A stretch of 64,000 nucleotides of DNA from Aureococcus anophagefferens (Eukaryota; Sar; Pelagophyceae; Pelagomonadales; Pelagomonadaceae), in contig NW_008705571.1 of NCBI RefSeq assembly GCF_000186865.1, forward strand, positions 770,530-834,529, given 5' to 3'. Positions 1 to 64,000 of the stretch are shown one piece after another (positions within the stretch are counted from its first letter, which is position 1; every line of letters begins with the position of its first letter). The notes under the pieces were generated by a model, which was not told the DNA's origin, searched no databases, and saw nothing but the letters and a program-made list of their open reading frames with translations. A program made the position numbers and the translations under genes.

Positions 1-373
1 AAGGTTAGTTTTACCCTACTGATGAACGGTTGTCGCGACAGTAATCTAACTTAGTACGAGAGGAACCGTTGGTTCAGATATTTGGTCATTGCGGTTAGCT
101 GAACAGCTAGTGCCGCGAAGCTACCATCTGTAGGATTATGACTGAACGCCTCTAAGTCAGAATCCATGCTGGAAAGCGACGATATTCACCTCTCCCGATG
201 TTACACGCATCACGATAGGCTTCGGCCGAGCATCATACTCCATCGCAATTTCGAATGTTGGGAGGGATAAATCCTTTGTAGACGACTTAAATATGGAACG
301 GGGTATTGTAAGCATGAGAGTAGGCTTTGTCCTACGATCTGCTGAGATTCAGCCTCTTGTTCCGGCGATTTGT
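1..373 (+). rRNA. 28S rRNA, 3' end (partial)
   Basis: This is the last part (domain VI and 3' terminus) of the nuclear large-subunit rRNA, cut by the left edge of the window. The sarcin-ricin loop is visible as AGTACGAGAGGAACC near position 54. The terminal stretch around 341-373 (GATCTGCTGAGATTCAGCCT followed by GATTTGT) matches the conserved end of eukaryotic 25S/28S rRNA. The 3' end was placed by that similarity and may be off by a few bases. No 18S, 5.8S or 5S is present in the window, so this is the downstream edge of an rDNA unit. Confidence 0.95.
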
Positions 374-1324
374 TAATGTGAAAGCAGACAGCGAGCTTCT
401 GTGCGCCCTCTTCCGAGAGTCGAGCTGCACGTCGATCCATCTCTTTCGCGCTCCCCCCCAATCAAACCAAACACACAAAACCAATACAGCTCCAATTGGA
501 GCGAACCAACCCAACCCAAAATCAAAATCCATGCCTTTTTGTGCGGGTTTCTCTTCTGCGTCTCCCGACGCAACACTCTACTCCAGAAGACCTTTAACTG
601 TAACACCAAGCCGCTTTCGTGCGGGTTTTATCTTCATAGTCATCGACTACTCGGACGACTACTACTACGACTCCATCGACTCCCACCACTTCTCTGAAAA
701 CGCCCGAGTCCAAATCGTGCGGGTTTCTCGGCTACCATTGCCAAGTACCCCCAAGTACCCTACACTGGACACTTTGACGCCCGAATACGCCCGCTTCCTC
801 GCGCCGTAAAACGCCGCTCGCCGTCCGCCGCGCCTCCCCCCGCCCCCGCCGGGACTCCCTCTGCTCGACCGACGCACAAACCCGCGCGCGCGCGCGCGCC
901 CGTCGCCGCGCGCGTCCGCGAATACGGCCTTTTCTCCCGCCTTCGCGCGCGCGCCGCCGCCCCTCCCCGACGCCACTCGTCCGTCGCGCCGCCCACGCCC
1001 CGCGACGACGCCGCGCACGGCCCGCTCGCGACGCGCCGCGACCCGTCGCGCCCGCGTTGCGCGCCGCCGAGGCCTCGCGGCACCGTGCCTGCACGCTGAA
1101 GTCGAGCTCCAGGCCTTGGCGGCACCGCGCCTCGCCTGGCGAAGCGACGCCGTGCGCGCGCGCCGACGACCTCCAGACGCCGCGCGACGTGCCGCGCGGC
1201 TCGCGCGAAGGCGTCGCGCGGCACACCCATCGACGCGGCCCGCCGCGCGGACGCACTCGCGCCTCGGCGACGCGCTCCAAGCGCTGCGGCAGCGCTGCGA
1301 CGCTCTCAGCACTGCGTCTCGCCC
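374..1324. other. rDNA 3' flank and intergenic spacer
   Basis: No convincing gene is seen. The first ~400 bases are clearly less GC-rich than the rest of the window and look like 3' external spacer. Three exact copies of GTGCGGGTTT lie at 541-550, 619-628 and 717-726. Their position just downstream of 28S would suit RNA polymerase I termination signals, but that is inference. The part after about 780 is very GC-rich; the long open frames in it on both strands are compositional artefacts. Confidence 0.6.
1013..1058. repeat. Dispersed repeat, copy 1 (second copy 2373-2422)
   Basis: A GC-rich segment beginning GCGCACGGCCCGCTCGCG and ending CCCGTCGCGCCCGCGTT recurs at 2373-2422 on the same strand. 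The only clear difference is a two-base insertion in the second copy. The two copies flank the glycosyltransferase gene at 1325-2179 in direct orientation. No coding role is visible. Confidence 0.7.
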
Positions 1325-2179
1325 ATGGCCGCGCTGCTCGACGAATTGCCGACGTGGACCGACCCGCCGCTGCATCGCCGAGGCCTCTGGTCGTCGAAGG
1401 ACGCCGAGGACCACGCCGCGCTTCGCGCGAAGTACGAAAACTGGCGCCGCGGCGCGAGCGGGTCGGCGAACGTCCCGCGCAAACTCCACCAGATCTGGCT
1501 CGGGCCCAAGCCGCCGCCGGACGCGCACGCGGCCGCCTGGCGCGCGCTCCATCCGGACTGGGAGTACAAGCTGTGGCGCGACGCGGACGTCGCCGCGCTC
1601 GGCCTCGAGAACGCCGCCGCGTTCTCGGCCGCGACCAACTGGGGCGAGGCGTCGGACATCGCGCGCTACGAGATCCTGCTGCGCTTCGGCGGCGTCTACG
1701 CGGACATGGACTTTGAGCCGCTCCGGCCCCTCGACGCGCTCCGCGAGGCCGCGGACTTTTTCGTCGGCTTCTCGAACGTCGGCGCCGTCGAGATCAACAA
1801 CGGCCTCATCGGCGCGGCGCCCGGGCACGCGCTCCTCGCGGCCCTCGTGGAGCGCGTCGCCGCGGCGCGCGTCCAGCGCCCGAAGCCGCCGCCGACGGAC
1901 CTCCTGGCCGCGATCGCCGCGAGCGGCTTCCTCGACGACGCCGGGCCGCTCGCGAAGACCCTGTCCCAGGCCGACGCGGACTGGACCATCGAGCACACGG
2001 GGCCGGGCCTGATCACGCGCACCTTCTGCGAGCTGCACGGGCCCATGCCCCGCGCCGTGTGCCTGCCCTACGAGATCTTCTACGCCAAGTCGAACGCGGC
2101 GCCCGCGGCCTCCGACGCGTCGCCCTTTTCCTACGCGGTCCACCACTGGGCCAAGTCCTGGCAGGAGTGTCCGCGGTAA
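1325..2179 (+). CDS. GT32-like glycosyltransferase with DXD motif
   Basis: Single-exon ORF of 284 aa. It resembles the sugar-binding DXD family (OCH1-like/GT32) that transfers a nucleotide-sugar-derived residue onto glycans, normally in the Golgi. Seen: the family start KLHQIWLG at about residues 53-60, the core block DIARYEILLRFGGVYADMD at about 111-129 with the metal-binding DMD at 127-129, an EINNGLIGA block at about 156-164, and a terminal HHWAKSW motif typical of the group. There is no clear N-terminal signal anchor, so either a first exon is missing or the enzyme is soluble. The start is the first ATG before the conserved region. Acceptor and donor sugars cannot be read from the sequence. 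Confidence 0.85.
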   Translation: MAALLDELPTWTDPPLHRRGLWSSKDAEDHAALRAKYENWRRGASGSANVPRKLHQIWLGPKPPPDAHAAAWRALHPDWEYKLWRDADVAALGLENAAAFSAATNWGEASDIARYEILLRFGGVYADMDFEPLRPLDALREAADFFVGFSNVGAVEINNGLIGAAPGHALLAALVERVAAARVQRPKPPPTDLLAAIAASGFLDDAGPLAKTLSQADADWTIEHTGPGLITRTFCELHGPMPRAVCLPYEIFYAKSNAAPAASDASPFSYAVHHWAKSWQECPR

Positions 2180-2521
2180 ATTTAGAGCCCCAGGAGGTCC
2201 CGCGCGTGCGGGCCGAGGGCCAAGTGCCTCCGCCGTACATCTTTTAAATAGGCGGGACGTCTAGGTGGCGGCGAGCTTCGCCCAGCGGTCGAGCCTGAGG
2301 TGCGAGCCCAAAAAGAACGCGTCCGACGTCGACGCCGCGGCGCGCGGCGACTTGAGCGGGAAGCTGCGGTCGTCGCGCACGGCCCGCTCGCGACGCGCGC
2401 CGCGACCCGTCGCGCCCGCGTTAACGCCCGCGTCGTTCAGCATGTTGCACTCCGCACTGTTGAACTTCACTTTGCCAGCTCGATCTCCACAGTGTGACGC
2501 GCGCCGCGGCGCTTGGCTGCG
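2180..2521. other. Intergenic, GT32-like gene to MHS transporter
   Basis: No gene is supported. The stretch holds the second copy of the dispersed GC-rich repeat at 2373-2422. It presumably also carries the 3' end of the glycosyltransferase transcript and the promoter of the transporter starting at 2522. No TATA box or other defined element was recognised. Confidence 0.5.
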
Positions 2522-3991
2522 ATGGACGAGCCGCGCAGGCACCAATTGGACCTCCAGAAGGATGGCAAGACGGTGGGCGCTGCCGCGCGCTCCGACGGAC
2601 ACGGCGACGCACCGGCGCTCGTCGTCGAGCCCGCAGAACGGCGACATCAGCTCGACCTCCAGAAGGACGGCGAGACCGTGAGCGAGACGCCGAACCGCGA
2701 CCGCCACCAGCTCCTCCTCCTCGCGACGGCGGCGGGCAACGCGCTCGAGTGGTACGATTTTGCCCTCTTCGGATTCTTGGCGCCGGAACTGTCGAAGTTG
2801 TTCTTCGCTCCCGGCGATCCGAACTCGCGCCTTCTCGAGACCTTCATGGTCTTCGGCGCGGCGTTCCTCGTGCGGCCCGTCGGCGGGCTCGTCGTCGGCG
2901 CGTTCAGCGACGCGTACGGGCGGCGCGCGGCGCTGCAGCTGTCCGTCGCGTCGATGGCGGGCGCGACGGCGGCCATCGGGCTGCTGCCGACGTACGCGGC
3001 CGCGGGGTCGCTCGCGACGTGCCTTTTGGTCGCGTGCCGCGTCGTCCAGGGCCTGAGCGTCGCCGGCCAGCTCACGGGCGCACTGGTCTTCCTCGTGGAG
3101 TCCGCGCCGGCGGGGCACGAGAACCTCTTCGGGTCGTTCGCGTTCGCGTCGGGCAACGCGGGCACGATGCTCGGCGGCGTCGCCGTGTCGCTCGCCAAGG
3201 AGCGCTTCGACGCGCGCGCGCTCGCGGACTACGGCTGGCGCTACCCGTTCCTGCTGTCCGCGGTCCTGGGCGTCGGCGGCTACTACGTCCAGTCGCTCGT
3301 CGACGAGTCGCCCGAGTTTCTGGAGATCCAAAGCGAATCGCGCGAGAAGGCCGCGGCGGCCGACGGCCACGCGGACAACGCGGCGGCCGACGCGCTCCGG
3401 CGGTCCGGCCCCAAGGTCGCGGCCGTCGCGGCCGTGTGCCTGCTGTCGCCCGCGGCGTTCTACAGCACGTACATCTTCGCGCCGGCCTACTACGGCATGG
3501 GCGGCGACTCGAGCGTGCTCGCGACGCGCGCGCTCTTCCTGTCGTGCCTCCTCGTGCCCGTCTGCGGCGCGTGGCTCGACGTGCGGTCCGCGACGCACGG
3601 CCCGGGCCAGCGGTGGCTCTTCCTGGGCAACGCGGCGCTCCTCCTCTTGTTCGCGTCGCCCTTCGTCTTCGCGTCCTTCGCGGCGGAGAACAGCCTCCTC
3701 GCGCAGCTCGGCCTCCTCGTCGCGACGCTGGGCCACAGCGCGTACAACGCGGCGCTCGCCGCGTGGCTCGTCGGCGCGTTCGCGCCGGGCTCGCGGGGCA
3801 TGATCCTCGGCGTCGTCTGGAACGTCGCCGCGGCCTTCGTGGGCGGCACGTCGCCCGTGCTCTGCATGGAGCTGATCCGGGTCACGGGCAGCGAGGTCGC
3901 GCCGGGCTGCTACGTCTCCGCGCTCGCGGCCGTCGCGCTCGTCGGCCTCCACCGGCTCCGCCGGGCCGAGGAGGCGGGCCTCGTCCAGTAA
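2522..3991 (+). CDS. MFS transporter, metabolite:H+ symporter (MHS/ProP-KgtP) type
   Basis: Intron-less 489-aa membrane protein of the major facilitator superfamily. The stretch NALEWYDFALFGFLAPELSK just after a ~60-aa cytosolic tail is the hallmark of the metabolite:H+ symporter group (ProP, KgtP, citrate and shikimate carriers). A second signature is the VQGLSVAGQLTGA block in TM4-5, and the R-G/D-x-x-GRR-type loop is seen as SDAYGRRAAL. About 12 hydrophobic segments follow, ending near residue 485. The tail carries a near-exact internal repeat, RHQLDLQKDGKTV and RHQLDLQKDGETV, about 36 residues apart. The MHS group is chiefly bacterial, so ancient transfer is possible. The substrate is unknown. 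The start is the first ATG in frame; an upstream TTG is unlikely. Confidence 0.85.
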   Translation: MDEPRRHQLDLQKDGKTVGAAARSDGHGDAPALVVEPAERRHQLDLQKDGETVSETPNRDRHQLLLLATAAGNALEWYDFALFGFLAPELSKLFFAPGDPNSRLLETFMVFGAAFLVRPVGGLVVGAFSDAYGRRAALQLSVASMAGATAAIGLLPTYAAAGSLATCLLVACRVVQGLSVAGQLTGALVFLVESAPAGHENLFGSFAFASGNAGTMLGGVAVSLAKERFDARALADYGWRYPFLLSAVLGVGGYYVQSLVDESPEFLEIQSESREKAAAADGHADNAAADALRRSGPKVAAVAAVCLLSPAAFYSTYIFAPAYYGMGGDSSVLATRALFLSCLLVPVCGAWLDVRSATHGPGQRWLFLGNAALLLLFASPFVFASFAAENSLLAQLGLLVATLGHSAYNAALAAWLVGAFAPGSRGMILGVVWNVAAAFVGGTSPVLCMELIRVTGSEVAPGCYVSALAAVALVGLHRLRRAEEAGLVQ

Positions 3992-4090
3992 AGCCTAGTT
4001 CGTCGTGCCAGTGCCTCGTCCAGCAAGAGTCTAGAGTTCGTCGTGCCTCGTCCAGTAAAGCCCCGTTCCAGTAAGAAGCCTAGTTCGTTA
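3976..4090. repeat. Degenerate tandem repeat between convergent genes
   Basis: Copies of CCTCGTCCAGTAAAGCC and AGTTCGTCGTGCC alternate about three times between the end of the transporter and the end of the CtpA gene. The first copy contains the transporter's own stop codon. The last, AGCCTAGTTCGT, contains the complement of the CtpA stop. The array therefore looks like local slippage or duplication of the shared 3' region. Confidence 0.7.
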
Positions 4091-5713
4091 CCTTGGGCTT
4101 CGCGCAGGTCGACGCGACGGTCGCGAAGTCGCGGTCGAAGGCGGCCGCGCTCGGGAGCGGGAGCGGTCCGAAGGGCACGGACGGCCCCGGGATCTTCACG
4201 TCCGGGGCGATGCCGACGCCCTGGATCGCCGTGCCCGCGGGCGTGAGGTACTGGGCGACGGTGACGACGAGGCCGCTGGAGTCGGCGAGGCCGAAGACGG
4301 CCTGGATCTTGCCCTTGCCGTAGGACCGGTCGCCCGCGACGACGGCCGCGCAGTTGTCGCGGAGCGCGCCGGAGAAGATCTCCGACGCGGACGCGGAGCC
4401 GCCGTCGAGCCAGAGCTCGACGTCGTGGGCCTGGTTCCGGGAGAAGGCCAGCGTCGACGGCGGCTTGGCCTTGAAGGTCTCCTTGCGCTCGCGGTCCGCG
4501 TTCTGCGCGTCGACGCGCTCGACGACGGTGACGACGGGCGTCCCCTCGTTGAGAAACAGCGACGCGGCCGTGATCGCCGACTGGAACGCGCCGCCGGGGT
4601 TGCCGCGCAGGTCCAGCACGTAGCGCGTCGCGCCCTGGCGCTCGAGGTCCGCGAGCGCCTCCGCGAGCCGCTCGCCGCTCCGCGCGTTGAACTCGCGGAG
4701 CCGCACGTAGCCGAGGCGGTTGTCGCCATCGTAGAGCGTCCGGCCGATCGGGTCCGCGATGTCCGGGATGTCGCGCTTCAGCGCGAGGGGCCGCGGCGCC
4801 GCGTCGCCGTCGGACACGACGCCGAACGTCGCGACCTTCTTGTCCTCGCTCTTGTCGATGACCTCGAGCAGCTCGAAGGAGCTCAGGCCCGCCGTCTTGA
4901 CGCCGTTGAGCGTGTCGACGATGTCGCCCTGCTTGACGGCGCCGCTCTTGGCCGCCGACGAGCCCGGCAGGGGCGGCGACCTGTGTGCAAATCAACCAGT
5001 GAGCTGGGACGTCGGGGCCAAACTTCAGAATTCTCTAGCTCGGTCAAATCGAAGTCGATTCGGCTGATTTTTGGACGAATCGATTGCTCTCAGCGAAGTC
5101 TCGAAGCACGGCGGAAGTGCTCGTGTCAAAGCATTCGCATACGCGCACATTGAAGTCGGATTGAAGATTTGATTTGCACACCGAGCGGCGACACGACCTT
5201 GGCGCGGCCGTCTGCCCCTGGCGACAGGATCAGCCCGACGCCGAGGATGTCGAAGCGCGCAACGGCGGCGTAGCCCGCCGGGTCCAGGAGCCGCGTGTAC
5301 TTGTCGGCGCCGAGCGCCTTGAGCGCCTCGCCTCGAAACCTTAAGGCCGAGCCCGGATTCTTCTCCGCGGCCGCGCCGAACGTCTCGCGTGCCGCGAGCC
5401 ACTCGGGCCGTCGCCTCGCAGCACCGTCATAATAATACTTTTCGAGCAGGTCCACCGTTTCTTCGACGAGCGCGCGGCCATCAGTAGCGGGCGTCGCCAG
5501 CGCCGCCGACGGGAGCGCGACGATGTTCACCGCGGCCAGGCACGCGCACGCGGTCTTCAGGCACTGCTTCGCGACGACCTCGAGCGTTTGCGGCGCGGCG
5601 TTGGCCCGCTGCGGCGCGCTGGGCTCGCGCTGCGGCGTTTGCAGGCGCTGCGGCCGCAGCGCTGAAGCCGTCGCGACGCATAGCGCGGCAAAGAGGACCT
5701 TGAGCACGGACAT
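4080..5713 (-). CDS. ctpA: C-terminal processing peptidase (CtpA), plastid lumen
   Basis: Spliced 473-aa serine protease of family S41, the enzyme that trims the D1 precursor of photosystem II in the thylakoid lumen. Exon 1 is 5713-5193, exon 2 is 4980-4080, and the intron 5192-4981 is an introner insertion. The N-terminus is a signal peptide (MSVLKVLFAALCVATASA) cut before LRP, an ASAFAP-like motif, then a transit region and a second hydrophobic stretch ending ALA, consistent with lumen import. A PDZ domain spans the splice junction (SPPLPGSSAAKSGAVKQGD). The protease core shows LDLRGNPGG, GGSASASEIFSGAL (nucleophile Ser about 371) and SYGKGK (Lys about 396); their 25-residue spacing matches known CtpA/Tsp enzymes. 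The gene is convergent with the MHS transporter. Confidence 0.93.
4981..5184. mobile_element. Introner element, copy A (in ctpA)
   Basis: Non-coding insertion of 204 bp flanked by the 8-bp direct repeat GCGGCGAC (4973-4980 and 5185-5192). Its ends are inverted repeats: GTGTGCAAATCAA at 4983-4995 and its exact complement at 5169-5181. The body shares CTAGCTCGGTCAAATCGA and GGCTGATTTTTGGACGA with copies B, C and D. The ctpA gene runs on the minus strand. There the intron starts with the duplicated target GTCGCCGC and ends with the element end CACAG. Removing 212 nt (5192-4981) restores the frame V-V-S-P-P-L-P-G of the PDZ domain. The left tip is CTGTGTG; the right tip has diverged by about one base. 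Confidence 0.93.
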
Positions 5714-6401
5714 GCTCGCCTAGGACTCCGCGGCGTCCCCCGGAGGCGACTCCGCGACCTCCGCCGCCTGCGAGCTCTCCGCCGACCAGATGGTGAACCT
5801 AAGGAGCGAGGGCGTCGACGTCGCGCGTCCTCGGGGCGTGCGGGAAATGGGGGTGCGGCGGGGGCGGCGGGGGCGGCGACGGTGACGGCGGCGGCGGGGG
5901 GCGAGGCCGCGACGGCGGGGGGCGACGGCGACAGAGTGACGGCGACGGCGGCGCTGAGGCCGAGCCCGGCGCTTCGCTCGGCGCGGAGCCCGCCGGCCGG
6001 GGCCGCAGCGACGGCGCGGTTGCCCGCACGATGTCCACAGCCACGAGTCGGGACCGTGGAGCACCGCGCGGCGGTCCCGTCCGCAGCTGCCGACCGCGCG
6101 CGCCGTCGCCGGGCGCGACCGCGACGGAGAGCAGTCTCCGCGCGGCCGCGTCCCGAAACGCGGCACACACGCGAAAGCAGCCCCGCCGTCATCTTTCACG
6201 TCGCCGCAAATCCCCGCACACCGTCAGCGTCGCGCGCGTCGCGGGAGGAGGAGAGCAGCGCGTCGCTCACCTTGGTAGAGCAGCGAGAGCCGAGACAGCG
6301 ATTTATCGCGTGCCCTGGCCTCTTGATGCCGTCGCAGGACACGAGGACGACTCGGCAGATCGCGGAGCTGAGTCGAAGTCAAGCCAGATAGTCAAGCCGG
6401 T
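5714..6401. other. GC-rich spacer with a possible terminal exon at 5798-5720 (minus)
   Basis: No complete gene was resolved. On the minus strand an acceptor CTCCTTAG at about 5799 is followed by an open stretch 5798-5720 encoding FTIWSAESSQAAEVAES and ending in TAG, which has the look of a last exon. The upstream sequence (about 6200-5800) is proline/arginine-coding in every frame and gives no recognisable domain. The spacer also separates the divergent starts and ends of ctpA and the DENN gene. Confidence 0.3.
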
Positions 6402-8981
6402 TCAACGTTGCCCCTCAAGTTGCCCCTCGAAGCCGAGCTCCGTGATGACGGAGGGGTCGTCGAGCTGGAAGGCGGAGGCGTCGTCGTCGGCGGCGGGCGC
6501 GGCGAAGGTGTGGGGCGACTTGGAGCGCTGGGGCGAGATGGACGCGCGCGGGCGGTGGAGCGGCGTCGCGTCGATCGCGTCGGGCAGGTCCGTGGGCGAC
6601 GGGGGCCGCCAGCTCACGGTCGCGAGGAGCGGGTCGTCGTCGACGGACGTCGGCGACTCGCCGGCGTCGCGCTTCGGCGCCGGCGCGGGCCGGTCCGCGC
6701 CGACGCCGAAGCCCGCCGCGGGCCGGTCCGCGCCGACGCCGAAGCCCGCGAAGGTGGGGAACGACTCGCGGTAGACGGCGTAGGCCTGGGACTCGGCGAC
6801 GCGCTCGAAGAAGACGCGGCGCATGGGGTCGCGGGCGATGGACTCGTCGAGGCGCAGGTTCGTCGACCGCCGCGCCCAGAGCGCGGACGCGCGCGGGTCG
6901 CCCGCCTCGAGGAAGCCGCCGCGGACGAGCGACCGCGAGCACTCGACGCTCCCGCCGCGCCGGCCCGCCGGGGGGGGCTCCGCCGCGTCCTCGTCGTCGC
7001 CGTCGTCGAACTCCTCGCGCATCAGGTTCGCGAACTCGACGGACTCGCGGCCGCGGACCGACTCGGCGAGGCGGCTCCGCCGCGCGGGGTTCGCGGCCTG
7101 GGTCGACTCGAACTTGAGGGCGACCGTCGCGAGCTTGGCGACGTGGCGGCAGACGACGCGCGCCGCGTGGCCCGCGGCGTCGCGCGCGCGCGGCGCGTCC
7201 GGCGCGTCCGCGCCGCGCGCGGCCTCGACGAGCGGCGCGAGCGCGTCCGCGAGCGCGTCCGCGTGGGGCAGCTCCAGCAGGTCCGCGTCGTGGGGGTGGA
7301 AGCAGAGGCCCCCGTCGTCGGCGTCGAGGACGAAGAAGCCCGGCTTCGGCAACCGCTCCGCGATGCACCGCGCCCACGTCTCCGTCCGCGGCGCGCCCAC
7401 GAGGAAGGGCACGGGCGCCTCGAGGAGCGCGTGGAGCTGGGCCGGGAGCACGGGCACGAGGGGGCCGACCCAGAGCAGGGGCCGCGCGAGCGCCGCGAGG
7501 CCGAGCACCGCGGCCGCGCCCCGCGCCGGGTCGCGCGAGATGACGACGACCTGCATCTCGCAGAGCGCGCCCGCGAGCGCGCGCAGCAGCGTGTGGAGCG
7601 GCAGCAGCCGCAGCAGCCGGGGCACGGCCCAGTGCGCCGTCGCGTCGACGGCCGCGTACTCCGCGGCCGTCCACGCCATGTGCGGCGCGACGGCGTCCGG
7701 CAGGTCCACGGGCCGCGCGCCCCGGAGGAAGTCGAGGCCCGTCGTCGCCGCGGGCCGCACGCCGCGGCGCGGCTCCGCGGCCGGGTCCGCGGCGAAGGCC
7801 GCGGGCATGCCCGGCTTCGGCGCCTCGACGGCCGCGTAGCGGCCGAAGACGCGGCGGAGCGCGAGGTGGCGGTCCCGCGAACGGCGCGCGACGGCCAGCG
7901 CGTCGCGGAGCACGGCCGCGTGGAGGTCGAGGAGCGGGAGCCGCGTGAGGAGGCACGTCGCGCGCGGCACGGCGAAGGAGCCCGACGCCGTGGCGCGCGA
8001 CGCCCACTCGACGACGCAGACGCCGTAGACGAGCGACTGCGACTGGCCCGCGGCGGCCGCCGCCGCGGGGCCGTCGTCGGGCAGGGAGAGCTGGAAGACG
8101 AAGGCGTCGTCGTCGCCGTCGGGCTTGGACCGCTCGACGCGGACGCCGTTGGGGAAGCAGAAGGGCAGCACCTCGCCCGCGAGCTCGCCGGGCTCGCGCC
8201 GCGGGTAGCTCCAGAGCAGCTGGGGCGTCACGGCGCCGGGCTCCGTCGCGTGGAGGCAGTCCTTCGGCGGCGCCTCCTTGTCCGTCGCCGGCTTCTTGCC
8301 TACCACGCACGACGGTGACGATTTTTCCACCCCGAATCTCTCGAACATCGTCGCGGCCGCGGGACGCCGCGTCCCGCCCGTGCGCTTGAGCATCTTCGCC
8401 GCGAGGCGCCGCGCGGACGCCTTCCAGCGCTGCGACATCGTGCGCCGCGGGTGCGCCGCCGTCTCCTTGCCGTCGATCTTCGCGAGGGCCGCGAGCTTGT
8501 CGAGGTCCCAGGTCTCGGGGACGCCGACCTCGAGCGCGCGCTCGAAGAGCGGCGCGGCCGCGGGCGGCTTCGGCGGCGCCGGCGGGGCCCACGCGTCCCG
8601 CGCGGCCGCCCAGGCCGCCGCGGAGTCGCTGCGCGGCGCCGCGCGCTCCGCGAGCACGCGCACGGACAGCGAGAAGCGCGCGTCGTAGACGCGCTTCTTG
8701 TGCGTCTGCACGTTCGCGGTGCAGAACTCCAGCAGCGGCAGCGCGGCGCGGCGGTCGCCCGCGAGGAGCTGGTCGCGCAGGTCCGGCGTCGGGTCGAGGC
8801 CGAGGACGCGCAGGAGCGCGATCTGGTCGTCGACGTCGCCGGAGACGGAGCCGTCGATCTCCTGCAGCACGTCGGCGAGGAGGGCCCGGAGCCGCGGGCC
8901 CGACGTCTTGAGGTCCTGCGGCGTCGCGGTCTTGTTGATCTTCGCGAGCGCCGCGGCGAGGGCCGCCTCGGGCTGCGCCAT
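6402..8981 (-). CDS. IFT81-type CH domain fused to DENN domains
   Basis: Intron-less 859-aa protein. Residues about 25-112 resemble the N-terminal calponin-homology domain of the ciliary protein IFT81: LLADVLQEID, then LLRVLGLDPTPDLRDQLLAG and THKKRVYDARFSLSVRV follow the IFT81 order (DVLAEID, LKYKP, KKRAYLARF). In IFT81 this domain binds tubulin. A linker leads to a uDENN region starting near 211 (FERFGV, LLWSYPRREPGEL), a cDENN core around 455-600 (LCEMQVVVISRDP, PLLWVGPLVPVLP) and a dDENN-like tail. DENN modules are Rab GDP/GTP exchange factors. The C-terminal region has a tandem AGFGVGADRP pair. The start is the ATG at 8981, because the 18 upstream in-frame codons begin without ATG. The single uninterrupted frame argues against an artefactual join of two genes. 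Confidence 0.75.
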   Translation of the reverse strand: MAQPEAALAAALAKINKTATPQDLKTSGPRLRALLADVLQEIDGSVSGDVDDQIALLRVLGLDPTPDLRDQLLAGDRRAALPLLEFCTANVQTHKKRVYDARFSLSVRVLAERAAPRSDSAAAWAAARDAWAPPAPPKPPAAAPLFERALEVGVPETWDLDKLAALAKIDGKETAAHPRRTMSQRWKASARRLAAKMLKRTGGTRRPAAATMFERFGVEKSSPSCVVGKKPATDKEAPPKDCLHATEPGAVTPQLLWSYPRREPGELAGEVLPFCFPNGVRVERSKPDGDDDAFVFQLSLPDDGPAAAAAAGQSQSLVYGVCVVEWASRATASGSFAVPRATCLLTRLPLLDLHAAVLRDALAVARRSRDRHLALRRVFGRYAAVEAPKPGMPAAFAADPAAEPRRGVRPAATTGLDFLRGARPVDLPDAVAPHMAWTAAEYAAVDATAHWAVPRLLRLLPLHTLLRALAGALCEMQVVVISRDPARGAAAVLGLAALARPLLWVGPLVPVLPAQLHALLEAPVPFLVGAPRTETWARCIAERLPKPGFFVLDADDGGLCFHPHDADLLELPHADALADALAPLVEAARGADAPDAPRARDAAGHAARVVCRHVAKLATVALKFESTQAANPARRSRLAESVRGRESVEFANLMREEFDDGDDEDAAEPPPAGRRGGSVECSRSLVRGGFLEAGDPRASALWARRSTNLRLDESIARDPMRRVFFERVAESQAYAVYRESFPTFAGFGVGADRPAAGFGVGADRPAPAPKRDAGESPTSVDDDPLLATVSWRPPSPTDLPDAIDATPLHRPRASISPQRSKSPHTFAAPAADDDASAFQLDDPSVITELGFEGQLEGQR

Positions 8982-9218
8982 CCCCTTCTGCGCTCGCAGG
9001 CGAGGCGTCTGTTTGAGCGCGCCGTCAACCGGCAAGAGATAAGCGGGCTGCTTCCTTGAATGACGGATGGTTCAACTTCTTGTTCATCTTTAGCCTCCGC
9101 TAGCTGGCTATGGTGCCAGCAGCTCTTGCGTGCTTGCGAAACGCTCTCGCGTCTTTGCGCCACGCGCGAAGAGCCATGCGCGATGCGTAGCTTACTGCTC
9201 ATCACCCCCATCGCAGCC

Positions 9219-10040
9219 ATGCGCTACGCCGTCCTGTCGCACAACATCATGGACGGCCTGCATATCGACCGGCTCCTGCCGCGCTACGCGCGGCAGGCGC
9301 GCCGCCTCGAGCGCTTCGGCGGCCTGGGCCTCTTCTGCGTGCAGGAGAACGCGCGCTTCGGCGCGCTCGACGCGGCGGACCGCATCGCCCACGCGCTCGC
9401 GCGCGCCGGCGGCGGCCAACGATGGGCCGTCGCGCGGTGCGCCGAGGACCCGCGGCTAGCGACTGTCGTCGACGCGCGGCGCTGGCGCGTGCGGCGCGGC
9501 GCGGGCGTCGCGCTGCCCGTGCTCGACGCGCTGTCGCCCCTGGAGCGCACCTACATCCGCGGCGGCGCGCCGGAGCAAAAGTACGCGCAGACGACGTCGC
9601 TCGCGCCCCGGGACGGCGGCCCGCCGCTCGCCGTCGTCAACGTGCACCTCGACGCGGCGGGCGACAACGCGCACCGCGCGCGCCAGGCCGCCGTCGCCGC
9701 CGCCGCCGTCGGCGGCGGCCGCGTCCTCGCGGCGGGCGACACGAACTGCTTCGCGGCGTCGCGCGCCGCGCACGCGGCCGCGCTCGACGACGTCCTCGCG
9801 CCGCTCCGAGCGCTCGGCGCCGAGGACGCGCACGCGGCCGCGCCGGCGGACACGCACTGGTTCGCGCGGACGACGGAGGCCGGCGTCGGCCACCGGCTCG
9901 CGCGCGCGCTCGGCGCGCTCGGCGTCGACGCGCCGCGGCGCTACGACGTCATCGCCGCGACCGCGCGGCCCGTCGCCGCGGGCTACCTGCGCACGCCCGA
10001 GTCGGACCACGACGCCGTTTGGGCGGCGTTTGCAGGTTGA
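9219..10040 (+). CDS. Endonuclease/exonuclease/phosphatase (EEP) family protein
   Basis: 273-aa protein with the EEP fold found in DNase I, exonuclease III and inositol phosphatases. Seen in order: VLSHNIMDG near the N-terminus, the metal-binding Glu in LFCVQEN at about 44-50, NVHLD in the middle, AAGDTN, and the C-terminal SDHDAV with the catalytic His. These match the family residues Asn, Glu, Asp/His, Asp-Asn and Asp-His. The substrate cannot be told. ATG 9219 is chosen because it directly precedes the first strand; an in-frame ATG at 9177 would add 14 residues. Short pieces of this gene recur at 10217-10243 and 13285-13326. Confidence 0.85.
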   Translation: MRYAVLSHNIMDGLHIDRLLPRYARQARRLERFGGLGLFCVQENARFGALDAADRIAHALARAGGGQRWAVARCAEDPRLATVVDARRWRVRRGAGVALPVLDALSPLERTYIRGGAPEQKYAQTTSLAPRDGGPPLAVVNVHLDAAGDNAHRARQAAVAAAAVGGGRVLAAGDTNCFAASRAAHAAALDDVLAPLRALGAEDAHAAAPADTHWFARTTEAGVGHRLARALGALGVDAPRRYDVIAATARPVAAGYLRTPESDHDAVWAAFAG

Positions 10041-10054
10041 AGCGGCGTTTAACC

Positions 10055-10072
10055 TATCCCGCCGGCGGGATA
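10055..10072. other. Perfect palindrome after the EEP gene
   Basis: TATCCCGCC followed immediately by its complement GGCGGGATA lies 15 bases after the stop codon of the EEP gene. It could form a hairpin in the 3' UTR or be a dyad protein-binding site. No further evidence. Confidence 0.5.
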
Positions 10073-10216
10073 TGTTCGTGATATTTACGGCGCGCGCTGG
10101 CATGTGAAGACCGGTCCCCACCTAGCTTACCTTCTTCTACTAGTAGCCAGATCCCCACCACTCTCTTCGAAGGAGAGAGAGGCGTGGTCTTTACTTGCCG
10201 GAGGCACGCACACTCG

Positions 10217-10243
10217 GCGTCGACGCGCCGCGGCGCTAGGGCC
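10217..10243 (+). pseudogene. Shard of the EEP gene
   Basis: CTCGGCGTCGACGCGCCGCGGCGCTA is identical to an internal stretch of the upstream EEP coding region (about 9919-9944). It is followed at once by unrelated sequence. It is too short to encode anything and sits in the EEP 3' flank. The rest of 10041-10460 holds no gene; a 20-bp piece at 10300-10319 recurs inverted at 12191-12210. Confidence 0.6.
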
Positions 10244-10460
10244 GTTGCGTAGCTTCATCGACTCGGATATGTCGTCAACGCAACGTGAAAAACGCGATTT
10301 ACAGTGGGATTTCTCTATAGCACCTTGCCGTCAATCGACGCCAGAGGGGTCGTCGATCGGCGCCGATTGTACCGCTTTTTTTACCGCCGGACGGCCTAAC
10401 GCACCGGCTCGTCGGAAACGACAAACATTTATGGGTAGCGCCACCGAGTGCGTCGGCGTC

Positions 10461-11079
10461 CTAGTCGGCCGCGCGGGCCGCGGCCGCGGGGTTGTTCGCG
10501 GCGTCTCGGGCATATGTGATGCGGCGGGCGCGCGTCACGGTGCGGCCCGCGCGTGGCGCGGCCTGCGGGGCGAGGCCGCTGGTCTGGCGGTGCGACTTGT
10601 ACTGCTTCTTCAGCGCGGGGATCTTCGCGAAGTCGCCGTCGCGGCCGATCTCCCGGAGGGCGCGCATGATGTCCAAGGAGCGCTGCATGTAGTTGCGCTG
10701 GTTCGAGATGGGCACGGACGCGAGGGACAGCGGGAACTGGCGCTTGAGCCCCGTGATGGTGTAGTCGCAGAGCTCGCGCGTCTTCCGCTTCGCGTCGTTC
10801 CAGTACTGCTCGACCCACTGGAGGTCGCGGTCCGTCCGCCGGGGCCCCCGTCGGGGCCGGCGCGGGCGCGGCAGGCGAGCCGCTCCGTGCCCTGCGCGAC
10901 GTGGTAGCGCCGCGACGCCAGGCGTCCTGCGCCGACTCGTTGCCGAGCAGCTCTGCCGCGTTTCGCCGCTTCCGCCGCTTCGGCGACGGCGGCTCGGTCT
11001 CCTTCGCCTCCGCCGCCGCGGGCGTCGGCTCGTCGTCCTTCGCCTCTGCCGCGAGCATCGGCTCGTCGGCGTCGGCCAT
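10461..11079 (-). pseudogene. Frameshifted or mis-split gene for a basic nuclear-type protein
   Basis: Two coding-like blocks lie in different frames. The first starts at ATG 11079 (MADADEPMLAAEAKDDEP) and carries a nuclear-localisation-like cluster SPKRRKRRN, then runs to about 10900. The second reads TDRDLQWVEQYWNDAKRK, then PLSLASVPISNQRNYMQRS and LDIMRALREIGRDGDF, and ends at the stop at 10461. The piece between them (about 10840-10900) reads as WRRYHVAQGTERLA only if two small frame changes are allowed. No GT-AG pair was found that joins the blocks cleanly. Either a decaying gene, assembly errors, or an unrecognised intron. No family was recognised. Confidence 0.4.
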
Positions 11080-11976
11080 GGCCGAGCCCCGCGGGCGGGG
11101 GCGCTGCCTCAGGCGGGCGACGATGTTACGCACTCCGCCCGGGGTCGCCACAGACTTTACGGACACAAGATCACTGCGCCGCAGACTTTGGCGCCGAGCG
11201 CTGCGACAGCGCCGTGGCCAGCCCACAGGACGCGAGATGCTGCAAATTAGTGATGCGTGCGACGAATATATTACATCCGAGTCCGGTAGGAAATAATGCC
11301 GAGCAGGATGCGCTGGGATCCGCCTTGCGCACGCGGCACAAAGGCGCGAGCGAACGATCACTGGATCTGCGGTCTATGAGCGCTCCCAGAGAGAGTAGAA
11401 GCGCTCCGCACGGCCTAATATAGTCTACAAACGATGCTGGAACCGCAGACGCGTGCACCGCTGCGTTTTCGACGGACGCGCGCGCGTTCAAATCTCGAGA
11501 GGCGCACGAGCGCACGTGGCCGACGAGCGCGTTGCATACCCTTGGGAGGGCGCGCGCACACCTTCGCCCCACCCGCAACCCCCTCATACACGCTCAGTTT
11601 CGGGGATCATATCATGCGCGTCTTTGAAGGCTTAGGACGACGCGCAGACAATGTCGCGCGCGAATTCCTCGCGCGCACAGCCGTCCCACGACATGCTGAA
11701 GGCATTCGAACAAGCGGTGCCACAACCTGACTGAGTGATATGACTCTGAGTGCTCACTTAGTGCTGCGAGACGCTAAAGTCTGCGGCCGACCTGCTAAAG
11801 TCTGTGGCGCCCCCAGGCGGTTACGCACTCGCTCGGAGAGAAGAAAGAATCTCTGTGGGTTTGATTGAACATTCAACAATCTTCGGTTCTTCCGCTTGAA
11901 CCCAGACCGCGGCACGGCGTCCCCAGAGGCGCGCCACGTCTCGGAGACAGAAGAGTCGCTAAAGGAACACCTCCTG

Positions 11977-12171
11977 GGGACATTCGCAGAGCGGTTCTTT
12001 GGTCCCGGCGTGTATTAAGAAAATGCGACCTTCGACACCTCGCCGCGCGTCGCCATCGAGTCCGCAGAGCTCCAGCCCGCAACCATCCGTCGCGGCTCGC
12101 CGAGACGCGTCCAGCGCACCCTCCCGGGACATTCGCCGAGGGGGGCGTGCGGCGCGGCGGTATTAAGAAAA
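11977..12171. repeat. Diverged tandem repeat, period about 149 bp
   Basis: GGGACATTCGC occurs at 11977-11987 and 12126-12136. GTATTAAGAAAA occurs at 12012-12023 and 12160-12171. The spacings are 149 and 148 bases, with weaker similarity between (for example AAATGCGACC against AAACTCGACC right after the second mark). The unit has diverged strongly and no coding function is seen. Confidence 0.55.
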
Positions 12172-12190
12172 CTCGACCCCGGCGCTGGGT

Positions 12191-12210
12191 TATAGAGAAA
12201 TCCCACTGTA
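12191..12210. repeat. 20-bp inverted copy of 10300-10319
   Basis: TATAGAGAAATCCCACTGTA here is the perfect reverse complement of 10300-10319. The two sites are about 1.9 kb apart and enclose the frameshifted gene and the 149-bp repeat. They may be the ends or shared parts of a degraded mobile element, but no target duplication was found. Confidence 0.5.
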
Positions 12211-12365
12211 TTAATTGTATCTGCGTTCAGGCAGACGGCAGCTATGGGGAGCAGCTAGGCCGGCGTACGTTCATATAACCCATCCGCGGCCCCATCCGGT
12301 TTTGGGCTTCCCGCCGCGCCACCGGACCGCGCTGGGGCCGACCGCCGCCCGCGCGGCGCCAAACC

Positions 12366-13238
12366 ATGAGCGACCCGTCGACGCCGCCACCGCGGCGCAA
12401 GTCGCTGCTCGAGCCCCTCTTCGACTTCTTCCTTGGGCGGCGGCGGTCGTCGGCCCGGTCGCAGAGCCAGGTCTTCGTCGAGCCCGACGCCGCATTCCCG
12501 GCGCCCGCGCCGGCCGCGGGCGAGCGGGACGACGCCGCGCCGCCGCCCGTGTCCGCGGCCGCGGCGCCCGAGGCCCAGGCTCCGCGGCGCGTGTCGCTGC
12601 CCGACGAGGAGCCGCGGGCGAGCCGCAGGTCGCGGTCCTTCGACGACGACCGGAACCGGAGACCGTCGCTGAAATCGCTCGGGAGCAACTCGCGCGAGAT
12701 GGTACAGACGCTCTACGACATCCTCGACCACGGCGACGATGGGGGGGACTTCCACGCCTACCTCAAGTCGAAGCACGCCGAGGAGCTCGTCGACTTCTTC
12801 AGAGAGTCCTGCGCAGCGTCCCGCGGCCGTGACAATTGTCGAGAAATCGTTACCGACGCACCCGGTAGGTTCCGCGCCTTCGCGAGCCGCGACCGCAAGT
12901 CCTCCAACGAGGAGAAGCGCGTCTGGGCCTTCCGCCTCTACGACACGTACCTCGTCGACGGTGCGAAGCGCAGCGTGAACCTCGGCGAGAACGCGGCGGC
13001 GATCCGCTTCCACATCCACAAGGAGTTCGCCGCGGGCAACTTCGCGCCCGCGGTGCTCGAGCCCGCCGTCGACTCGTGCCTCTACCTCGTCGCCATGGGC
13101 GACCTGCACAAGTTCGCGCGGCTCCAGCGGACGCGCTACGGTGAGGACGACCTCGAAGCCGGCGACGACACGCGCAAGCTGTCCCTGCGGAACGTGACGC
13201 GCGCGAACTTCATGCAGGCGCTCGACGCGTACGGCTAG
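12366..13238 (+). CDS. RGS domain protein
   Basis: 290-aa protein with a Ser/Pro/Arg-rich first third and an RGS (regulator of G-protein signalling) domain at about residues 116-282. Visible family features are the first helix and FHAYLKSKHAEELVDFF, then RVWAFRLYDTYLVDGAKRSV followed by NLGENAAAIRFHIHKEF, and a C-terminal helical stretch LVAMGDLHKFARL. RGS domains speed GTP hydrolysis by G-alpha subunits at membranes. The N-terminal region contains phosphorylation-type RRxS sites. It is read as a single exon; a lower-GC stretch near 12830-12860 stays in frame. No membrane segment. Confidence 0.75.
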   Translation: MSDPSTPPPRRKSLLEPLFDFFLGRRRSSARSQSQVFVEPDAAFPAPAPAAGERDDAAPPPVSAAAAPEAQAPRRVSLPDEEPRASRRSRSFDDDRNRRPSLKSLGSNSREMVQTLYDILDHGDDGGDFHAYLKSKHAEELVDFFRESCAASRGRDNCREIVTDAPGRFRAFASRDRKSSNEEKRVWAFRLYDTYLVDGAKRSVNLGENAAAIRFHIHKEFAAGNFAPAVLEPAVDSCLYLVAMGDLHKFARLQRTRYGEDDLEAGDDTRKLSLRNVTRANFMQALDAYG

Positions 13239-13883
13239 AATTAACATGTATGTGTGACGTGTGCGCGTCGCCGGGAACGCCGGGAACGCCGCCCAGACGG
13301 CGTCGTGGTCCGACTCGGGCGTGCGCCGCGGCAGGTCCGAGTCGCCGTGGGCTCTTTCACGAGCGCCTCGCGCACTCGCGAGCCCGCGCCAGGGTAAGAA
13401 ACCGCAGCGGTCCGCAAATACGACCGAACAGTGGCAGGCGCGGGTTCGCGGGCCGGTCTCAGGCCGGACCCGTAGCTTGCGAGCTCGAGGGCCGTTGCGT
13501 TTTAGTTGTCGTTCATGATGAATGCAGTGCGCGCAGATCGTCGCGCGGCGGAGTTGGTGCGCTCTTGGCTTGGCAGCCCTCGTAGCGTCTCTCGACGGCG
13601 CATCGCGTGAAGAGCGTCGCCGTGTCGTCCTGGTGGTGCGGGTACGCGTGCCTCGTCGACGGCGGCGCGTCGCACATCTCGAAGGAGCAGCCCGTCTCCG
13701 CGTTGGACACGTTGACGCAGTACCAGTCGCAGCCCGGCGTCGTGGCCGAGCGATCCTCGATTCCGGGCAGCGGCTCACGGCGGCTCGCGGCGGCCGCGGC
13801 GCGGCGCGCGCGGGCGACGGAACGTTAGCGCGCGCGCGTGTGCCTCTCGGAGCTGCCCATTGCCCATTGCGCCTTTTGCCGTC
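13239..13883. other. Intergenic with an EEP gene fragment
   Basis: No complete gene. On the minus strand 13326-13285 repeats the 3' end of the EEP coding region (encoding RTPESDHDAVWAAF) with one mismatch in about 41 bases, and then diverges. A short GCCGGGAAC duplication follows. The remaining sequence up to the ATG at 13884 is the presumed promoter of the Zn-cluster/PAS gene. Confidence 0.55.
13285..13326 (-). pseudogene. 3' fragment of an EEP-family gene
   Basis: The fragment matches 9992-10031 of the intact EEP gene on the opposite strand, including the catalytic SDHDAVW codons. The preceding codons differ but keep a similar ACCTGC motif. It is too short to be functional and has no start codon. 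It marks a past duplication or gene-conversion tract. Confidence 0.6.
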
Positions 13884-15777
13884 ATGATGAATCAGCAGCC
13901 GCCTTGCTTCGTGCCGCCGCACCGGACCTTCAAAGGGCGCCGATGCGTAAGGTGCGCGCGATACCGGCGTGGCGGCTCGACGCCCTGCGATCAGTATCAC
14001 CCGTGCGAGAACTGCATCAATGCGCGCGTCGTTTGCAGCTACGACGTGCGCATGCCAGGGTCGGCGATCGCAAAAGCCGCGCCGAAACGTCTTTGACGCG
14101 TAGGCGAACTCGACGGTCGCGACGCAGAGCCCGAACCAGCTCGCGCACCAGCAACAGACGCATTTGCCGCCGCTCAGCGACGGCGGCGCGGCGCAGCAGT
14201 ACTTCTACGCGGCGCCGGGCCAATACCCGCCGCCGGCCCCCCACCAGTACCCGGCGACGACGGTCAACACGAGCTACGTCGCGAGGTGAGCGCGTCGCCA
14301 GCTCCCAAAGCTCATCGCGCCGCGCGCAGGAACCACGCCGCCCTGCTGCAACAGCAGCAGCTCCAGCAGCACCAGGCCATGCTCCAGCAGCACGCGCCGT
14401 CGCTCGTCGCGCCGCGGCGTCCAAGCGGCTGTCGCGGTCGGCCCTCGGCGCGCGCGCGCGGGGAGAAGCGCGCGCCCCGCCGCACGGCGGCCGAGATGCG
14501 CGCGAGCGTCGAGAAGCGCTCGCCGGCCGAGGAGCGCGCCGGGAAGCGCTCGCCGGCCGCGGCGGCGCCGCGCGCGACCTCGGGCTCCTCCGCAGGTCGC
14601 GCCGCTCGAGGGCACGCCCTACGCGCAGCCGCGCGTCGCGGCGCTCGGCGCGGGGCAGCCCCAGCCCGTGCACCTCCAGCAGATCGCCCAGCCCGCGACG
14701 CTCCAGCAGGCCGCGGTGCACCCGGCGGCCGCGGCGCCGCGCGCGGCCGCGCCGGCCGCGCCGCAGCCGGCCCAGGCCCGCGAGGCCGAGCTCGCGCAGC
14801 AGGTGCGAACAGGCCGCCTTTCCACGGTGGCGACCTGACACGAACACCGGCACCTCCGCGACGTCTTCGTCTGCACGCTCCAGTCGTGCCACAACCCCGT
14901 CGGCGTCGTCGACGTCGCGACGCAGAGCCTGCGCATGTTCAACACGGCCTTCGGCGCGCTCTGCCCGGACGTGAGCGTGGACCGGCGCATCGCCGAGTTC
15001 TTCACGGCCGACTCCGTCAAGGCCTTCATCCAGCTCGTCAAGTCGACGGAGTCCGCGCCCTTCGAGAACTTCGTGTTCACGGCGCGCGACCGGCGGCGGC
15101 GCTTCTCCACGCGCGGCTACGTCGCCTTCGACTGCATCATCATCCACCTCGTCGACGTGACGCCGGCCGCGGCCGCGCCGGCCGCGCGCGCGGACGCGCG
15201 GCACCCGAGCGCGGCGGCCGCGGCCGCGGCGGCCGCGCGGCGCCACCCGGAGCCGTCGCGCGCGCCGCCGCTCAACAGCACGCCGCGCCGCGAGCGGCGC
15301 CGGTCGTCCCAGTCCGTGAGCCAGTCCGTCGAGTGGGCCGAGCACGTCGACGTCTTGGACAACTTCTCGCGCCGCGAGGACATCGTGAGCCGCATGATGC
15401 AGGACGTCATGCACTCGATCCACGGCATCGACGACGACGAGCGCGTCGTCGCCGCGTCGGACCACTTCATGCACCAGCTCGGCTACGAGTCGAGCCAGCT
15501 CAGCGGCGTCAAGTTCGTCGACTTGGTCGCGCCCGACGACAAGGACCGCGTCGCCGCGCACCGGTCCTTCGAGCGCGAGCACAAGAAGGCGATCCCCCTC
15601 GTCGTCTTCATGCGCTGCGGCAACGGCGAGCTCATCCGCGTCATGTCGCGCATGGAGACCGTCGCGAACCACATAAAGGTCTGCACGACGGTGCCGCTCA
15701 ACGACTCGACGCACTACTCCGAGGACGACATCACGACGAGCTCCGAGCTCGTCAAGATGGCGAACTCGCTGCCGTAA
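13884..15777 (+). CDS. Zn(II)2Cys6-like and PAS domain regulator (spliced)
   Basis: Probable transcription factor of about 498 aa. Exons: 13884-14045, 14128-14285, 14330-14405, 14596-14802 and then either 14884 or about 14842 to 15777. Exon 1 encodes a six-cysteine cluster C-x2-C-x10-C-x5-C-x2-C-x6-C (RRCVRCARYRRG, TPCDQYHPCENC) like the fungal-type DNA-binding zinc knuckle. Exons 2-4 are Gln/Pro-rich. A first PAS-like block (CHNPVGVVDVATQSL, MFNTAFGALCP) and a second around VVAASDHFMHQLGYESSQLS with VKFVDLVAPDDKDRV follow; the latter resembles a PAS fold ending in the usual VHRTS-like strand. The intron 14406-14595 is bounded by a 10-bp direct repeat. The ligand or signal is unknown. Confidence 0.7.
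14406..14595. other. 190-bp intron bounded by a 10-bp direct repeat
   Basis: GTCGCGCCGC at 14406-14415 recurs at 14596-14605. The intron starts with the first copy (GT donor) and ends CTCCGCAG just before the second, which is the same arrangement as the introner copies. The interior is GC-rich with a duplicated AAGCGCTCGCCGGCCG. It lacks the introner core and convincing terminal inverted repeats. Confidence 0.6.
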
Positions 15778-15997
15778 GGAGCAGGCGCGCCCTTGGGAGT
15801 GTGTTACGAAAAGGGGGGAGGGGGAGAGGGGGTCGACGGGGCGGCTCGGGCGCGGAGTTCCAACGTGTTCGAAGCTCCGCGCCGTCATGGTGCATCCCGT
15901 CTCGCGGCGGCGGGCGCGGCCTCGCCAGAAGCGAGGCCGCGCGGCGCGCCGGAGCCCGGGCCCTCGTCAGAGAGAGCCCGGGCGTCCGGCGCGGTCC
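15778..15997. other. Shared 3' region of PAS and TGR genes
   Basis: Convergent 3' UTR space between the PAS gene and the selenoprotein reductase. It contains the SECIS element at 15835-15901 and a second GC-rich hairpin-like stretch at about 15920-15980 (GCCCGGGC blocks). Confidence 0.6.
15835..15901 (-). promoter_or_regulatory. SECIS element of the TGR selenoprotein
   Basis: On the minus strand, about 100 nt after the in-frame UGA. Helix I is GACGGG (15901-15896) with CCCGTC (15840-15835). The quartet is ATGAC (15888-15884) opposite CGAG (15848-15845). Helix II is a perfect 9-bp stem, GGCGCGGAG with CTCCGCGCC, extended by TTC/GGA. The apical loop begins GAAC with the unpaired AA. These are the conserved parts of a eukaryotic SECIS that recruits SBP2 to recode UGA as selenocysteine. 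Confidence 0.85.
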
Positions 15998-17803
15998 CTA
16001 GCCTCAGCAGCCGCCCTTGGCTGCGGACTCGCCGCTCGACTTGGTCACGGTCATGGACGTGAACTCCTCGGCGACCGTCGGGTGGATGCCGACGGTGGAG
16101 ATGAAGTCGGCGTAGGTCGCGCCCTTGCGCATGGCGATGGAGAAGCCCTGGGTGATCTCGCCGGCGTTGGGGCCGAGGTAGTGGAAGCCGACGACCTTGC
16201 CCGTGCTCTTGTCGACGACGAGCTTGGCGAAGCAGCCGTCGCCGCGCTCGCTGCGCGTCTCGCTGAGGGCGTACTCGAGGGGCGCGAACTCGCTGATGTA
16301 GGACTCGACGTTGCACTCGCCGAGCTGGGCCTTGGCGTCGTCCTCGCTCAGCCCGATCGTGCCGTACTCGAGCGGCGTGAAGATCGTCGTCGCGACGCAC
16401 TCGTAGTCCATGGGCTCGGTCTTGCCGCCGAAGAGGCGCCGCGCGAGGCGCAGGCCCGCCTCGATGGCGACGGGCGTGAGCTCGGGCCGGCCCTCGACGA
16501 CGTCGCCGATCGCGTAGACGTGCGGCGCGCCGGGCAGCTGCTCGTCGACGCACTCGAGCTTCTTCGTCTTCGCGTTCACGTTCGCCGACGCGCCGGGCAC
16601 GTTGTCGATGCCGAGGGCCGCCGTGTCCGCGTAGCGGCCCGTCGCGACGAGCACCGTGTCGTACTCGTGGACGCCGCCGCCGGAGTCCGTGACCGTGAGG
16701 ACGCCCGTCGCCGCGTCCTTCTCGATCTTCGCGGGCGTGACGCCGACCTGGAGCTGGACGCCGTGGTGCTTGATGTGGGCCTCGATCTTGCCGACGCACT
16801 CGCGGTCGAAGCCGCGGAGGAGGATGGACCGGACCATGCACGTCGTCGGGTAGCCCATGCCGGCCGTGAAGCCGCCGCACTCGAGCGCGATGTAGCCGCC
16901 GCCGACGCAGAGCACGCGGCCCGGCGCCTTGGGCAGGGAGAACAGGTCGTCGCTGTCGATGGCGTGCTCGCCGCCGGGGCAGCCGAGCTTGTTCGGGCGG
17001 CCGCCGACGGCGACGATGAACCGCGCGGCCGTGACGGACGTCTTGTTGCCCTTCTTGTCCGTGAGGGAGATGGTGTTCTTGTCCTCGAACTCGCCGAGGC
17101 GGTTCAGGTAGGTGATGCCCGCCTCGCGGAGCGCGACGCGGTACTTGAAGTTGAGCGACTTGATGTGGTCCTGCACCGTCGACTTCATCGACTCCCAGTC
17201 GTGCGCGCCCGCGGCGGCGTCCTTCCACCCGAAGGCGGCGGCGTCGTCCTTGAGCGTCTCGCCGATGATGGACGCCGTGTGCATGAGCTTCTTCGGGATG
17301 CAGCCGACGTTGACGCACGTGCCGCCGAGGCCCCACGTCGACCCCGCCGGCGACGGCTTCACGAAGTCGAGCACGGCGACCTTGGCGCCGAGCTTCGCGC
17401 ACTCCTTGGAGCAGGCGAGGCCGCCGGAGCCGCCGCCGACGACGACGACGTCGTAGTCGAAGCCGTGCTCCTTCGTGAAGCCGTCGTCGACCATCGACGA
17501 CGCCGCCGCGGCCGCCGCGGACGGCGCGAGGCGCGCGCGCGCCCAGTCGACGGCGGCGTCGCAGCCGCCGACGAAGGTCGTCGCGCCGCCCTCCTCGCTG
17601 TAGACGAAGGGCGCCGACGTGTGCTTCTGCGCCGCCTCGTCGTCGGGCACGGCCGACCGGTACTGCGGCAGGAGCTCGCGGTACTGGTCGCGCGTCTCCG
17701 TGAGGTGGGGCGTCGCCTCGTACTGCGTGGGGTAGAGCACGCTCAGCGTGTTCGCCATGTCCACGGCGCGCCGCGTGAACTTGCAGCCCGTCCAGCCGCA
17801 GAC
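15998..17803 (-). CDS. Thioredoxin-glutathione reductase-like selenoprotein
   Basis: FAD/NADPH disulfide reductase fused behind a glutaredoxin-like domain. The C-terminus reads Gly-Cys-UGA-Gly-stop (GGC TGC TGA GGC TAG), the GCUG selenotripeptide of large thioredoxin reductases; a SECIS follows in the 3' UTR. Counting from ATG 17758, the FAD motif VVVVGGGSGGLA is at about 104-115, the redox centre GTCVNVGC at 147-153, the NADPH motif VLCVGGGYIALE in the middle, and the active-site GIHPTVAEEF near the end. The glutaredoxin half continues upstream of that ATG in frame as CGWTGCKFTRRAVD to an acceptor CTCTAG at 17804, so a first exon, not identified, probably lies beyond 17810. The enzyme would reduce thioredoxin and possibly glutathione. 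Confidence 0.9.
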
Positions 17804-18239
17804 CTAGAGTTTTGTTTGTTCGGAGGTTTGAATCCTCTTTTTCCGCGCGCGCGCGGTTGCGGTGTCGCGCGCCCCGGCCCGTCGGCGGGGCGCCGAGCCG
17901 TTCGGCATCATCGCCGCCGCGGGTCGCGGCGGGCCGTTGTAGCGGCGCGCGGACCCGCGTGGCGATGATGGGCGAGGGGGTACAATCCTCTCGCGGCGGT
18001 TTGGCTGCCAATCGGGTTCTCGGACGCGCGCGGAGCTCTGACGCCGGGCGCGCGCGTGCAGACCGATCTTCTTCGAACTCATCGTGGCTGTCGGATGGCC
18101 GGACAGGCTTGGGAACTCGCTGGCCTCGAGCTGGCGGAGGAAGCAGAGGCCGAGGAGCTTTGCGAGCATGTGCCGCAATTCGCCAAAGGTGACGAAGTGA
18201 GGTGATCGATGTTGACGCGGACGGGGGCAGCCCGACGAC
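17804..18239. other. Upstream region of TGR, probable location of its first exon
   Basis: The minus strand probably holds the missing first exon of the reductase; a frame containing MMPNGSAPRRRAGARD is open but not recognisable. The plus strand carries the promoter of the membrane protein starting at 18240. A T-arm-like GGTTTGAATCC at about 17828 is not part of a complete tRNA. Confidence 0.35.
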
Positions 18240-20286
18240 ATGTTCATTTGGATCATCGCAACCGTAGCTTTGCTAGGAGCGCAAGCCGATGAAGTGGACT
18301 ACTGCGTCTTCGACGCCGATGCGTGCCTGGAAACCTTTTACGGCATGGAGTCCGCCGACGCGGATTGCTGCACCGGAGGCGATCTCACGACACCCGGCTG
18401 TGTCGAGGGCTACGAATATTCGGACATTTTAAAAGGCGACGGGTGCGCCGCGGTGGGCCAATACTGGGGAGACACGTTCTCGACCACGTGCTGCGTGGCG
18501 CCGTCGAGCGGCGACGGCGCGCCGCGGCCGTCCGCCGCGCCGTCGTTCCTGCCGAGCGCCGCGCCATCCGCCGCGCCGTCCTCGACGCCCTCCGCCGCGC
18601 CGTCGTCGACGCCGTCCGCGTCGCCGTCCGCGTCGCCGAGCGCGTCGCCGTCGTCGACGCCGACGGCCACGCCCAGCGCCGCGCCCCATGGGAGCGCCGC
18701 TCGGAGCGCCGCGCCGTCGTCGCCGCGGGCCGCGCCCGCGCCGACGCCGCGGCCGACCGCGGTGTCGCTCGAGGCCTTCGTCGGCCTGTCGAAGGACGAG
18801 GACCGGTCCGTGGCCTTCTCCGTGATCTGGGCCGCGGGCCTCGTCGTCGCCGGCGCGCTCTTCACGTGGCTCGAGGCGTCGTCCATCGTCGCGGGGCACG
18901 TCGTCGAGAGCCCCAAGGCCGTCGTCTTCCTCGCGACGGTGGACTTGACGTCCGTCCTCGTCTTCGGCATCGAGCTCTGGGCCAGCGGCGCCTACGTCCT
19001 CGCGTCCGCGAACGCCGCGGGCTTTGGCGTCGCGGCGCTGCTCTCGCGGCGGCTCTCGCGCGAGCTCCGCGGCGCCTACCGCCTCGACGAGGCGAAGATC
19101 GCGGCGCTCGGGCCCCGGCTCGTCCGGGTGATCCGCGCGCTCGCGACGGTCAACCCGGAGCTGCTGCCGATCCTGCCCTGGAAATTCGAGGCCGCGGACG
19201 TCGCGACGCTCGCGGACGGCTGGCCGTCGGAGGCGTCGGCGCGGCGGTCCTTCTACGCCATGGTCGTCCGCGACGGCACGGAGCTCCTCACGGCGACGTA
19301 CTACGTCGCGACGGAGGGCGTCGCGGGCGAGTTCCGGGGCAGGAAAAGCGTGCAAAGGCTCCTAGCTCGGTCGTTTTTGGCTGATTTTTGGACGAGCGAT
19401 CATCTCTCGGAGCGGGCGAGTTCCAGGGAAGGATGCGAAATTCCCAACTTCAAAGGCTCCTAGCTCGGAGCGGCCTCGACGCGTCGATGTCTTTCCTGGA
19501 ACGCGCGCGCGCGGAACACCCATATTGCAGCGACACCCTATTCCAGGCGAGTTCGGCGCGCTGCTCTGCCTGCTGCTGTCGCTGCTCGACGTGCTCTACC
19601 TCTTCTACGCGCGGCTCCTGCGGAACCTGAAGCTCAAGGAGCTCGCGCGGCGGCGGCTCGCGGCCCGGGGCGTCGACCCGGCGAAGCCGCTCGCCGCGGT
19701 CGGCGTCGACGACCCGGACGCGGCCATCGAGTTCGTCGACGCGCCCTGGGCCAAGGCGCGCAAGGCGTCCGCGGAGTCGAGCCAGGACATCATGACCGTC
19801 GAGGAGCAGGAGACGAACCTCGAGATCCTGCGGAAGCTGCGACGACGGAACCGCGACCAGGCCGGGGCGAGCGCCGAGGACGCGAAGGACGACGACGCCG
19901 TCGCGGGCAAGGCGCCGCCGCTGAGCGTCGAGGACCAGGTCGAGCTCCGCCGGGCCATCGACCGGGCCATGGCGCGGTACCGCGTCCGGCTCTCGGCGCG
20001 CGCGAGCTCGACGATCCCCGACGGGCTCCTCAAGCGCGACCGGCGGGCCTCGAGCCGGTCTTCGGCGTCGAGCGTGCGGAGCAGCGCCGGCGCGTCCCAG
20101 CCGCCGGCGATCCAACCGCCGCAGCCGTCGCGCCTGCGGAGGATGCTCTCGCCGCGGGGCGGCGGCTCGTTCCTGCCGAAGATCTTCTCGCCGCGGGGCG
20201 GCGGCTCGTTCCTGCCGAAGATCTTCTCGCCGCGGCACCCCGACGCGGGGACCGACGCGGACGCGTTCGCCGGCGCTGCTGTGTAA
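18240..20286 (+). CDS. Multi-pass membrane protein with Cys-rich ectodomain (spliced)
   Basis: 608-aa protein from exons 18240-19326 and 19547-20286; the intron is introner copy D. Layout: signal peptide (MFIWIIATVALLGAQA), a ~75-residue cysteine-rich module with eight or more Cys, a Ser/Pro/Ala stalk of PSAAPS-type repeats (about 95-170), then several hydrophobic helices (FSVIWAAGLVVAGALF, AVVFLATVDLTSVLVFGIEL, and ALLCLLLSLLDVLYLFY right after the splice junction), and a charged cytosolic tail. The tail ends in a tandem SPRGGGSFLPKIF pair encoded by a 36-bp repeat. No family was recognised. The architecture suggests a cell-surface receptor or channel-like protein. The splice restores VAGEFGALLC. 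Confidence 0.7.
19335..19546. mobile_element. Introner element, copy D (internally duplicated)
   Basis: 212-bp insertion flanked by GCGAGTTC (19327-19334 and 19547-19554). The core GGCTGATTTTTGGACGA matches copies A and B. The subsegment AAAGGCTCCTAGCTCGG occurs twice (about 19355 and 19452), as does GCGAGTTCC, so the element carries a partial internal duplication. The terminal inverted repeats are badly eroded. Within the gene the intron is 19327-19546: it begins with GC from the target duplication and ends TTCCAG. No GT-AG alternative keeps the frame. Confidence 0.82.
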
Positions 20287-20541
20287 TCTTGAGGAGCCGT
20301 CGGACGTCGTTGGACGCCCCTCGACGCGTCGCCGACTCGGACGCGTCGCCGACGTGCCGTACGCGGCCTCGGCGCTTCCCCGCACGCGTCGTACCGTCCG
20401 CGCGCGTTAACTACTCGAGCTCGGCGGCGCGGCGGGTTCGGGGCGGCGCGGTCGTTCAGTAGTCCGCCATCTCGACGTCGTCGCTCAGGGAGAGCGCGGC
20501 GAGGGGGGCGGGGGGGCGTCGTAGTCCTGGGACGGCGTCGC

Positions 20542-21116
20542 TCAGAGGAAACCGTCCCGCGCCAGACGCGCGACGTAGGCGTACTCGTCGGACAGCTCGT
20601 CGGTCTGCTCGAGCTGCGCGTCAAGTGCAGACTTCAGCATCTCCTTGAGTGCGGCGGCGCGGCCATCGGTGGCTTCCGTGCACTTGCGGTTCCAGTTCGC
20701 CTTGTACTCGGCGAACTCGGGCTCCCACATCTTCACGAGGCCCATGAGGAGGACGTGCCGCAGGTTCTGCTTCATGTTCGGGTGGCAGTCCTCGGGGACC
20801 TGCGCGACCGCGTGGGCCAGCGTGTTGCGAGCGTCGCCCTTCGGGCGGACCTCTGACAGGAGGATGGCGAACGCGTCGGACTCGTGCGCGCCCGGCGCGG
20901 GCACGTCCTCCAAAAGGGAGGGCATCGCCAGGGCGATCACCTCCCGGAGCGACTTCCCGGCCAGCGCCATGGGATCCTCCGTCTCAAACTCGTACGGCAT
21001 CTCCGCCACTGGCAGGCCTCGGGTCGATTCGTCGAGGTCGTCGCCGATATACTGAAAATGCGGTCCCGCACGTACTCGTGCGGCATCTTGCCGCACTCGC
21101 GTTCAAACGCCTCCAT
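20542..21116 (-). CDS. Uncharacterised protein, possible 20-nt intron
   Basis: No family recognised. The main frame (21051-20542) encodes a soluble, helix-rich protein of about 170 aa: YIGDDLDESTRG, EDPMALAGKSLREVIALAMP, VPEDCHPNMKQNLRHVLLMG, ending YVARLARDGFL. It lacks an ATG at its start. The only good ATG, at 21116, opens MEAFERECGKMPHEY in another frame. A stretch GTGCGGGACCGCATTTTCAG (21071-21052) has GT and AG ends, and its removal joins the two frames exactly. At 20 nt it would be far shorter than the other introns here. The alternative is a 1-nt frame error. The spacer to the membrane gene at 20286 is about 250 bp. Confidence 0.45.
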
Positions 21117-22317
21117 GGGTGTGGGACGGTGCCTTCGCGCGGGGCTGCCGGCGTGCTTCAGATTTGTCTCTCTGCTCTGCACCGCTGGTTCAACCAGATA
21201 TGTACGCCTCGTAGCTGGGGGCACAGTGCCGAGTGGAGCGCTTTGCGATAGCCCGTGCGCGCGACCTCGAGCGAATGCATGGTCCCAAATTTACAGGCGC
21301 CTAGAGGACCCTACTGAGAGTGCCTCTGCAGCGTATCGACGCGCGGGAACTCGAACGCGTCGCGAAACGAGCCCGTGCGCTCCGCAGTGCAAACCAGTGG
21401 AGGTCGGTCGACGGGACCGCCTTCCGCGCCGCGCGCGACTACGGCGGCTGCTGCGAGCGCTTCGGAGGGTCCACGAAGGTACTACGGACGGGGCGCGACG
21501 TCGAACATCGTCCCGACGCACGTATTTCGACCGCGGACTGGCGCTCAAGGCGCGCAGCGAGACGCTGGTGGGTGAGTTCGCATCGATGACGGCGGTTCCA
21601 ACGATCTCCGGCTGCTGCGGAGGCCGCCCTCGTCTACCACAACACCTGCGACGCAAAGCGCGCGACCCTGGGACCCGTCGACGTCCCGCGACACGCCGAC
21701 GGTTTCGGGGTCGTTTTCGGTGCCCGAGACGCGTTTTTTTCGCCGACGAGAAAACGCTGCCGTCGCGCGGTCTTTTTGGCCGGGCCGTCGCGTATGGTCA
21801 TGCCGACGTGCGCGCGGCCCTTTAGAGCGCCGAAAACGACTCCCATGGCGTCGCGTAAGTGTCGGTTTTGGCTGGATTTCCTCTAGGGATCGGACGAACG
21901 CCATCCGATCGCTGCAACACCCTCACCGTTGGGCGTGAGACTTTGCTGGGGCCTTCCTTAGACGTACCTGCCGGTGCCTACGAGTTTGGGACCATGGAAA
22001 CGACCATCGGCGCGCGCACTGGCGCCGGCACTGCACTGTGCCCCCAGATGCCTCGTCACCGAGTCGACCTTGAGGTCGAGTCGCGCTCGACGCCGCCGCC
22101 GGCCGTCGTCTGCCGCGCCTTCGTCGACAGCGCTTCGACAGCGCCTCTCGACTCCGGGCGCTCTACATAGCTTGCCCGTCGCACTGCCCCGAACCCGAGC
22201 CAGTCGATCCCCGTGTCTCAGTTCCTCCGCGCGCCCGGTTCTACGGCTCATCGGTCAAGATTTAAACGCGAAGCAAACCACGCGCGCCGTCGCAGGCCCC
22301 GCACCGCCAACTTCGTC
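21117..22317. other. Gene-poor region
   Basis: About 1.2 kb with no supported gene. GC content is lower and uneven. Open frames on both strands, up to about 120 codons, show no domain, signal peptide or splice pattern. The last 100 bases include the promoter and 5' UTR of the UBC12 gene. Confidence 0.5.
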
Positions 22318-23368
22318 ATGATTCGCCTGAAAAAAAAGTCAACACCGGCTCCGGAGCCCACCGCCGCCAAGGCGGATGAGGTGCGTCCCACGCGCGACGT
22401 TCGCGCCGCCGCCGCGGTAGAGCTGCTCCGCCCGCGCCGCTCCCCGCTTCGAGCCCCGCTCCACGAGCCCTGACCCCCGCCGCGCAGGCGATGCCCGACG
22501 CGGCGCCCGCGGAGGGCGAGAAAGAGAAGGTCAGCATCCTCGGAATCGGGCGCGGCGCGGCGTCCACTCATGCGTTACCGCCTCGTCCAGAGAGCCTACA
22601 GACCTATGACCTGCGCATGCGCGCTTACACCGCCTCGTCCAGAGAGCCTACAGACCTGTGACCCGCGCGCGCACGCAGGGGCAAGAAGATGTCGAAGGGC
22701 ACCGGGTCGAAGAAGCGCAAGACGCCCGGCGAGATCCGCATCCAGAAAGACATCGCGGAGCTCGACGGCGGCGACGTGGCCGTCATCAACTTTCCTAACG
22801 CGAACGACCTGACCAAGTTCCACGTTGTCGTTACGCCGGACACGGGCTTCTGGAAGGGCGCGACCTACCACTTCACGTTCTCCATCCCGGCCATGTACCC
22901 CCACGAGCCGCCCAAGGTCCACTGCGACACGAAGATCTTCCACCCGAACATCAACCTCGAGGGCAACGTCTGCCTGAACATCCTGCGCCAGGACTGGTAC
23001 TTCGCCTGAGTCCGCCGCACGGGCGCGCGCCGCGAGACCGCGCGGCGCCGCGAGAGAGCGCGGCGCCGCGAGAGTTCGCCACGAGAGAGCGCGGCGCGAG
23101 AGCGCGCGGCGCGAGAGCGCGTGGCGCCACGAGAGCGCGCGGCGCGAGAGCGCGCGCCGCCGCGAGAGCGCGCGCCGCGCGGGCGCGCGCCGCAAGAGCG
23201 CCCCATTTTAGGAAGCCCGTGCTCGACATCAACGCCGTCATCTACGGCCTCATCTACCTCTTCTACGAGCCGAACCCGGACGACCCGCTCAACAAGGAGG
23301 CCGCGGCGCTCTACCGCGACGACATCAAGATGTTCGAGCGCCACGTCGCCCGTACGCTGCCGCGATGA
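22318..23368 (+). CDS. UBC12: NEDD8-conjugating enzyme UBC12 (spliced)
   Basis: E2 enzyme that carries NEDD8 to cullins. Exons: 22318-22380 (MIRLKKKSTPAPEP, the UBC12-type N-terminus that docks on the NEDD8 E1), 22488-22529, about 22680-22996, and 23212-23368. The catalytic cysteine is in GNVCLNILRQDW. HPNINLEGN and YPHEPPKVHC are the usual E2 motifs, and YLFYEPNPDDPLNKEAA in the last exon is typical of UBC12. The last splice (TG|G AAG CCC) is exact. The join between exons 2 and 3 is off by one base with the AG at 22677-22678, so that border needs transcript evidence. Intron 2 holds a tandem repeat. Intron 3 is a simple repeat that begins with a sequence shared with the PPT gene end. Confidence 0.92.
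22578..22663. repeat. Two-copy repeat inside UBC12 intron 2
   Basis: A 34-bp unit starting CCGCCTCGTCCAGAGAGCC occurs at 22578-22611 and 22630-22663 with one mismatch. CCTCGTCCAG is also the core of the array after the MHS transporter (3976-4090). Confidence 0.75.
22997..23211. repeat. Low-complexity intron 3 of UBC12
   Basis: The intron is built largely from GCGCGAGAGCGCGCG-type units, about ten imperfect copies. Its first 35 bases (GTACTTCGCCTGAGT, then CCGCCGCACGGGCGCGCGCC) match 41450-41487, the last codons and 3' flank of the PPT gene. The 3' end CCCCATTTTAG also resembles that flank. Confidence 0.75.
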
Positions 23369-23478
23369 GCGGCGCGCGGTCCTTCGGCCGGCGGCTCGCG
23401 AGGGGACGGACGCCGCCCCGAGCCCTCGGCCTCACAACGCGCTCGCGCCGGGAGCGTAAACACACACGAACGAGACCC

Positions 23479-24141
23479 TTACACGCCGACCGCGTTGGCC
23501 ACGTCGAAGACGTCGCGGACGACCTTCCAGTGCCGCTGCGTCTCCGCGTCGCGTCGAGCCTGGACACCGTTCGCCAGCTGGACCGCGCGGACCTCGGCCG
23601 CGAGGGCCGCGCTCGCGGCGGCGCGCTGGTCCTCGAGCTCGACCCAGCCGAGAGCCTCGAAGAGGCTGTTGCGCTCCGTCGTCGCCTCGCGGTACTCCGC
23701 GTCCTCGCGCACCTTGCGCGCCGACGCCTCCCGCCAGTCCTTGACCAACGCCTCGCGCCGGGATACGTCGAGCGCGTGTAGGGCAGCCTCGCGCGCGGGT
23801 CCCTCCCACGACCATTCGCCCCAGGACGCGGCCGCGTCGTCGGCCGGCGCGGCCGCGGTCGAAACGTCGACGCTCTGCGGTCGGCGCGGCAGCCGCCGGC
23901 GCGCCGCCTCGGCGGCCCGGTGGTCCGCGAGCCGCGCCGTCTCGAGCTTGATCTCGTGCTCGAGCTGCCGGATCGCCGCGTCGGACGCTTCGAGCGCGCG
24001 GTCGTAGCGCGACGTGTCCCGCCGTGCTGCAGGAGCCGGGCCGCGGCCCTGCCTTTGCAGCAGGCGGCGCTGCGCCTCGGCGCCGGCGACGAGGTCGCTG
24101 CGGTTGCGGGCGTACTCTTCGCCGTAGAAAATGGCCGCCAT
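23479..24141 (-). CDS. Coiled-coil protein of unknown function
   Basis: 220-aa protein, mostly alpha-helical and charged, with heptad-like stretches (YDRALEASDAAIRQLEHEIK, AAASAALAAEVRAVQLANGV) and no membrane segment or signal peptide. The order of short basic helices and the tail RHWKVVRDVFDVANAVGV recall axonemal or cytoskeletal proteins in general feel only; no family can be named. The ATG at 24141 opens with MAAIFYGEEYARN. A stop in frame just upstream supports this start, unless an upstream exon exists. Convergent with UBC12, 110 bp away. Confidence 0.55.
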   Translation of the reverse strand: MAAIFYGEEYARNRSDLVAGAEAQRRLLQRQGRGPAPAARRDTSRYDRALEASDAAIRQLEHEIKLETARLADHRAAEAARRRLPRRPQSVDVSTAAAPADDAAASWGEWSWEGPAREAALHALDVSRREALVKDWREASARKVREDAEYREATTERNSLFEALGWVELEDQRAAASAALAAEVRAVQLANGVQARRDAETQRHWKVVRDVFDVANAVGV

Positions 24142-24581
24142 GCTTCAGACTCTCGAGCTGGTCAACCCAGTCGACGTTCGTCTCCTCGATCCAGGGACGC
24201 GACCTCGGAGCAGTACTCCCAGCGGCTCGTCTCGTCCGCGAGGGGCACGACGACGTCGTCCTCGAGGAGCAGGCAGTCGGGGAACGCCGCGACGACGCGC
24301 TTCTTCTCGCCGACGCGGAGCCCGTATGCCGAACCAGACCTCGGGCTCCGTCGGGTAGAGGGCGACGCAGGCGCAGCAGAGCACGACAGCACGGCCTAGA
24401 AGCAACTGGCAGCCCCGATGATGACTAGAAAAGATACCTGAACTGAAACTGAACTCCCAAAATCGTCGATGGGGCAGCTCTTCTCGTCGAGCCATGTGGC
24501 AGGAGCACAGGACAACAAGATGGTGGAGCAGGGCGAGTGCCAGCGTCTTTACTTTTATAATATTGCGCGATACAGCAGGCG
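24142..24581. other. Intergenic with a possible minus-strand exon
   Basis: On the minus strand about 24340-24170 reads GLRVGEKKRVVAAFPDCLLL followed by EDDVVVPLADETSRWEYCSE. This looks coding and could be an upstream exon or a separate small gene, but no splice to the coiled-coil gene was found. The stretch next to the cupin gene is AT-richer (ACTTTTATAATATT at about 24551) and fits a promoter. Confidence 0.3.
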
Positions 24582-25094
24582 ATGATTCATTTGCTGCTTG
24601 TAGGCGGCGCCACCGGCCAAGAAGCCGACGACGCGCGGCGGCGAATGATCGCCGCGGGCTACGACGTGCCGGAGAACGTCGAGCTACGACGGATTCATTG
24701 TAACACGCAACGCGGCTGCGAGGACTTTGCCTTCCTCGAGAACGGCTTCGTGCAGTGCTTTGTGGACGTCGACGGCCGGTCCGCGCGAGTCATGGACTAT
24801 GCTCCCGGTCAGCTGCTCCAACCGCACCGCCACGACATCGACGAGCTCTTCGAGATCCGCGGTGGCTCCGTGCTGGTCAGCAACTGGCCGGACGGGCCCG
24901 CGAGCCGGCGGACGAAGCGCCTCGGCGCCGGCGACCGCATTGTTGTTCCCGCGGACGAGCCACACGCGCTCTGCTGCGACCGGGAGCGCGGCCTCCAGTT
25001 CCACGAGCTCGTCGGCACGGGCGAGGAGGCGTTCCAGAAGCGGGAGACGATGTTCCTCTGCGCGCCGCCGCGCGTCTATAAAATGGCAACTTAG
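24582..25094 (+). CDS. Cupin-domain protein
   Basis: 170-aa single-domain cupin. The beta-barrel metal-site motifs are seen as LLQPHRHDIDELFEIRGGS (cupin 1, with two His and a Glu) and GDRIVVPADEPHALCC (cupin 2, with Pro and His). The N-terminal ~60 residues (VGGATGQEADDARRRMIAAG) precede the barrel. Such small cupins include isomerases, dioxygenases and binding proteins, so the reaction is open. The start is the first ATG, right after an AT-rich box. A 15-base echo of its last codons (AAGCGGGAGAC) follows the stop. Confidence 0.75.
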   Translation: MIHLLLVGGATGQEADDARRRMIAAGYDVPENVELRRIHCNTQRGCEDFAFLENGFVQCFVDVDGRSARVMDYAPGQLLQPHRHDIDELFEIRGGSVLVSNWPDGPASRRTKRLGAGDRIVVPADEPHALCCDRERGLQFHELVGTGEEAFQKRETMFLCAPPRVYKMAT

Positions 25095-25403
25095 GCGAAG
25101 CGGGAGACTATGAAGCCTGAGCGACTTACACGGCGGCGAACGCCGCGTCCGCGCGGCGATAGGCGGAGCAAAGGGCGCTCCACGACGGCCTGGGAGGGCC
25201 GGACGCGGCAGGAGCGTTCGGGGCGAAGCGCTGGCACCGCGCGCGACGGCCGCGACCGCGACGGCGAGGCCTCCGCGCTGAGCACCCCTCATAAGCCCCA
25301 CATTGAAATCTTCAACTTGGTCAACTTGATTTTTGTGAACAGCTTGGGAGAGCAGCTCGCCCGCCGCCGCGCGCATCGCTGCGCAACGCACAGCCACACC
25401 GAT
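25095..25403. other. Intergenic with a possible introner remnant
   Basis: No gene. At about 25297-25335 the sequence CACATTGAAATCTTCAACTT then TTGATTTTTGTG resembles the right end of introner copy A (CACATTGAAGTCGGATTGAA). It may be an old, decayed copy, but without target repeats this is weak. Confidence 0.35.
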
Positions 25404-27068
25404 ATGGACCTCCTCGATCTCCTCAACGAGAAGCAGTCGATCGATGCGGCCATCAACACACTCGACGCAAAATTACACAAACAAACCACAACACCCACGG
25501 CGCCGACACCCACAGCGGCTCCGACGACCGGTAAACCTCTGGGCCCCGCGACCGCCCTCGCCTACTGCGACGCATTTCGGCTCGCCGTCGTCGCGCGCGA
25601 CGACAGCAAGATCGACGTCGTCGACGTCGATAGCGGCCGCGTCGTCGCGACGGTCGAGGTCGACGGCGCCGGCGGCAAGTGCGTCGTCGGCGCGGCGGCC
25701 GCCGGCCCGGACGTGCTCGTCGTCGCGGCCTTCCGCGACAAGGTCTGCCAGCGCTGGCTCTTTGAAAAACGCGCCGGGAGCGCCTGGACGCGGATGACGA
25801 CGAAGGCGACGACGTCGCGGCCGCTCGGCGACGCCGCCGCGCGCGCCGTCGCGGTGGGCTCGAAACGCGTCGCGATCGTCCTGCCGAAGCAGACGCACGT
25901 ATTGGATCTCGCGTCGCTCGAAGCGACCGCGACTCTCGACGCGCCCGGCGGCGGCGCCTTCCGCGGCGCCTGCTGGACGAAAGACGACGCGCTCGCGGTC
26001 GTCGGCAGCTTCGGCGCGGCGACGTGGCGGCCAAACGCGCCGCTCGTCGCCGTGCCCGGCGTCGCGGGCGCCGCGCGGGCCGTCGCGGCGACGCCGTCGG
26101 GCGGCTTCGTCGTCGCGCTCGAGGCCGCGGTCGCGTACCGCGAGGACCGGTCGGGCGAGCTCCGCGAGGTCGCGAAGGCGGCGCCGCCGCTCGTCGTCGC
26201 GAGGGACGACGCCGTGCCCCTCATCGTACGGCCCGCGGCGGCGGCCGGCGTCGTCGGCGAGGTGAGCTTCTCCGGCTTCGGCGGCGGCAACGTGCCCGCG
26301 GGCTTCCTGCTCCCGCGCGACGACGCGCCGCCGCCGGCTCCCGCGCCGCCGCGGGCGTCGACGCCGCGCCTCGCGCGCGTCGAGGAGGCGCGCGGCGCCT
26401 TCGCCGTCGCCGCGTCCGCGGCCGTCGGGGCGCTGCCGCGCGGCGCCGCGCTCGTCGACCACTGTGTGGAAATCAACCGGTGAGCTGGGACGTCGGGGCC
26501 AAACTTCAGAAATCTCTAGCCCGGTCAAATCGAAGTCGATTCGGCTGATTTTTGGACGAGTCGATTGCTCTTGTGTCGAAACGGCCGGGTTGAATATTTG
26601 ATTCCCACACAGGTCGACCACGTCGCGTGCCACGGCGACGAGGTCTCCGCCGCGAGCGGCTTCGACGCTCACTGCACCGTCGCGCGCTTCGCCCTCGACG
26701 GCCTCGCGCCGCGGCCGCCGGTCGCGCTCGCGCCGCCGGCCGCCAAGTCCCGCGTCCGCGGCCTCGCGGCGCGCGGGAACGGCGACCTCGTCGCGCTCGT
26801 GCAGCTCGACGCCAGGGCCGCGCCGCTCTGCGGCATCGGCGCGGCGGCGGCGCCCGCGGAGGCGCGCGTCGTGGACGTGGCGCGGAGTCCGGCGCCTGTG
26901 GCGGCAGCAGCTCCGAAAGCTTCGAAACCGAAAGCCGCAGCCGCGCCGCCGCCCGCGGCGCCGCGGTCCGGCGGCCTCGCCGCGGAGCTCGCGGACCTCC
27001 GCCGCCACGTCGACGCTCGTTTTGATGCGTTGGAGAGCAAGCTCGACGCGGTTTTGGCTCGGCTTTGA
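25404..27068 (+). CDS. Beta-propeller-like protein with C-terminal coiled coil (spliced)
   Basis: 501-aa protein from exons 25404-26453 and 26613-27068, interrupted by introner copy B; splicing restores ALVDHVACHGDE. After a short helical N-terminus (MDLLDLLNEKQSIDAAINTL) come repeated strand patterns such as AYCDAFRLAVVARDDSKIDV, VDSGRVVATVEV and VGSKRVAIVLPKQTHVLDLA, as in degenerate WD-type propellers. A Pro/Ala linker and a final helix LADLRRHVDARFDALESKLD complete it. No signal peptide. The overall shape (propeller plus coiled coil) fits scaffold or vesicle-coat adaptors, but no family is recognised. Confidence 0.65.
26462..26612. mobile_element. Introner element, copy B (best preserved ends)
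   Basis: 151-bp insertion flanked by GTCGACCA (26454-26461 and 26613-26620). The ends are CTGTGTGGAAATCAA and, as reverse complement, CTGTGTGGGAATCAA (14 of 15 match). The body shares GAGCTGGGACGTCGGGGCCA and the GGCTGATTTTTGGACGA core with copy A. The host gene is on the plus strand, so the element lies in the opposite orientation to copy A relative to transcription. The intron is 26454-26612: GT from the target copy, CACACAG from the element. Confidence 0.95.
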
Positions 27069-27117
27069 TAATATTTTTTAACTTGAACATTATCTTGAAC
27101 TTGATGAGGGCTGCTTC

Positions 27118-28600
27118 ATGATGGTGGTGGCTAAGCCTTGCGGCATGCTGCGCGTCGACGTGCAATACCTCGTCGAGCCATCGCACAGCGTGCGCCTCAC
27201 GCTCGCGGAGAAGCACCGCCGCACGCGCGCCTGCGGCGTGCTCGTCAAGAGCTTCCTCAAGAGCTTCCGCGAGAAGCATGGCGCAGGCCTCGACGACGCC
27301 GCGCCGCGCCTCGCGCTGCGGCGAGCGAGGGACGGCGCGATCCTGGACCGCGACGCGCTGATCGGCGACGCCCTCGAGGACGGCGACGTCGTCGTGCTCG
27401 AGCCGCCTTCGGAGCGACCGGAAGAGCCGCCGCCGCCGTCGTCGCTGCGCTGCGTCCTCCGCGCGCGCGCCGACGCGGAGATCCGCGCGCTGGAGCTCGT
27501 GGCCCGCGCGCCGCCGTCGGGCAAGAAGACGATCGCCGTCAAGGGCAAGGCCGTGGCCGCGGACTACCGCGCGGCGGACCCGCGGCTCGAGATCCGCCAC
27601 GAGCCGCGCGTCGGCAACCGCCTCGCGGCGCGCTACCTCGCGCGCGGCGCGCCGGCGACCTACGACGCGGCGCGGCCGCGCGTCGCGCTCATCGTCGAGA
27701 CGCGGCCGACGCCCTGGCTCGTCCTCGCGATCCGCAACGCCGTCGACGTCCTCGCGGACGACGGCGGCGGCGACGACGGCCGCGTCCGCGGCTGGAACCT
27801 CTGCGTCGCCGGCGACGCGGCGACGCTCGCCTACGTGCGCGCGCGCGTCGACGGCGCGTTCCTGACCATGGAGCTGCCGGGACCGCTCGCGGACAACGCG
27901 GCGTTCTCCGCGCTGCTGTTGGAGCGGGACGTCTCGGGACGGCGTCCTCCCTGAGCTCGTTCTCGCCTGGAAGACATGCATCCCTAGGTCTGGGAGGCGC
28001 TGCGGCCCCACGAGCACGTGCTGATCTTCCAGACGGACTGCGTTTTTCATTTCGGCGTCCTTCTGACACTCGTGCGTGGGGGACTGATCGTCGCGCGTTT
28101 CTAGGTGTTACTTCGGCCGCCGCGCGTGTCGGACATGCGCTGGGGTCTCGTCCGGCGTCCTTGGTGTAGCCCGAACAAATGCACGCGATAGGCCTCATCG
28201 GCGCGGTCTGCGGCGGCTTCGAGGACATCCTGGAGTACTCGTGCAACGGTGGCCTCTCGCTGCGGCGCGTCGACGCCATGCTTCACTGCGTCGGCGCGGC
28301 GACGGACCGCGAGCGGCTCGCGCCCGAGGACGTGACGTTCTCCGCGTGCCTCCTGCGCACGGACGCGCCCGACGCCGAGCTGCGCCTCGCGGACAAGGAC
28401 TCGGCGTTCCAGTTCGCCGTCGAGGAGTGGGGCGACCACCAGTGTCCTGTGGCCATTTGGGGAATGCACCTCGCATGTTAGGCGACCACCGGACGTGCGT
28501 CGGCATCCACGGCACGGACAAGGGCTTCCTCGACCCGCAGACGGTCCGCGCGATCCTCCGCCACGCGGACGCGGACCGGCGCAAGCGCGCCGTAACGTGA
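27118..28600 (+). CDS. DUF5672-type glycosyltransferase-like protein (five exons)
   Basis: 421-aa protein, exons 27118-27930, 27988-28041, 28105-28144, 28192-28431 and 28482-28600; the total is an exact multiple of three. The first ~95 residues look like a small beta-grasp domain. The rest follows the DUF5672 pattern: PRVALIVETRPTPWLVLAIR, HEHVLIFQTDC in a nucleotide-sugar-enzyme-like position, CNGGLSLRRVDAML, APEDVTFSACLL and VGIHGTDKGFL. These proteins are glycosyltransferase-like but uncharacterised. The last intron (28432-28481, 50 nt) is a GC-AG intron bounded by a direct repeat. The gene ends 13 bp from the convergent PAQR gene. Confidence 0.75.
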
Positions 28601-28613
28601 CACAACAAACAAG

Positions 28614-29495
28614 TTACGTAGCGGGGCACGTCGAGCCGACGCGGAGCGCGAAGAGCCGCGCGTTGCCCCGCTGGGCGAGGAGCGGGCCGACCATGGTGAA
28701 GACGTGCCACCACTGGTGGCTCGCGCCGACGATGTCGCAGAAGATGGGCATGTCGCGCCGCCGCCGAATCCAGCGCTCGGGCACGTGCGTCGCGCGGACC
28801 GCGAAACCGGCGACGCCGGACAGCGAGCCGAGCACGAGCAGCCGGACGGGACCGCGGGCCGCGGCCCTGGCGGCCGCGTCGAGCGACGGCCACTCCGTCG
28901 CGAGGAACCCGACGAGCGGCGCGTGCAGGAGCACGAACATGGGCGCGAGCGCGTCCGGCCGCTCGTAGGCGACGGCCAGAATGGAGAGGGAGCCGTAGGC
29001 GAGCGTCGCGACGCAGACCCAGACCGCCAACAGATCCCGCCGGCAGTAGAGCAGCAGGTAGCCCTCGAGCGCCGCGCGGCTGCTCAGCAGGCACGCGATG
29101 CCCGCGAAGTCGAGGCGCCAGGCGAGGCGCGACGCCGCGGGCCCGCGGCAGTGGAAGGCGTGCGCGAGGCTGGACGCGAGCGGCATCAAAGCGCAGAGGC
29201 CGTAGAGGACCACATGCGCTCGACGGGTACCGCCGTCCGCGGACGCGAGCGGCTCCGCGGCGAGCTGCGCCGCGCTCGCGTGGACCCACGCCGCGAGGCC
29301 GAGCACGTGCGACCAGATGTTCAACGTCTCGTTGTGCAGCTGGAAGAGCGAGCGCGCGCAGTCGCAGGCGTCGTAGCCGAGCCGGTAGCCGCCGAGGATG
29401 TGCTTGTAGGGCGCGTACCACGCCGGCAGCTCGTTCGACGCGCCGAGCCGGCGGCTCGCGCTGCTCCAGCCGGCGCCCGGCTTCGTGAGGTCCAT
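28614..29495 (-). CDS. PAQR family seven-helix receptor/hydrolase
   Basis: 293-aa membrane protein of the progestin and adipoQ receptor / haemolysin III-like superfamily. Landmarks are the entry motif ILGGYRLGYDACDCARSLF with LHNETLNIWSHVLG, a first His-bearing helix SSLAHAFHC, seven hydrophobic segments, and the final zinc-site motif GASHQWWHVFTMVG. The three His positions fit the family's metal-dependent ceramidase-like centre. It would sit in plasma membrane or Golgi. ATG 29495 is used; the codon before it is GTG. Single exon. The partner ligand is unknown. Confidence 0.88.
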   Translation of the reverse strand: MDLTKPGAGWSSASRRLGASNELPAWYAPYKHILGGYRLGYDACDCARSLFQLHNETLNIWSHVLGLAAWVHASAAQLAAEPLASADGGTRRAHVVLYGLCALMPLASSLAHAFHCRGPAASRLAWRLDFAGIACLLSSRAALEGYLLLYCRRDLLAVWVCVATLAYGSLSILAVAYERPDALAPMFVLLHAPLVGFLATEWPSLDAAARAAARGPVRLLVLGSLSGVAGFAVRATHVPERWIRRRRDMPIFCDIVGASHQWWHVFTMVGPLLAQRGNARLFALRVGSTCPAT

Positions 29496-29842
29496 CACGT
29501 CGTTTGCAGCGCGCCGTACACCATGGCTTTCTTACGGTCGCTCACGTGCTTTTATCGATGCGCTTCATCGCTGGGTTTGCAGCGATTTTGGAGCTGCCCA
29601 TTGCGCCGCAAGTCGTCGATGCCGATGATGCCGGGTTCGATGACGACTCGCCGATCTCCACAGCAAAAGTAGAGCAAGAGGCTTGCGCGTCGACGCGAGC
29701 AACACCGCGCGTCCCGCCTCCGACACACGCTCCGCACCGCGCCGCAACGCGCCGGAGCATCGCGGCTGAGCGCCGCCCGCGTCGAGCACCAGCGCACCCC
29801 GAGCGCCGCCGACCGACATCCGCAACCCGCCGCACGACAAAC
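29496..29842. other. Upstream region of the TMEM128-like gene
   Basis: The frame of the TMEM128-like protein stays open upstream to an ATG at 29558 (MRFIAGFAAILELPIAPQVV, signal-like). The longer protein would have a basic, low-complexity linker, which argues that the ATG at 29843 is the real start. A separate small exon at 29558 is possible. Otherwise this is a promoter region between divergent genes. Confidence 0.4.
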
Positions 29843-30316
29843 ATGGCGCCGACGCAACGCTACGCGCGCGTCCCTACGACGGAGGAGGATTCAAAGGCCG
29901 CGGCGAACAAGAAGCGCCGCAGCGAAGCCGCGGAGAACATCGCCACGAAGATCCAGGCGCTGGCCTGGGTCGCGACGGGCGTCTTCGTCGCCTACCAGAC
30001 GGACCTGCCCTTCGTGATGCTGTCGCACCCGGACGTCAACCGGTTCTGGTTCAACATCGCGGCGTCGTGCTTCACGATGAACACGGTGCTGTGCGCGTAC
30101 TTGACGCTCTGGCTGCCGTACGTCCAGCGAGTCACGACGGAGTGGGCGGTCTACTGCCCGCGCGTGATCCCGACGATGACGGCCATCGGCGTCGTCTGCG
30201 GCATCTCGCTCATCCGCGGGCTCTGGCCCGTCTGGGGCCTCCTCACGCCCTTCATCCTCGCCATCATCTTCATGGCGTGTCTCATGTCGCTCCACTTCAT
30301 CCCGTGGCCGTTCTAG
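29843..30316 (+). CDS. TMEM128-like ER membrane protein
   Basis: 157-aa protein with four hydrophobic segments matching the TMEM128 pattern: IQALAWVATGVFVAYQTDLP, HPDVNRFWFNIAASCFTMN, WLPYVQRV, and GLWPVWGLLTPFILAIIFMA. TMEM128 proteins are small, conserved four-helix proteins of unknown role, probably in the ER. The charged N-terminus (MAPTQRYARVPTTEEDSKAA) is cytosolic in style. Single exon. Confidence 0.8.
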   Translation: MAPTQRYARVPTTEEDSKAAANKKRRSEAAENIATKIQALAWVATGVFVAYQTDLPFVMLSHPDVNRFWFNIAASCFTMNTVLCAYLTLWLPYVQRVTTEWAVYCPRVIPTMTAIGVVCGISLIRGLWPVWGLLTPFILAIIFMACLMSLHFIPWPF

Positions 30317-30848
30317 GGCGCCGCGGTCGTGGCCCGGCGTGGTTCGTCTAAGAGCCTTCGCTCCGCTGTGTTACTGTTAATCGCAATTGGACGCTGCTTC
30401 GGGCCCGGCGGTGCGGAGAGGCCATACGACACCCGGGCCGTGACTGACGTCGCGCGCTGCCGCAGCTAGTCGCCGGGAGTCGCCTGCGGAGATCTGCGCA
30501 TGCTCCGGAGCTCCTCGAGCGAGGCGTCGGGCCGCTCAGAGCCGCTGCGCCGCGGCGGGGCCCACTGCCGGCGCGCGCGCGGCTCTCGCGCGGCTCGCGG
30601 GATCGCGAGCCTGCTGTGGCAAGTCTCAGTGATGGCCGCGTTCTCGTCCAATTGGTCAGACTAGCCTTCAAGCGGAAAACAACGCAAGTTTGATTCAAGT
30701 CCAATATTCGCCCACGGGAGCACTCGCCTTGACGCCGCGCGCCGACGACCGAATCGCTGCCTCCGACGCGCACTCGCCTTGAAACAGCAGCGCTGAACTG
30801 CCTCCATCGCGTTTCAGAGCTCTAAATAGGGGCCGCACACACCACACT
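30317..30848. other. Intergenic
   Basis: No gene is supported. ORFs on the minus strand are arginine/serine-rich shadows. The 100 bases before 30849 include TTTCAGAGCTCTAAATAG, a possible core-promoter region for the transporter. ACTCGCCTTGA occurs twice (about 30721 and 30771). Confidence 0.45.
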
Positions 30849-32611
30849 ATGCAGTGCGTCCCTACGTGCAAGCCTGCCGACCCGAGCGAAGCCCCGGTGG
30901 GCTTCGGGCAGGTGGCAAACACCGTGCTGCACCTCCGCGCCGCGGAGGAGGGCTTCAAGCGCGCCGACCGCAAGCAGAGCATGGAGGTGCTCACGCCGCG
31001 GCACGACGCCGCCGAGCGGTCCGCGTCGGTCGTCGGTTGCGTCTTCGCCATGCTCGCGACGATCGTCGGCGGCGGCGCGCTGTCGCTCCCCTACGCCCTG
31101 AAGTCGCTCGGCGTGCTCAAGGGCCTCGCGATCCTCGCCGTCGCCGCCGTCGCGTCGGACCTGTCGCTCTTGGCGCTGTGCTCGGCGTCGCGGCGCACGG
31201 GCATCGTCGCCTTGCCGCAGCTCGCGCGGCACACGCACGGCAAGAAGGCCGAGGTGCTCTGCAGCGTGTCCCTGCTCGTGCTCTGCGCCTTCGTCGCCGT
31301 CGCCTACGTGAGCCTGCTGCGGGACATGCTCGCGCTCGCGACGGGCTGGGCGGGAAACAAAAATATGCAACACGACTTCAATATGAATGTATTCGCACGC
31401 AACCATGTCGCTGTCTGTCAGGAATCCACCGAGAGAAAACGATCCGTCCAAAAATCAGCCGAAACGACCTCGATTTGACCGAGATAGAGAGGTTCGAAGT
31501 TTCGCTGGACGGGGCCGTTCCACCGGTTGTTTCCGGCACAGGCGACGGGCCTCGACGACGGCAGGGTCCTCTACTTTTGCCTCATCTTCGTGCTCCTGCC
31601 GCTGTCGCTCTTCCACGACGTGAGCCGCCTCTCCTTCGCGGCCGTCGTGTCCTTCTGCGCCGCGATCCTCGTGTCGGCGACCTTCGCGATCCGCGCGCCG
31701 GCGGCGCTCGACCGGGGCGGCGCGGGCTGGGCGGATCTGGTGCTCGCGCCGGGCGAGGCGCCGGACGCCTTCGCGGCCCTCGGCGCCGTGCCCATCGTGT
31801 CCATCCTCTACCTCTGCCAGTTCAACATCCTCTCCGTGCACAGCCGGCTCCACGACCCGACGCGCGACCGGCTCAAGACGCTCGTCCACACGGCCGTGGG
31901 CCTGTCGACGCTGCTCTACGTCGTGCTCGGCCTCGCGGGGCTCGCGGTCTGCCGCGACGTGCCCCTGGACGACGCGCAGGACGCGCTGGCCGGCGTCCTG
32001 TTTCGAGAGCTTTCGACCGAAGGAACGTCGTCGCTCGGTAGGCGCTCGCGTGCCTCGCGGAGAACGACGCCGCGGACCCGCTCCTCGGGACCTGCGCGCT
32101 GGCCTTTGGCGTCGCGATCCTGCTCAACACGCCGGCGATCGTCATCCCGCTCCGCGACTCGCTCGAGGCGCTGCCCGCGGTCTTCGGCTGCGCCTCGCAG
32201 GCGGCGCCGGCGACGCCGCGGACGATGCGCCTCGACGAGCGCGCGCGGCTCACTACGCCGACGAAGGAGGAGGAGGAAGAGGCACCCGTGCGGTCGCGCG
32301 CGTCCGTCGCGGCCCAGGGCTACCACTTCCTGCTGACCGCGGCGCTCGTCTTCCTCTCGTGGTGCGGCGCGACGTACGCCCCGGGCGTCGCCGTCGTCTG
32401 GGCCTTCGCCGGGTCCTCCGTGGGCCTCTTCATCTCCTACGCGCTCCCCTGCGCGCTCTACCTCCACGTCCGCCGCCACAAGCGGTCGCCCAAGGTCTAC
32501 GCGTGCCGCGCGATCCTCGCCGTGTCCGTCGTCCTCATGGCCGTGTGCTTGGCGCGGAACGTCGCGACGTCGCTGGCGGCGCCGTTCGTCGCGGACGATG
32601 ACGATGCGTGA
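30849..32611 (+). CDS. Amino acid/auxin permease (AAAP) family transporter (spliced)
   Basis: 503-aa transporter of the SLC38/AVT-type amino-acid permease family (Aa_trans). Exons 30849-31337, 31542-31994 and 32042-32611; the first intron is introner copy C, the second a 47-nt GT-AG intron. TM1 carries the family signature SVVGCVFAMLATIVGGGALS with LPYALKSLG. About 11 helices follow, including FDVSRLS-type loops (LFHDVSRLSFAAVVSFCAAI) and a C-terminal pair. These are H+- or Na+-coupled carriers of plasma or vacuolar membranes. The cytosolic loop TPTKEEEEEAPVRSR is acidic. Splicing across copy C restores LALATGLDDGRVLY. Confidence 0.88.
31346..31541. mobile_element. Introner element, copy C
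   Basis: 196-bp insertion flanked by GCGACGGG (31338-31345 and 31542-31549). The ends CTGGGCGGGAAACAA and, as reverse complement, CTGTGCCGGAAACAA match at 13 of 15 positions. The core is present in reverse orientation (TCCAAAAATCAGCCGAAACG, CGATTTGACCGAGATAGAGA). The intron 31338-31541 starts with GC of the target copy and ends GGCACAG, so it is a GC-AG intron. Both flanking exons are phase 0 at the target site. Confidence 0.92.
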
Positions 32612-32794
32612 GTGATTGCGGCTGAGTAACGACACGCGCACGGTACTTATGCACGCCCGCGAGGCTCCGGCGGACGCGTACGCGTGCGGACACCGGACAC
32701 CGGCCGGGCCGGCGCCGGCGCGGCTCGCCCATCCCCTAGTTAGCCTATGCTTCCTCCGAGCCGTCATCCGCAGATCGCAATCTCCAAGTTCATT

Positions 32795-33424
32795 ATGGCT
32801 CGTACGACGCTCTTCGCCTGCCTTCTCACCGTCGCGGCGGCGCTCCAGGCGCCCGTCACCAAGGTTGCCCCGATCGCGCGTTCCGGCGTCAGACGATATG
32901 AAATGAGCTCCGGGGACGCTGTTGAGAGAGCTCGCGCAGCGAATGAAGATCGCGGGTGAAGTCCGCGCTGCGCGCGCGCCGGGAGCTGCCCCCCGGGCCC
33001 CTCCCGCGGCCCTCAGAGCGCAGCCGCGACGCGCTGCTGCGCGCTGGACACGTCCGGCCCGCACATGTCGTGCGCGCGCGTGCCGCGGCCTCGAATCGGC
33101 CTCGAATCGGAGCGAGAGGAGCGACGGCCCCATTCCCTTCCCCCCGGGCCCGCCTCGATCCGCCCCCTCCCGTCGCAGGCCAAGGCTGTCGCGCCCAAGT
33201 TCGATGTGATGCCGATCGCCGCCGCCGTCGCTCCCCTCGCCGTCGCGGCGCCCGCCGAGGCCTTCACGGGCAACATCGCCGGCATCCCCATCAACCTCCT
33301 CATCGTCGGCGCGGCGCCCGCCGCGGCGCTCCTCGTCGCCCTCACGGTCATCGGCACCGGCGCGCTCCAGCAGCTCGGCCGGGTCTTGTCCGGTGAGTCC
33401 AAGGGCTACTTCGGCGAGAACTAG
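32795..33424 (+). CDS. Small plastid-targeted thylakoid-type membrane protein (spliced)
   Basis: A short nuclear-encoded protein. Exon 1 starts at ATG 32795 with a signal peptide MARTTLFACLLTVAAA cut before LQAP, an ASAFAP-like motif, so plastid import is inferred. Exon 2 is 33179-33424, after the acceptor CCGTCGCAG, and begins AKAVAPKFDVMPIAAAV. It then has a thylakoid-transfer-like hydrophobic stretch ending AEAF, and one membrane helix NLLIVGAAPAAALLVALTVI, with a short tail GRVLSGESKGYFGEN. The size and plan resemble low-mass photosystem subunits, but no family was recognised. The donor is uncertain (candidates at 32865, 32888 and 32921, all phase 0). Confidence 0.6.
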
Positions 33425-33678
33425 GCGCGCGTCGCCAGTCCGCCGCCTCCTTGATAAACACCGAAGTCCCAAAACACTGTGTGAGCGCCAGAGTCCCGTG
33501 CCGGCTTCTCAGCCTACGCGACGCACAGCCTCGACGCCGTCGTGGACGCCCGGGGGCGCGCGCTCGCGCGCCTCGACGCCGTCGTCGACGGCGTCGAACG
33601 CGAACGAAGAGAGAGAGAGGGACTTATGCGCATGCGCGGAGAGGGGGTCATGGGGCGCGGCTCGCTGGGCGCGCGACC
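33425..33678. other. Short intergenic between convergent genes
   Basis: About 250 bases with an imperfect GACGCCGTCGT duplication near 33530-33590. No gene is seen. Confidence 0.4.
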
Positions 33679-36052
33679 TCAGGTCGTCACGGCCTCGATG
33701 AAGCCGCGCGTGTAGGGGAACTCCGGGTTGAAGAGCGACTCGTTGCGGTAGGTGATGCCGTCGACGATGCCCTCGCGCTCGACCGTCTCGATGGGCGGCG
33801 GGGGGGGCTGGAGGCTCGGGCTCATCTCGAGGGACACGGTCGTGCCGCAGAGGTAGAACTCGTAGTCCTCGTTGTTCTCGTTCGGGAGCGGGTCGCAGCT
33901 CCAGCAGTGCTGGGGGTACTTGTCGTCGAAGGGCTCCTCCTCCGAGGGCTTGTACTCGTGCTCGTGCTTGAGGTAGAGGGCGTCGTCGATCTCGGGCAGG
34001 TCGTTGACCTTGAGGTCGCCCATGAGGCCGCTGTAGGCGACGCCGACGTGCGGCCGCGCGAGCGGGTGCGCGTCGCTGAGGCGCCGCGTGCGCTCGGCCT
34101 CGAAGGCGGCCTCGCGCTCGAGCTCGCCGCCGGACTTGACGAGGACGGGGTCGAGCTCCGCGAGCCACTCCTCGGGCGAGAAGAAGCGCGCGATGGACCG
34201 CTCGAAGTCGCGGAGCTTGTGCGCGTCGGCCTGGGCGCCGGGCGCGGCCCAGTCGACGTGGCCGTAGGACGCGCGGCGCGCGGCCTTCTTCGGCGACGCG
34301 GACGGCGGCGGCGGCGCCGCGCCGCGGCCCTCCTCGAGCTCGAGCTCGGACACGGGGCCGACCCAGAGCTCGGCCTCGCCCTGGAACGCGACCTTGACGG
34401 AGGGCGTCGTGCCGCGCACGGGCACCTCGACGACGACGCCCAGGGGCTCCGACGTGCCCTTGCGCTTGACGACGCCCGCGGACCACGCGCGCGACACGCC
34501 GCGGCTCTCGCCGAGCGCGTAGTCCGCGAAGAGCGGCCGCCGCGCGGCGACGGAGAAGCCCTCGCAGTCCGCGTCGACGTCGTGGAGCAGCTTCGCGGCC
34601 TCGTAGCCGTCGGGGTCCGCCGCGCGGGCCTCGAGCTCCGCGTAGAACGCGATCCTGTCGTTGAGGTGCTTCGCGAGCGCGGCCAGGTCCACGGCGACGC
34701 CCTCCGGCGGCCCCAGCGCGACGCTGTCGAGCTTGCCCTTCAGGACGAGATTGCCGCCCGCGTCGCAGGACACGCTCTCCAGGGCCAGCAGGTCCGTGAC
34801 GCCGTCGGCCTTGCCGTCGCCGTCGTCGTCGGGCGACCGCAGCACCTTCGTCTCCGCCTTGTCGAGGGCCAAATTGAGAAAGTCCTCGCGCTCGAAGCAG
34901 CCCGCCGTCGACACGCCCGACGCCTGTGGAGCATGTGTCGAAATCTCTCGAACAAGAGGACGCCGCCGCGAAGACCTGCAGCATGTGCTTGAGCTGCTTC
35001 GTGGACATGGCCGCGAACTTCTCGTCGTAGTGCGTCTCCGTCGGCAGGAGCAGCAGGTAGCGGTCCTTGAGCGCGAACTTGCGCTGGGACCCGGGGGACC
35101 GCGGCTTGAGGCCCTTGTGGGGCTGCAGCACGACGAGCGCCCCGACGGCGTCGGCCGCCGCGAGCGACTCGCGCGTGAGCATCGCGCCGTCGTCGGCGCG
35201 CGCCGCGAAGCCGCGGCCCTCCGTCGCCGCGAGCGCCTCGCACGCCTTGAGCTCCTTCGCGGCCTTGTCCGCGAGGACCGCCGTCTCCTCGCGCGCGACG
35301 AAGATGGCGTGGCTGTCGTCGTCCTCGCAGCGCGCCGCCGCGCGCTCCGCGTTGGACTTGCACGTCTCCGCGGCGACGCGCGCCTGGTCCACGAGGCCCC
35401 TGACGACCTCGACGGAGTCCGTGCCCTTCTCCCGGTGGCTCTCGATCTCCTCGCGGCAGGCCTTGGCCCGGGCCCAGTAGCCCTCGGCGGACGCGACGAG
35501 CGAGTCGATGACGCTCTCCTCGTGGCGCTCGCCCTTGATGAACGTGAACGAGATCGGCCGGCCCGCGGTCGCGATCGACTTGATCAGGAGCGGGAACGTC
35601 TCCTGCGTCGGCTCGAGGATGAGCCGCTTGTTGATGGCGATGAGCTCGTCGCCCTTCCGCACCATGTCCGCGACCTCGGACTCCTCGAAGATCTCGTCGA
35701 CCTCGACGTACTCGCGGCCCGCGCCGTAGCGCGCGAGGCTGATCTTGAGGCCCAGCTCCTCGCCGCGGAACGTGTGCGTGACGACGCGGCCGATCTCCTG
35801 GAGCGACTTGAGGCGCCGCCCGAGGAGCTGCTGCATGACGCGCAGCACGCCCTCGCGGTCCAGCTCCCCGGAGGCTTCCGCGTTCTTCACCTTTGCGAGG
35901 ACGGCATCCAAGGGATCGTCGCTCTTGTGGAAGGCGATGGACGTCCGCTTCTTCGAGGTCTTGGTCTGCTCGACGAAGTTCTTGACGGACTCGGCGCGCT
36001 CGCGCTCGAGGCCCGACCACGGGCCCCGCGGCGGGGGGGCTGCCGCAGCCAT
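33679..36052 (-). CDS. Large PDZ protein with SAP-like helix and acidic C-terminus (spliced)
   Basis: 773-aa soluble protein, exons 36052-34976 and 34923-33679, with a 52-nt intron. A PDZ-like fold covers about residues 90-185 (ELGLKISLARYGAGREYVEV, MVRKGDELIAINKRLI). A long helical region follows (ARVAAETCKSNAERAAARCE). The splice joins STKQLKHMLQ to ASGVSTAGCFEREDFLNL, a SAP/MANF-like helix-turn-helix. DDDGDGKADG next resembles a calcium-loop. The C-terminal half has no recognised domain but contains VDWAAPGAQAD and DALYLKHEHEYKP. Function unknown; possibly a scaffold. The gene is divergent from the derlin gene, sharing about 95 bp of promoter. Confidence 0.7.
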
Positions 36053-36147
36053 CGGCGCGATGTGATCAGCCAAAAAATCCTTCGAGGTCGTTGATGAGGT
36101 GAGCTTTGCCTCAGGCGCCGGCGATCGTCTCGACTGCAAGCCCGCTC
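36053..36147. promoter_or_regulatory. Compact bidirectional promoter
   Basis: The 95 bases between the divergent start codons of the PDZ gene (36052) and the derlin gene (36148) must hold both 5' UTRs and promoters, unless upstream non-coding exons exist. No TATA box is evident; CGAGGTCGTTGATGAGGTGA lies in the middle. Confidence 0.5.
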
Positions 36148-37310
36148 ATGCGCTCGCTCGTCGCCGCCGCGGCCGCGGCCGCCGCGTGCTCGAGCTCCCA
36201 CGCGCTCGAGGGCCCGCGGCACCTCCTCGCGCGGAGCCGCGGCGTCTCGCGCCGCGGCGTCGCGCTCCGCTGGGCGCCGGCCGTGCGCCGGCGCGGCGGC
36301 AGCCTCGAGGAGGACGAGGACGAGGACGAGTCCGACGACGAGGACGAGGACGACTTCGAGGACGACGACGACGAGATCGACGAGTCGGTCTTCGACGAGG
36401 ATGTCGAAATCTCCGATGCCGACTTCGACGGGGACACCTTCAAGAGTCGGACGCTCAAGTCGTGGGCGGAGACGCCGCCGATGACGCAGGCCTACGTCGG
36501 CGCGTCCCTCGCGCTCACCTGCGGCTCCTTCCTGGCCTTCAACAACCAGTGGCCCGAGTGGCTCCACCTCAACTGGGGCGCCGTCTTCAAGCGCGCGCAG
36601 GTCTGGTGCGTTTTTTCGGCGTCCGCGGATTCGTGTTTTTGTTACTTCACCCGGCAGTGATGATTACTTGTATGCCGCCCCAGTCTGAGATAGTCACAGA
36701 CTATATTGCTGAGCGGTCTGTTTATCGTTTAGCATCTGAGTCGAGTCGATCGCGTTCGCGTCAATCTCGTTTCGAACATTCCCGCCCCGACGTCGTCCCG
36801 AATCGCAGGCGGCCCCTCACCGCCTTTCTCTTCTACGGCCCCTTCGGCCTCTCGTACCTGCTGACGATCCACTTCGTGTGGACGTACATGGGCACGTTGG
36901 AGAAGCTGTCGCACACGGAGCCGTGGGAGTTCCTCGTCATGATGGCCTTCGGCGCGGGCTCGCTGCTTTTGGGCGTGGGCCTCGGCGGCATGAAGACGCA
37001 CTTCCTCGGGCACAACCTCTCGTGCTTCCTCGTCTACATCTGGGCGCGGACCTACGAGGGCCAGGAGGTCTCCGTGATGGAGTTCTTCAACATCAAGGCG
37101 GAGCTGCTGCCGTGGTTCTTCGCGGCGCAGACCTACCTCCTCGAGCACGAGCTGCCGATCCACGACCTGCTGGGCATCGCCATCGGCCACCTCTACACCG
37201 TCGCGCGGCAGCGCAAGATCCTCGGCGCGCCCAAGCCGCTCCAGGACCTGTTCACGAGCAACCCGGCGCTCATGGCGAGATACGAGGCCATGGCGGAGGA
37301 GTTCGGATGA
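36148..37310 (+). CDS. Derlin with plastid-type N-terminal extension (spliced)
   Basis: 319-aa Der1/derlin family protein, exons 36148-36605 and 36809-37310 (203-nt intron). The derlin body starts at SWAETPPMTQAYVGASLALT and continues through QVWRPLTAFLFYGPFG (the conserved WR motif, completed exactly by the splice) and several helices to LLEHELPIHDLLGIAIGHLY. In front lies a hydrophobic signal (MRSLVAAAAAAAACSSSHA), a basic transit-like stretch and a strongly acidic EDEDEDESDDEDEDDFEDDD region. Host ER derlins start directly at the WF/W-helix. The leader therefore suggests the symbiont-derived ERAD-like import machinery (SELMA) in the second-outermost plastid membrane; this is inference. Confidence 0.82.
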
Positions 37311-37782
37311 AAGTGTGAGTAAAGGAACAGTGAAGTGTGCAAATAAACGACCGTGGGTGCTGGTGGAAGGGAGCTCGGAGTAGGATGATGAGATGAGGAT
37401 GGTCGGAAGGAGCATGATCGCCAGAGCCCGCGGCGCGTTCAGCGCGCCGTCGAGCGAGCTGCGGATCCTTGCGCGGACGGCGTCCAACCGCGCGTCGACG
37501 CCCGCAACTTACCCGTCGCGGCACGCCCGCGTCATCGATCGCTGCGCGGATTCAAAACAGCAATTTGCCCTCAATATGCAGTCGCACTTGGGACGATTTC
37601 AAAGCTCGTCGATCTCGAACGGCAGCGTCTTGTGCGCGAACGCAAAGCCGTGCGCAACGCAGCAGCAGCAGCTCCGCGCCGTAACACCGTCGCAGCAGCA
37701 GCGGTAGCAGCGCGTCCGTCCGCGCGCCAAAAAAAGCCGGTGCATTCGCGTCGTCACACGCGAAAACCATAAGAAGGCAATC
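37311..37782. other. Intergenic with CAG runs
   Basis: No gene is supported with confidence. An open frame at 37393 (MRMVGRSMIARARGAFSAPS) looks like a mitochondrial presequence but leads nowhere recognisable. Short CAG runs at about 37660-37670 and 37690-37702 encode glutamines in that frame. The right part is the promoter of POC1. Confidence 0.4.
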
Positions 37783-39477
37783 ATGACGGCCCTGGCGGAG
37801 CGCAACTCCTGGGCCGCCGAGGGCCTCGACGACCGCGACGCCTGCGGCAGCGGCATCGCGACCGTCGCGCTCGGCGACGACGAGCCGCGGCTCGTGCGGA
37901 CGCTCCGCGGCCACCGCGGCGGCGCGGTCAACAGCGTGTCGTTCTCGCCGAGCAAGAAGCAGCTCGCGAGCGGCGGCGCGGACTCGTGCGTCATGCTCTG
38001 GCACTTCGGCCCCGCGAGCCACGTGCCCGGGACGCGGCCGACGCGCGCGTACCGCTTCGTGGGCCACCGGGGCGCGGTGAACCGCGTGACGTTCAGCCCC
38101 GACGGCACGGGCCTCGCGTCCGCGTCGAGCGACCGGACCGTGCGGCTCTGGGAGACGAAGGCGCGGGGCGAGAGCACGGAGCTCAAGGGCCACGGCGGCC
38201 CCGTGCGCTGCGTCGACTACGCGCCCGACGCGCGGCGGCTGCTCACGGCGTCGGACGACAAGACGGTGAAGATCTGGGCGCTGCCGCAGCGCAAGTTCCT
38301 CTGCACGCTCGGCGCCGGCGAGCTGGGCAGCCCCGGGGCCGCGAAGAGCCCGCGGCTCCGCGGCGGCGCGGGCTCGGCGACGACGAGCCACAGCAACTGG
38401 GTCCGCGCGGCCAAGTGGGCGCCCGACGGCCGCCTCTGCGCGTCAGCGTCCGACGACAAGCTCGTCAAGCTCTGGGACGTCGAGGGCCGGTCCTGCGTGC
38501 GCACGTTCTTCGAGCACGAGGGCGCCGTGCGCGACGTCGCCTTCTCCGGCGACGGCACGTGCGTCGTGTCCGGCGGCGACGACGGCAAGGTCAACGTCTG
38601 GGACGCGCGGAGCCACGGCCTCATCCAGCACTACGCGTCCCACGCCGGGCCCATCACGTCCATCGCCATGGAGCCCCGCGCGGGCCACTACCTCGCGTCG
38701 TCGGGCGACGACGGCACGCTCAAGCTCTACGACCTGCGCCAGGGCCAGGTGCTCTACACGCTCCGCGGCCACGAGGGCGCGGCGACGGCCGCGGCCTTCT
38801 CGCCGCGGTCCACGGACGGCGAGCTCTTCGCGTCCGGCGGCGCGGACAAGGTCGTCATGGTCTGGCGCACGAAGCTCGACGGCTGCGCGCCCCAGCCCCC
38901 GTCGACGACGAAGCCCCGGGCCGCGCGCGCCAAGGGCGGCGCGCTCAAGGCGACGACGCGCGGCAACAAGACGCCCGCGCCGCACCACCCGGCGGTCTTC
39001 GAGCCCAAGTCCCTCGCGCCGCCCGTGCTCCCCGCGTCGACGCACGCGCCGACGCTCGCGCCGCCGCCGCCGCCCGTCGCCGCGGCGTCGCCCGCGTCGC
39101 CCGCGGCGCCGCCGCCGGCCGCGGCGCCCCGCGCGTTCGCCGCGGACCCGGACGTGGAGAACGCCGTCATCGAGGAGCTCGTCGTGCCGCCCGACGACCC
39201 CGCCGCGCTCCGCGCGCCGTTCCCGCGCGCGCCGGCCGCGGCCGCGCCCGCCGCGCCCGCGGCCGCGGCGCGCGACCCGGACCACGCGCTCGGCGCCGCG
39301 CCGCGCGGCGTCGACCGCGCCATGCTCCCCGAGGTCGTCGCCTCGACGCTCGACCACGTCGTCGGCCAGCTCGACATCATCACGTCCACGCTCGCGATCC
39401 TCGAGCAGCGCCTCTCCATCACCGAGGACCGCGTCTCCACGATCCTCAAGTCCAAGACCGAGGAGCCGTCCTCCTAG
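37783..39477 (+). CDS. POC1: POC1-like centriole WD40 protein
   Basis: 564-aa, intron-less. Seven WD40 repeats occupy about residues 30-370, with clean repeats such as GHRGAVNRVTFSPDGTGLAS and ASASSDRTVRLWETKA, SASDDKLVKLWDVEG and SGGDDGKVNVWDA. A long Pro/Ala linker leads to the C-terminal helix LDHVVGQLDIITSTLAILEQ with RLSITEDRVS, the POC1 motif that marks this centriole/basal-body protein. POC1 stabilises centriole microtubules. Its presence implies that the organism builds centrioles or flagella at some stage. One insertion (about 180-205) interrupts repeats 3-4. The start is the first ATG in frame. Confidence 0.93.
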   Translation: MTALAERNSWAAEGLDDRDACGSGIATVALGDDEPRLVRTLRGHRGGAVNSVSFSPSKKQLASGGADSCVMLWHFGPASHVPGTRPTRAYRFVGHRGAVNRVTFSPDGTGLASASSDRTVRLWETKARGESTELKGHGGPVRCVDYAPDARRLLTASDDKTVKIWALPQRKFLCTLGAGELGSPGAAKSPRLRGGAGSATTSHSNWVRAAKWAPDGRLCASASDDKLVKLWDVEGRSCVRTFFEHEGAVRDVAFSGDGTCVVSGGDDGKVNVWDARSHGLIQHYASHAGPITSIAMEPRAGHYLASSGDDGTLKLYDLRQGQVLYTLRGHEGAATAAAFSPRSTDGELFASGGADKVVMVWRTKLDGCAPQPPSTTKPRAARAKGGALKATTRGNKTPAPHHPAVFEPKSLAPPVLPASTHAPTLAPPPPPVAAASPASPAAPPPAAAPRAFAADPDVENAVIEELVVPPDDPAALRAPFPRAPAAAAPAAPAAAARDPDHALGAAPRGVDRAMLPEVVASTLDHVVGQLDIITSTLAILEQRLSITEDRVSTILKSKTEEPSS

Positions 39478-39546
39478 AGCGCGGCGCGCTCCAGAAGACC
39501 CCGCCCATTTTCAGATAACGCGAACGCACGGAGCCATCTTTAGAAC

Positions 39547-40227
39547 TTACTTGGCCGACCGGAGCTTGCTCCGCGCGTCCTCGACGTCGTCGATGCGCAG
39601 GACGGAGTCCGGCAGCTCCGGGGCGCTCGGCTGCTCGGGCGCGGGCTCCGCGGCGGGCTCGAGCGCGCCGACCTGCCGCGGCGGCTTCGCGGCGGCGACC
39701 CTGGCGAGGGCCGAGTAGTAGCGCGCGGCCTTCGTCGACGCGAGCCGCTGTTTCTCGGGTTCGTCTTCCGTCGGTTGCTCCTCCTCCTCCTCGGCAAGCG
39801 GCTCGGCGGATTCGTCGGCGACTTGCTCCTCGGCTGCTGGCGGCGGCGGCGGCGCTGCTTCTTCTTCTTCCGGCGGCGGCGGCGGAGACGCCTCCGGCGC
39901 CTCGGCGGCGGGCGGCGGCGGCGGCGGCGCGTCGTCGGCCGCGTTCTCCTCTTTCAGCGGCTCCCGAATTCGCTTCAAGTACGCCTTCGTCGGCGCGTCG
40001 GCCTGGCCCTTGATGCGGAGCGACGAGGCGCGGTTCTTGCTGACCGCCTCCTCCTCTTCGTTCTCCCACTGCAGCACCCACTGATCCTCCTTGTCGCCTT
40101 CCAGCAGCGTGCCGAAAATGTAGGTTTTGCCGCTGTCGATCTTCGCGCGCTTCCGCACGACATCACCTTGCGCTATTGGCTCGGTACCTAAAAATTCCTC
40201 CACGCGGCCGTCCCAAACGCGCTTCAT
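39547..40227 (-). CDS. Acidic Pro/Glu-rich protein with N-terminal folded domain
   Basis: 226-aa protein. The first ~75 residues (MKRVWDGRVEEFLGTEPIAQ, VRKRAKIDSGKTYIFGTLLE, QWVLQWENEEEEAV) look like a small beta-rich domain, perhaps chromatin- or RNA-binding. The middle is low complexity: poly-Pro, poly-Glu and EEEEEQPTEDEPEKQR. A C-terminal short motif ELPDSVLRIDDVEDARSKLR follows. No family recognised. Convergent with POC1 (about 70 bp apart) and divergent from PPT, with a 116-bp shared promoter. Confidence 0.6.
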   Translation of the reverse strand: MKRVWDGRVEEFLGTEPIAQGDVVRKRAKIDSGKTYIFGTLLEGDKEDQWVLQWENEEEEAVSKNRASSLRIKGQADAPTKAYLKRIREPLKEENAADDAPPPPPPAAEAPEASPPPPPEEEEAAPPPPPAAEEQVADESAEPLAEEEEEQPTEDEPEKQRLASTKAARYYSALARVAAAKPPRQVGALEPAAEPAPEQPSAPELPDSVLRIDDVEDARSKLRSAK

Positions 40228-40343
40228 AATGGCAACGGGCCGGGCTGCCCTGGGAAAGAAACCAATGTTGATCGCCGTTTGCCACAAGATGCCGCTGAGT
40301 GGCATCTCAGAGTCTCGATCGCGGCCAGCATCAAACCAATCAT

Positions 40344-41462
40344 ATGATGCGCGTCTTCGCCCTCGCTGCGGCCGCTTCGGCCGCCATCCTGGAGCCCATC
40401 GGGTACGACCGGGAGGGCTCGGCATTGGCTTTCCTCACGAACGCCGGCGTCGAGGCGACGGCCGCCGACGTCGCGGATTTGAACAAGGACGCGCCGAGCC
40501 TCGTGGCCATGCTCGCCATGGCCACGGACGCGCCGGAGCAGCTCGCGGACCTCATCAAGGCGTCGCCGATGTCCGTCATCGCCGACGAGGTCGACATGCC
40601 CGCCGCCGGCGCCGGCGCCGCCGCGCTCCCCGTCGTCGTCGCGCACGGCATGGGCGACTCGTGCTACAACTCGGGCATGAAGTCCATCACCGAGGCGGCG
40701 GGCAAGAAGCTCAACGCCTACGCGACGTGCGTGCCCACGGCCGAGGGCTGGCTCTTCGACACCATCGACGGCTTTTTGAAGAACATGGACAAGTCCGTCG
40801 ACTTCTTCGCGGCGAAGATCCGCGCCGACCCGAAGCTCGCGGGCGGCTTCAACGCCTTCGGCTTCTCCCAGGGCAACAACGTCATCCGCGGCTACATCAT
40901 CAAGTACAACGACCCGCCGGTGAAGAACTTCATGTCCATCTGCGGCATCAACGCGGGCGTCGGCGCGTTCCCGCAGTGCTCGCCCGAGATCCCCGTCGTC
41001 GGCCCGACGGTCTGCAAGGGCCTCGCGGAGGTCCTCGGCGACCTCGCCTACAACAAGCTCGTCCAGGACATCCTCTTCCAGGCGAACTACTACCGCGACC
41101 CCGCCAAGACGTCCGACGCGTCCTACCTCAAGAACTCGCGGCTCGCGCACTGGAACGGCGAGGGCGAGGTCAACGCGACCTACGTCGCCAACTGGGCGAA
41201 GACGGACAACTTCATCTGGGTCGAGGGCACGCTCGACACGGTCGTCTGGCCGCGCCAGGGCGAGCAGTGGGGCGCCATGGACCCCAAGGACCCGTGGAAG
41301 ACCGTGCTGCCGATGAACGAGACGGACTGGTACACGAAGGACACCTTCGGGCTCAAGACCGCCGACGAGGCGGGCAAGAACCACTTCGAGTCCTTCGTCG
41401 GCGAGCACATCCGCATGACCGACGCCCAGCTCATGGGCTGGCTCGAGAAGTACTTCGCCTGA
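40344..41462 (+). CDS. Palmitoyl-protein thioesterase
   Basis: 372-aa secreted or lysosome-type hydrolase that removes palmitate from proteins. Signal peptide MMRVFALAAAASAA, then a ~80-residue pro-region, then the PPT alpha/beta-hydrolase: LPVVVAHGMGDSCYNSGM, the nucleophile elbow FGFSQGN, SICGINAGVGAFPQC, the acid residue in EGTLDTVVWPRQGEQWG, and the catalytic His in GEHIRMTDAQLMGWLEKYFA. All three catalytic residues are in place, and the length suits PPT1 plus an N-terminal extension. The bases from 41450 on, including the stop, reappear as the start of intron 3 of UBC12; the true end might therefore be spliced differently. Confidence 0.92.
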   Translation: MMRVFALAAAASAAILEPIGYDREGSALAFLTNAGVEATAADVADLNKDAPSLVAMLAMATDAPEQLADLIKASPMSVIADEVDMPAAGAGAAALPVVVAHGMGDSCYNSGMKSITEAAGKKLNAYATCVPTAEGWLFDTIDGFLKNMDKSVDFFAAKIRADPKLAGGFNAFGFSQGNNVIRGYIIKYNDPPVKNFMSICGINAGVGAFPQCSPEIPVVGPTVCKGLAEVLGDLAYNKLVQDILFQANYYRDPAKTSDASYLKNSRLAHWNGEGEVNATYVANWAKTDNFIWVEGTLDTVVWPRQGEQWGAMDPKDPWKTVLPMNETDWYTKDTFGLKTADEAGKNHFESFVGEHIRMTDAQLMGWLEKYFA

Positions 41463-41512
41463 GTGAGCCGCCGCGCGGGCGCGCGCCATTTTTAACAACC
41501 GGCGAGACCGTG

Positions 41513-42234
41513 TTACACCGCGATCAGGGGCTGCGCGTCCTCCGTCTCCAGCGGGGACCCCAGCGGCGCGGGGGAGCCGGTCCGGCGCCGCGCGCGGACG
41601 CGCCGCGCGGCGTCGGACGCGAGGAACGAGAGGCAGTGCCCGCAGAGCCCCGCCGTGTAGACGCCGGCGCAGCAGAGCGTCGCGAGCCAGCCCCGCCGCG
41701 TCGTCGCGTCGCGGAGGCACGCCAGTGCCTATCACGCACGCGATTTTCGGAGCCAAAATCTCCCAAAGATTGGACGCCGGCGAGCGCCTCGGCCTCGGAC
41801 GACGCGTGCGAGTACGTCGCCCCGAGGCGCCGCGTCGCCGCGTCGTAGAGGAAGAGCGCCTTGAGCGTCGAGCCGCGCTCGTGGTCCCGCGTGACGACGA
41901 TGATGTGCGGCGCCGCGAGGAGGCCGCAGCAGCAGCCGCCGCGCGAGCCGGCGAAGACGCCGACCATGAGGAAGATCTGGTCCAGCGCGGCCGTGCGCGT
42001 GCTCGTCGGCGTGACGACGCTCGCCGCGCGCTGGTGGGGGCTCGCGTGGGCCGCGACGGCGTGGATGTCGACGTTTCTCAGCGATATTTCGCGCAGGCTG
42101 TGGCACGCGCCGACCGTGTCCATGTCTATGTAAACGGCGATGCGCATCGACGGCTCCCGCATGGCCTCGACGTCGACGCGCGGCGGCGGCGGCGACGATC
42201 GCTGGCGCTGCTTGCGCGGCGTGCGGATGATCAT
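41513..42234 (-). CDS. Uncharacterised membrane protein (spliced)
   Basis: 224 aa from exons 42234-41776 and 41728-41513 (47-nt intron; join EALAG|ALACLRD, phase 0). The N-terminal third contains MRIAVYIDMDTVGACHSLRE. Hydrophobic segments follow: LDQIFLMVGVFAGSRGGCCC, with PHIIVVTRDHERG after it, and TRRGWLATLCCAGVYTAGLC in exon 2. The cytosolic tail ends LETEDAQPLIAV. The Cys-rich membrane parts and tail suggest a small integral membrane protein. No family recognised. Its stop lies 50 bp from the PPT stop (convergent). Confidence 0.55.
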
Positions 42235-42378
42235 GGGGTCTCGAGCTTACAACCTCGAGATCGGGGCAGCAGCCTCAAAGCCATCGGGCAGCCTCGCAGA
42301 AGCTGGTGATGAAGGTGCTGCACATGTATCTGTTTTTGCATGACATCCGGCTCCCGGGGCTGCCTCTCGTCCTCGAGC

Positions 42379-44346
42379 ATGGCCTACGTCCCGCTCGAAG
42401 ATGCGCAGGCGTCGACGGCGCGGCGACGGCGGCGCGGCGCCCTCGCCCTCGGCGCCCTCGCGGCGACCGCGGGCGCCGCCGTGAGGGTCGCGCGGCGGCC
42501 GCTGTTCCAGGCGCTGGCCGCGGACACGGACGCGACGCTGGGCTTTAGCTGCTCCAACGAGTACAGCTCCGCGGCGTCGCCGGGCCCCGGCGTCGGCTAC
42601 CTGCACCTCGACCCGCGCTACACGGTCGAGCCCGCGCGGCTCACGACGCTCGAGGCGCTCTCGAGCCCGCACGCGCCGACGTCGTGCGGCTGGGAGGTCG
42701 CGCTCGAGATGGGGGCGGCGTCGGACGTCTACGACGACGAGGTGGCGTCGCGGTCCTTCACGGCCAACGGGACGACGGTGGCCGTCGTCTTCCCGCGGCC
42801 CGGGACCTACGCGGTGACCGTGTCGTGCCTCAACGGCGCCGCCGCGGGCAAGCACAAGACGCTGAGCGCGACGAAGAAGGTCACGTGCACCTACGTGCGC
42901 CGCGAGCTCCGCGAGCTCAGCGACGCGGACCGCGACGCCTTCCTCGACGCCTTCATGGTCATGGCGTCGACGGGCAGCGGCGCGGGCCAGCGGCTCTACG
43001 GGCAGCACTACCGCGCGCTGTCCGAGTTCGAGTCCATGCACCTCGTCGCGGCCGGCGGCGCCCGCGTGGACCACATCCACGACGGCCTGGGCATGCCCAC
43101 GCAGCACATCGCCATGAGCGCCGAGTTCGAGCTGAGCCTGCAGTCCGTCGCGAAGCAGATCTCGCTGCCGTACTGGGACTACACGGTCGACTCCTACCTC
43201 GTCAAGGCGGCGAAGAACGGCGACAAGACCCAGGCCATCTTCTCCTCGGACCTCTTCTCCGACGACTGGTTTGGCGCGACGAGCGGCCAGCGCCACACGG
43301 TGACGAGCGGCCGCTTCGGCTACCTCGAGGTCCCGCTGAACGCGTCCGCGGAGATGCACTCGCCCTTCGGCTACCTGCGCGCGCCCTGGAACGTGAACCC
43401 GAGCCCCTTTGTGACGCGCTACCACAACTTGTGCGGCATGGACCTCACGGCCGCGGCGACGGGCGGCGGCAGCAACGGCATCGTCGACTACACGTGGCCG
43501 ACGTGCGCGATCCACCACAAGATGACCTTCAGCGACCTGTACAGTTCCTGGTACAAGTGGTCCTGGAACATCGGCTACACGCCCCACGGGCCCGTGCACG
43601 CCTGGATCGGCGGCGTCGGCGGCGACTGCGAGTCCGCGTTCGACGGGCTGGCGCCGATCGTCGGCGACGCCGCGGTCATGGGCCTCAAGGCGGGGAGCTT
43701 CGGGCTGCTGAAGGACGCCTACCGGTCGAAGATCGTGACCATGCCGACCTACTGCGCCATGGACAGCGGCCGGTCCTGCCGCTGGAACTGCCCGAACTTC
43801 ACGGCGATGGGCTCGAGCGACGCGCGGACGCGGAGCGCGTTCCAGTTCCTCAACACCTACGGCGTCGACGTGTCCTCGCTCGTCTGGAAGGACCAGCTCG
43901 AGGTCGTCGAGACCGTCTTCTGCGAGACGACCTACTGGCCCGGCGACCACCTCGAGGCCGCGAGCCCCATCGAGGCGTCGTTCTGGCCCATCCACCCGAC
44001 GATCGAGCGCCTGCTCCACTACAAGGCGCTGGCCCTGCCCTTCAAGGAGCACCTCTGGGAGGACATCTCCGCGGGGCCGGGCAAGAGCCTCTACTGCACC
44101 GAGGACATGACCGAGTGCCGCGGCCACCACCCCTGGGACCTCACGTTCTGGCAGGTCACCGCGAAGAACGGCACCGACGGCTACGTCAAGTCCTACCTCA
44201 CGAACGAGGAGGTCCGCCAGCTCACGTCGCCGAACGAGAACTACTCGCTCCCCTACATCTACAACCACTTCGAGTGGCCCCACTGCGACGAGGACGGCTA
44301 CCCCTTCCGCAAGCTCGAGAGCCCCGCGCTCTCGTCGTCCTCCTGA
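42379..44346 (+). CDS. Tyrosinase-family copper protein
   Basis: 655-aa type-3 copper protein. A signal anchor (ALALGALAATAGAAV) follows an Arg-rich start. The Cu-A/Cu-B His sites are seen in MPTQHIAMSAEFELSLQSVA with SLPYWDYTVDSY, in YTPHGPVHAWIGG, and in EASFWPIHPTIERLL. These are the central tyrosinase motifs (H-x-x-F/x, PYWDW, HNxxH, F-x-x-H). Tyrosinases oxidise phenols; in algae the roles are mostly unknown and may concern cell covering or defence. Single exon. The N-glycosylation sites (NAS, NFT, NGT, NYS) fit a secreted or lumenal protein. Confidence 0.85.
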   Translation: MAYVPLEDAQASTARRRRRGALALGALAATAGAAVRVARRPLFQALAADTDATLGFSCSNEYSSAASPGPGVGYLHLDPRYTVEPARLTTLEALSSPHAPTSCGWEVALEMGAASDVYDDEVASRSFTANGTTVAVVFPRPGTYAVTVSCLNGAAAGKHKTLSATKKVTCTYVRRELRELSDADRDAFLDAFMVMASTGSGAGQRLYGQHYRALSEFESMHLVAAGGARVDHIHDGLGMPTQHIAMSAEFELSLQSVAKQISLPYWDYTVDSYLVKAAKNGDKTQAIFSSDLFSDDWFGATSGQRHTVTSGRFGYLEVPLNASAEMHSPFGYLRAPWNVNPSPFVTRYHNLCGMDLTAAATGGGSNGIVDYTWPTCAIHHKMTFSDLYSSWYKWSWNIGYTPHGPVHAWIGGVGGDCESAFDGLAPIVGDAAVMGLKAGSFGLLKDAYRSKIVTMPTYCAMDSGRSCRWNCPNFTAMGSSDARTRSAFQFLNTYGVDVSSLVWKDQLEVVETVFCETTYWPGDHLEAASPIEASFWPIHPTIERLLHYKALALPFKEHLWEDISAGPGKSLYCTEDMTECRGHHPWDLTFWQVTAKNGTDGYVKSYLTNEEVRQLTSPNENYSLPYIYNHFEWPHCDEDGYPFRKLESPALSSSS

Positions 44347-44427
44347 GCCCCCGAACTGTGTCGGGCGTGTCTAAGTGTGGGAGGAAATTACCCGGGATCT
44401 AGTGCCAGACGCTCGGGATTGGCGCGA

Positions 44428-45021
44428 TTAAGCATCATGACCCGGAGCCTCCGACGAAGGCCCGGGGCTTCGCGCGCGTTTGCGACTCGCCTGCTCGTTT
44501 TCTTTGCTGAAGCGTTCCTGCATTTCGGCCAACTTGTACTTGTACCACGCGCAAGAGAGCACCTTCCACACCAAGTCCCGCAGCGGACCCTCCTCGAACT
44601 GGTCGGCGACCGCCGTCATCGTCTGCTCTTTCCCCCAGACCGCGTCGCGCAGCGAGCCGAGCGTCCATCCCCAACATTCGAGAGCGGGCGGCAGGTCGAT
44701 CTCCGTCTTTCCCTCCAGCTCCGCCTGCTCCATGGGCTCCTTGGTCTCCGCGTAGAACTTCGCCGCGGCCTCGGAGCCCGCGATGATTTCGTTCTGCAGC
44801 AGCACTGCCGCCATCTCCATGTCTTTGGTGCACGGCAGCGGGCAATATTCGTGCGTGAGATGCTGGATGTTCGAGTAGAACTCCGCGTGGTATGCCATCT
44901 GGCCGTTGGGGTGCTTCTGCTTCACGAGCCAGCGCACCGCCTCGCAGGAATCCCTACCTACCGCCTCCAGAGCCTCCATCAAGCACCAAAAAGCTCGAGG
45001 CACTTTAAGATGCACTACCAT
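44428..45021 (-). CDS. Uncharacterised helical protein
   Basis: 197 aa, no signal or membrane segment. Sequence runs include FWCLMEALEAVGRDSCEAVR, HAEFYSNIQHLTHEYCPLP, EMAAVLLQNEIIAGSEAAAK and LRDLVWKVLSCAWYKYKLAE; the tail is basic (KRARSPGPSSEAPGHDA). The regular codon use and convergent position with the tyrosinase gene support a real gene. No family recognised. Confidence 0.55.
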   Translation of the reverse strand: MVVHLKVPRAFWCLMEALEAVGRDSCEAVRWLVKQKHPNGQMAYHAEFYSNIQHLTHEYCPLPCTKDMEMAAVLLQNEIIAGSEAAAKFYAETKEPMEQAELEGKTEIDLPPALECWGWTLGSLRDAVWGKEQTMTAVADQFEEGPLRDLVWKVLSCAWYKYKLAEMQERFSKENEQASRKRARSPGPSSEAPGHDA

Positions 45022-45121
45022 TGCACAGCAATTTAAGCCTCTCGTGGGGAGATCTCGTGGGGATTATGCTGTCTCTGCGTCATCGCGCGACGCCGGAGCA
45101 GTGCTCGGCAACACAGACGAG

Positions 45122-46402
45122 ATGATGCGTTCGGCGTCATCGGGCGACGGTGCACAAGCGTCCGACGCATCCGACGAGGAAGAAGAAGACGAGATCGTCG
45201 CCTGCAAGCGCTGCGAGCGCGCGTGGCTGGCGCCCGAGGACTGGGCGCGCGACGGCCTCGCGGCCTGCTGGCCCGCGCTCCGCGAGAAGCTCCTGAGCAC
45301 CTCGACGCCCATCGCGCGCGAGGACGCCGCCGCGCTCACGCGAGAGCGCTTCGCGGCGGAGTACGAAGCGAAGCGCCGGCCGTGCGTCGTCGCGAACCGC
45401 GACGCGGCCCGGGAGCCGCTCGCGCTCGCGGCGCTCCTCGACGCGTTCGGCGACCTCAACTGGCGCGTGTCGGACACCCACGGCCAGATGGTCGGCCTCC
45501 GCGAGTGGTGGGCCTACGCGCGCGCCACGGACGACGACGCGCCCTTCGGCATCTACGACGCCGAGTTCGGCGACGAGGGGAACCCGACGGCGCGCCTCGC
45601 GGCGGCCTACGACGTCCCGGCCTTCGCGGCCGAGGACGCGTTCGCGCGCGCCGCCGACGGCCCGCGGCCGCCCTGGCGCTGGATCCTCATGGGCGGCCCG
45701 CGGTCGGGCACGGGCATGCACGTCGACCCTTTGCACACGCACGCGTGGGTCCACCTCTGCGAGGGCCGCAAGCGCTGGCTCATGCTGCCGCCGGACACGA
45801 CCGCGGCCGCGCTGGCGACCGTCGGCGTCGCCGAGGGCCGGCAGCTGCCGAGCGGCCAGTTCTTCGCGCGGCACGGCGACGCCGCGGCGAAACTCCCCGG
45901 CGCGGTCGAGTTCGTCCAGGAGGCGGGCGAGCTCGTGTACGTGCCCGCGGGCTGGACGCACGCGGTGCTGAACCTGGACGCGACGGTCGCCGTGACCCAC
46001 AACTACGCGACGCTAACGCCGGCGTGCGTCGAGGCGACGGCCAAGGAGGAGCCCGAGTTCTTCATTCGCTTGCTGCGGGGCTTTCCCCCGGGGCTTTCCC
46101 CCGCGCTCGACGCCTACCGCGCCGCGACCCCGAGACCGCTGGCCGTGCCGGACGTCGCGGCGCTCGTGCTCTCCTTCTGCGACACGCAGCGCTGCGTCGA
46201 GGCCGCGGCGACGAGCCGCGCGTTCGTCGCGCGCCTCGACGCCGTCTTCTGGGCCGCGCGGCTCAGAGCGGACTTTGGCGAGGCGGCGCACGCGGCGGCG
46301 GCGGTCTTTTCGAGCTCGCTGGCGGCCTGGCGGCGGCGCTACCTCGACGCGCAGGAGGCCGACGCCATGGAGGAGGCGGAGATCTACGGCGGGCTGTGCT
46401 AA
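45122..46402 (+). CDS. JmjC-domain protein (JMJD6-like hydroxylase)
   Basis: 426-aa Fe(II)/2-oxoglutarate oxygenase. The iron triad is HVD in SGTGMHVDPLHTHAW and the His of VPAGWTHAVLNLD. CEGRKRWLMLPP is the usual strand between them, and the Asn of VTHNYATL follows. The front part starts with an acidic run (DASDEEEEDEIV) and a CKRC/CW region. The C-terminal end has an F-box-like helix pair (VPDVAALVLSFCDTQRCVEA, AVFWAARLR). JMJD6-type enzymes hydroxylate lysine or demethylate arginine in nuclear proteins. ATG 45122 or 45125. The stop codon overlaps that of the next gene. Confidence 0.88.
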   Translation: MMRSASSGDGAQASDASDEEEEDEIVACKRCERAWLAPEDWARDGLAACWPALREKLLSTSTPIAREDAAALTRERFAAEYEAKRRPCVVANRDAAREPLALAALLDAFGDLNWRVSDTHGQMVGLREWWAYARATDDDAPFGIYDAEFGDEGNPTARLAAAYDVPAFAAEDAFARAADGPRPPWRWILMGGPRSGTGMHVDPLHTHAWVHLCEGRKRWLMLPPDTTAAALATVGVAEGRQLPSGQFFARHGDAAAKLPGAVEFVQEAGELVYVPAGWTHAVLNLDATVAVTHNYATLTPACVEATAKEEPEFFIRLLRGFPPGLSPALDAYRAATPRPLAVPDVAALVLSFCDTQRCVEAAATSRAFVARLDAVFWAARLRADFGEAAHAAAAVFSSSLAAWRRRYLDAQEADAMEEAEIYGGLC

Positions 46403-47967
46403 GTTAGCGGAGATTCCACGGGAGGCGGAGCGTCGTCCGCCGGCGGGCCGTCGAAGTCGATCCGCAGCGCGGTGTTGTGCTCGTCCTTGGCGAGCGCGTC
46501 GCGGAGCGCGTCGACGCCGGCCCGCGTGCAGCTCGTCCGGTGGAGCGACAGGTCCGCGAGGGCCAGGGGCAGGTCGGCGGCGACGTCGGCGACGTCGAGG
46601 AGGAGCTCGTCGTCGACGGCGCTGCAGTCCGCGAGCGCGAGCGCCTCGAGGCGGAGGCACTTGCGGAGCAGGGGCTCGAGCGCGTAGTTGTCGACCGTCG
46701 GCCCGCCGCGGACGGCGACGCGGCGCAGGTTCGGGCAGCCGGCGGCGAGGGCCTTGCCCGCCGCCACGTCGACGCCGAAGGCCGCGCGCAGCTCCAGGTC
46801 CCGCAGGAGGCCGCACTCCTTGCCGAGGGCCTCGCAGAGCTCGTCCGCGCCGCGCACGGGCTTCGCGTCGACCGCGTAGAGCAGCGGGCAGCCCCGGAGC
46901 GCGGCGCGCCAGAAGCCGTCGGGCGCGGAGACGTCGTCGAGGCGGAGCGACGTCAGGCGCGACCCGCAGGCGCCGAGCGCGGCGTCGACGGGAAAGGCCA
47001 AGGTCCCGCGGAGCGCGACCTCGGCGACGCGCGGGCAGCGCACGAGGCACGCGGCGACGAGGGCGCCGTCGTCGTCGGCGCACTCGACGCGCCGCAGGTC
47101 GTCGAGCGCGCCGTCGGGCGCCGTCGCCAGCGCGCGCCACGTCAGCCGCGGCGCGAGCGCGGCCGCGAGCCCCGCGTCCGCCGCGCGCCGCGCCGCGCGG
47201 CAGGTGGCGCCAAAGGCCACGGCGTCGGCCGCGAGGGCCGCGCGGGCCGCGGCGTCCAACACCCGCGGCGGCGCCGCGCGCCGCCAGTCGAGGCAGGCGA
47301 GCACGCGGCGGCCGGCGGCCTCGGGGAGGCCGCGCGCCGACGGCTCGCCGACGGCCGCGGAGGCGGCGCGCGCGTGCTCGTCGAGCTTCGCGGCGATGTG
47401 CGCGTCGAGGGGCGCGCCGCCGGGCGCCACGGGCCGCTCCGCGAGCTCCTGGACCTGCGCCTCGTAGGCCTTCCGCCGGTGCTTGCACTCGAGCCGCTGC
47501 CGCTTCAGCACCTTCTCCTCGCGCGGCGGCAGCCGCAATCCGTCCGCGGCCTGGAAGGCGCGCAGGATCTCCGGCGCGCCGTCGCCGAGCGCGCAGCGCA
47601 GCGCCGCCGCGTGCCGCGCGTACGCCTTGGCGTACGTCGGGTCCGCCTCCGCGCTCGCGGCCGCGTCGTCGACGGCGCCGCGGACGTCGGCGAAGTAGGA
47701 CAGCTTGAGCATGGACAGGTTGCCCAGCGCGCGCGCCTTGGACTCCGCCGCCGCGCCGGGTAGGTCGCCGCTCAGCCGCACGGCCTCGGTCCAGTCGCGC
47801 AGCGCGCCGGCGAGGTCGCCCTCGCCGAAGGACGCGTTGCCGCGCGTGCGCGCCAGCTCCGCGCGGAAGCAGTCCTCGATGGCCGGCGCGTTCGCCCGCA
47901 CTTCCTTCGCCACCGCGGCGGCCAACGCGTCGGCCTTTTTTGTTGCGTCGGGTTTGTCGGCTGCCAT
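46399..47967 (-). CDS. TPR and leucine-rich-repeat protein, F-box-like
   Basis: 522 aa, single exon. TPR-type helices at about 15-130 (RTRGNASFGEGDLAGALRDW, AKAYARHAAALRCALGD). Then a KRQRLECKHRRKAYE helix, an F-box-like region around 225-275 (ADAVAFGATCRAARRAADAG), and leucine-rich repeats to the end (SRLTSLRLDDVS, LRRVAVRGG, LRLEALALADCSAVDDELLL). Such TPR/F-box/LRR proteins are substrate receptors of SCF ubiquitin ligases. The minus-strand TAG (46401-46399) overlaps the TAA of the JmjC gene. Confidence 0.7.
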   Translation of the reverse strand: MAADKPDATKKADALAAAVAKEVRANAPAIEDCFRAELARTRGNASFGEGDLAGALRDWTEAVRLSGDLPGAAAESKARALGNLSMLKLSYFADVRGAVDDAAASAEADPTYAKAYARHAAALRCALGDGAPEILRAFQAADGLRLPPREEKVLKRQRLECKHRRKAYEAQVQELAERPVAPGGAPLDAHIAAKLDEHARAASAAVGEPSARGLPEAAGRRVLACLDWRRAAPPRVLDAAARAALAADAVAFGATCRAARRAADAGLAAALAPRLTWRALATAPDGALDDLRRVECADDDGALVAACLVRCPRVAEVALRGTLAFPVDAALGACGSRLTSLRLDDVSAPDGFWRAALRGCPLLYAVDAKPVRGADELCEALGKECGLLRDLELRAAFGVDVAAGKALAAGCPNLRRVAVRGGPTVDNYALEPLLRKCLRLEALALADCSAVDDELLLDVADVAADLPLALADLSLHRTSCTRAGVDALRDALAKDEHNTALRIDFDGPPADDAPPPVESPLT

Positions 47968-48069
47968 CTCGCAGTTGGGCTGCTTTATGAACTGCTTGCC
48001 CTTCTTGTTGCAGTTCTTTAGCGCGCGCGGGCGCTGGTGTCTCGAGAGCTCTCTCGGAGCGGGTCCACT

Positions 48070-49137
48070 TCAGAGCTCCTCGTAGAGGATCGGCGTGGCG
48101 AAGGCCACGCGCTCGAGGGACCGTTCCCGATCCTCGCCGAGCGGCGACGCCACGGGCGCCTCGTACGCGCCGACCGCGGGCAGCTCCTGGGCCGCGGCGA
48201 CGTCGTCGCGGAAGGCGCCGGTGACGTCGTCGGTGCCGCGCTTGCCGCGGGACCCGCCGGCGACGAAGCAGCCGACGCAGAAGAGGCACAGGTAGCACAG
48301 GACGAGGCCGGCGACGGACGCGACGAACATGACGAGCAGCACGAAGAAGAGGAGGCTCCGCCGCGACGCGCGCCGCTTGCGAACCGTCGGCACCACCGAG
48401 GGGCACTTCGTCGGGTCGGGCGAGTCCGTCGGCGCGGCGGCGGGCACGGCGCTCGGCGCGGGACTCGGCGACGCGCTCGGCTTGGTGACGACGCGGTAGA
48501 TGTCGGCCACCTGGAGGCCCACGTACTCGCAGTTGTCGATGCGCTTGTTCGTCTTGCACTCGCCGTCGGCTTCGCAGAGGTCGCCGAGGCCGAGCGGGCC
48601 GCTGCAATCGGGCATGTCCACGATGTGCGCGTCCGAGGGGCAGCCCTCGTCCTGGAAGGGCAGCGCCTCCAGGCACGTCGCGCCGCCGCTCGCGAAGGCG
48701 CAGATCTCCAGGCATTGGTCGGCGGAGGCGGCCGCGCGGTTCGTCGGGTCGGGCGAGTCCGCCGGCGCGGCGGCGGGCACGGCGCTCGGCGCGGGACTCG
48801 GCTTGGTGACGACGCGGTAGATGTCGGCCACCTGGAGGCCCACGTACTCGCAGTTGTCGATGCGCTTGTTTGTCTTGCACTCGCCGTCGGCTTCGCAGAG
48901 GTCGCCGAGGCCGAGCGGGCCGCTGCAGTCCGGCATGTCCACGATGTGCGCGTCCGAGGGGCAGCCCTCGTCCTGGAAGGGCAGCGCCTCCAGGCACGTC
49001 GCGCCGCCGCTCGCGAAGGCGCAAATCTCCAAGCAGTGGTCGTCGGCGGAGGCCGCACGGCGTCGCGGCGCGAGGCGTTGCCGCGGCTCCTCGGCGACGG
49101 CGAGGCACAGCATCGCGAGGAGGATGTGCGGTGCCAT
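48070..49137 (-). CDS. Single-pass surface protein with duplicated Cys-rich module
   Basis: 355 aa. Signal peptide MAPHILLAMLCLAVA, then two near-identical ectodomain modules of ~107 residues each, with cysteines in CLEICAFASGGATCLEALPF, MPDCSGPLGLGDLCEADGEC and NCEY. Each is followed by a PSPAPSAVPAAAP stalk. One membrane helix (SLLFFVLLVMFVASVAGLVL) adjoins a Cys-rich juxtamembrane part; the cytosolic tail is about 70 aa. The duplication is recent: spacing 321 bp, few mostly silent changes. The architecture matches the proteins at 18240 and 53509. Ligand unknown. Confidence 0.75.
   Translation of the reverse strand: MAPHILLAMLCLAVAEEPRQRLAPRRRAASADDHCLEICAFASGGATCLEALPFQDEGCPSDAHIVDMPDCSGPLGLGDLCEADGECKTNKRIDNCEYVGLQVADIYRVVTKPSPAPSAVPAAAPADSPDPTNRAAASADQCLEICAFASGGATCLEALPFQDEGCPSDAHIVDMPDCSGPLGLGDLCEADGECKTNKRIDNCEYVGLQVADIYRVVTKPSASPSPAPSAVPAAAPTDSPDPTKCPSVVPTVRKRRASRRSLLFFVLLVMFVASVAGLVLCYLCLFCVGCFVAGGSRGKRGTDDVTGAFRDDVAAAQELPAVGAYEAPVASPLGEDRERSLERVAFATPILYEEL
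48481..49056. repeat. Recent 321-bp tandem duplication inside the coding region
   Basis: About 48481-48732 repeats at 48802-49056 with only a handful of substitutions (for example GTTCGTC/GTTTGTC and GCAATCGGGC/GCAGTCCGGC). The unit encodes the Cys-rich module plus stalk. Confidence 0.9.
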
Positions 49138-49542
49138 AAGAATTCTTTCGGACTGCAACTAAAGTTTGAAGTTTTCAACATCTTGGACTGATGTGCTATC
49201 TTCGGACGGTGTGGTTCAGACGCGGCTCGCGAAATCTGCGGCCGTCCTCGGTTGCGATGCCGTTCAAAGTGTCTAGTCACCGAGTCGGCCGGCGCGGCGT
49301 ACCTGGGTGTTGCGCGCTGGGTTACCAGTGGCGAGTAGGAGTCGCCGAGCGCCTCGTGACCTCGGGAGACGCGCGCACCTCGGTGCGGCGCGCCCCCGTC
49401 TAAAACTCAGTCCCGGCTACAGTGGCTATCCAGTCGCGAGCCATTACGACGCGCGCGCGCCGCGGGCTCCGCCGCGACGTCGCGCGCGAGAGCGTCGTCG
49501 CGCTCCGAGCCTCCGGAGCCGCCGGCGACGACGCGGGCGGGT
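49138..49542. other. Intergenic between the surface protein and DUF2997 gene
   Basis: No gene is supported. A short plus-strand frame (MPFKVSSHRVGRRGVPGCCA) has no features of a protein. The stretch near 49490-49542 is the 3' flank of the DUF2997 gene. Confidence 0.4.
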
Positions 49543-49860
49543 CTACCACTCGCTGAACTTCTGGTCGTAGACCGTGGCCGTGTTGGTCTCCTCGACCTCG
49601 ACCTTTTGCTCGAACATCTCCTCCGTCGCCTCGGTCTTGATGACCTCGCCGAGCTTCTCGTTTAATTCTTCCGTGATTTTCGTGCAGTCGCTGCCCTTGA
49701 TCCCCGACACCGTCTCCTCGATGCGCCCGTCCTTGTGGATGCGGAATTTGACGCGCACGCTCTCCCCAAAGAGGGCCGAGCTTGGTCTCGCCTGGTGCGG
49801 CGCGTTGAACGCGGTGGCCGTCGCGCAGAGCGTGACGAGGAAGGCGCGGGGGAGAGGCAT
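49543..49860 (-). CDS. Plastid DUF2997 protein
   Basis: 105 aa. The leader MPLPRAFLVTLCATATA followed by FNAP is a textbook signal peptide plus ASAFAP motif for import into a complex plastid. The mature part VKFRIHKDGRIEETVSGIKG, SDCTKITEELNEKLGEV matches the small cyanobacterial and plastid DUF2997 family, of unknown function. Length and start are consistent. Confidence 0.82.
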   Translation of the reverse strand: MPLPRAFLVTLCATATAFNAPHQARPSSALFGESVRVKFRIHKDGRIEETVSGIKGSDCTKITEELNEKLGEVIKTEATEEMFEQKVEVEETNTATVYDQKFSEW

Positions 49861-50047
49861 GGCTGCGGCTAAGGTTTAGAGGCGGTTTGATGTCGCCTGA
49901 GCGGTCGCGCGCGCCGTCCAGATGGCTGTGGACGGCTCGAGTCCTGGCCACGCCGGCACCGGCGCGGTGCCTTGCCGTCAAGGTGCTTTGGGTTGCAGCT
50001 GGCGGCGAGGTGAGAGCTCCTTCGACGGCCCAGCACACGGCAATTCG

Positions 50048-51247
50048 ATGCGCTGCATAAGTTTTTTTAGCGCAAGCATGCTTCTCGCAACGATCCGGGC
50101 CTTTCGAGCGCCGCCGAGCCCCTTTTTGCGCCGCACGACGGCCCTCTTCGCCGCCAAGGGCAAGGCCAAGGGCAAAAACAGGAAGGTCAAGGAGGAGACG
50201 CCCGAGCACGAGCGGTCCGTCGCCGGCGCCATCAACTGGTACCCGGGCCACATCGCGCGCGCCGAGCGCGAGCTGCGCGACTACCTGAAGCGCGTCGACG
50301 TCGTCATCGAGGCGCGCGACGCGCGCATCGGCGCGACGACGGCGCACCCCGACGTGTCCGAGTGGATCGGCGCGCGGCCGCGCGTCGTCGTCTTCACCTT
50401 CGCGGACCTCGCGCCGGCGAACGTCGTGCGCGACTGGAAGGAGGAGCTGTCGCGCGACGTGCCCGTGTTTTTCGTCGACGCGAAGCGCGGCGGCGCCAAG
50501 GCGCTCCAGGGCATCCGCAACGAGCTGACGAAGGCGGGCCGCGTCGTCAACGAGAAGCGCGCGAAGAAGGGCATCATGCCGCGCGCGGCGCGCGTCGCCG
50601 TCATCGGCTACCCGAACGTCGGCAAGTCGGCGCTCATCAACAAGCTCGCGGGCCGCAAGGCGGCCAAGTCGGAGAACAAGGCCGGCGTGACGCGGAGCCT
50701 GAACTGGGTGCGCAGCAAGCCGTCGACGCAGGGCAAGGGCTTGCCCTTCGAGCTGTTGGATTCGCCGGGCATCATCCCCGCGAAGCAGCTGAACCAGCGC
50801 ATGGCCGCGCGCCTCGCGATCTGCGGCGACATCGGCGACGCGTCCTACGACACGCGCCTCGTCGCGGAGGCTTTGGTCGAGGAGCTCACGACGCGCCGCG
50901 ACGAGCGCTACGCCCGGGACGGCGGCGCGAGCCTCCTCTCCAAGTACGGCGTCGACCCGGACGTCTTCGCGCCCGACGTCTACGTCGACGAGCTCGCGGA
51001 CCTGCGCTACGAGGGCGACGCGGGCACGGCGGCCATGGCCATCCTCACGGACTTCCGCGCGGGGCGCCTCGGCAAGGTCGCGCTCGAGGGCCCGAAGGCG
51101 CCGCAGCGCGCCGCGCCGGAGCCGCCCGCGGACGCGCCCAAGCCCAAGCCCGTCGTCGTGAAAAACGAGGACGCGAAACGACCACTCTCCGACGAGGAGC
51201 GCGAGATGGCCGAGCGCCGCGACGCGGGCGACTGGGTCGGCTGGTAA
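50048..51247 (+). CDS. RbgA/YlqF-type circularly permuted GTPase, plastid
   Basis: 399-aa ribosome-assembly GTPase. INWYPGHIARAERELRDYLK at the start of the core is the family signature (NWFPGHM). The G motifs are in permuted order: VFTFADLA in the G4 position (NKxDL weakened), then IGYPNVGKSALIN (G1), ENKAGVTRSL (G2) and LLDSPGI (G3). The N-terminus MRCISFFSASMLLATIRAF then RAP suggests signal peptide plus plastid transit, so a role in large plastid ribosomal subunit assembly is likely. The C-terminal ~60 residues are a Pro/Lys tail. ATG 50048 gives the full leader; ATG 50078 would shorten it. Confidence 0.88.
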   Translation: MRCISFFSASMLLATIRAFRAPPSPFLRRTTALFAAKGKAKGKNRKVKEETPEHERSVAGAINWYPGHIARAERELRDYLKRVDVVIEARDARIGATTAHPDVSEWIGARPRVVVFTFADLAPANVVRDWKEELSRDVPVFFVDAKRGGAKALQGIRNELTKAGRVVNEKRAKKGIMPRAARVAVIGYPNVGKSALINKLAGRKAAKSENKAGVTRSLNWVRSKPSTQGKGLPFELLDSPGIIPAKQLNQRMAARLAICGDIGDASYDTRLVAEALVEELTTRRDERYARDGGASLLSKYGVDPDVFAPDVYVDELADLRYEGDAGTAAMAILTDFRAGRLGKVALEGPKAPQRAAPEPPADAPKPKPVVVKNEDAKRPLSDEEREMAERRDAGDWVGW

Positions 51248-51311
51248 CACATTTGGTTGAAGCTCTCGTTGAGTTTTTCAGCAGTGAGATGGGAGCTGAT
51301 TTTGAGCCGTG

Positions 51312-53210
51312 ATGCTGCGTCTTGCAGCCGCGGCGCGGCGCGGCGTCGTCGCGCCCCCGCGACCAGCCGTGCGCTGCAACCTGCGACGAGTGCGCCACCA
51401 GAGCAGCACCTCGCCGCCGCAGCGCGCCGTCGTGCGCCACCAGAGCAGCACCCGGGAAAAAGCGCGGCACTACTACGAGCGCCTCGAGGCCGCGACGGCG
51501 CTCTCGCTCAAGCAGGCGTGCGCGACGCCGTATTTATCCACCATACAGTACTCCGGCGCGGCGATCATCCTCTACGCGTACTCGGAGACGGACGTGATGA
51601 TGCTGCGTTTGTGGACCGTGAGCGGCCTGCTCTGCTACAGCCTCGTGCCGAACGTGGTCCGCGGCAACGTGCTGCTGAGCGCCTGGGCCTGCCTCTTCGT
51701 GGGCATCAACGCCGTGCGGCTCGTCGAGCTCGCGAGCGAGCGCGCGCCCGTGCAGCTCGACGACGACGAGTGGGCGTGCTACGAGCGGAGCGGCCTCGCG
51801 CGCTTCGTGCCGCCCCAGTGCTTCAAGCGCCTCGCGGCGAGCGGCGAGTGGCGCGACCTCGAACCCGACGCGGTCATCAAGCGCGAGAACGAGAAGTCGC
51901 CGAACTTCTTCGTCGTCCGGAGCGGCAGCGTGCTGCTCAGCGCGCACGGCCAGCCCGTCGAGCGCGGCGTCTTGGAGGCCGGCGCGCTCGTGGGCATCCC
52001 GGACCTCGTCGGCGCGTCGCGGTCCTCGAGCTCGACGAAATTGCGGGCGACGGTGGGCCCCGGCGGCGCGCGCGTCTTGGTGTGGACCGCGGCGGAGTTC
52101 CGGCGCGCGATCGAGCGCGAGAAGGACCCGCGCCTCGAGGGCGCGCTCGTCAAGTTCGTCAACGAGCAATTGATGAAGAAGATGCACCTCCGGGACCACG
52201 GCCACTCGCTCGAGCGCTACGACGCCCTGCTCGGCGCCGCGCTCCGGGGCGTCGACGCGCGCGTGTCGCCCGACGACAAGGCGGCGCTCCAGGCCTTCCG
52301 CGCGGCGCACGGCCTCACGGAGGGCGACCACGCCGCGTGCCTCCACGCCCACGGCTGGACGCCCGAGGACTTCGAGATCGGCGCGCGCTTCGGCGTCGAG
52401 GGCACGACTCGGGCGCTCCAGGCCCTCGCGTCGCGAGTACACGTCGCGACGGCCGGCGGCGACGCGCCCCGGCCGCCGCCGCCCAAGGCCGCGGCGCTGC
52501 CCGACGCGCCGCCGGCGCGGGTCCGCGAGGCCGGCGGCGACGCGGCGCCCGCGCCGCCGAGGATCCTCGCCGCGGACCCGGCGGACGCGTCGGTAGACCC
52601 CGCGCGCAAAAAGGCCGACGCGCGGCGCGCCGTCGCCAAGGCCGTCGTCAAGGCCGCCGGCGAGCGCGCGCCCGCGCCCGCGCCGCCGCCGCCGCCGAGG
52701 CCCGCGGCGCCGCCGAAGCCGAAGAAGAAGCCGGCGCTCCTCCAGCGGCTTCGCGGCGCGTTCCCTTCGTTCCGCGGCACTACGCACCCGGACCCGCGGC
52801 CGCGCGGCGGCGACACCCTCTCCGAGAGCCTGCGGCCCGACCCCAGCAAGCTCCGCGCGTCCTACCAGGAGACCGCGTCCGCGCGGACGCGATCCGCGGG
52901 CGGCCTGAGCCTCGAGGAGATCGCGCGCCACATCGCCGCGCGGCGGCGAAACGAAGCGCCGCCGCCGCCGCCCCAGGCGACGCCGCGGAGCGGCAAGACC
53001 GGCGAGCACCGGGCGAAGCTGCTGTCCGTCTTCGACCCGCCGCCGGAGGCCGCGCCGCCGAAGCGCGCGCGGTGGCACGACGCGGTCCGCGACGCGCCGC
53101 CGCGGCCGCCCCTCGTCCGCGCGCGGAGCGACGCCGCGGCCCTCACGCACCCGGGCAAAAGCGCCGCGGCCGAGCGCCGGCCGGGGCTCAGGCGCACGCG
53201 GTCCGCCTAA
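51312..53210 (+). CDS. Popeye-domain cyclic-nucleotide-binding-like protein
   Basis: 632 aa. The basic N-terminus resembles a mitochondrial presequence and repeats VRHQSST twice. Then come hydrophobic helices (YSGAAIILYAYS, LWTVSGLLCYSLVPNVVRG, LLSAWACLFVGINAVRLVEL) and a cAMP-binding-type beta roll of the Popeye kind: FVPPQCFKRLAASGEWRDLE, FFVVRSGSVLLSAHGQ, LVWTAAEFRRAIE. The C-terminal 300 residues are Pro/Arg-rich and unstructured (QRLRGAFPSFRG, LSLEEIARHIAARRR). Popeye proteins bind cAMP and modulate channels in animals; algal ones are little known. Single exon. Confidence 0.72.
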   Translation: MLRLAAAARRGVVAPPRPAVRCNLRRVRHQSSTSPPQRAVVRHQSSTREKARHYYERLEAATALSLKQACATPYLSTIQYSGAAIILYAYSETDVMMLRLWTVSGLLCYSLVPNVVRGNVLLSAWACLFVGINAVRLVELASERAPVQLDDDEWACYERSGLARFVPPQCFKRLAASGEWRDLEPDAVIKRENEKSPNFFVVRSGSVLLSAHGQPVERGVLEAGALVGIPDLVGASRSSSSTKLRATVGPGGARVLVWTAAEFRRAIEREKDPRLEGALVKFVNEQLMKKMHLRDHGHSLERYDALLGAALRGVDARVSPDDKAALQAFRAAHGLTEGDHAACLHAHGWTPEDFEIGARFGVEGTTRALQALASRVHVATAGGDAPRPPPPKAAALPDAPPARVREAGGDAAPAPPRILAADPADASVDPARKKADARRAVAKAVVKAAGERAPAPAPPPPPRPAAPPKPKKKPALLQRLRGAFPSFRGTTHPDPRPRGGDTLSESLRPDPSKLRASYQETASARTRSAGGLSLEEIARHIAARRRNEAPPPPPQATPRSGKTGEHRAKLLSVFDPPPEAAPPKRARWHDAVRDAPPRPPLVRARSDAAALTHPGKSAAAERRPGLRRTRSA

Positions 53211-53256
53211 TTTGTTTGTTGCGAAGCTCGCGCTGTAGGCGGAGCCTACGATCCCT

Positions 53257-53437
53257 CAGCTTTTATTGACCTTCAAGTACTTCTTCAACTTGCAAATCCG
53301 GCGGGGCAGCAACATCGTCACGGCCCGAGAGCTGTCTACGTACGGCGCAGCTTAAGGCCCAGCTTTTAGTGACCTTCAACTTACTGCTTCAAGTTGCAAA
53401 TCCGTCGGGCAGCATCATCGTCACGGCCCGAGAGCTG
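53257..53437. repeat. Two-copy 78-bp direct repeat
   Basis: CAGCTTTTATTGACCTTCAA to CACGGCCCGAGAGCTG (53257-53334) recurs at 53360-53437 with about ten differences. It lies in the spacer between the Popeye gene and the LamG-like gene. No coding function; it may hold duplicated 5' or 3' regulatory sequence. Confidence 0.8.
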
Positions 53438-53508
53438 CCCCCGCGCAAAACGCATGGTGGCTCCTCGGGACGCTGCCATGCGTGCCATCGTGCGTTGACT
53501 TGCACGAC

Positions 53509-54933
53509 ATGGCGGCGCGCCTCGCCGCGCTGCTGCTCCTCGCGTCGCTCGCCGCGAACGACGGGACGCCGAGCGACGGCGACTTTCTGGATCTCGTGCA
53601 CGACTACGACTTCACGGCCGGGAGCGGCACGCGCGTGCCCGACGGCGTCGGCGACTGCGCCGCGACGATCTGGGGCGGCGCGGCGCTGGCCGGCGGCGCG
53701 GGGCTGAAGCTCGACGGCGTCGACGACTACGTCGAGTTCCCGGAGGCGTGCTTCGGCGCGACGATCGGCGCGGGCGTCTTCATCGTCGTCGAGGCGTGCT
53801 ACCGCGACGCGGCCTGCGGCGGTCGGACGTCGCGGGTCTGGGACTTTGGCCGCGGGCCGGGCGAGTCCGCGAGCCTGGCGCTCGACGGCGCCTGCGCCGC
53901 GTCGCTCGAGATCGAGAGCCGCGACGGCCGCGGCGCCGCGTCGTACGCGGCGCCGGGCGGCGGCGGCACCGTGCGCTGCATCGAGGCCGCCTTCTTCAAC
54001 TCGTCGACGCCCGCGGGCCGCGTCCACGACGCCCCGACCAACGCGACGGCGGCGGCCTGCGCCGGCGGCGCCGCCGCGTGCCGCCGCGTGCCCGCGGATT
54101 TGGGCCCGTGCTCCGCGAACTACGTCGGGCGGAGCCAGTACGCCGGCGACGCCTTTTTGAACGCGACCGTGTCGCGGCTCCGCGTCTTCTCGCGGCCGAG
54201 CCCGACGGCCGCGCCGACCGCGTCGCCCGCGCCGTCGCGGTGGAGCCCGTCGCCCGCGCCGTCAATAACGCCGACGCGGTCGCCGGCGCCCACGGCGACG
54301 GCGGCGCCCACGGGCGGCCGCGGCGGCGGCCGGGGCTCCGACAGAAACGACGGCGCCGAGGTCGAGGTGCCCCTCGTCGTCGTGCTCGGCCTCGCCGTCA
54401 CGCTGTTGATCAAGCTCGCGTGCTACGGCTGCCGGCGCTACGATTGCTGCTGCGGGCATGACTCCGAGGAGGAGAAAGAGCTCAAGGCGCAGCGCCGCGC
54501 GCACAGCGCGTCGTTCTGGGGCAAGCAGACCTTCTCCTTCAGCCCGGACCACGCGTGGTCCGAGAAGCGGGAGCCCGGCCGCGGCACGCTCGGCAACCTC
54601 CGGCTCGTCTTCATGGCCCACGTGCGCCCGAGCGCGCTCAAGATGTCCGTCTGGCAGGGCGTGAAGAACGCCAAGCAGGGCATCAAGCAGACGATCCGCG
54701 CGGGCAGGGGCGGCTTCTCCTTCCGCGCCAAGTCGCCGCCCAAGGGCGCCGGCCGCCAGGTCCAGGTCCAGCCCAAGGGCGAGGAAAAGCGGCCCGACGA
54801 CAAGCTCGACGAGCGGCGCGCGCCCGCGGTGATCACGGTCGCGAGCCCATCGGCCGAGCGCCGCGAGTTCCTCGAGTCCCGGTTCCAGACCTGGCACCGG
54901 CCGCCGGGCGGCGCCGCGGTCCACCCGTCCTAG
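53509..54933 (+). CDS. LamG-like (ConA-fold) single-pass surface protein
   Basis: 474 aa. Signal peptide MAARLAALLLLASLAA, then a concanavalin A/LamG-type jelly roll of about 200 residues (LVHDYDFTAGSGTRVPDGVG, GLKLDGVDDYVEFPEA, NYVGRSQYAGDAFLNATVSR). A Pro/Ser/Ala/Thr stalk (about 245-290), one helix (EVPLVVVLGLAVTLLIKLAC) and a Cys-rich juxtamembrane CCCGH lead to a basic cytosolic tail with NLRLVFMAHVRPSALKMSVW. It likely binds glycans at the cell surface. Architecture parallels the proteins at 18240 and 48070. Confidence 0.75.
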   Translation: MAARLAALLLLASLAANDGTPSDGDFLDLVHDYDFTAGSGTRVPDGVGDCAATIWGGAALAGGAGLKLDGVDDYVEFPEACFGATIGAGVFIVVEACYRDAACGGRTSRVWDFGRGPGESASLALDGACAASLEIESRDGRGAASYAAPGGGGTVRCIEAAFFNSSTPAGRVHDAPTNATAAACAGGAAACRRVPADLGPCSANYVGRSQYAGDAFLNATVSRLRVFSRPSPTAAPTASPAPSRWSPSPAPSITPTRSPAPTATAAPTGGRGGGRGSDRNDGAEVEVPLVVVLGLAVTLLIKLACYGCRRYDCCCGHDSEEEKELKAQRRAHSASFWGKQTFSFSPDHAWSEKREPGRGTLGNLRLVFMAHVRPSALKMSVWQGVKNAKQGIKQTIRAGRGGFSFRAKSPPKGAGRQVQVQPKGEEKRPDDKLDERRAPAVITVASPSAERREFLESRFQTWHRPPGGAAVHPS

Positions 54934-55006
54934 CTCCGTTTTTTATGTTGTTATTAACAGTCAACGCGCCGCCGTTCGGGGATCGTCCGGGCCGCGCGGG
55001 GCGAAT

Positions 55007-55470
55007 TTAGTGCGCGTTCGACATGCCGGACTTGACGACGAGGTTGCCGTTGTCGTCGAGGGCGGGGACCTGCGAAGTCGACTGTTCGAGGAGCGCGCGA
55101 CGCGCGGCGGCGACTGTTGAGCGGGCGCGACGCGCGGCGAGCACCGCGAGGGCGGCGGGCAAGGAAACCCATCGCAACACCGTGCCAACAGCGCGGCGAG
55201 CGAGGAAGCGTTTCGCGCGCGCGCCGAGCGGCACGCGAAGGCGGGCGAATTTCATCGAGACGGCGCGGCGCACCTCGCCCACCGCTTCCTTCTCGTAGGC
55301 AAAGGCCATCGGCGTCTTGTCCTCCGCTGGCTGAAGCATGAAGTACGCCGCGGTCGTGAAAACGACGGCGCCGACCGGCTTGGCCCTGTAAGCTCAAAAT
55401 TTCGTGCCGCATTCTGCTGTCAGTGCTGAGGGAGGGAGAGTACGCACGCTTTGAGAATTTGGCTCAGCAT
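55007..55470 (-). CDS. Small basic membrane-associated protein (spliced)
   Basis: 133 aa from exons 55470-55448 (only 23 nt) and 55385-55007; the 62-nt intron has donor GTGCGT and acceptor TTACAG. The join gives MLSQILKAAKPVGAVVFTTA then YFMLQPAEDKTPMAF. A hydrophobic helix (AKPVGAVVFTTAAYFML) and a second weaker one (TVLRWVSLPAALAVLAA) flank a basic part. The tail ends VPALDDNGNLVVKSGMSNAH. No family recognised. The tiny first exon and the exact phase fit support the model. Confidence 0.6.
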
Positions 55471-55709
55471 TCTGCGCCGCGAAGGACTAATTTACCACAG
55501 TCTATCGTCGAGACGCAAGAATGTCAACACAGCACTGTCAGCAGCAACAACGGCTACAACATGGTCGTGCCGCGGGCTATGGGCTTCTCTCGTCTTTGCC
55601 GCATGCTATGGGCTGCTCTCGAGAATAGGGCAGTTCTCGCTCAGCTCCGGGAGCGCTGACGAGCTGCAGCAGCGGCCCTCGCACAGCTCTGACGTGATCC
55701 TCGAGCTTC

Positions 55710-56672
55710 ATGAAGACATGGTGGCTTTGCTGCCTCACCGCCGCCACGGCCTGCTTCGACTGCTGGGACACGGGCGTCGTCTCGGACACGACCGCGGCAT
55801 GCGTCGAGGACTGGTTCGGCATGGAGATCTTCACCGAGACCGGCGACGAGGAGCTCCGCTTCGTCGTCTACTTTCGCGAGGAGACGATCGAGGCGACGGC
55901 GCGGGACGTCGCGCTGCATCGCTGGGGCGGCGACGCGGGCCTCGCGCGCGAGGCCGCGGGCCGCATGCGCGACCGCGTCGCGGAGGGCGCGCCGTTCCGG
56001 CTGCGCTGCGCCAACGAGAGCGACGACCGCGTCTTCGCCGACTTCTTCGTGGAGGTCGGCGCGTCGAACCTCTTCCCGCTGCACGAGCAGCTCTTCCAGC
56101 GGTCCGACTGGGGCGGCCTCGCCGTCGAGCCGCTCGACTTCGCGCGGCGCCAGCTGCCGTCGCGGCCGGGGCTCCGCGCCGAGGGCGCCGCGCTGGGCTG
56201 CCCGCGCGGCGCGGCGACGACGCCGTTCTACGCCGTCGACGCGGCGCACCTCCACTCCGGCGCGGTGCCGGCCTACGCGCTCGGCGCGGCGTCCATCGAG
56301 CCCGGCGGGCCCTTCGCCGCGTGGGCGTCGGAGACGCGCGTGCCCTGCGCGACGTGGGCCGACGTCGCCGCGAGGCACGGGCTGGCGCCCTGCGGCGACC
56401 AGGCCATCACGCTGGTCAAGGTCGACGCCGAGGGCCGCGACGCCGCGATCGTCGGCGAGATCCTGGACTGGTACGACGCCGCGGCCTGCGACCGGCGGCC
56501 GTCGCGGATCCGCTACGAGGACCACGACGGGGCGAGCGTCGCGCTGCGCGGCCGCCTCGAGGGCGCGGGCTACGACTGCCGGCGCGACGAGGCCGTCGGC
56601 GACGTGGACTGCATGTCGAGGGACAACCGCGCTGAGTACGCGCGCTGGGCGTCGCAGTGGCCGCCCGATTAA
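55710..56672 (+). CDS. FkbM-family methyltransferase, secreted
   Basis: 320 aa. Signal peptide MKTWWLCCLTAATACFDC, then the SAM-dependent FkbM methyltransferase: DFFVEVGASN (motif I), DWGGLAVEPLDFARRQLPS (motif II acidic Glu), ATWADVAARHGL, and VKVDAEGRDAAIVGEILDWY, the signature region where FkbM proteins read DVEGxE. RIRYEDHDGASVALRGRLEG closes the fold. FkbM enzymes methylate sugars or polyketides. In algae they are often ER/Golgi proteins. The start is the first ATG in frame. Confidence 0.83.
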   Translation: MKTWWLCCLTAATACFDCWDTGVVSDTTAACVEDWFGMEIFTETGDEELRFVVYFREETIEATARDVALHRWGGDAGLAREAAGRMRDRVAEGAPFRLRCANESDDRVFADFFVEVGASNLFPLHEQLFQRSDWGGLAVEPLDFARRQLPSRPGLRAEGAALGCPRGAATTPFYAVDAAHLHSGAVPAYALGAASIEPGGPFAAWASETRVPCATWADVAARHGLAPCGDQAITLVKVDAEGRDAAIVGEILDWYDAAACDRRPSRIRYEDHDGASVALRGRLEGAGYDCRRDEAVGDVDCMSRDNRAEYARWASQWPPD

Positions 56673-56697
56673 ACAAAAAAATGTATGGTGTTCGACC

Positions 56698-57879
56698 CTA
56701 GCCGCCGCACCTCGTCTTGCAGACGGCGTCGGCGAGCTTGCCGCACTTCGTCTCGCAGTGGAGGGCCGCGATGGAGCAGAGGCGGTCCGCGACGGAGGGG
56801 AACCGCGCACGAAAGTTCGCCTCGGAGACGGCCGCGCCGTCGGCGCTCTTGTAGAGGTCGAAGAACATCTCGCCGATCTCGTCCTCGGGCACCTTCTCCT
56901 TGATCAGGCGGTCGCGGAAGGCCGCGAAGCCGACGTCGTCCGCCTTGCCCGTCGCGGCCGCGATGTCGCGCCAGGGGCAGCAGCCGGTCCACGGCTTGCC
57001 GCCGCTGTGGACGCCGTGGAGCCCGAGGTCGGCCTCGGCGGCGGGCTTGGCCTCGACGGCCCGGCCGACGATCTTCGCCGGCGCGCCCACAGCCGTCGCG
57101 CCGGACGGCACGGACCGCAGCACGACGGCGCCGCAGCCGATCTTCGCGCCGTCGCCGATCTTGATGTTGCCCAATATCGAAACGCCCGCGCCGAGGAGCA
57201 CGTCGCGGCCGACCTTGGGGTGGCGGTCGCCGCGCTCCTTGCCCGTCGCGCCGAGCGTCACGCCGTGCAGGATCGTGCAGCCCGCGCCGATCGTCGCCGT
57301 CTCGCCGACGACGACGCCCGTGCCGTGGTCGAAGACGACGGCCTTGCCGATGGTGCACGCCGGGTGGATGTCGACGGCTAACGCGTCGGACGCGCGGCCC
57401 TGGAGCCACTTGGCGAAGGACTTTTCGCCCCGGTCCCAGGACCGCCGCGCCACTCGGTGCGCGACGAGCGCGGCAAAACCCTTGAAGTTGAGCACGTCGA
57501 GGAGCGACTCGGCCGCGGGGTCGCGCTCGACGACGGCCGCCGCGTCGGCGCGCACGTTCTCGCCGATGGCGCAGCCGCCCTCGAGCGCGCGCTCGTCTTT
57601 TAGAGCGTCGACGAACGCGCGCCGCAGCGTCCGGAACGGCACGTCGCCGTCGGCGACGCGCGCGGCGACGGTCGCGCCGACGGCCTCCTCGAAGGACGCC
57701 GCGTCCAGGCAGTGGCGCAGCTGCGCGCGCAGGCGCGGGTCCGCCCGCGTCGCGGCGCGCGCCTCGCGCACGAGCTCCTCGAGAGCTTCGTCGCCGTGAA
57801 GGGTTTTCCTCCGTTTCTTCAGGAGGACGAGGGCTGCCGCGGCGGCGGCCAGCGATGCGGCCAGGGCGAGCTTGGTCAT
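56698..57879 (-). CDS. Serine O-acetyltransferase with C-terminal Cys-rich extension
   Basis: 393 aa. First enzyme of cysteine synthesis (serine plus acetyl-CoA). A short hydrophobic N-terminus (LALAASLAAAAAALVLL) may anchor it or be a targeting peptide. The CysE N-terminal helical domain holds VLNFKGFAALVAHRVARRSW. The left-handed beta-helix shows DIHPACTIGKAVVFDHGTGV, VVGETATIGAGCTILHGVTL and GDRHPKVGRDVLLGAG. The usual C-terminus after GAPAKIVGR is replaced by about 125 extra residues with WTGCCPWRDIAAATGKADD, an EF-hand-like FFDLYKSADGAAVSEANF and a CETKCGKLADAVCKTRCGG tail. Confidence 0.9.
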   Translation of the reverse strand: MTKLALAASLAAAAAALVLLKKRRKTLHGDEALEELVREARAATRADPRLRAQLRHCLDAASFEEAVGATVAARVADGDVPFRTLRRAFVDALKDERALEGGCAIGENVRADAAAVVERDPAAESLLDVLNFKGFAALVAHRVARRSWDRGEKSFAKWLQGRASDALAVDIHPACTIGKAVVFDHGTGVVVGETATIGAGCTILHGVTLGATGKERGDRHPKVGRDVLLGAGVSILGNIKIGDGAKIGCGAVVLRSVPSGATAVGAPAKIVGRAVEAKPAAEADLGLHGVHSGGKPWTGCCPWRDIAAATGKADDVGFAAFRDRLIKEKVPEDEIGEMFFDLYKSADGAAVSEANFRARFPSVADRLCSIAALHCETKCGKLADAVCKTRCGG

Positions 57880-58012
57880 CGTGCTGTGTGTTCGTTGGTC
57901 TGCGGCTGGCTGTGGCCAGCGCGACGCTCGACGAGGCGGGAATGTTGAACGCAATCCAATGTTGTCGGCTTGTTGTCGGTAACTTTACTCGCGTAATTCG
58001 AACGCCGGCGCG

Positions 58013-59296
58013 ATGTCAGGCCCGCGCACCCGCGGAGCCTGGCCGACGTGGACCCCTCCTGGAATGGCCGGCCTGGTGTCTGACAAGGAGTTTTTGCGCC
58101 TCAAGCAGCTCGCGCAGCAGCAACTCTTTCCGCCCAAGGTCGTGAATGCGTACGCGAACGCGCCGCGCGCGGCGGCGGCGAAGCGGCCCGGGTGGACGAG
58201 GCCAAACGGTGACGCAGCGCGTGCAGTGTGTCGTGGTGATGTAGATGGACTACACGATGCAATGGTGCGAGGTGCGGACCCGAACCACTCCTCCAAATCT
58301 CGTGGAATCATGGGTTCATATTCTTTGCTCGAGAAGGCTGCGAGCATTGGAAACGTGGACTGTTGCGCGCTTTTGGTGGCGGCGGGCGCGGACGTCAATT
58401 TCATAGCAGATTCCGAAGCGCCTTTACACGGCGGCTGCTGGAAGGGGCACGCCGCGGTCGTTTCATTCCTACTCAAATCTGGCGCGGACGTCGATTGTCG
58501 AGATAAAGACGGACAGACGCCTTTGCACATCGCCTGCGCGCTTGGGCACGCCGCGGTCGCTTCGCTGCTCCTCGCCGCCGGCGCTGACACGAATCAAAGA
58601 GATTATGTGCGCCTTGACGCGAGTCGAAAAAATTTTGTGCAACGGACCCCGTTTGACCGAGCTCTCCATCTCGGCCACCGAGGATGCGTCCTAGCATTAC
58701 TTCGCGCCGGCGCGGAGATACAAGTGATACCGCCATCGGAACTCAGAAAATTTTCGCACTGGCACGGGGCCTGCAAGGTAGCGCGCGGGTCATACGCATG
58801 GCGCGAGTCATATGCATTCAACTCCAGAGTCAAACCCTTGAACGACTACCTCATTCGCATCCGCGACGCGGGCGGCTGGAAAGCGCACGTGGCGCGCCAC
58901 CGCGCGCTCCTCGTCGGCCGCCTGCGCATTCTGCTGCGGAGATCGTCGACGACGCGAAGCGCCAGCTCGGCGCGCTGGAGCGGGCCGACCGATGAGAACG
59001 ACGTCGGGATGAAGGCCTTCTTCGCGAAGCAAATGTCGACCATGCTCGTGAAGCAGGCGGAGGGGTATCTCGCGCACGCGAACATGTGGGCCAAGGCGGC
59101 GGGCATCCCGCCGACCCTCACGATCGGCGGCGAGCCCCAGCCGCTGAAGCGGAAGCGCGGCGTCAAGAAGGAGGTCGCGCCGCCGTCGTCGCGCTCGCGG
59201 CGGACGTCGGCGACGACGTCGGCGCGGACGTGCCGCCTCCCCGACGACGCCCTGGGCCTCATCGTGGACTTTTCCGCGCCTCAAGGCGGTAACTAG
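58013..59296 (+). CDS. Ankyrin-repeat protein
   Basis: 427 aa. About four ankyrin repeats at 60-235 (AARAVCRGDVDGLHDAMVRG, LLEKAASIGNVDCCALLVAA, APLHGGCWKGHAAVVSFLLK, TPLHIACALGHAAVASLLLA). Then LNDYLIRIRDAGGWKAHVA, a motif shared by many ankyrin proteins of these algae as I recall, and a C-terminal LPDDALGLIVDFSAPQGG. The repeat region is less GC-rich than its neighbours, so the gene may be a younger family member. The segment after about residue 305 reads less well and could carry a frame error. Its TAG overlaps the stop of the next gene. Confidence 0.8.
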   Translation: MSGPRTRGAWPTWTPPGMAGLVSDKEFLRLKQLAQQQLFPPKVVNAYANAPRAAAAKRPGWTRPNGDAARAVCRGDVDGLHDAMVRGADPNHSSKSRGIMGSYSLLEKAASIGNVDCCALLVAAGADVNFIADSEAPLHGGCWKGHAAVVSFLLKSGADVDCRDKDGQTPLHIACALGHAAVASLLLAAGADTNQRDYVRLDASRKNFVQRTPFDRALHLGHRGCVLALLRAGAEIQVIPPSELRKFSHWHGACKVARGSYAWRESYAFNSRVKPLNDYLIRIRDAGGWKAHVARHRALLVGRLRILLRRSSTTRSASSARWSGPTDENDVGMKAFFAKQMSTMLVKQAEGYLAHANMWAKAAGIPPTLTIGGEPQPLKRKRGVKKEVAPPSSRSRRTSATTSARTCRLPDDALGLIVDFSAPQGGN

Positions 59297-60369
59297 GGGT
59301 TATCGTCCGGGCAGAGGACCGCGCCGAACTGGAGGCGGTTGTAGAAGCCCGGCGGCGCGCGCGTCGCCCAGGCGGCCTTGAGGGCGTCGAGGGCCGTCGG
59401 CGGTCGGTGCTCGCCGCAGGGCGTCGCGAGCGTCCAGACGAAGGCCGCGTGGGCGAGGTCGACGACGCCGTCGGGCGGGCCGAGGTCGAACGGCCGCGCG
59501 AGGAGCGGGTCCACGAGCGCCTCGGCGCGCGCGGCGTCGTCCGGGTGGCGGTCCTCGCAGCCGTCGACGACGACGAGGGCCCGCTTCCCCGCGCGGCGCG
59601 TCGACGCGAGGTGCGCGCGGACCGCGGGCCAGTCGACGGCGTCGCCCGCGGCGACGCGCAGCGCGGCCGCGCCGGAGCCGGCCTCGAGCGCGGCCGTCGC
59701 GGCCGCGAGGAGCGGCGCGTCGCCCGCGAGGACGAGGGCCGCGGCGTGGTGCGCCCGCGCCGAGGCCCAGACCTTGCCGAAGCCGCGGACCTCCTCCGCC
59801 GCGGACGTCGCGGACGGCCCCGCGCCGACGGCCGCGGCGAACGCGTCCGCGAGCGCGGACCGCGGCAGCTCCGGCAGAGGGACCGCGGCGACCGGTGGCG
59901 CGGTGGGCGCGTCGCCGCGCCGCAGCGCCAGGGCCAGGGCGACGACGACGGCGGCGACGGCCGCGAGCGGCGCGAGCGCGGCCGGCCGGCGCGGCGCGCT
60001 CGCCTTCGGCGGCCGCGCCCGCGGCGGCAGCGGCGCGTCGAGGTCCACGGGCGGCGAGCGCAGCGGCGTCGCCGGCGCCAGGATCACGGCGGGCGTGGAC
60101 GGCGGCGACGCGGGCGTGGCCTGCGGCGCGGAGCCCGAGGACATCCGCACGGTCCGCCGCGGCGTCGCTTTCCGCCGCGGCGTCGGCGCGGCCGCGGGCG
60201 CGTCGCCGTCGAGCCAGCGGGAGAGTTTCTTCTGGATGTTCGCCGTCGAGTCCTTGCTCGTGTACGCGAAGCCGAGCTCGTCGCAGGTGCTCTTCAGCTC
60301 GTCGCGCACGGCCTTGCTCGGCGATGCGCCGACGAGGTAGCGCGCTTGCGACCTCGCGCGCGCGCTCAT
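59293..60369 (-). CDS. Membrane protein with SAP/LEM-like head; possible LAP1-like lumenal domain
   Basis: 358 aa. The N-terminal ~55 residues (SKAVRDELKSTCDELGFAYT) look like a small helical DNA-binding or SAP/LEM-type domain. A Pro/Ser/Arg linker leads to one membrane helix (ALAPLAAVAAVVVALALALR). The last ~190 residues read like a P-loop-less ATPase-like domain (HHAAALVLAGDAPLLAAATA, RALVVVDGCEDRHPDDAARA, DGVVDLAHAAFVWTLATP). This plan, nucleoplasmic head, one helix and lumenal AAA-like domain, resembles LAP1/TOR1AIP torsin activators, but similarity is structural guesswork. The stop overlaps that of the ankyrin gene (CTAG). Confidence 0.55.
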   Translation of the reverse strand: MSARARSQARYLVGASPSKAVRDELKSTCDELGFAYTSKDSTANIQKKLSRWLDGDAPAAAPTPRRKATPRRTVRMSSGSAPQATPASPPSTPAVILAPATPLRSPPVDLDAPLPPRARPPKASAPRRPAALAPLAAVAAVVVALALALRRGDAPTAPPVAAVPLPELPRSALADAFAAAVGAGPSATSAAEEVRGFGKVWASARAHHAAALVLAGDAPLLAAATAALEAGSGAAALRVAAGDAVDWPAVRAHLASTRRAGKRALVVVDGCEDRHPDDAARAEALVDPLLARPFDLGPPDGVVDLAHAAFVWTLATPCGEHRPPTALDALKAAWATRAPPGFYNRLQFGAVLCPDDNP

Positions 60370-60722
60370 TGTGCTGCGCGCTGCGCGTGTGCTGTGCGAG
60401 CGATGCGCGTAGTGGTGCGGAGCGATGCGCGCGATTTGCTGCGGAGATGGCAGCGCTTACAGCCGCGCGGCACGCTGCCAGTGGCGGCAGGCGACGACGG
60501 CAAGCAGCAAGCGAGCCACAGCCAGTGGGCTTGCACGATGTCTCTCCAGGGCAACCGCCGGCGTCGTGAAACGCGCGGGGACGCCCGTCGACGCCCGGAG
60601 AGAGCGCCGAGAGTACTGGGGGATCGTCTCGTGGCGTGGCGCGACCGTCGGCGGCGCTGGGGCGACGCGCCGCGCCGTCGACTGCGTTTCTCGGCGCAAA
60701 GCACCGGGGGCCCGCGGTCGCC
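60370..60722. other. Intergenic between divergent genes
   Basis: The shared upstream region of the LAP1-like and the small membrane-protein genes. No ORF with recognisable features. The left part is rich in short GTGCTGCGC/TGTGCGAGCGATGCG repeats around 60370-60430. Confidence 0.45.
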
Positions 60723-61238
60723 ATGCCCACGAGCCTCCCGGGCCTGGAGCCCCCCGGCGGCGGGCGGCGACGAGCCCTGGCGGACCGGCCGGCCGCCCCC
60801 GCGGCCGCGGTTCCGTCGCGCGGCCGTTCGCCGCCCGAGGCCGCCGCCGGCCGGAGCCCGAGCAAGGCCTCGGCCTCGTCGAGCGCTTCCTACGGGGGTT
60901 CGAGGCCTTCGTTCGCGCCGCGCGAGATCCCGGGGGGTGTCGCATAAAAGAGGCGCCGCGCGGTCGACGACGCGTTTCCCGCCCCCTCCGCAGCGTTCAA
61001 GATCTTCCTCTCGCCGGCCTTCTACAAGAAGACGGCGACGGAGTTCGGCGACATGGTCGCCACCAACTACTTAAAGAAGGGCATCATGGCGCAGCCCATC
61101 GTCGGCTTGATGGTCACCCTCGGCGTCACGGGCTACTTCGTCGAGTACGCCGTCCTCGGCCGGTACCACGTTGCGCACCACAAGGAGGAGGAGGCCGCCG
61201 CGTTGAAGGAGTACCGCGCGAAGCACGCGCACCACTAG
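60723..61238 (+). CDS. Small single-helix protein, ATP synthase subunit f-like (spliced)
   Basis: 152 aa from exons 60723-60936 and 60994-61238 (57-nt intron; the join gives EIPGAFKIFLSPAF). Exon 1 encodes a Pro/Ala/Ser-rich leader (MPTSLPGLEPPGGG). Exon 2 has FYKKTATEFGDMVATNYLKK, one helix PIVGLMVTLGVTGYFVEYAV and a charged tail HHKEEEAAALKEYRAKHAHH. The helix and KEY/KEEE tail resemble mitochondrial F1Fo-ATP synthase subunit f-type proteins; this is a weak, pattern-based guess. An ATG at 61053 would give only the last 61 residues. Confidence 0.55.
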
Positions 61239-61386
61239 GTCCGGCTTCCCCGGCCGCTTCCTCGGCCGCCTCCTTTCCGGCCCGCGCGAGCCCCCGCTCG
61301 CGCCGCGGCGACGTCGCCCCCACTACCTAAGTTTCCCTCGTACCATGATGATCAGGGCCCATCGCGCTTAGATTGCGACGGCCGGT

Positions 61387-62688
61387 CTACTTGGAGACGG
61401 CGTGGATCGCCTTGGCGACGTGGTCGACGTTCGACGGCGTGAGCCCCGCGACGGAGATGCGGCCGTCGAGCGTGCAGTAGACGTGGAACTCGTCGCGCAT
61501 GGCCTGGACCTGGTCGGCCGTGAGCCCCGTGTAGGCGAACATGCCGATCTGGTCCGTGATGTGGGCCCAGTCGCGCGTGGACCCCGCGTCCGCGAGCTTG
61601 GCCTTGAGCGCCGCGCGCATCTCGGAGATGCGGTCGGCCATGGCCTTGCACTCGGCCGTCCACTTGGCGCGGAGTTGGGCATCGCCGAGGACCTCGGCGA
61701 CGACGCGCGCGCCGTGCACCGGCGGGCTCGAGTACATGGGGCGGATGACGGCCTTGAGCTGCGACTCGAGCGCGCGCGCCTCCGCGGCGTCCGCGCAGAC
61801 CATGGACAGCGCGCCGACGCGCTCGCCGTAGAGCCCGAAATTCTTCGCGTAGGACTGGGCGAGCATGAGCGTGTGGCCCTCGGCGACGAAGTGGCGGAGG
61901 CCGCCCGCGTCGCGCTCCGCGTCGCCGGACGCGAAGCCCTGGTACGCGCAGTCGAAGAAGAGCTGCGCGCCCGTGGCCTTGAGGGCCGCCGACAGGGCCT
62001 TCCACTGGTCCATGGACGGGTCGACGCCCGTCGGGTTGTGCGCGCAGGCGTGGAGCAGGATCGTCGCGCCGGACTCGGCGGCCGACAGGTCCTCGAGCAT
62101 CGCGTCGAAGTCGAGCTTCGTGCGCGTCGCCGCGTCGAGGTAGCGGTACGTGCGGATCTCGAGGCCCGCGTCGCGGAAGATGTTCAGGTGGTTGCTCCAC
62201 GTCGGGTCCGGCACGTAGATGGCCTGCTTCTTGCTCGCGTCGCCGCCGGTGAGCGACGGCAGGCGCTCGAGGAGCTGCGCGGCGACGCGGAGGCAGCCCG
62301 TGCCGCTGAGGGCCTGGGTGGCCGCGACGCGCTTCTCCGCGAGCGGCGCCGAGCCCGCGCCGTAGGCGAACTCGAGGCTCGACGCGAGGAACTTGGCGTC
62401 GCCGGTGATCGGCGCGTACTCGTGGTCCGTCAGCGACGCGACGACGCGCTTCTCCGCCTCGGCGATGGACGGCAGCACGTAGGGCTTGCCGTTCTCGTCG
62501 CGGTACGCGCCGACGCCCAGGGAGACCTTCTTGGCGTCCGTGTCCGCGAGGAAGTCCTGCGTCAAGCCCAAGATAGGATCGGCGGGCGCGCTCTGCACGT
62601 TGCTCCACGCGGACAAGCTGCGCGCGGCGGACCGGCGGGCCGGTGCGGCCATGGTGATGGCACGGCGGGCGAGCGCACGCTGAGCCAT
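61387..62688 (-). CDS. Aspartate aminotransferase, probably mitochondrial
   Basis: 433-aa PLP enzyme that interconverts aspartate/2-oxoglutarate and oxaloacetate/glutamate. Arg/Ala-rich presequence (MAQRALARRAITMAAPARRS), then the class I aminotransferase: VSLGVGAYRDENGKPYVLPS, the substrate-binding GTGCLRVAAQLL, ACAHNPTGVDPSMDQW, FFDCAYQGFASGD, and the PLP lysine in AQSYAKNFGLYGERVGALS. C-terminal RISVAGLTPSNVDHVAKAIH is complete. The length is normal. ATG 62688 is used; an in-frame extension upstream lacks conservation. Confidence 0.95.
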   Translation of the reverse strand: MAQRALARRAITMAAPARRSAARSLSAWSNVQSAPADPILGLTQDFLADTDAKKVSLGVGAYRDENGKPYVLPSIAEAEKRVVASLTDHEYAPITGDAKFLASSLEFAYGAGSAPLAEKRVAATQALSGTGCLRVAAQLLERLPSLTGGDASKKQAIYVPDPTWSNHLNIFRDAGLEIRTYRYLDAATRTKLDFDAMLEDLSAAESGATILLHACAHNPTGVDPSMDQWKALSAALKATGAQLFFDCAYQGFASGDAERDAGGLRHFVAEGHTLMLAQSYAKNFGLYGERVGALSMVCADAAEARALESQLKAVIRPMYSSPPVHGARVVAEVLGDAQLRAKWTAECKAMADRISEMRAALKAKLADAGSTRDWAHITDQIGMFAYTGLTADQVQAMRDEFHVYCTLDGRISVAGLTPSNVDHVAKAIHAVSK

Positions 62689-62953
62689 GCTGTCTTGCTC
62701 GGCGCTGCTGCAGACGACGGCGGGGCGCGAGAGAGCTGCTTCTCGGTTTGAAGAGCCTTCTCGAACTTGCAGTGACTTGCATTGACGTTGCACCAGATTG
62801 CACCGCGCGCGTGTCGGCCAGGCGTCGCAGCTCCAGCTGAAAGAAGACACCCCGATCCTCATCGCAATCGTGGTTTGCTGAACCAGCGGGCTTGTCGAAG
62901 GACCGTCGTCGCGAAACGCACGGCGACAACACACGACAAACCCCCCAAAAACT

Positions 62954-63967
62954 CTAGGTCAGCATCTTAATGCACGTCCCCATGGCGGCTCTCAGGATCG
63001 CGCGCTGGCCGTCGCGGTAGAACTTCGCGTAGTCCGCCGCGTTTCCCGGCGCCGCGGCGCTGCGGTCGTGGCGGTCCAGCGCGAGGAAGCCCTCCTGGAG
63101 CGCGAGCGCGAGCCGCTCGACGTCGCCGCGCGCGGGCGGGTCCGCGCTGCCGAGCTTGCGCCAGAGCGCCGGGGGCAGGACGCCGTCGGCCTTGAGCGCG
63201 CAGTCGGCGACGTCCGCGGCCTTGCCGCCGACGAGGTTGCAGACGTCGTTCTCGTTGCCGGGGAACGCGAAGCCGTAGGCCAGGAGCAGCTCGCCGTTGG
63301 ACCGGCCCGCGCCGTAGGTGATCGTCGCCTCCTCGCCTTCGAGGAGCGGCCGCGCGTTCGCGAAGCGGAGCGGCGCCGACCGCCCCGCGCGCGAGATGGC
63401 GACTTCCGCGGCCTCGTCGTGGTTCAGGAAGTCGAGAAACGGCACGTAGGCCGTCGTCGCCGCGCCGCCGTCGAAGCCCGCTTCGAAGCCCCGGCTCCAG
63501 AGCATGCCGCGCGCCCACGCGAGGTCGCCGCACGTGACGTGCGGCGCGAAGGGCCGCACGCGCGCCGCGAGACGCGCCAGCGCTTCGTCGCCCGCGCGGA
63601 CGGCCGCGAGGAGCGGCGTGCCGCCCAGCAGCGCGTCGGCCTCCGCCCGTCCCCAGCTGCCCGCGTCGACGCCCGGGTACGGCAGCGCGGCGGCGTAGGC
63701 GTAGAACGGCGACCGCGCGTCGAGGCGCGCGTCGGCGAGGGTCACGTAGAGCAGGTCGCGGCCCGTCGGCGGCGCGCGGCCCGCGGCGCGCATGCGGCGG
63801 AGCAAGCGTCGCCCGAAGGGCGTGCCCGCGGCGCGCCGCTCCGAGAGCACGAAGCGCGCCGGGCATTCGATCTCGAAGCCCTCCGGCAGCGCGCGCGCGG
63901 CGAAGAGGCCCTCGCCGCCGCGGCCGTCCGGCCGGCGCACGAGGCCGTGGGGCGCGTAGCCTGCCAT
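62954..63967 (-). CDS. SET-domain lysine methyltransferase (SETD3/RLSMT-like)
   Basis: 337-aa class VII SET methyltransferase. GGEGLFAARALPEGFEIECP opens the SET fold. YVPFLDFLNHDEAAEV (the F-D-x-x-N-H motif) and ATITYGAGRSNGELLLAYGF with PGNENDVCNLV give the SAM and knot motifs of the SETD3 and Rubisco LSMT group. The Rubis-subs-bind C-terminal domain is short (ADYAKFYRDGQRAIL). Its target is unknown: Rubisco, histone or actin-like substrates are all possible. ATG 63967 at the right edge starts MAGYAPHGLVRRPDGRGGEG and looks complete. Confidence 0.85.
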   Translation of the reverse strand: MAGYAPHGLVRRPDGRGGEGLFAARALPEGFEIECPARFVLSERRAAGTPFGRRLLRRMRAAGRAPPTGRDLLYVTLADARLDARSPFYAYAAALPYPGVDAGSWGRAEADALLGGTPLLAAVRAGDEALARLAARVRPFAPHVTCGDLAWARGMLWSRGFEAGFDGGAATTAYVPFLDFLNHDEAAEVAISRAGRSAPLRFANARPLLEGEEATITYGAGRSNGELLLAYGFAFPGNENDVCNLVGGKAADVADCALKADGVLPPALWRKLGSADPPARGDVERLALALQEGFLALDRHDRSAAAPGNAADYAKFYRDGQRAILRAAMGTCIKMLT

Positions 63968-64000
63968 GTGATTTCGGAGGCCGGCGCGCTGGCCTTTGAG

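What the first reader, a model, noticed from the sequence alone, without database searches (positions are those of the whole stretch)
4981..31541. A family of intron-creating transposable elements (introners), four copies in four genes
Four unrelated genes (CtpA, a membrane protein, a propeller-like protein, an amino-acid permease) each carry an intron that consists exactly of one copy of an 8-bp target duplication plus a 151-212 bp element. Seen directly: flanking direct repeats GCGGCGAC, GCGAGTTC, GTCGACCA, GCGACGGG; inverted-repeat ends of the form CTGTGTGNNAATCAA in the three best copies; and a shared core with GGCTGATTTTTGGACGA and CTAGCTCGGTCAAATCGA. In every case the coding frame closes only if splicing removes the duplicated target and the element together. 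Introners behaving as non-autonomous DNA transposons are known from Aureococcus and Micromonas; this family fits that model.
Basis: partly seen in the sequence, partly recalled or inferred. Interest (0 to 1): 0.9.

Follow-up and report, generated by a model that had tools for sequence, protein, structure and literature searches.

The report
Intron-making transposons in an Aureococcus-like alga
Short transposons scattered through this alga's genome appear to become removable introns where they land in genes; this kind of element is already known from brown-tide algae, but here one changed letter at the element's tip seems to decide whether it can act as an intron.

Summary
Each of the four genes carries an insert flanked by an exact 8-bp duplication; removing the insert plus one duplicate restores the frame. 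The family is genome-wide: CTGTGTGNNAATCAA occurs 1,105 times in 49 Mb, against 0 for the reversed pattern. Of 58 sampled copies with confident coding sequence on both sides, 57 rejoin in frame; their sense strand then begins GC (33), GT (23) or GA (1). The terminal AG is intact at 57/57 downstream and 46/57 upstream ends.

Corrections: there are two related families; copy 2 belongs to the second. The quoted repeat fits both ends of copy 3 and one end of copy 1; copy 4's ends are diverged.

Such introners are published for Aureococcus anophagefferens; I infer that this genome is that species or a near relative.

Not seen in the papers I could search: family 2 is one-sided. Only one tip carries AG, and it lies downstream in 43 of 43 resolvable pairs listed on one contig, whichever way the core points (10:10 in 20 copies). 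Tips and duplication length suggest hAT ancestry. I found no autonomous partner and had no RNA.

The parts
4981..5184 (-). Copy 1, family-1 element (204 bp); intron of gene 1 is 4981-5192 on the minus strand, GT...AG
   Evidence: Exact 8-bp repeats at 4973-4980 and 5185-5192; frame closes on removal; 222.8 bits to the family-1 profile
4973..4980 (.). Target duplication GCGGCGAC, exon copy (the other copy, 5185-5192, lies in the intron)
4080..5713 (-). Gene 1, CtpA-type S41 peptidase, 473 aa after removal of the intron
   Evidence: Pfam Peptidase_S41 1.3e-42; coordinates; P0001 97% identical over 473 aa across the junction
19335..19546 (+). Copy 2, rearranged family-2 element (212 bp) with an internal third GCGAGTTC at 19416-19423; intron 19327-19546, GC...AG
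   Evidence: Exact repeats at 19327-19334 and 19547-19554; frame closes; family-2 profile 56.7 bits
18240..20286 (+). Gene 2, predicted membrane protein of 608 aa after removal of the intron
   Evidence: Open frame; no relative of the membrane part found
26462..26612 (+). Copy 3, internally deleted family-1 element (151 bp); intron 26454-26612, GT...AG
   Evidence: Exact repeats at 26454-26461 and 26613-26620; frame closes; 116.8 bits to family 1
25404..27068 (+). Gene 3, open frame of 501 aa from an ATG (start uncertain) after removal of the intron
   Evidence: no Pfam family in the 474 aa scanned
31346..31541 (+). Copy 4, diverged family-1 element (196 bp), core antisense to the gene; intron 31338-31541, GC...AG
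   Evidence: Exact repeats at 31338-31345 and 31542-31549; frame closes; 110.9 bits to family 1, minus strand
30849..32336 (+). Gene 4, amino-acid transporter; frame from ATG to the next stop after removal of this intron (its 3' part probably holds a further intron, so the end is uncertain)
   Evidence: Pfam Aa_trans 4.7e-25

Best explanation
These are introners: short non-coding DNA transposons (MITE type) that duplicate 8 bp of target on insertion and are spliced out as introns. The duplicated target supplies the upstream splice site (a GC or GT that was there) and the last two bases of the element supply the downstream AG, so splicing removes one target copy plus the element and restores the original message. 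Shown here: anatomy, in-frame closure, donor and acceptor rules, high copy number, and loss of the terminal AG at upstream ends but not at downstream ends. Inferred: movement by a transposase supplied in trans, probably of the hAT superfamily; actual splicing; and that the host is Aureococcus anophagefferens or a very near relative.
For: Terminal repeat 553+552 matches, reversed pattern 0. 71 of 105 copies with assigned ends have 8/8 duplications. 57 of 58 copies with confident coding flanks rejoin in strand and phase after removal, 10 would be in phase if nothing were removed. The sense-strand target begins GC/GT in 56 of 57, the other strand in 16 of 57; where only one side has GC/GT it is the coding strand in 39 of 39 (copy 2 left out). 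Terminal AG intact at 57/57 downstream and 46/57 upstream ends, p=0.0006. Core with the gene 27, against 22, unclear 8. Second family: 900+915 matches (control 2+1) and 931+944 (control 1+1). P0001, 473 aa on a 1,609-base contig, is continuous across the copy-1 junction.
Against: No RNA evidence, and P0001 could come from an intron-free allele rather than a spliced transcript. No empty allele was seen. One of 58 copies (L004 1499-1701) does not rejoin in frame. One of 57 has a GA donor. No autonomous element with these ends was found. Nine of the 67 copies tested were not confidently coding on both sides. Codon usage was trained on the window starting from the four genes themselves, so the four window copies are not independent of it.
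Confidence: 0.93

Rival explanations
1. The GC/GT at the start of the target and, in family 2, the direction of the element come from the transposase's own target choice rather than from selection for splicing.
For: In family 2, 43 of 43 target-resolved pairs have the AG tip away from the GC/GT, with no exception among the listed places.
Against: In family 1, whose two tips are usually alike, the GC/GT lies on the coding strand in 39 of 39 one-sided cases, and a transposase cannot see the coding strand. Nearly all tested copies lie in coding sequence, so removal of non-splicing copies can explain the lack of exceptions.
Confidence: 0.1
2. The elements spread as RNA by reverse splicing of excised introns, not as DNA.
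For: They sit in coding sequence almost throughout the sample, as expected from mRNA targets.
Against: The 8-bp duplications copy each target and so differ from copy to copy; inverted-repeat ends; the core occurs in both directions relative to the gene (27:22 in family 1; 10:10 in family 2). A spliced RNA has one polarity and would bring its own first bases.
Confidence: 0.03
3. Ordinary ancient introns that share sequence by chance or gene conversion.
For: None found.
Against: Element-wide similarity (family 1, 76 copies: median nearest identity 0.94; family 2, 20 copies: 0.97), exact duplications and controls near zero.
Confidence: 0.01

Closest known systems
Introner elements of Aureococcus anophagefferens and Micromonas pusilla (Huff et al. 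2016)
   Same: Direct repeats and terminal inverted repeats of constant length in A. anophagefferens (passage in PMC7789003); co-opted splice sites and DNA transposition in both orientations (passage in PMC10228655). High GC-AG share: 39.6% of A. anophagefferens introns (passage in PMC3033335) against 33 of 57 here.
   Different: The original paper is not held, so I could not compare sequences. The one-sided family 2 and the unequal decay of the two tips were not mentioned in the passages I saw.
Introner families surveyed by Gozashti et al. 2022 (PMC9860276)
   Same: Their Fig. 2B type: 5' splice site recruited from the duplicated target, 3' site carried by the element (section 7).
   Different: Their pictured Aureococcus sp. 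family carries both splice sites and adds 12 bp to the transcript; the families here restore the original length. GC donors here are 58% (33 of 57) against their range of 0-50% per family.
hAT transposons and their MITEs (maize Ac/Ds; Hormin of Fusarium oxysporum)
   Same: 8-bp duplication and CAGGG-type tips: Ac C/TAGGGATGAAA (passage); Hormin CAGGGTTCAAATCCA (passage). Family-2 upstream tips read CAGGGCAG; family-1 CTGTGTGCAAATCAA agrees with Hormin at 11 of 15 places, the commoner G variant at 10 of 15. A cited title says maize Ds1 acts as an intron and is spliced (reference list).
   Different: The splice-competent tip reads CTG where hAT reads CAG. No hAT gene linked to these tips was found. 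The comparison with Hormin was made after the fact.

Membership tests
Introner (intron-generating transposon) | Many similar introns in unrelated genes | tested here: met
   1,105 end matches, control 0; 107 distinct copies over 60 bp extracted
Introner (intron-generating transposon) | Insert removable in frame at splice-site dinucleotides | tested here: met
   57 of 58; family 2 with coding-strand sense, 8 of 8 confident copies outside the window
Introner (intron-generating transposon) | Target duplications and terminal inverted repeats (A. anophagefferens type) | tested here: met
   71 of 105 with 8/8, 13 with 7/8; ends
Introner (intron-generating transposon) | Actually spliced from RNA | not testable with these tools
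   No reads; P0001 is continuous over the copy-1 junction but its nature (RNA or DNA) is not stated
Introner (intron-generating transposon) | Presence/absence differences between strains | not testable with these tools
   The genome has no relatives in the held set
MITE (non-autonomous DNA transposon) | Short, non-coding, inverted-repeat ends, fixed-length duplication, high copy number | tested here: met
   about 203 bp and 192 bp, 8-bp duplications
hAT superfamily | 8-bp target duplication | tested here: met
hAT superfamily | Tips of the CAGGG type at both ends | tested here: not met
   Family 2 has CAGGG at the upstream tip only (A in 41 of 55 target-resolved ends), CTGGG downstream; family 1 usually has CTGTG at both
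hAT superfamily | Mobilised by a hAT transposase with matching ends | tested here: inconclusive

The most novel reading that the evidence does not exclude
A hAT-type MITE became an intron maker through a single-base change at the second base of its tip (CAG to CTG, so that the other strand ends in AG exactly at the target duplication). Family 2 is the one-sided state: one tip still reads CAG, copies are kept only where the CTG tip lies downstream, and its mirror-image lineages are those in which one or the other tip changed. Family 1 is the two-sided state in which both tips changed and either orientation splices. That would be a stepwise, testable origin of introners.
Probability: 0.35. Interest if true: 0.72.

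Novelty: already known. Interest (0 to 1): 0.45.

Why it matters
Introners are a documented source of massive recent intron gain, and which enzyme moves them is an open question. This window is a clean example, and the genome sample gives a test of selection without RNA: the AG is kept at the downstream tip and lost at the upstream tip. If the one-sided second family holds up, it is a natural experiment on how a transposon tip becomes a splice site, and it points to hAT as the superfamily to look for.

Tried and rejected
Autonomous partner. Exact terminal repeats followed by unusual inner bases (14, 9 and 27 sites): 49 of 50 are introners, often with one damaged end or a deletion; L052 has no introner sequence and I take it as chance. 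Two end pairs at odd spacing on C1 (about 0.75 and 4.5 kb) are two separate introners each. Ends whose inner bases look like the common elements were not enumerated: lists stop at 100 places. Pfam MULE: no match, while its controls rang in 4 of 14 genomes. KDZ: no match, but no control rang either, so this says nothing. hAT dimerisation: 4 matches over cut-off, controls silent; around them no CTGTG[TC]G end and only loose 8-base motifs of the family-2/hAT kind, one of them at the very end of L092 where it cannot be judged. Other transposase families were not searched.

Viral collections: the core matched one phage contig (L096, 20 identical bases) and the end 17 contigs (longest identical stretch 21 bases, L099 and L112); I judge these chance. 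The permease protein has no match in phage records. The gene-2 protein gave 32 matches, by length and Pfam label probably to its repetitive part; its membrane part alone gave none.

Hairpin idea: that base 2 of the upstream tip changes so as to unpair the A of the terminal AG. Folding two introns gave z -2.4 and -0.8, and an inherited one-sided tip explains family 2 better. In a tree of 24 family-2 cores the AG side is clustered (5 changes, shuffled mean 8.2, 12 of 500 shuffles as low), so it looks inherited; but only 1 of 21 inner branches is well supported, and the tree is not one split.

Excess change at base 2 of family-1 upstream tips: 11 of 57 against 2 and 2 at bases 1 and 3, but 9 and 9 at bases 4 and 6, so I claim no excess. 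Of the 11, eight are plain substitutions, two come from shifted tips (L002, copy 1) and one is copy 2, which is family 2.
Full report
WHAT IS THERE. The window lies in contig C11 of a 49.05-Mb genome in 86 contigs, with G+C of 0.64-0.77 in 2-kb steps and a eukaryotic large-subunit rRNA end at 1-373. Each is flanked by an exact 8-bp repeat, and removing one repeat plus the insert gives an open frame through the junction. Pfam finds Peptidase_S41 in gene 1 and an amino-acid transporter in gene 4, nothing in gene 3; gene 2 was not scanned. Copies 1 and 3 have GT donors, copies 2 and 4 GC donors, and all four end in AG.

ORGANISM. For A. anophagefferens CCMP1851, 49.9 Mb and 70.5% G+C are reported (PMC11237714, part 1 of 2 of the text). 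The gene-1 protein is 97% identical over 473 residues to P0001. The protein named A. anophagefferens (P0003) agrees at 110 of 121 and 83 of 85 residues in two ungapped stretches; its overall 70% reflects a gene model that skips an exon beside the introner junction. P0001 and P0003 agree with each other at 115 of 121 in the first stretch. I infer A. anophagefferens or a very near relative.

FAMILY 1, GENOME-WIDE. CTGTGTGNNAATCAA has 553+552 matches and none for the reversed pattern. A search with copy 1 listed 1,694 first-look candidates, 40 scored. From the 95 genome loci then held plus the window I extracted 107 distinct copies over 60 bp and assigned ends to 105: 71 with 8/8 and 13 with 7/8 duplications. 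The assignment rewarded matching duplications and CTG/CAG tips, and some of the 105 are family-2 pieces whose true ends it missed, so these rates are descriptive. Among 76 aligned copies the median nearest identity is 0.94 and the highest 0.995, which suggests recent spread.

SPLICING TEST WITHOUT RNA. I trained codon usage on the window, starting from the four genes (third-position G+C 0.93), and scored 300 bp on each side of the 67 copies with 8/8 duplications, at least 140 bp and enough flank. In 58 both sides were confidently coding. All 58 have the same strand on both sides, and 57 the same phase once one target copy and the element are removed; 10 would be in phase if both were kept. The failure is L004 1499-1701. 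On the coding strand the target begins GC in 33, GT in 23 and GA in 1; on the other strand GC or GT begin it in 16 of 57. Where only one side has GC or GT it is the coding strand in 39 of 39 (copy 2 left out). The core points with the gene in 27, against it in 22, unclear in 8. The 57 include all four window copies, and so one family-2 copy.

UNEQUAL DECAY OF THE TWO TIPS. The terminal AG is intact at 57 of 57 downstream tips and 46 of 57 upstream tips (Fisher p=0.0006). For an element with two like tips this is a mark of selection on splicing. Of the 11 upstream changes eight are plain substitutions (to C 4, A 2, G 2), two are shifted tips (L002 and copy 1) and one is copy 2 of the window.

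FAMILY 2. Copy 2 led to a second family of mostly 192-bp elements with tips CNGGGCAGSAMAAG and the same core GGCTGATTTTTGGACGA. A search with one copy listed 2,044 candidates, 40 scored. The pattern of a GC/GT target plus tip has 900+915 matches (control 2+1), the opposite-side pattern 931+944 (control 1+1). Only the first 100 places of each list could be read, all on contig C1. Together these hold 155 distinct tips. The 55 tips preceded by a GC/GT target only have base 2 = A 41, G 12, C 2, never T. The 55 preceded by the complementary signature only have T in all 55. The 45 that carry both signatures are mixed (T 22, A 21, G 2), as expected if they cannot be resolved. Of 61 pairs each has one T and one non-T; in 43 of the 43 that the target resolves, the T, which gives AG, is downstream; 18 are unresolved. 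I fetched 20 of the resolved pairs, so the base-2 rule was already known for them; new is that the core lies with the gene's direction in 10 and against it in 10. Their duplications match 8/8 in 17, 7/8 in 2 and 6/8 in 1. With direction read from coding sequence instead of the target, 8 of 8 confident copies outside the window agree in frame, donor (GC 5, GT 3), downstream AG and non-T upstream base; four more outside the window were not confident, and three rows that were fragments of copy 2 are left out. So in family 2 only one tip carries the splice acceptor, and which one it is differs between copies. The tree of 24 cores clusters the AG side (5 changes against 8.2 shuffled, 12 of 500 as low) but is weakly supported.

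READING OF THE TIPS. Ac has tips C/TAGGGATGAAA and makes 8-bp duplications (PMC3260210, passages). The Fusarium hAT MITE Hormin has CAGGGTTCAAATCCA with 8-bp duplications (PMC3428301, passages). The upstream tip of family 2 is of this type. Family-1 CTGTGTGCAAATCAA agrees with Hormin at 11 of 15 places and the commoner G variant at 10 of 15; base 2 is one of the differences, and the comparison was made after the fact. In family 2 the non-T base is mostly A with G next, as if A were original. In family 1 the eight upstream substitutions go to C in four, as if T were original. I therefore propose that a hAT-type tip CAG became CTG, which makes AG on the other strand exactly at the target duplication: at one tip in family-2 lineages, at both in family 1. 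This is inference. hAT-like genes exist in the genome but none was tied to these tips.

WHAT IS KNOWN. PMC7789003 (passages) says A. anophagefferens introners always show direct repeats and terminal inverted repeats of constant length. [quoted passage not shown] 2016, which is not held. PMC9860276 (sections 7, 8 and 26, and passages) describes the same splice-site recruitment and a search for mobilising elements whose results lie in a supplement I did not see. PMC3033335 (passages) gives 39.6% GC-AG introns in A. anophagefferens. PMC9481584 (passages) mentions a 210-bp peak of intron length in Pelagomonas. PMC11782384 (passages) adds nothing on Aureococcus. In the listings of my ten literature searches and the passages read I saw nothing on one-sided introner lineages, but the main subscription papers are not in that library.

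LIMITS. No RNA, no second strain, no autonomous partner, organism inferred. Candidate numbers are first-look counts. Samples come from copies similar to copy 1, from listed places mainly on the largest contigs, and from copies with at least one well-kept tip.

Noticed in passing
P0003 against window 4080-5713: The public A. anophagefferens model of gene 1 lacks the exon stretch beside the copy-1 junction and resumes almost exactly there; introns of this kind may be spoiling published gene models.
   Followed up: partly
window 19335-19546: Copy 2 holds a third GCGAGTTC (19416-19423) followed by a second family-2-like left part: a tandem rearrangement or two insertions at one target.
   Followed up: partly
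family-1 elements, about bases 16-40 (e.g. window 4996-5019): Subfamilies differ in a short block next to the left tip that is often palindromic (such as GGGACGTCCC, TGGACGCGTCCA, GGGG..CCCC), while sequence on either side is shared. Meaning unknown.
   Followed up: no
L093 and L094 (C1:943540, C13:599794): Two hAT-like genes are near-identical copies (98.6% over 2.7 kb) on different contigs, beside repeats on the other strand.
   Followed up: partly
window 48431-48730 and 48752-49051: Two direct copies of 300 bp, 92% alike, 321 bp apart.
   Followed up: no
window 9989-10030 and 13285-13326: Inverted repeat of 42 nt, 98% complementary, 3.25 kb apart.
   Followed up: no
window 1-373: 3' end of a eukaryotic large-subunit rRNA gene, cut by the window's start.
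   Followed up: no
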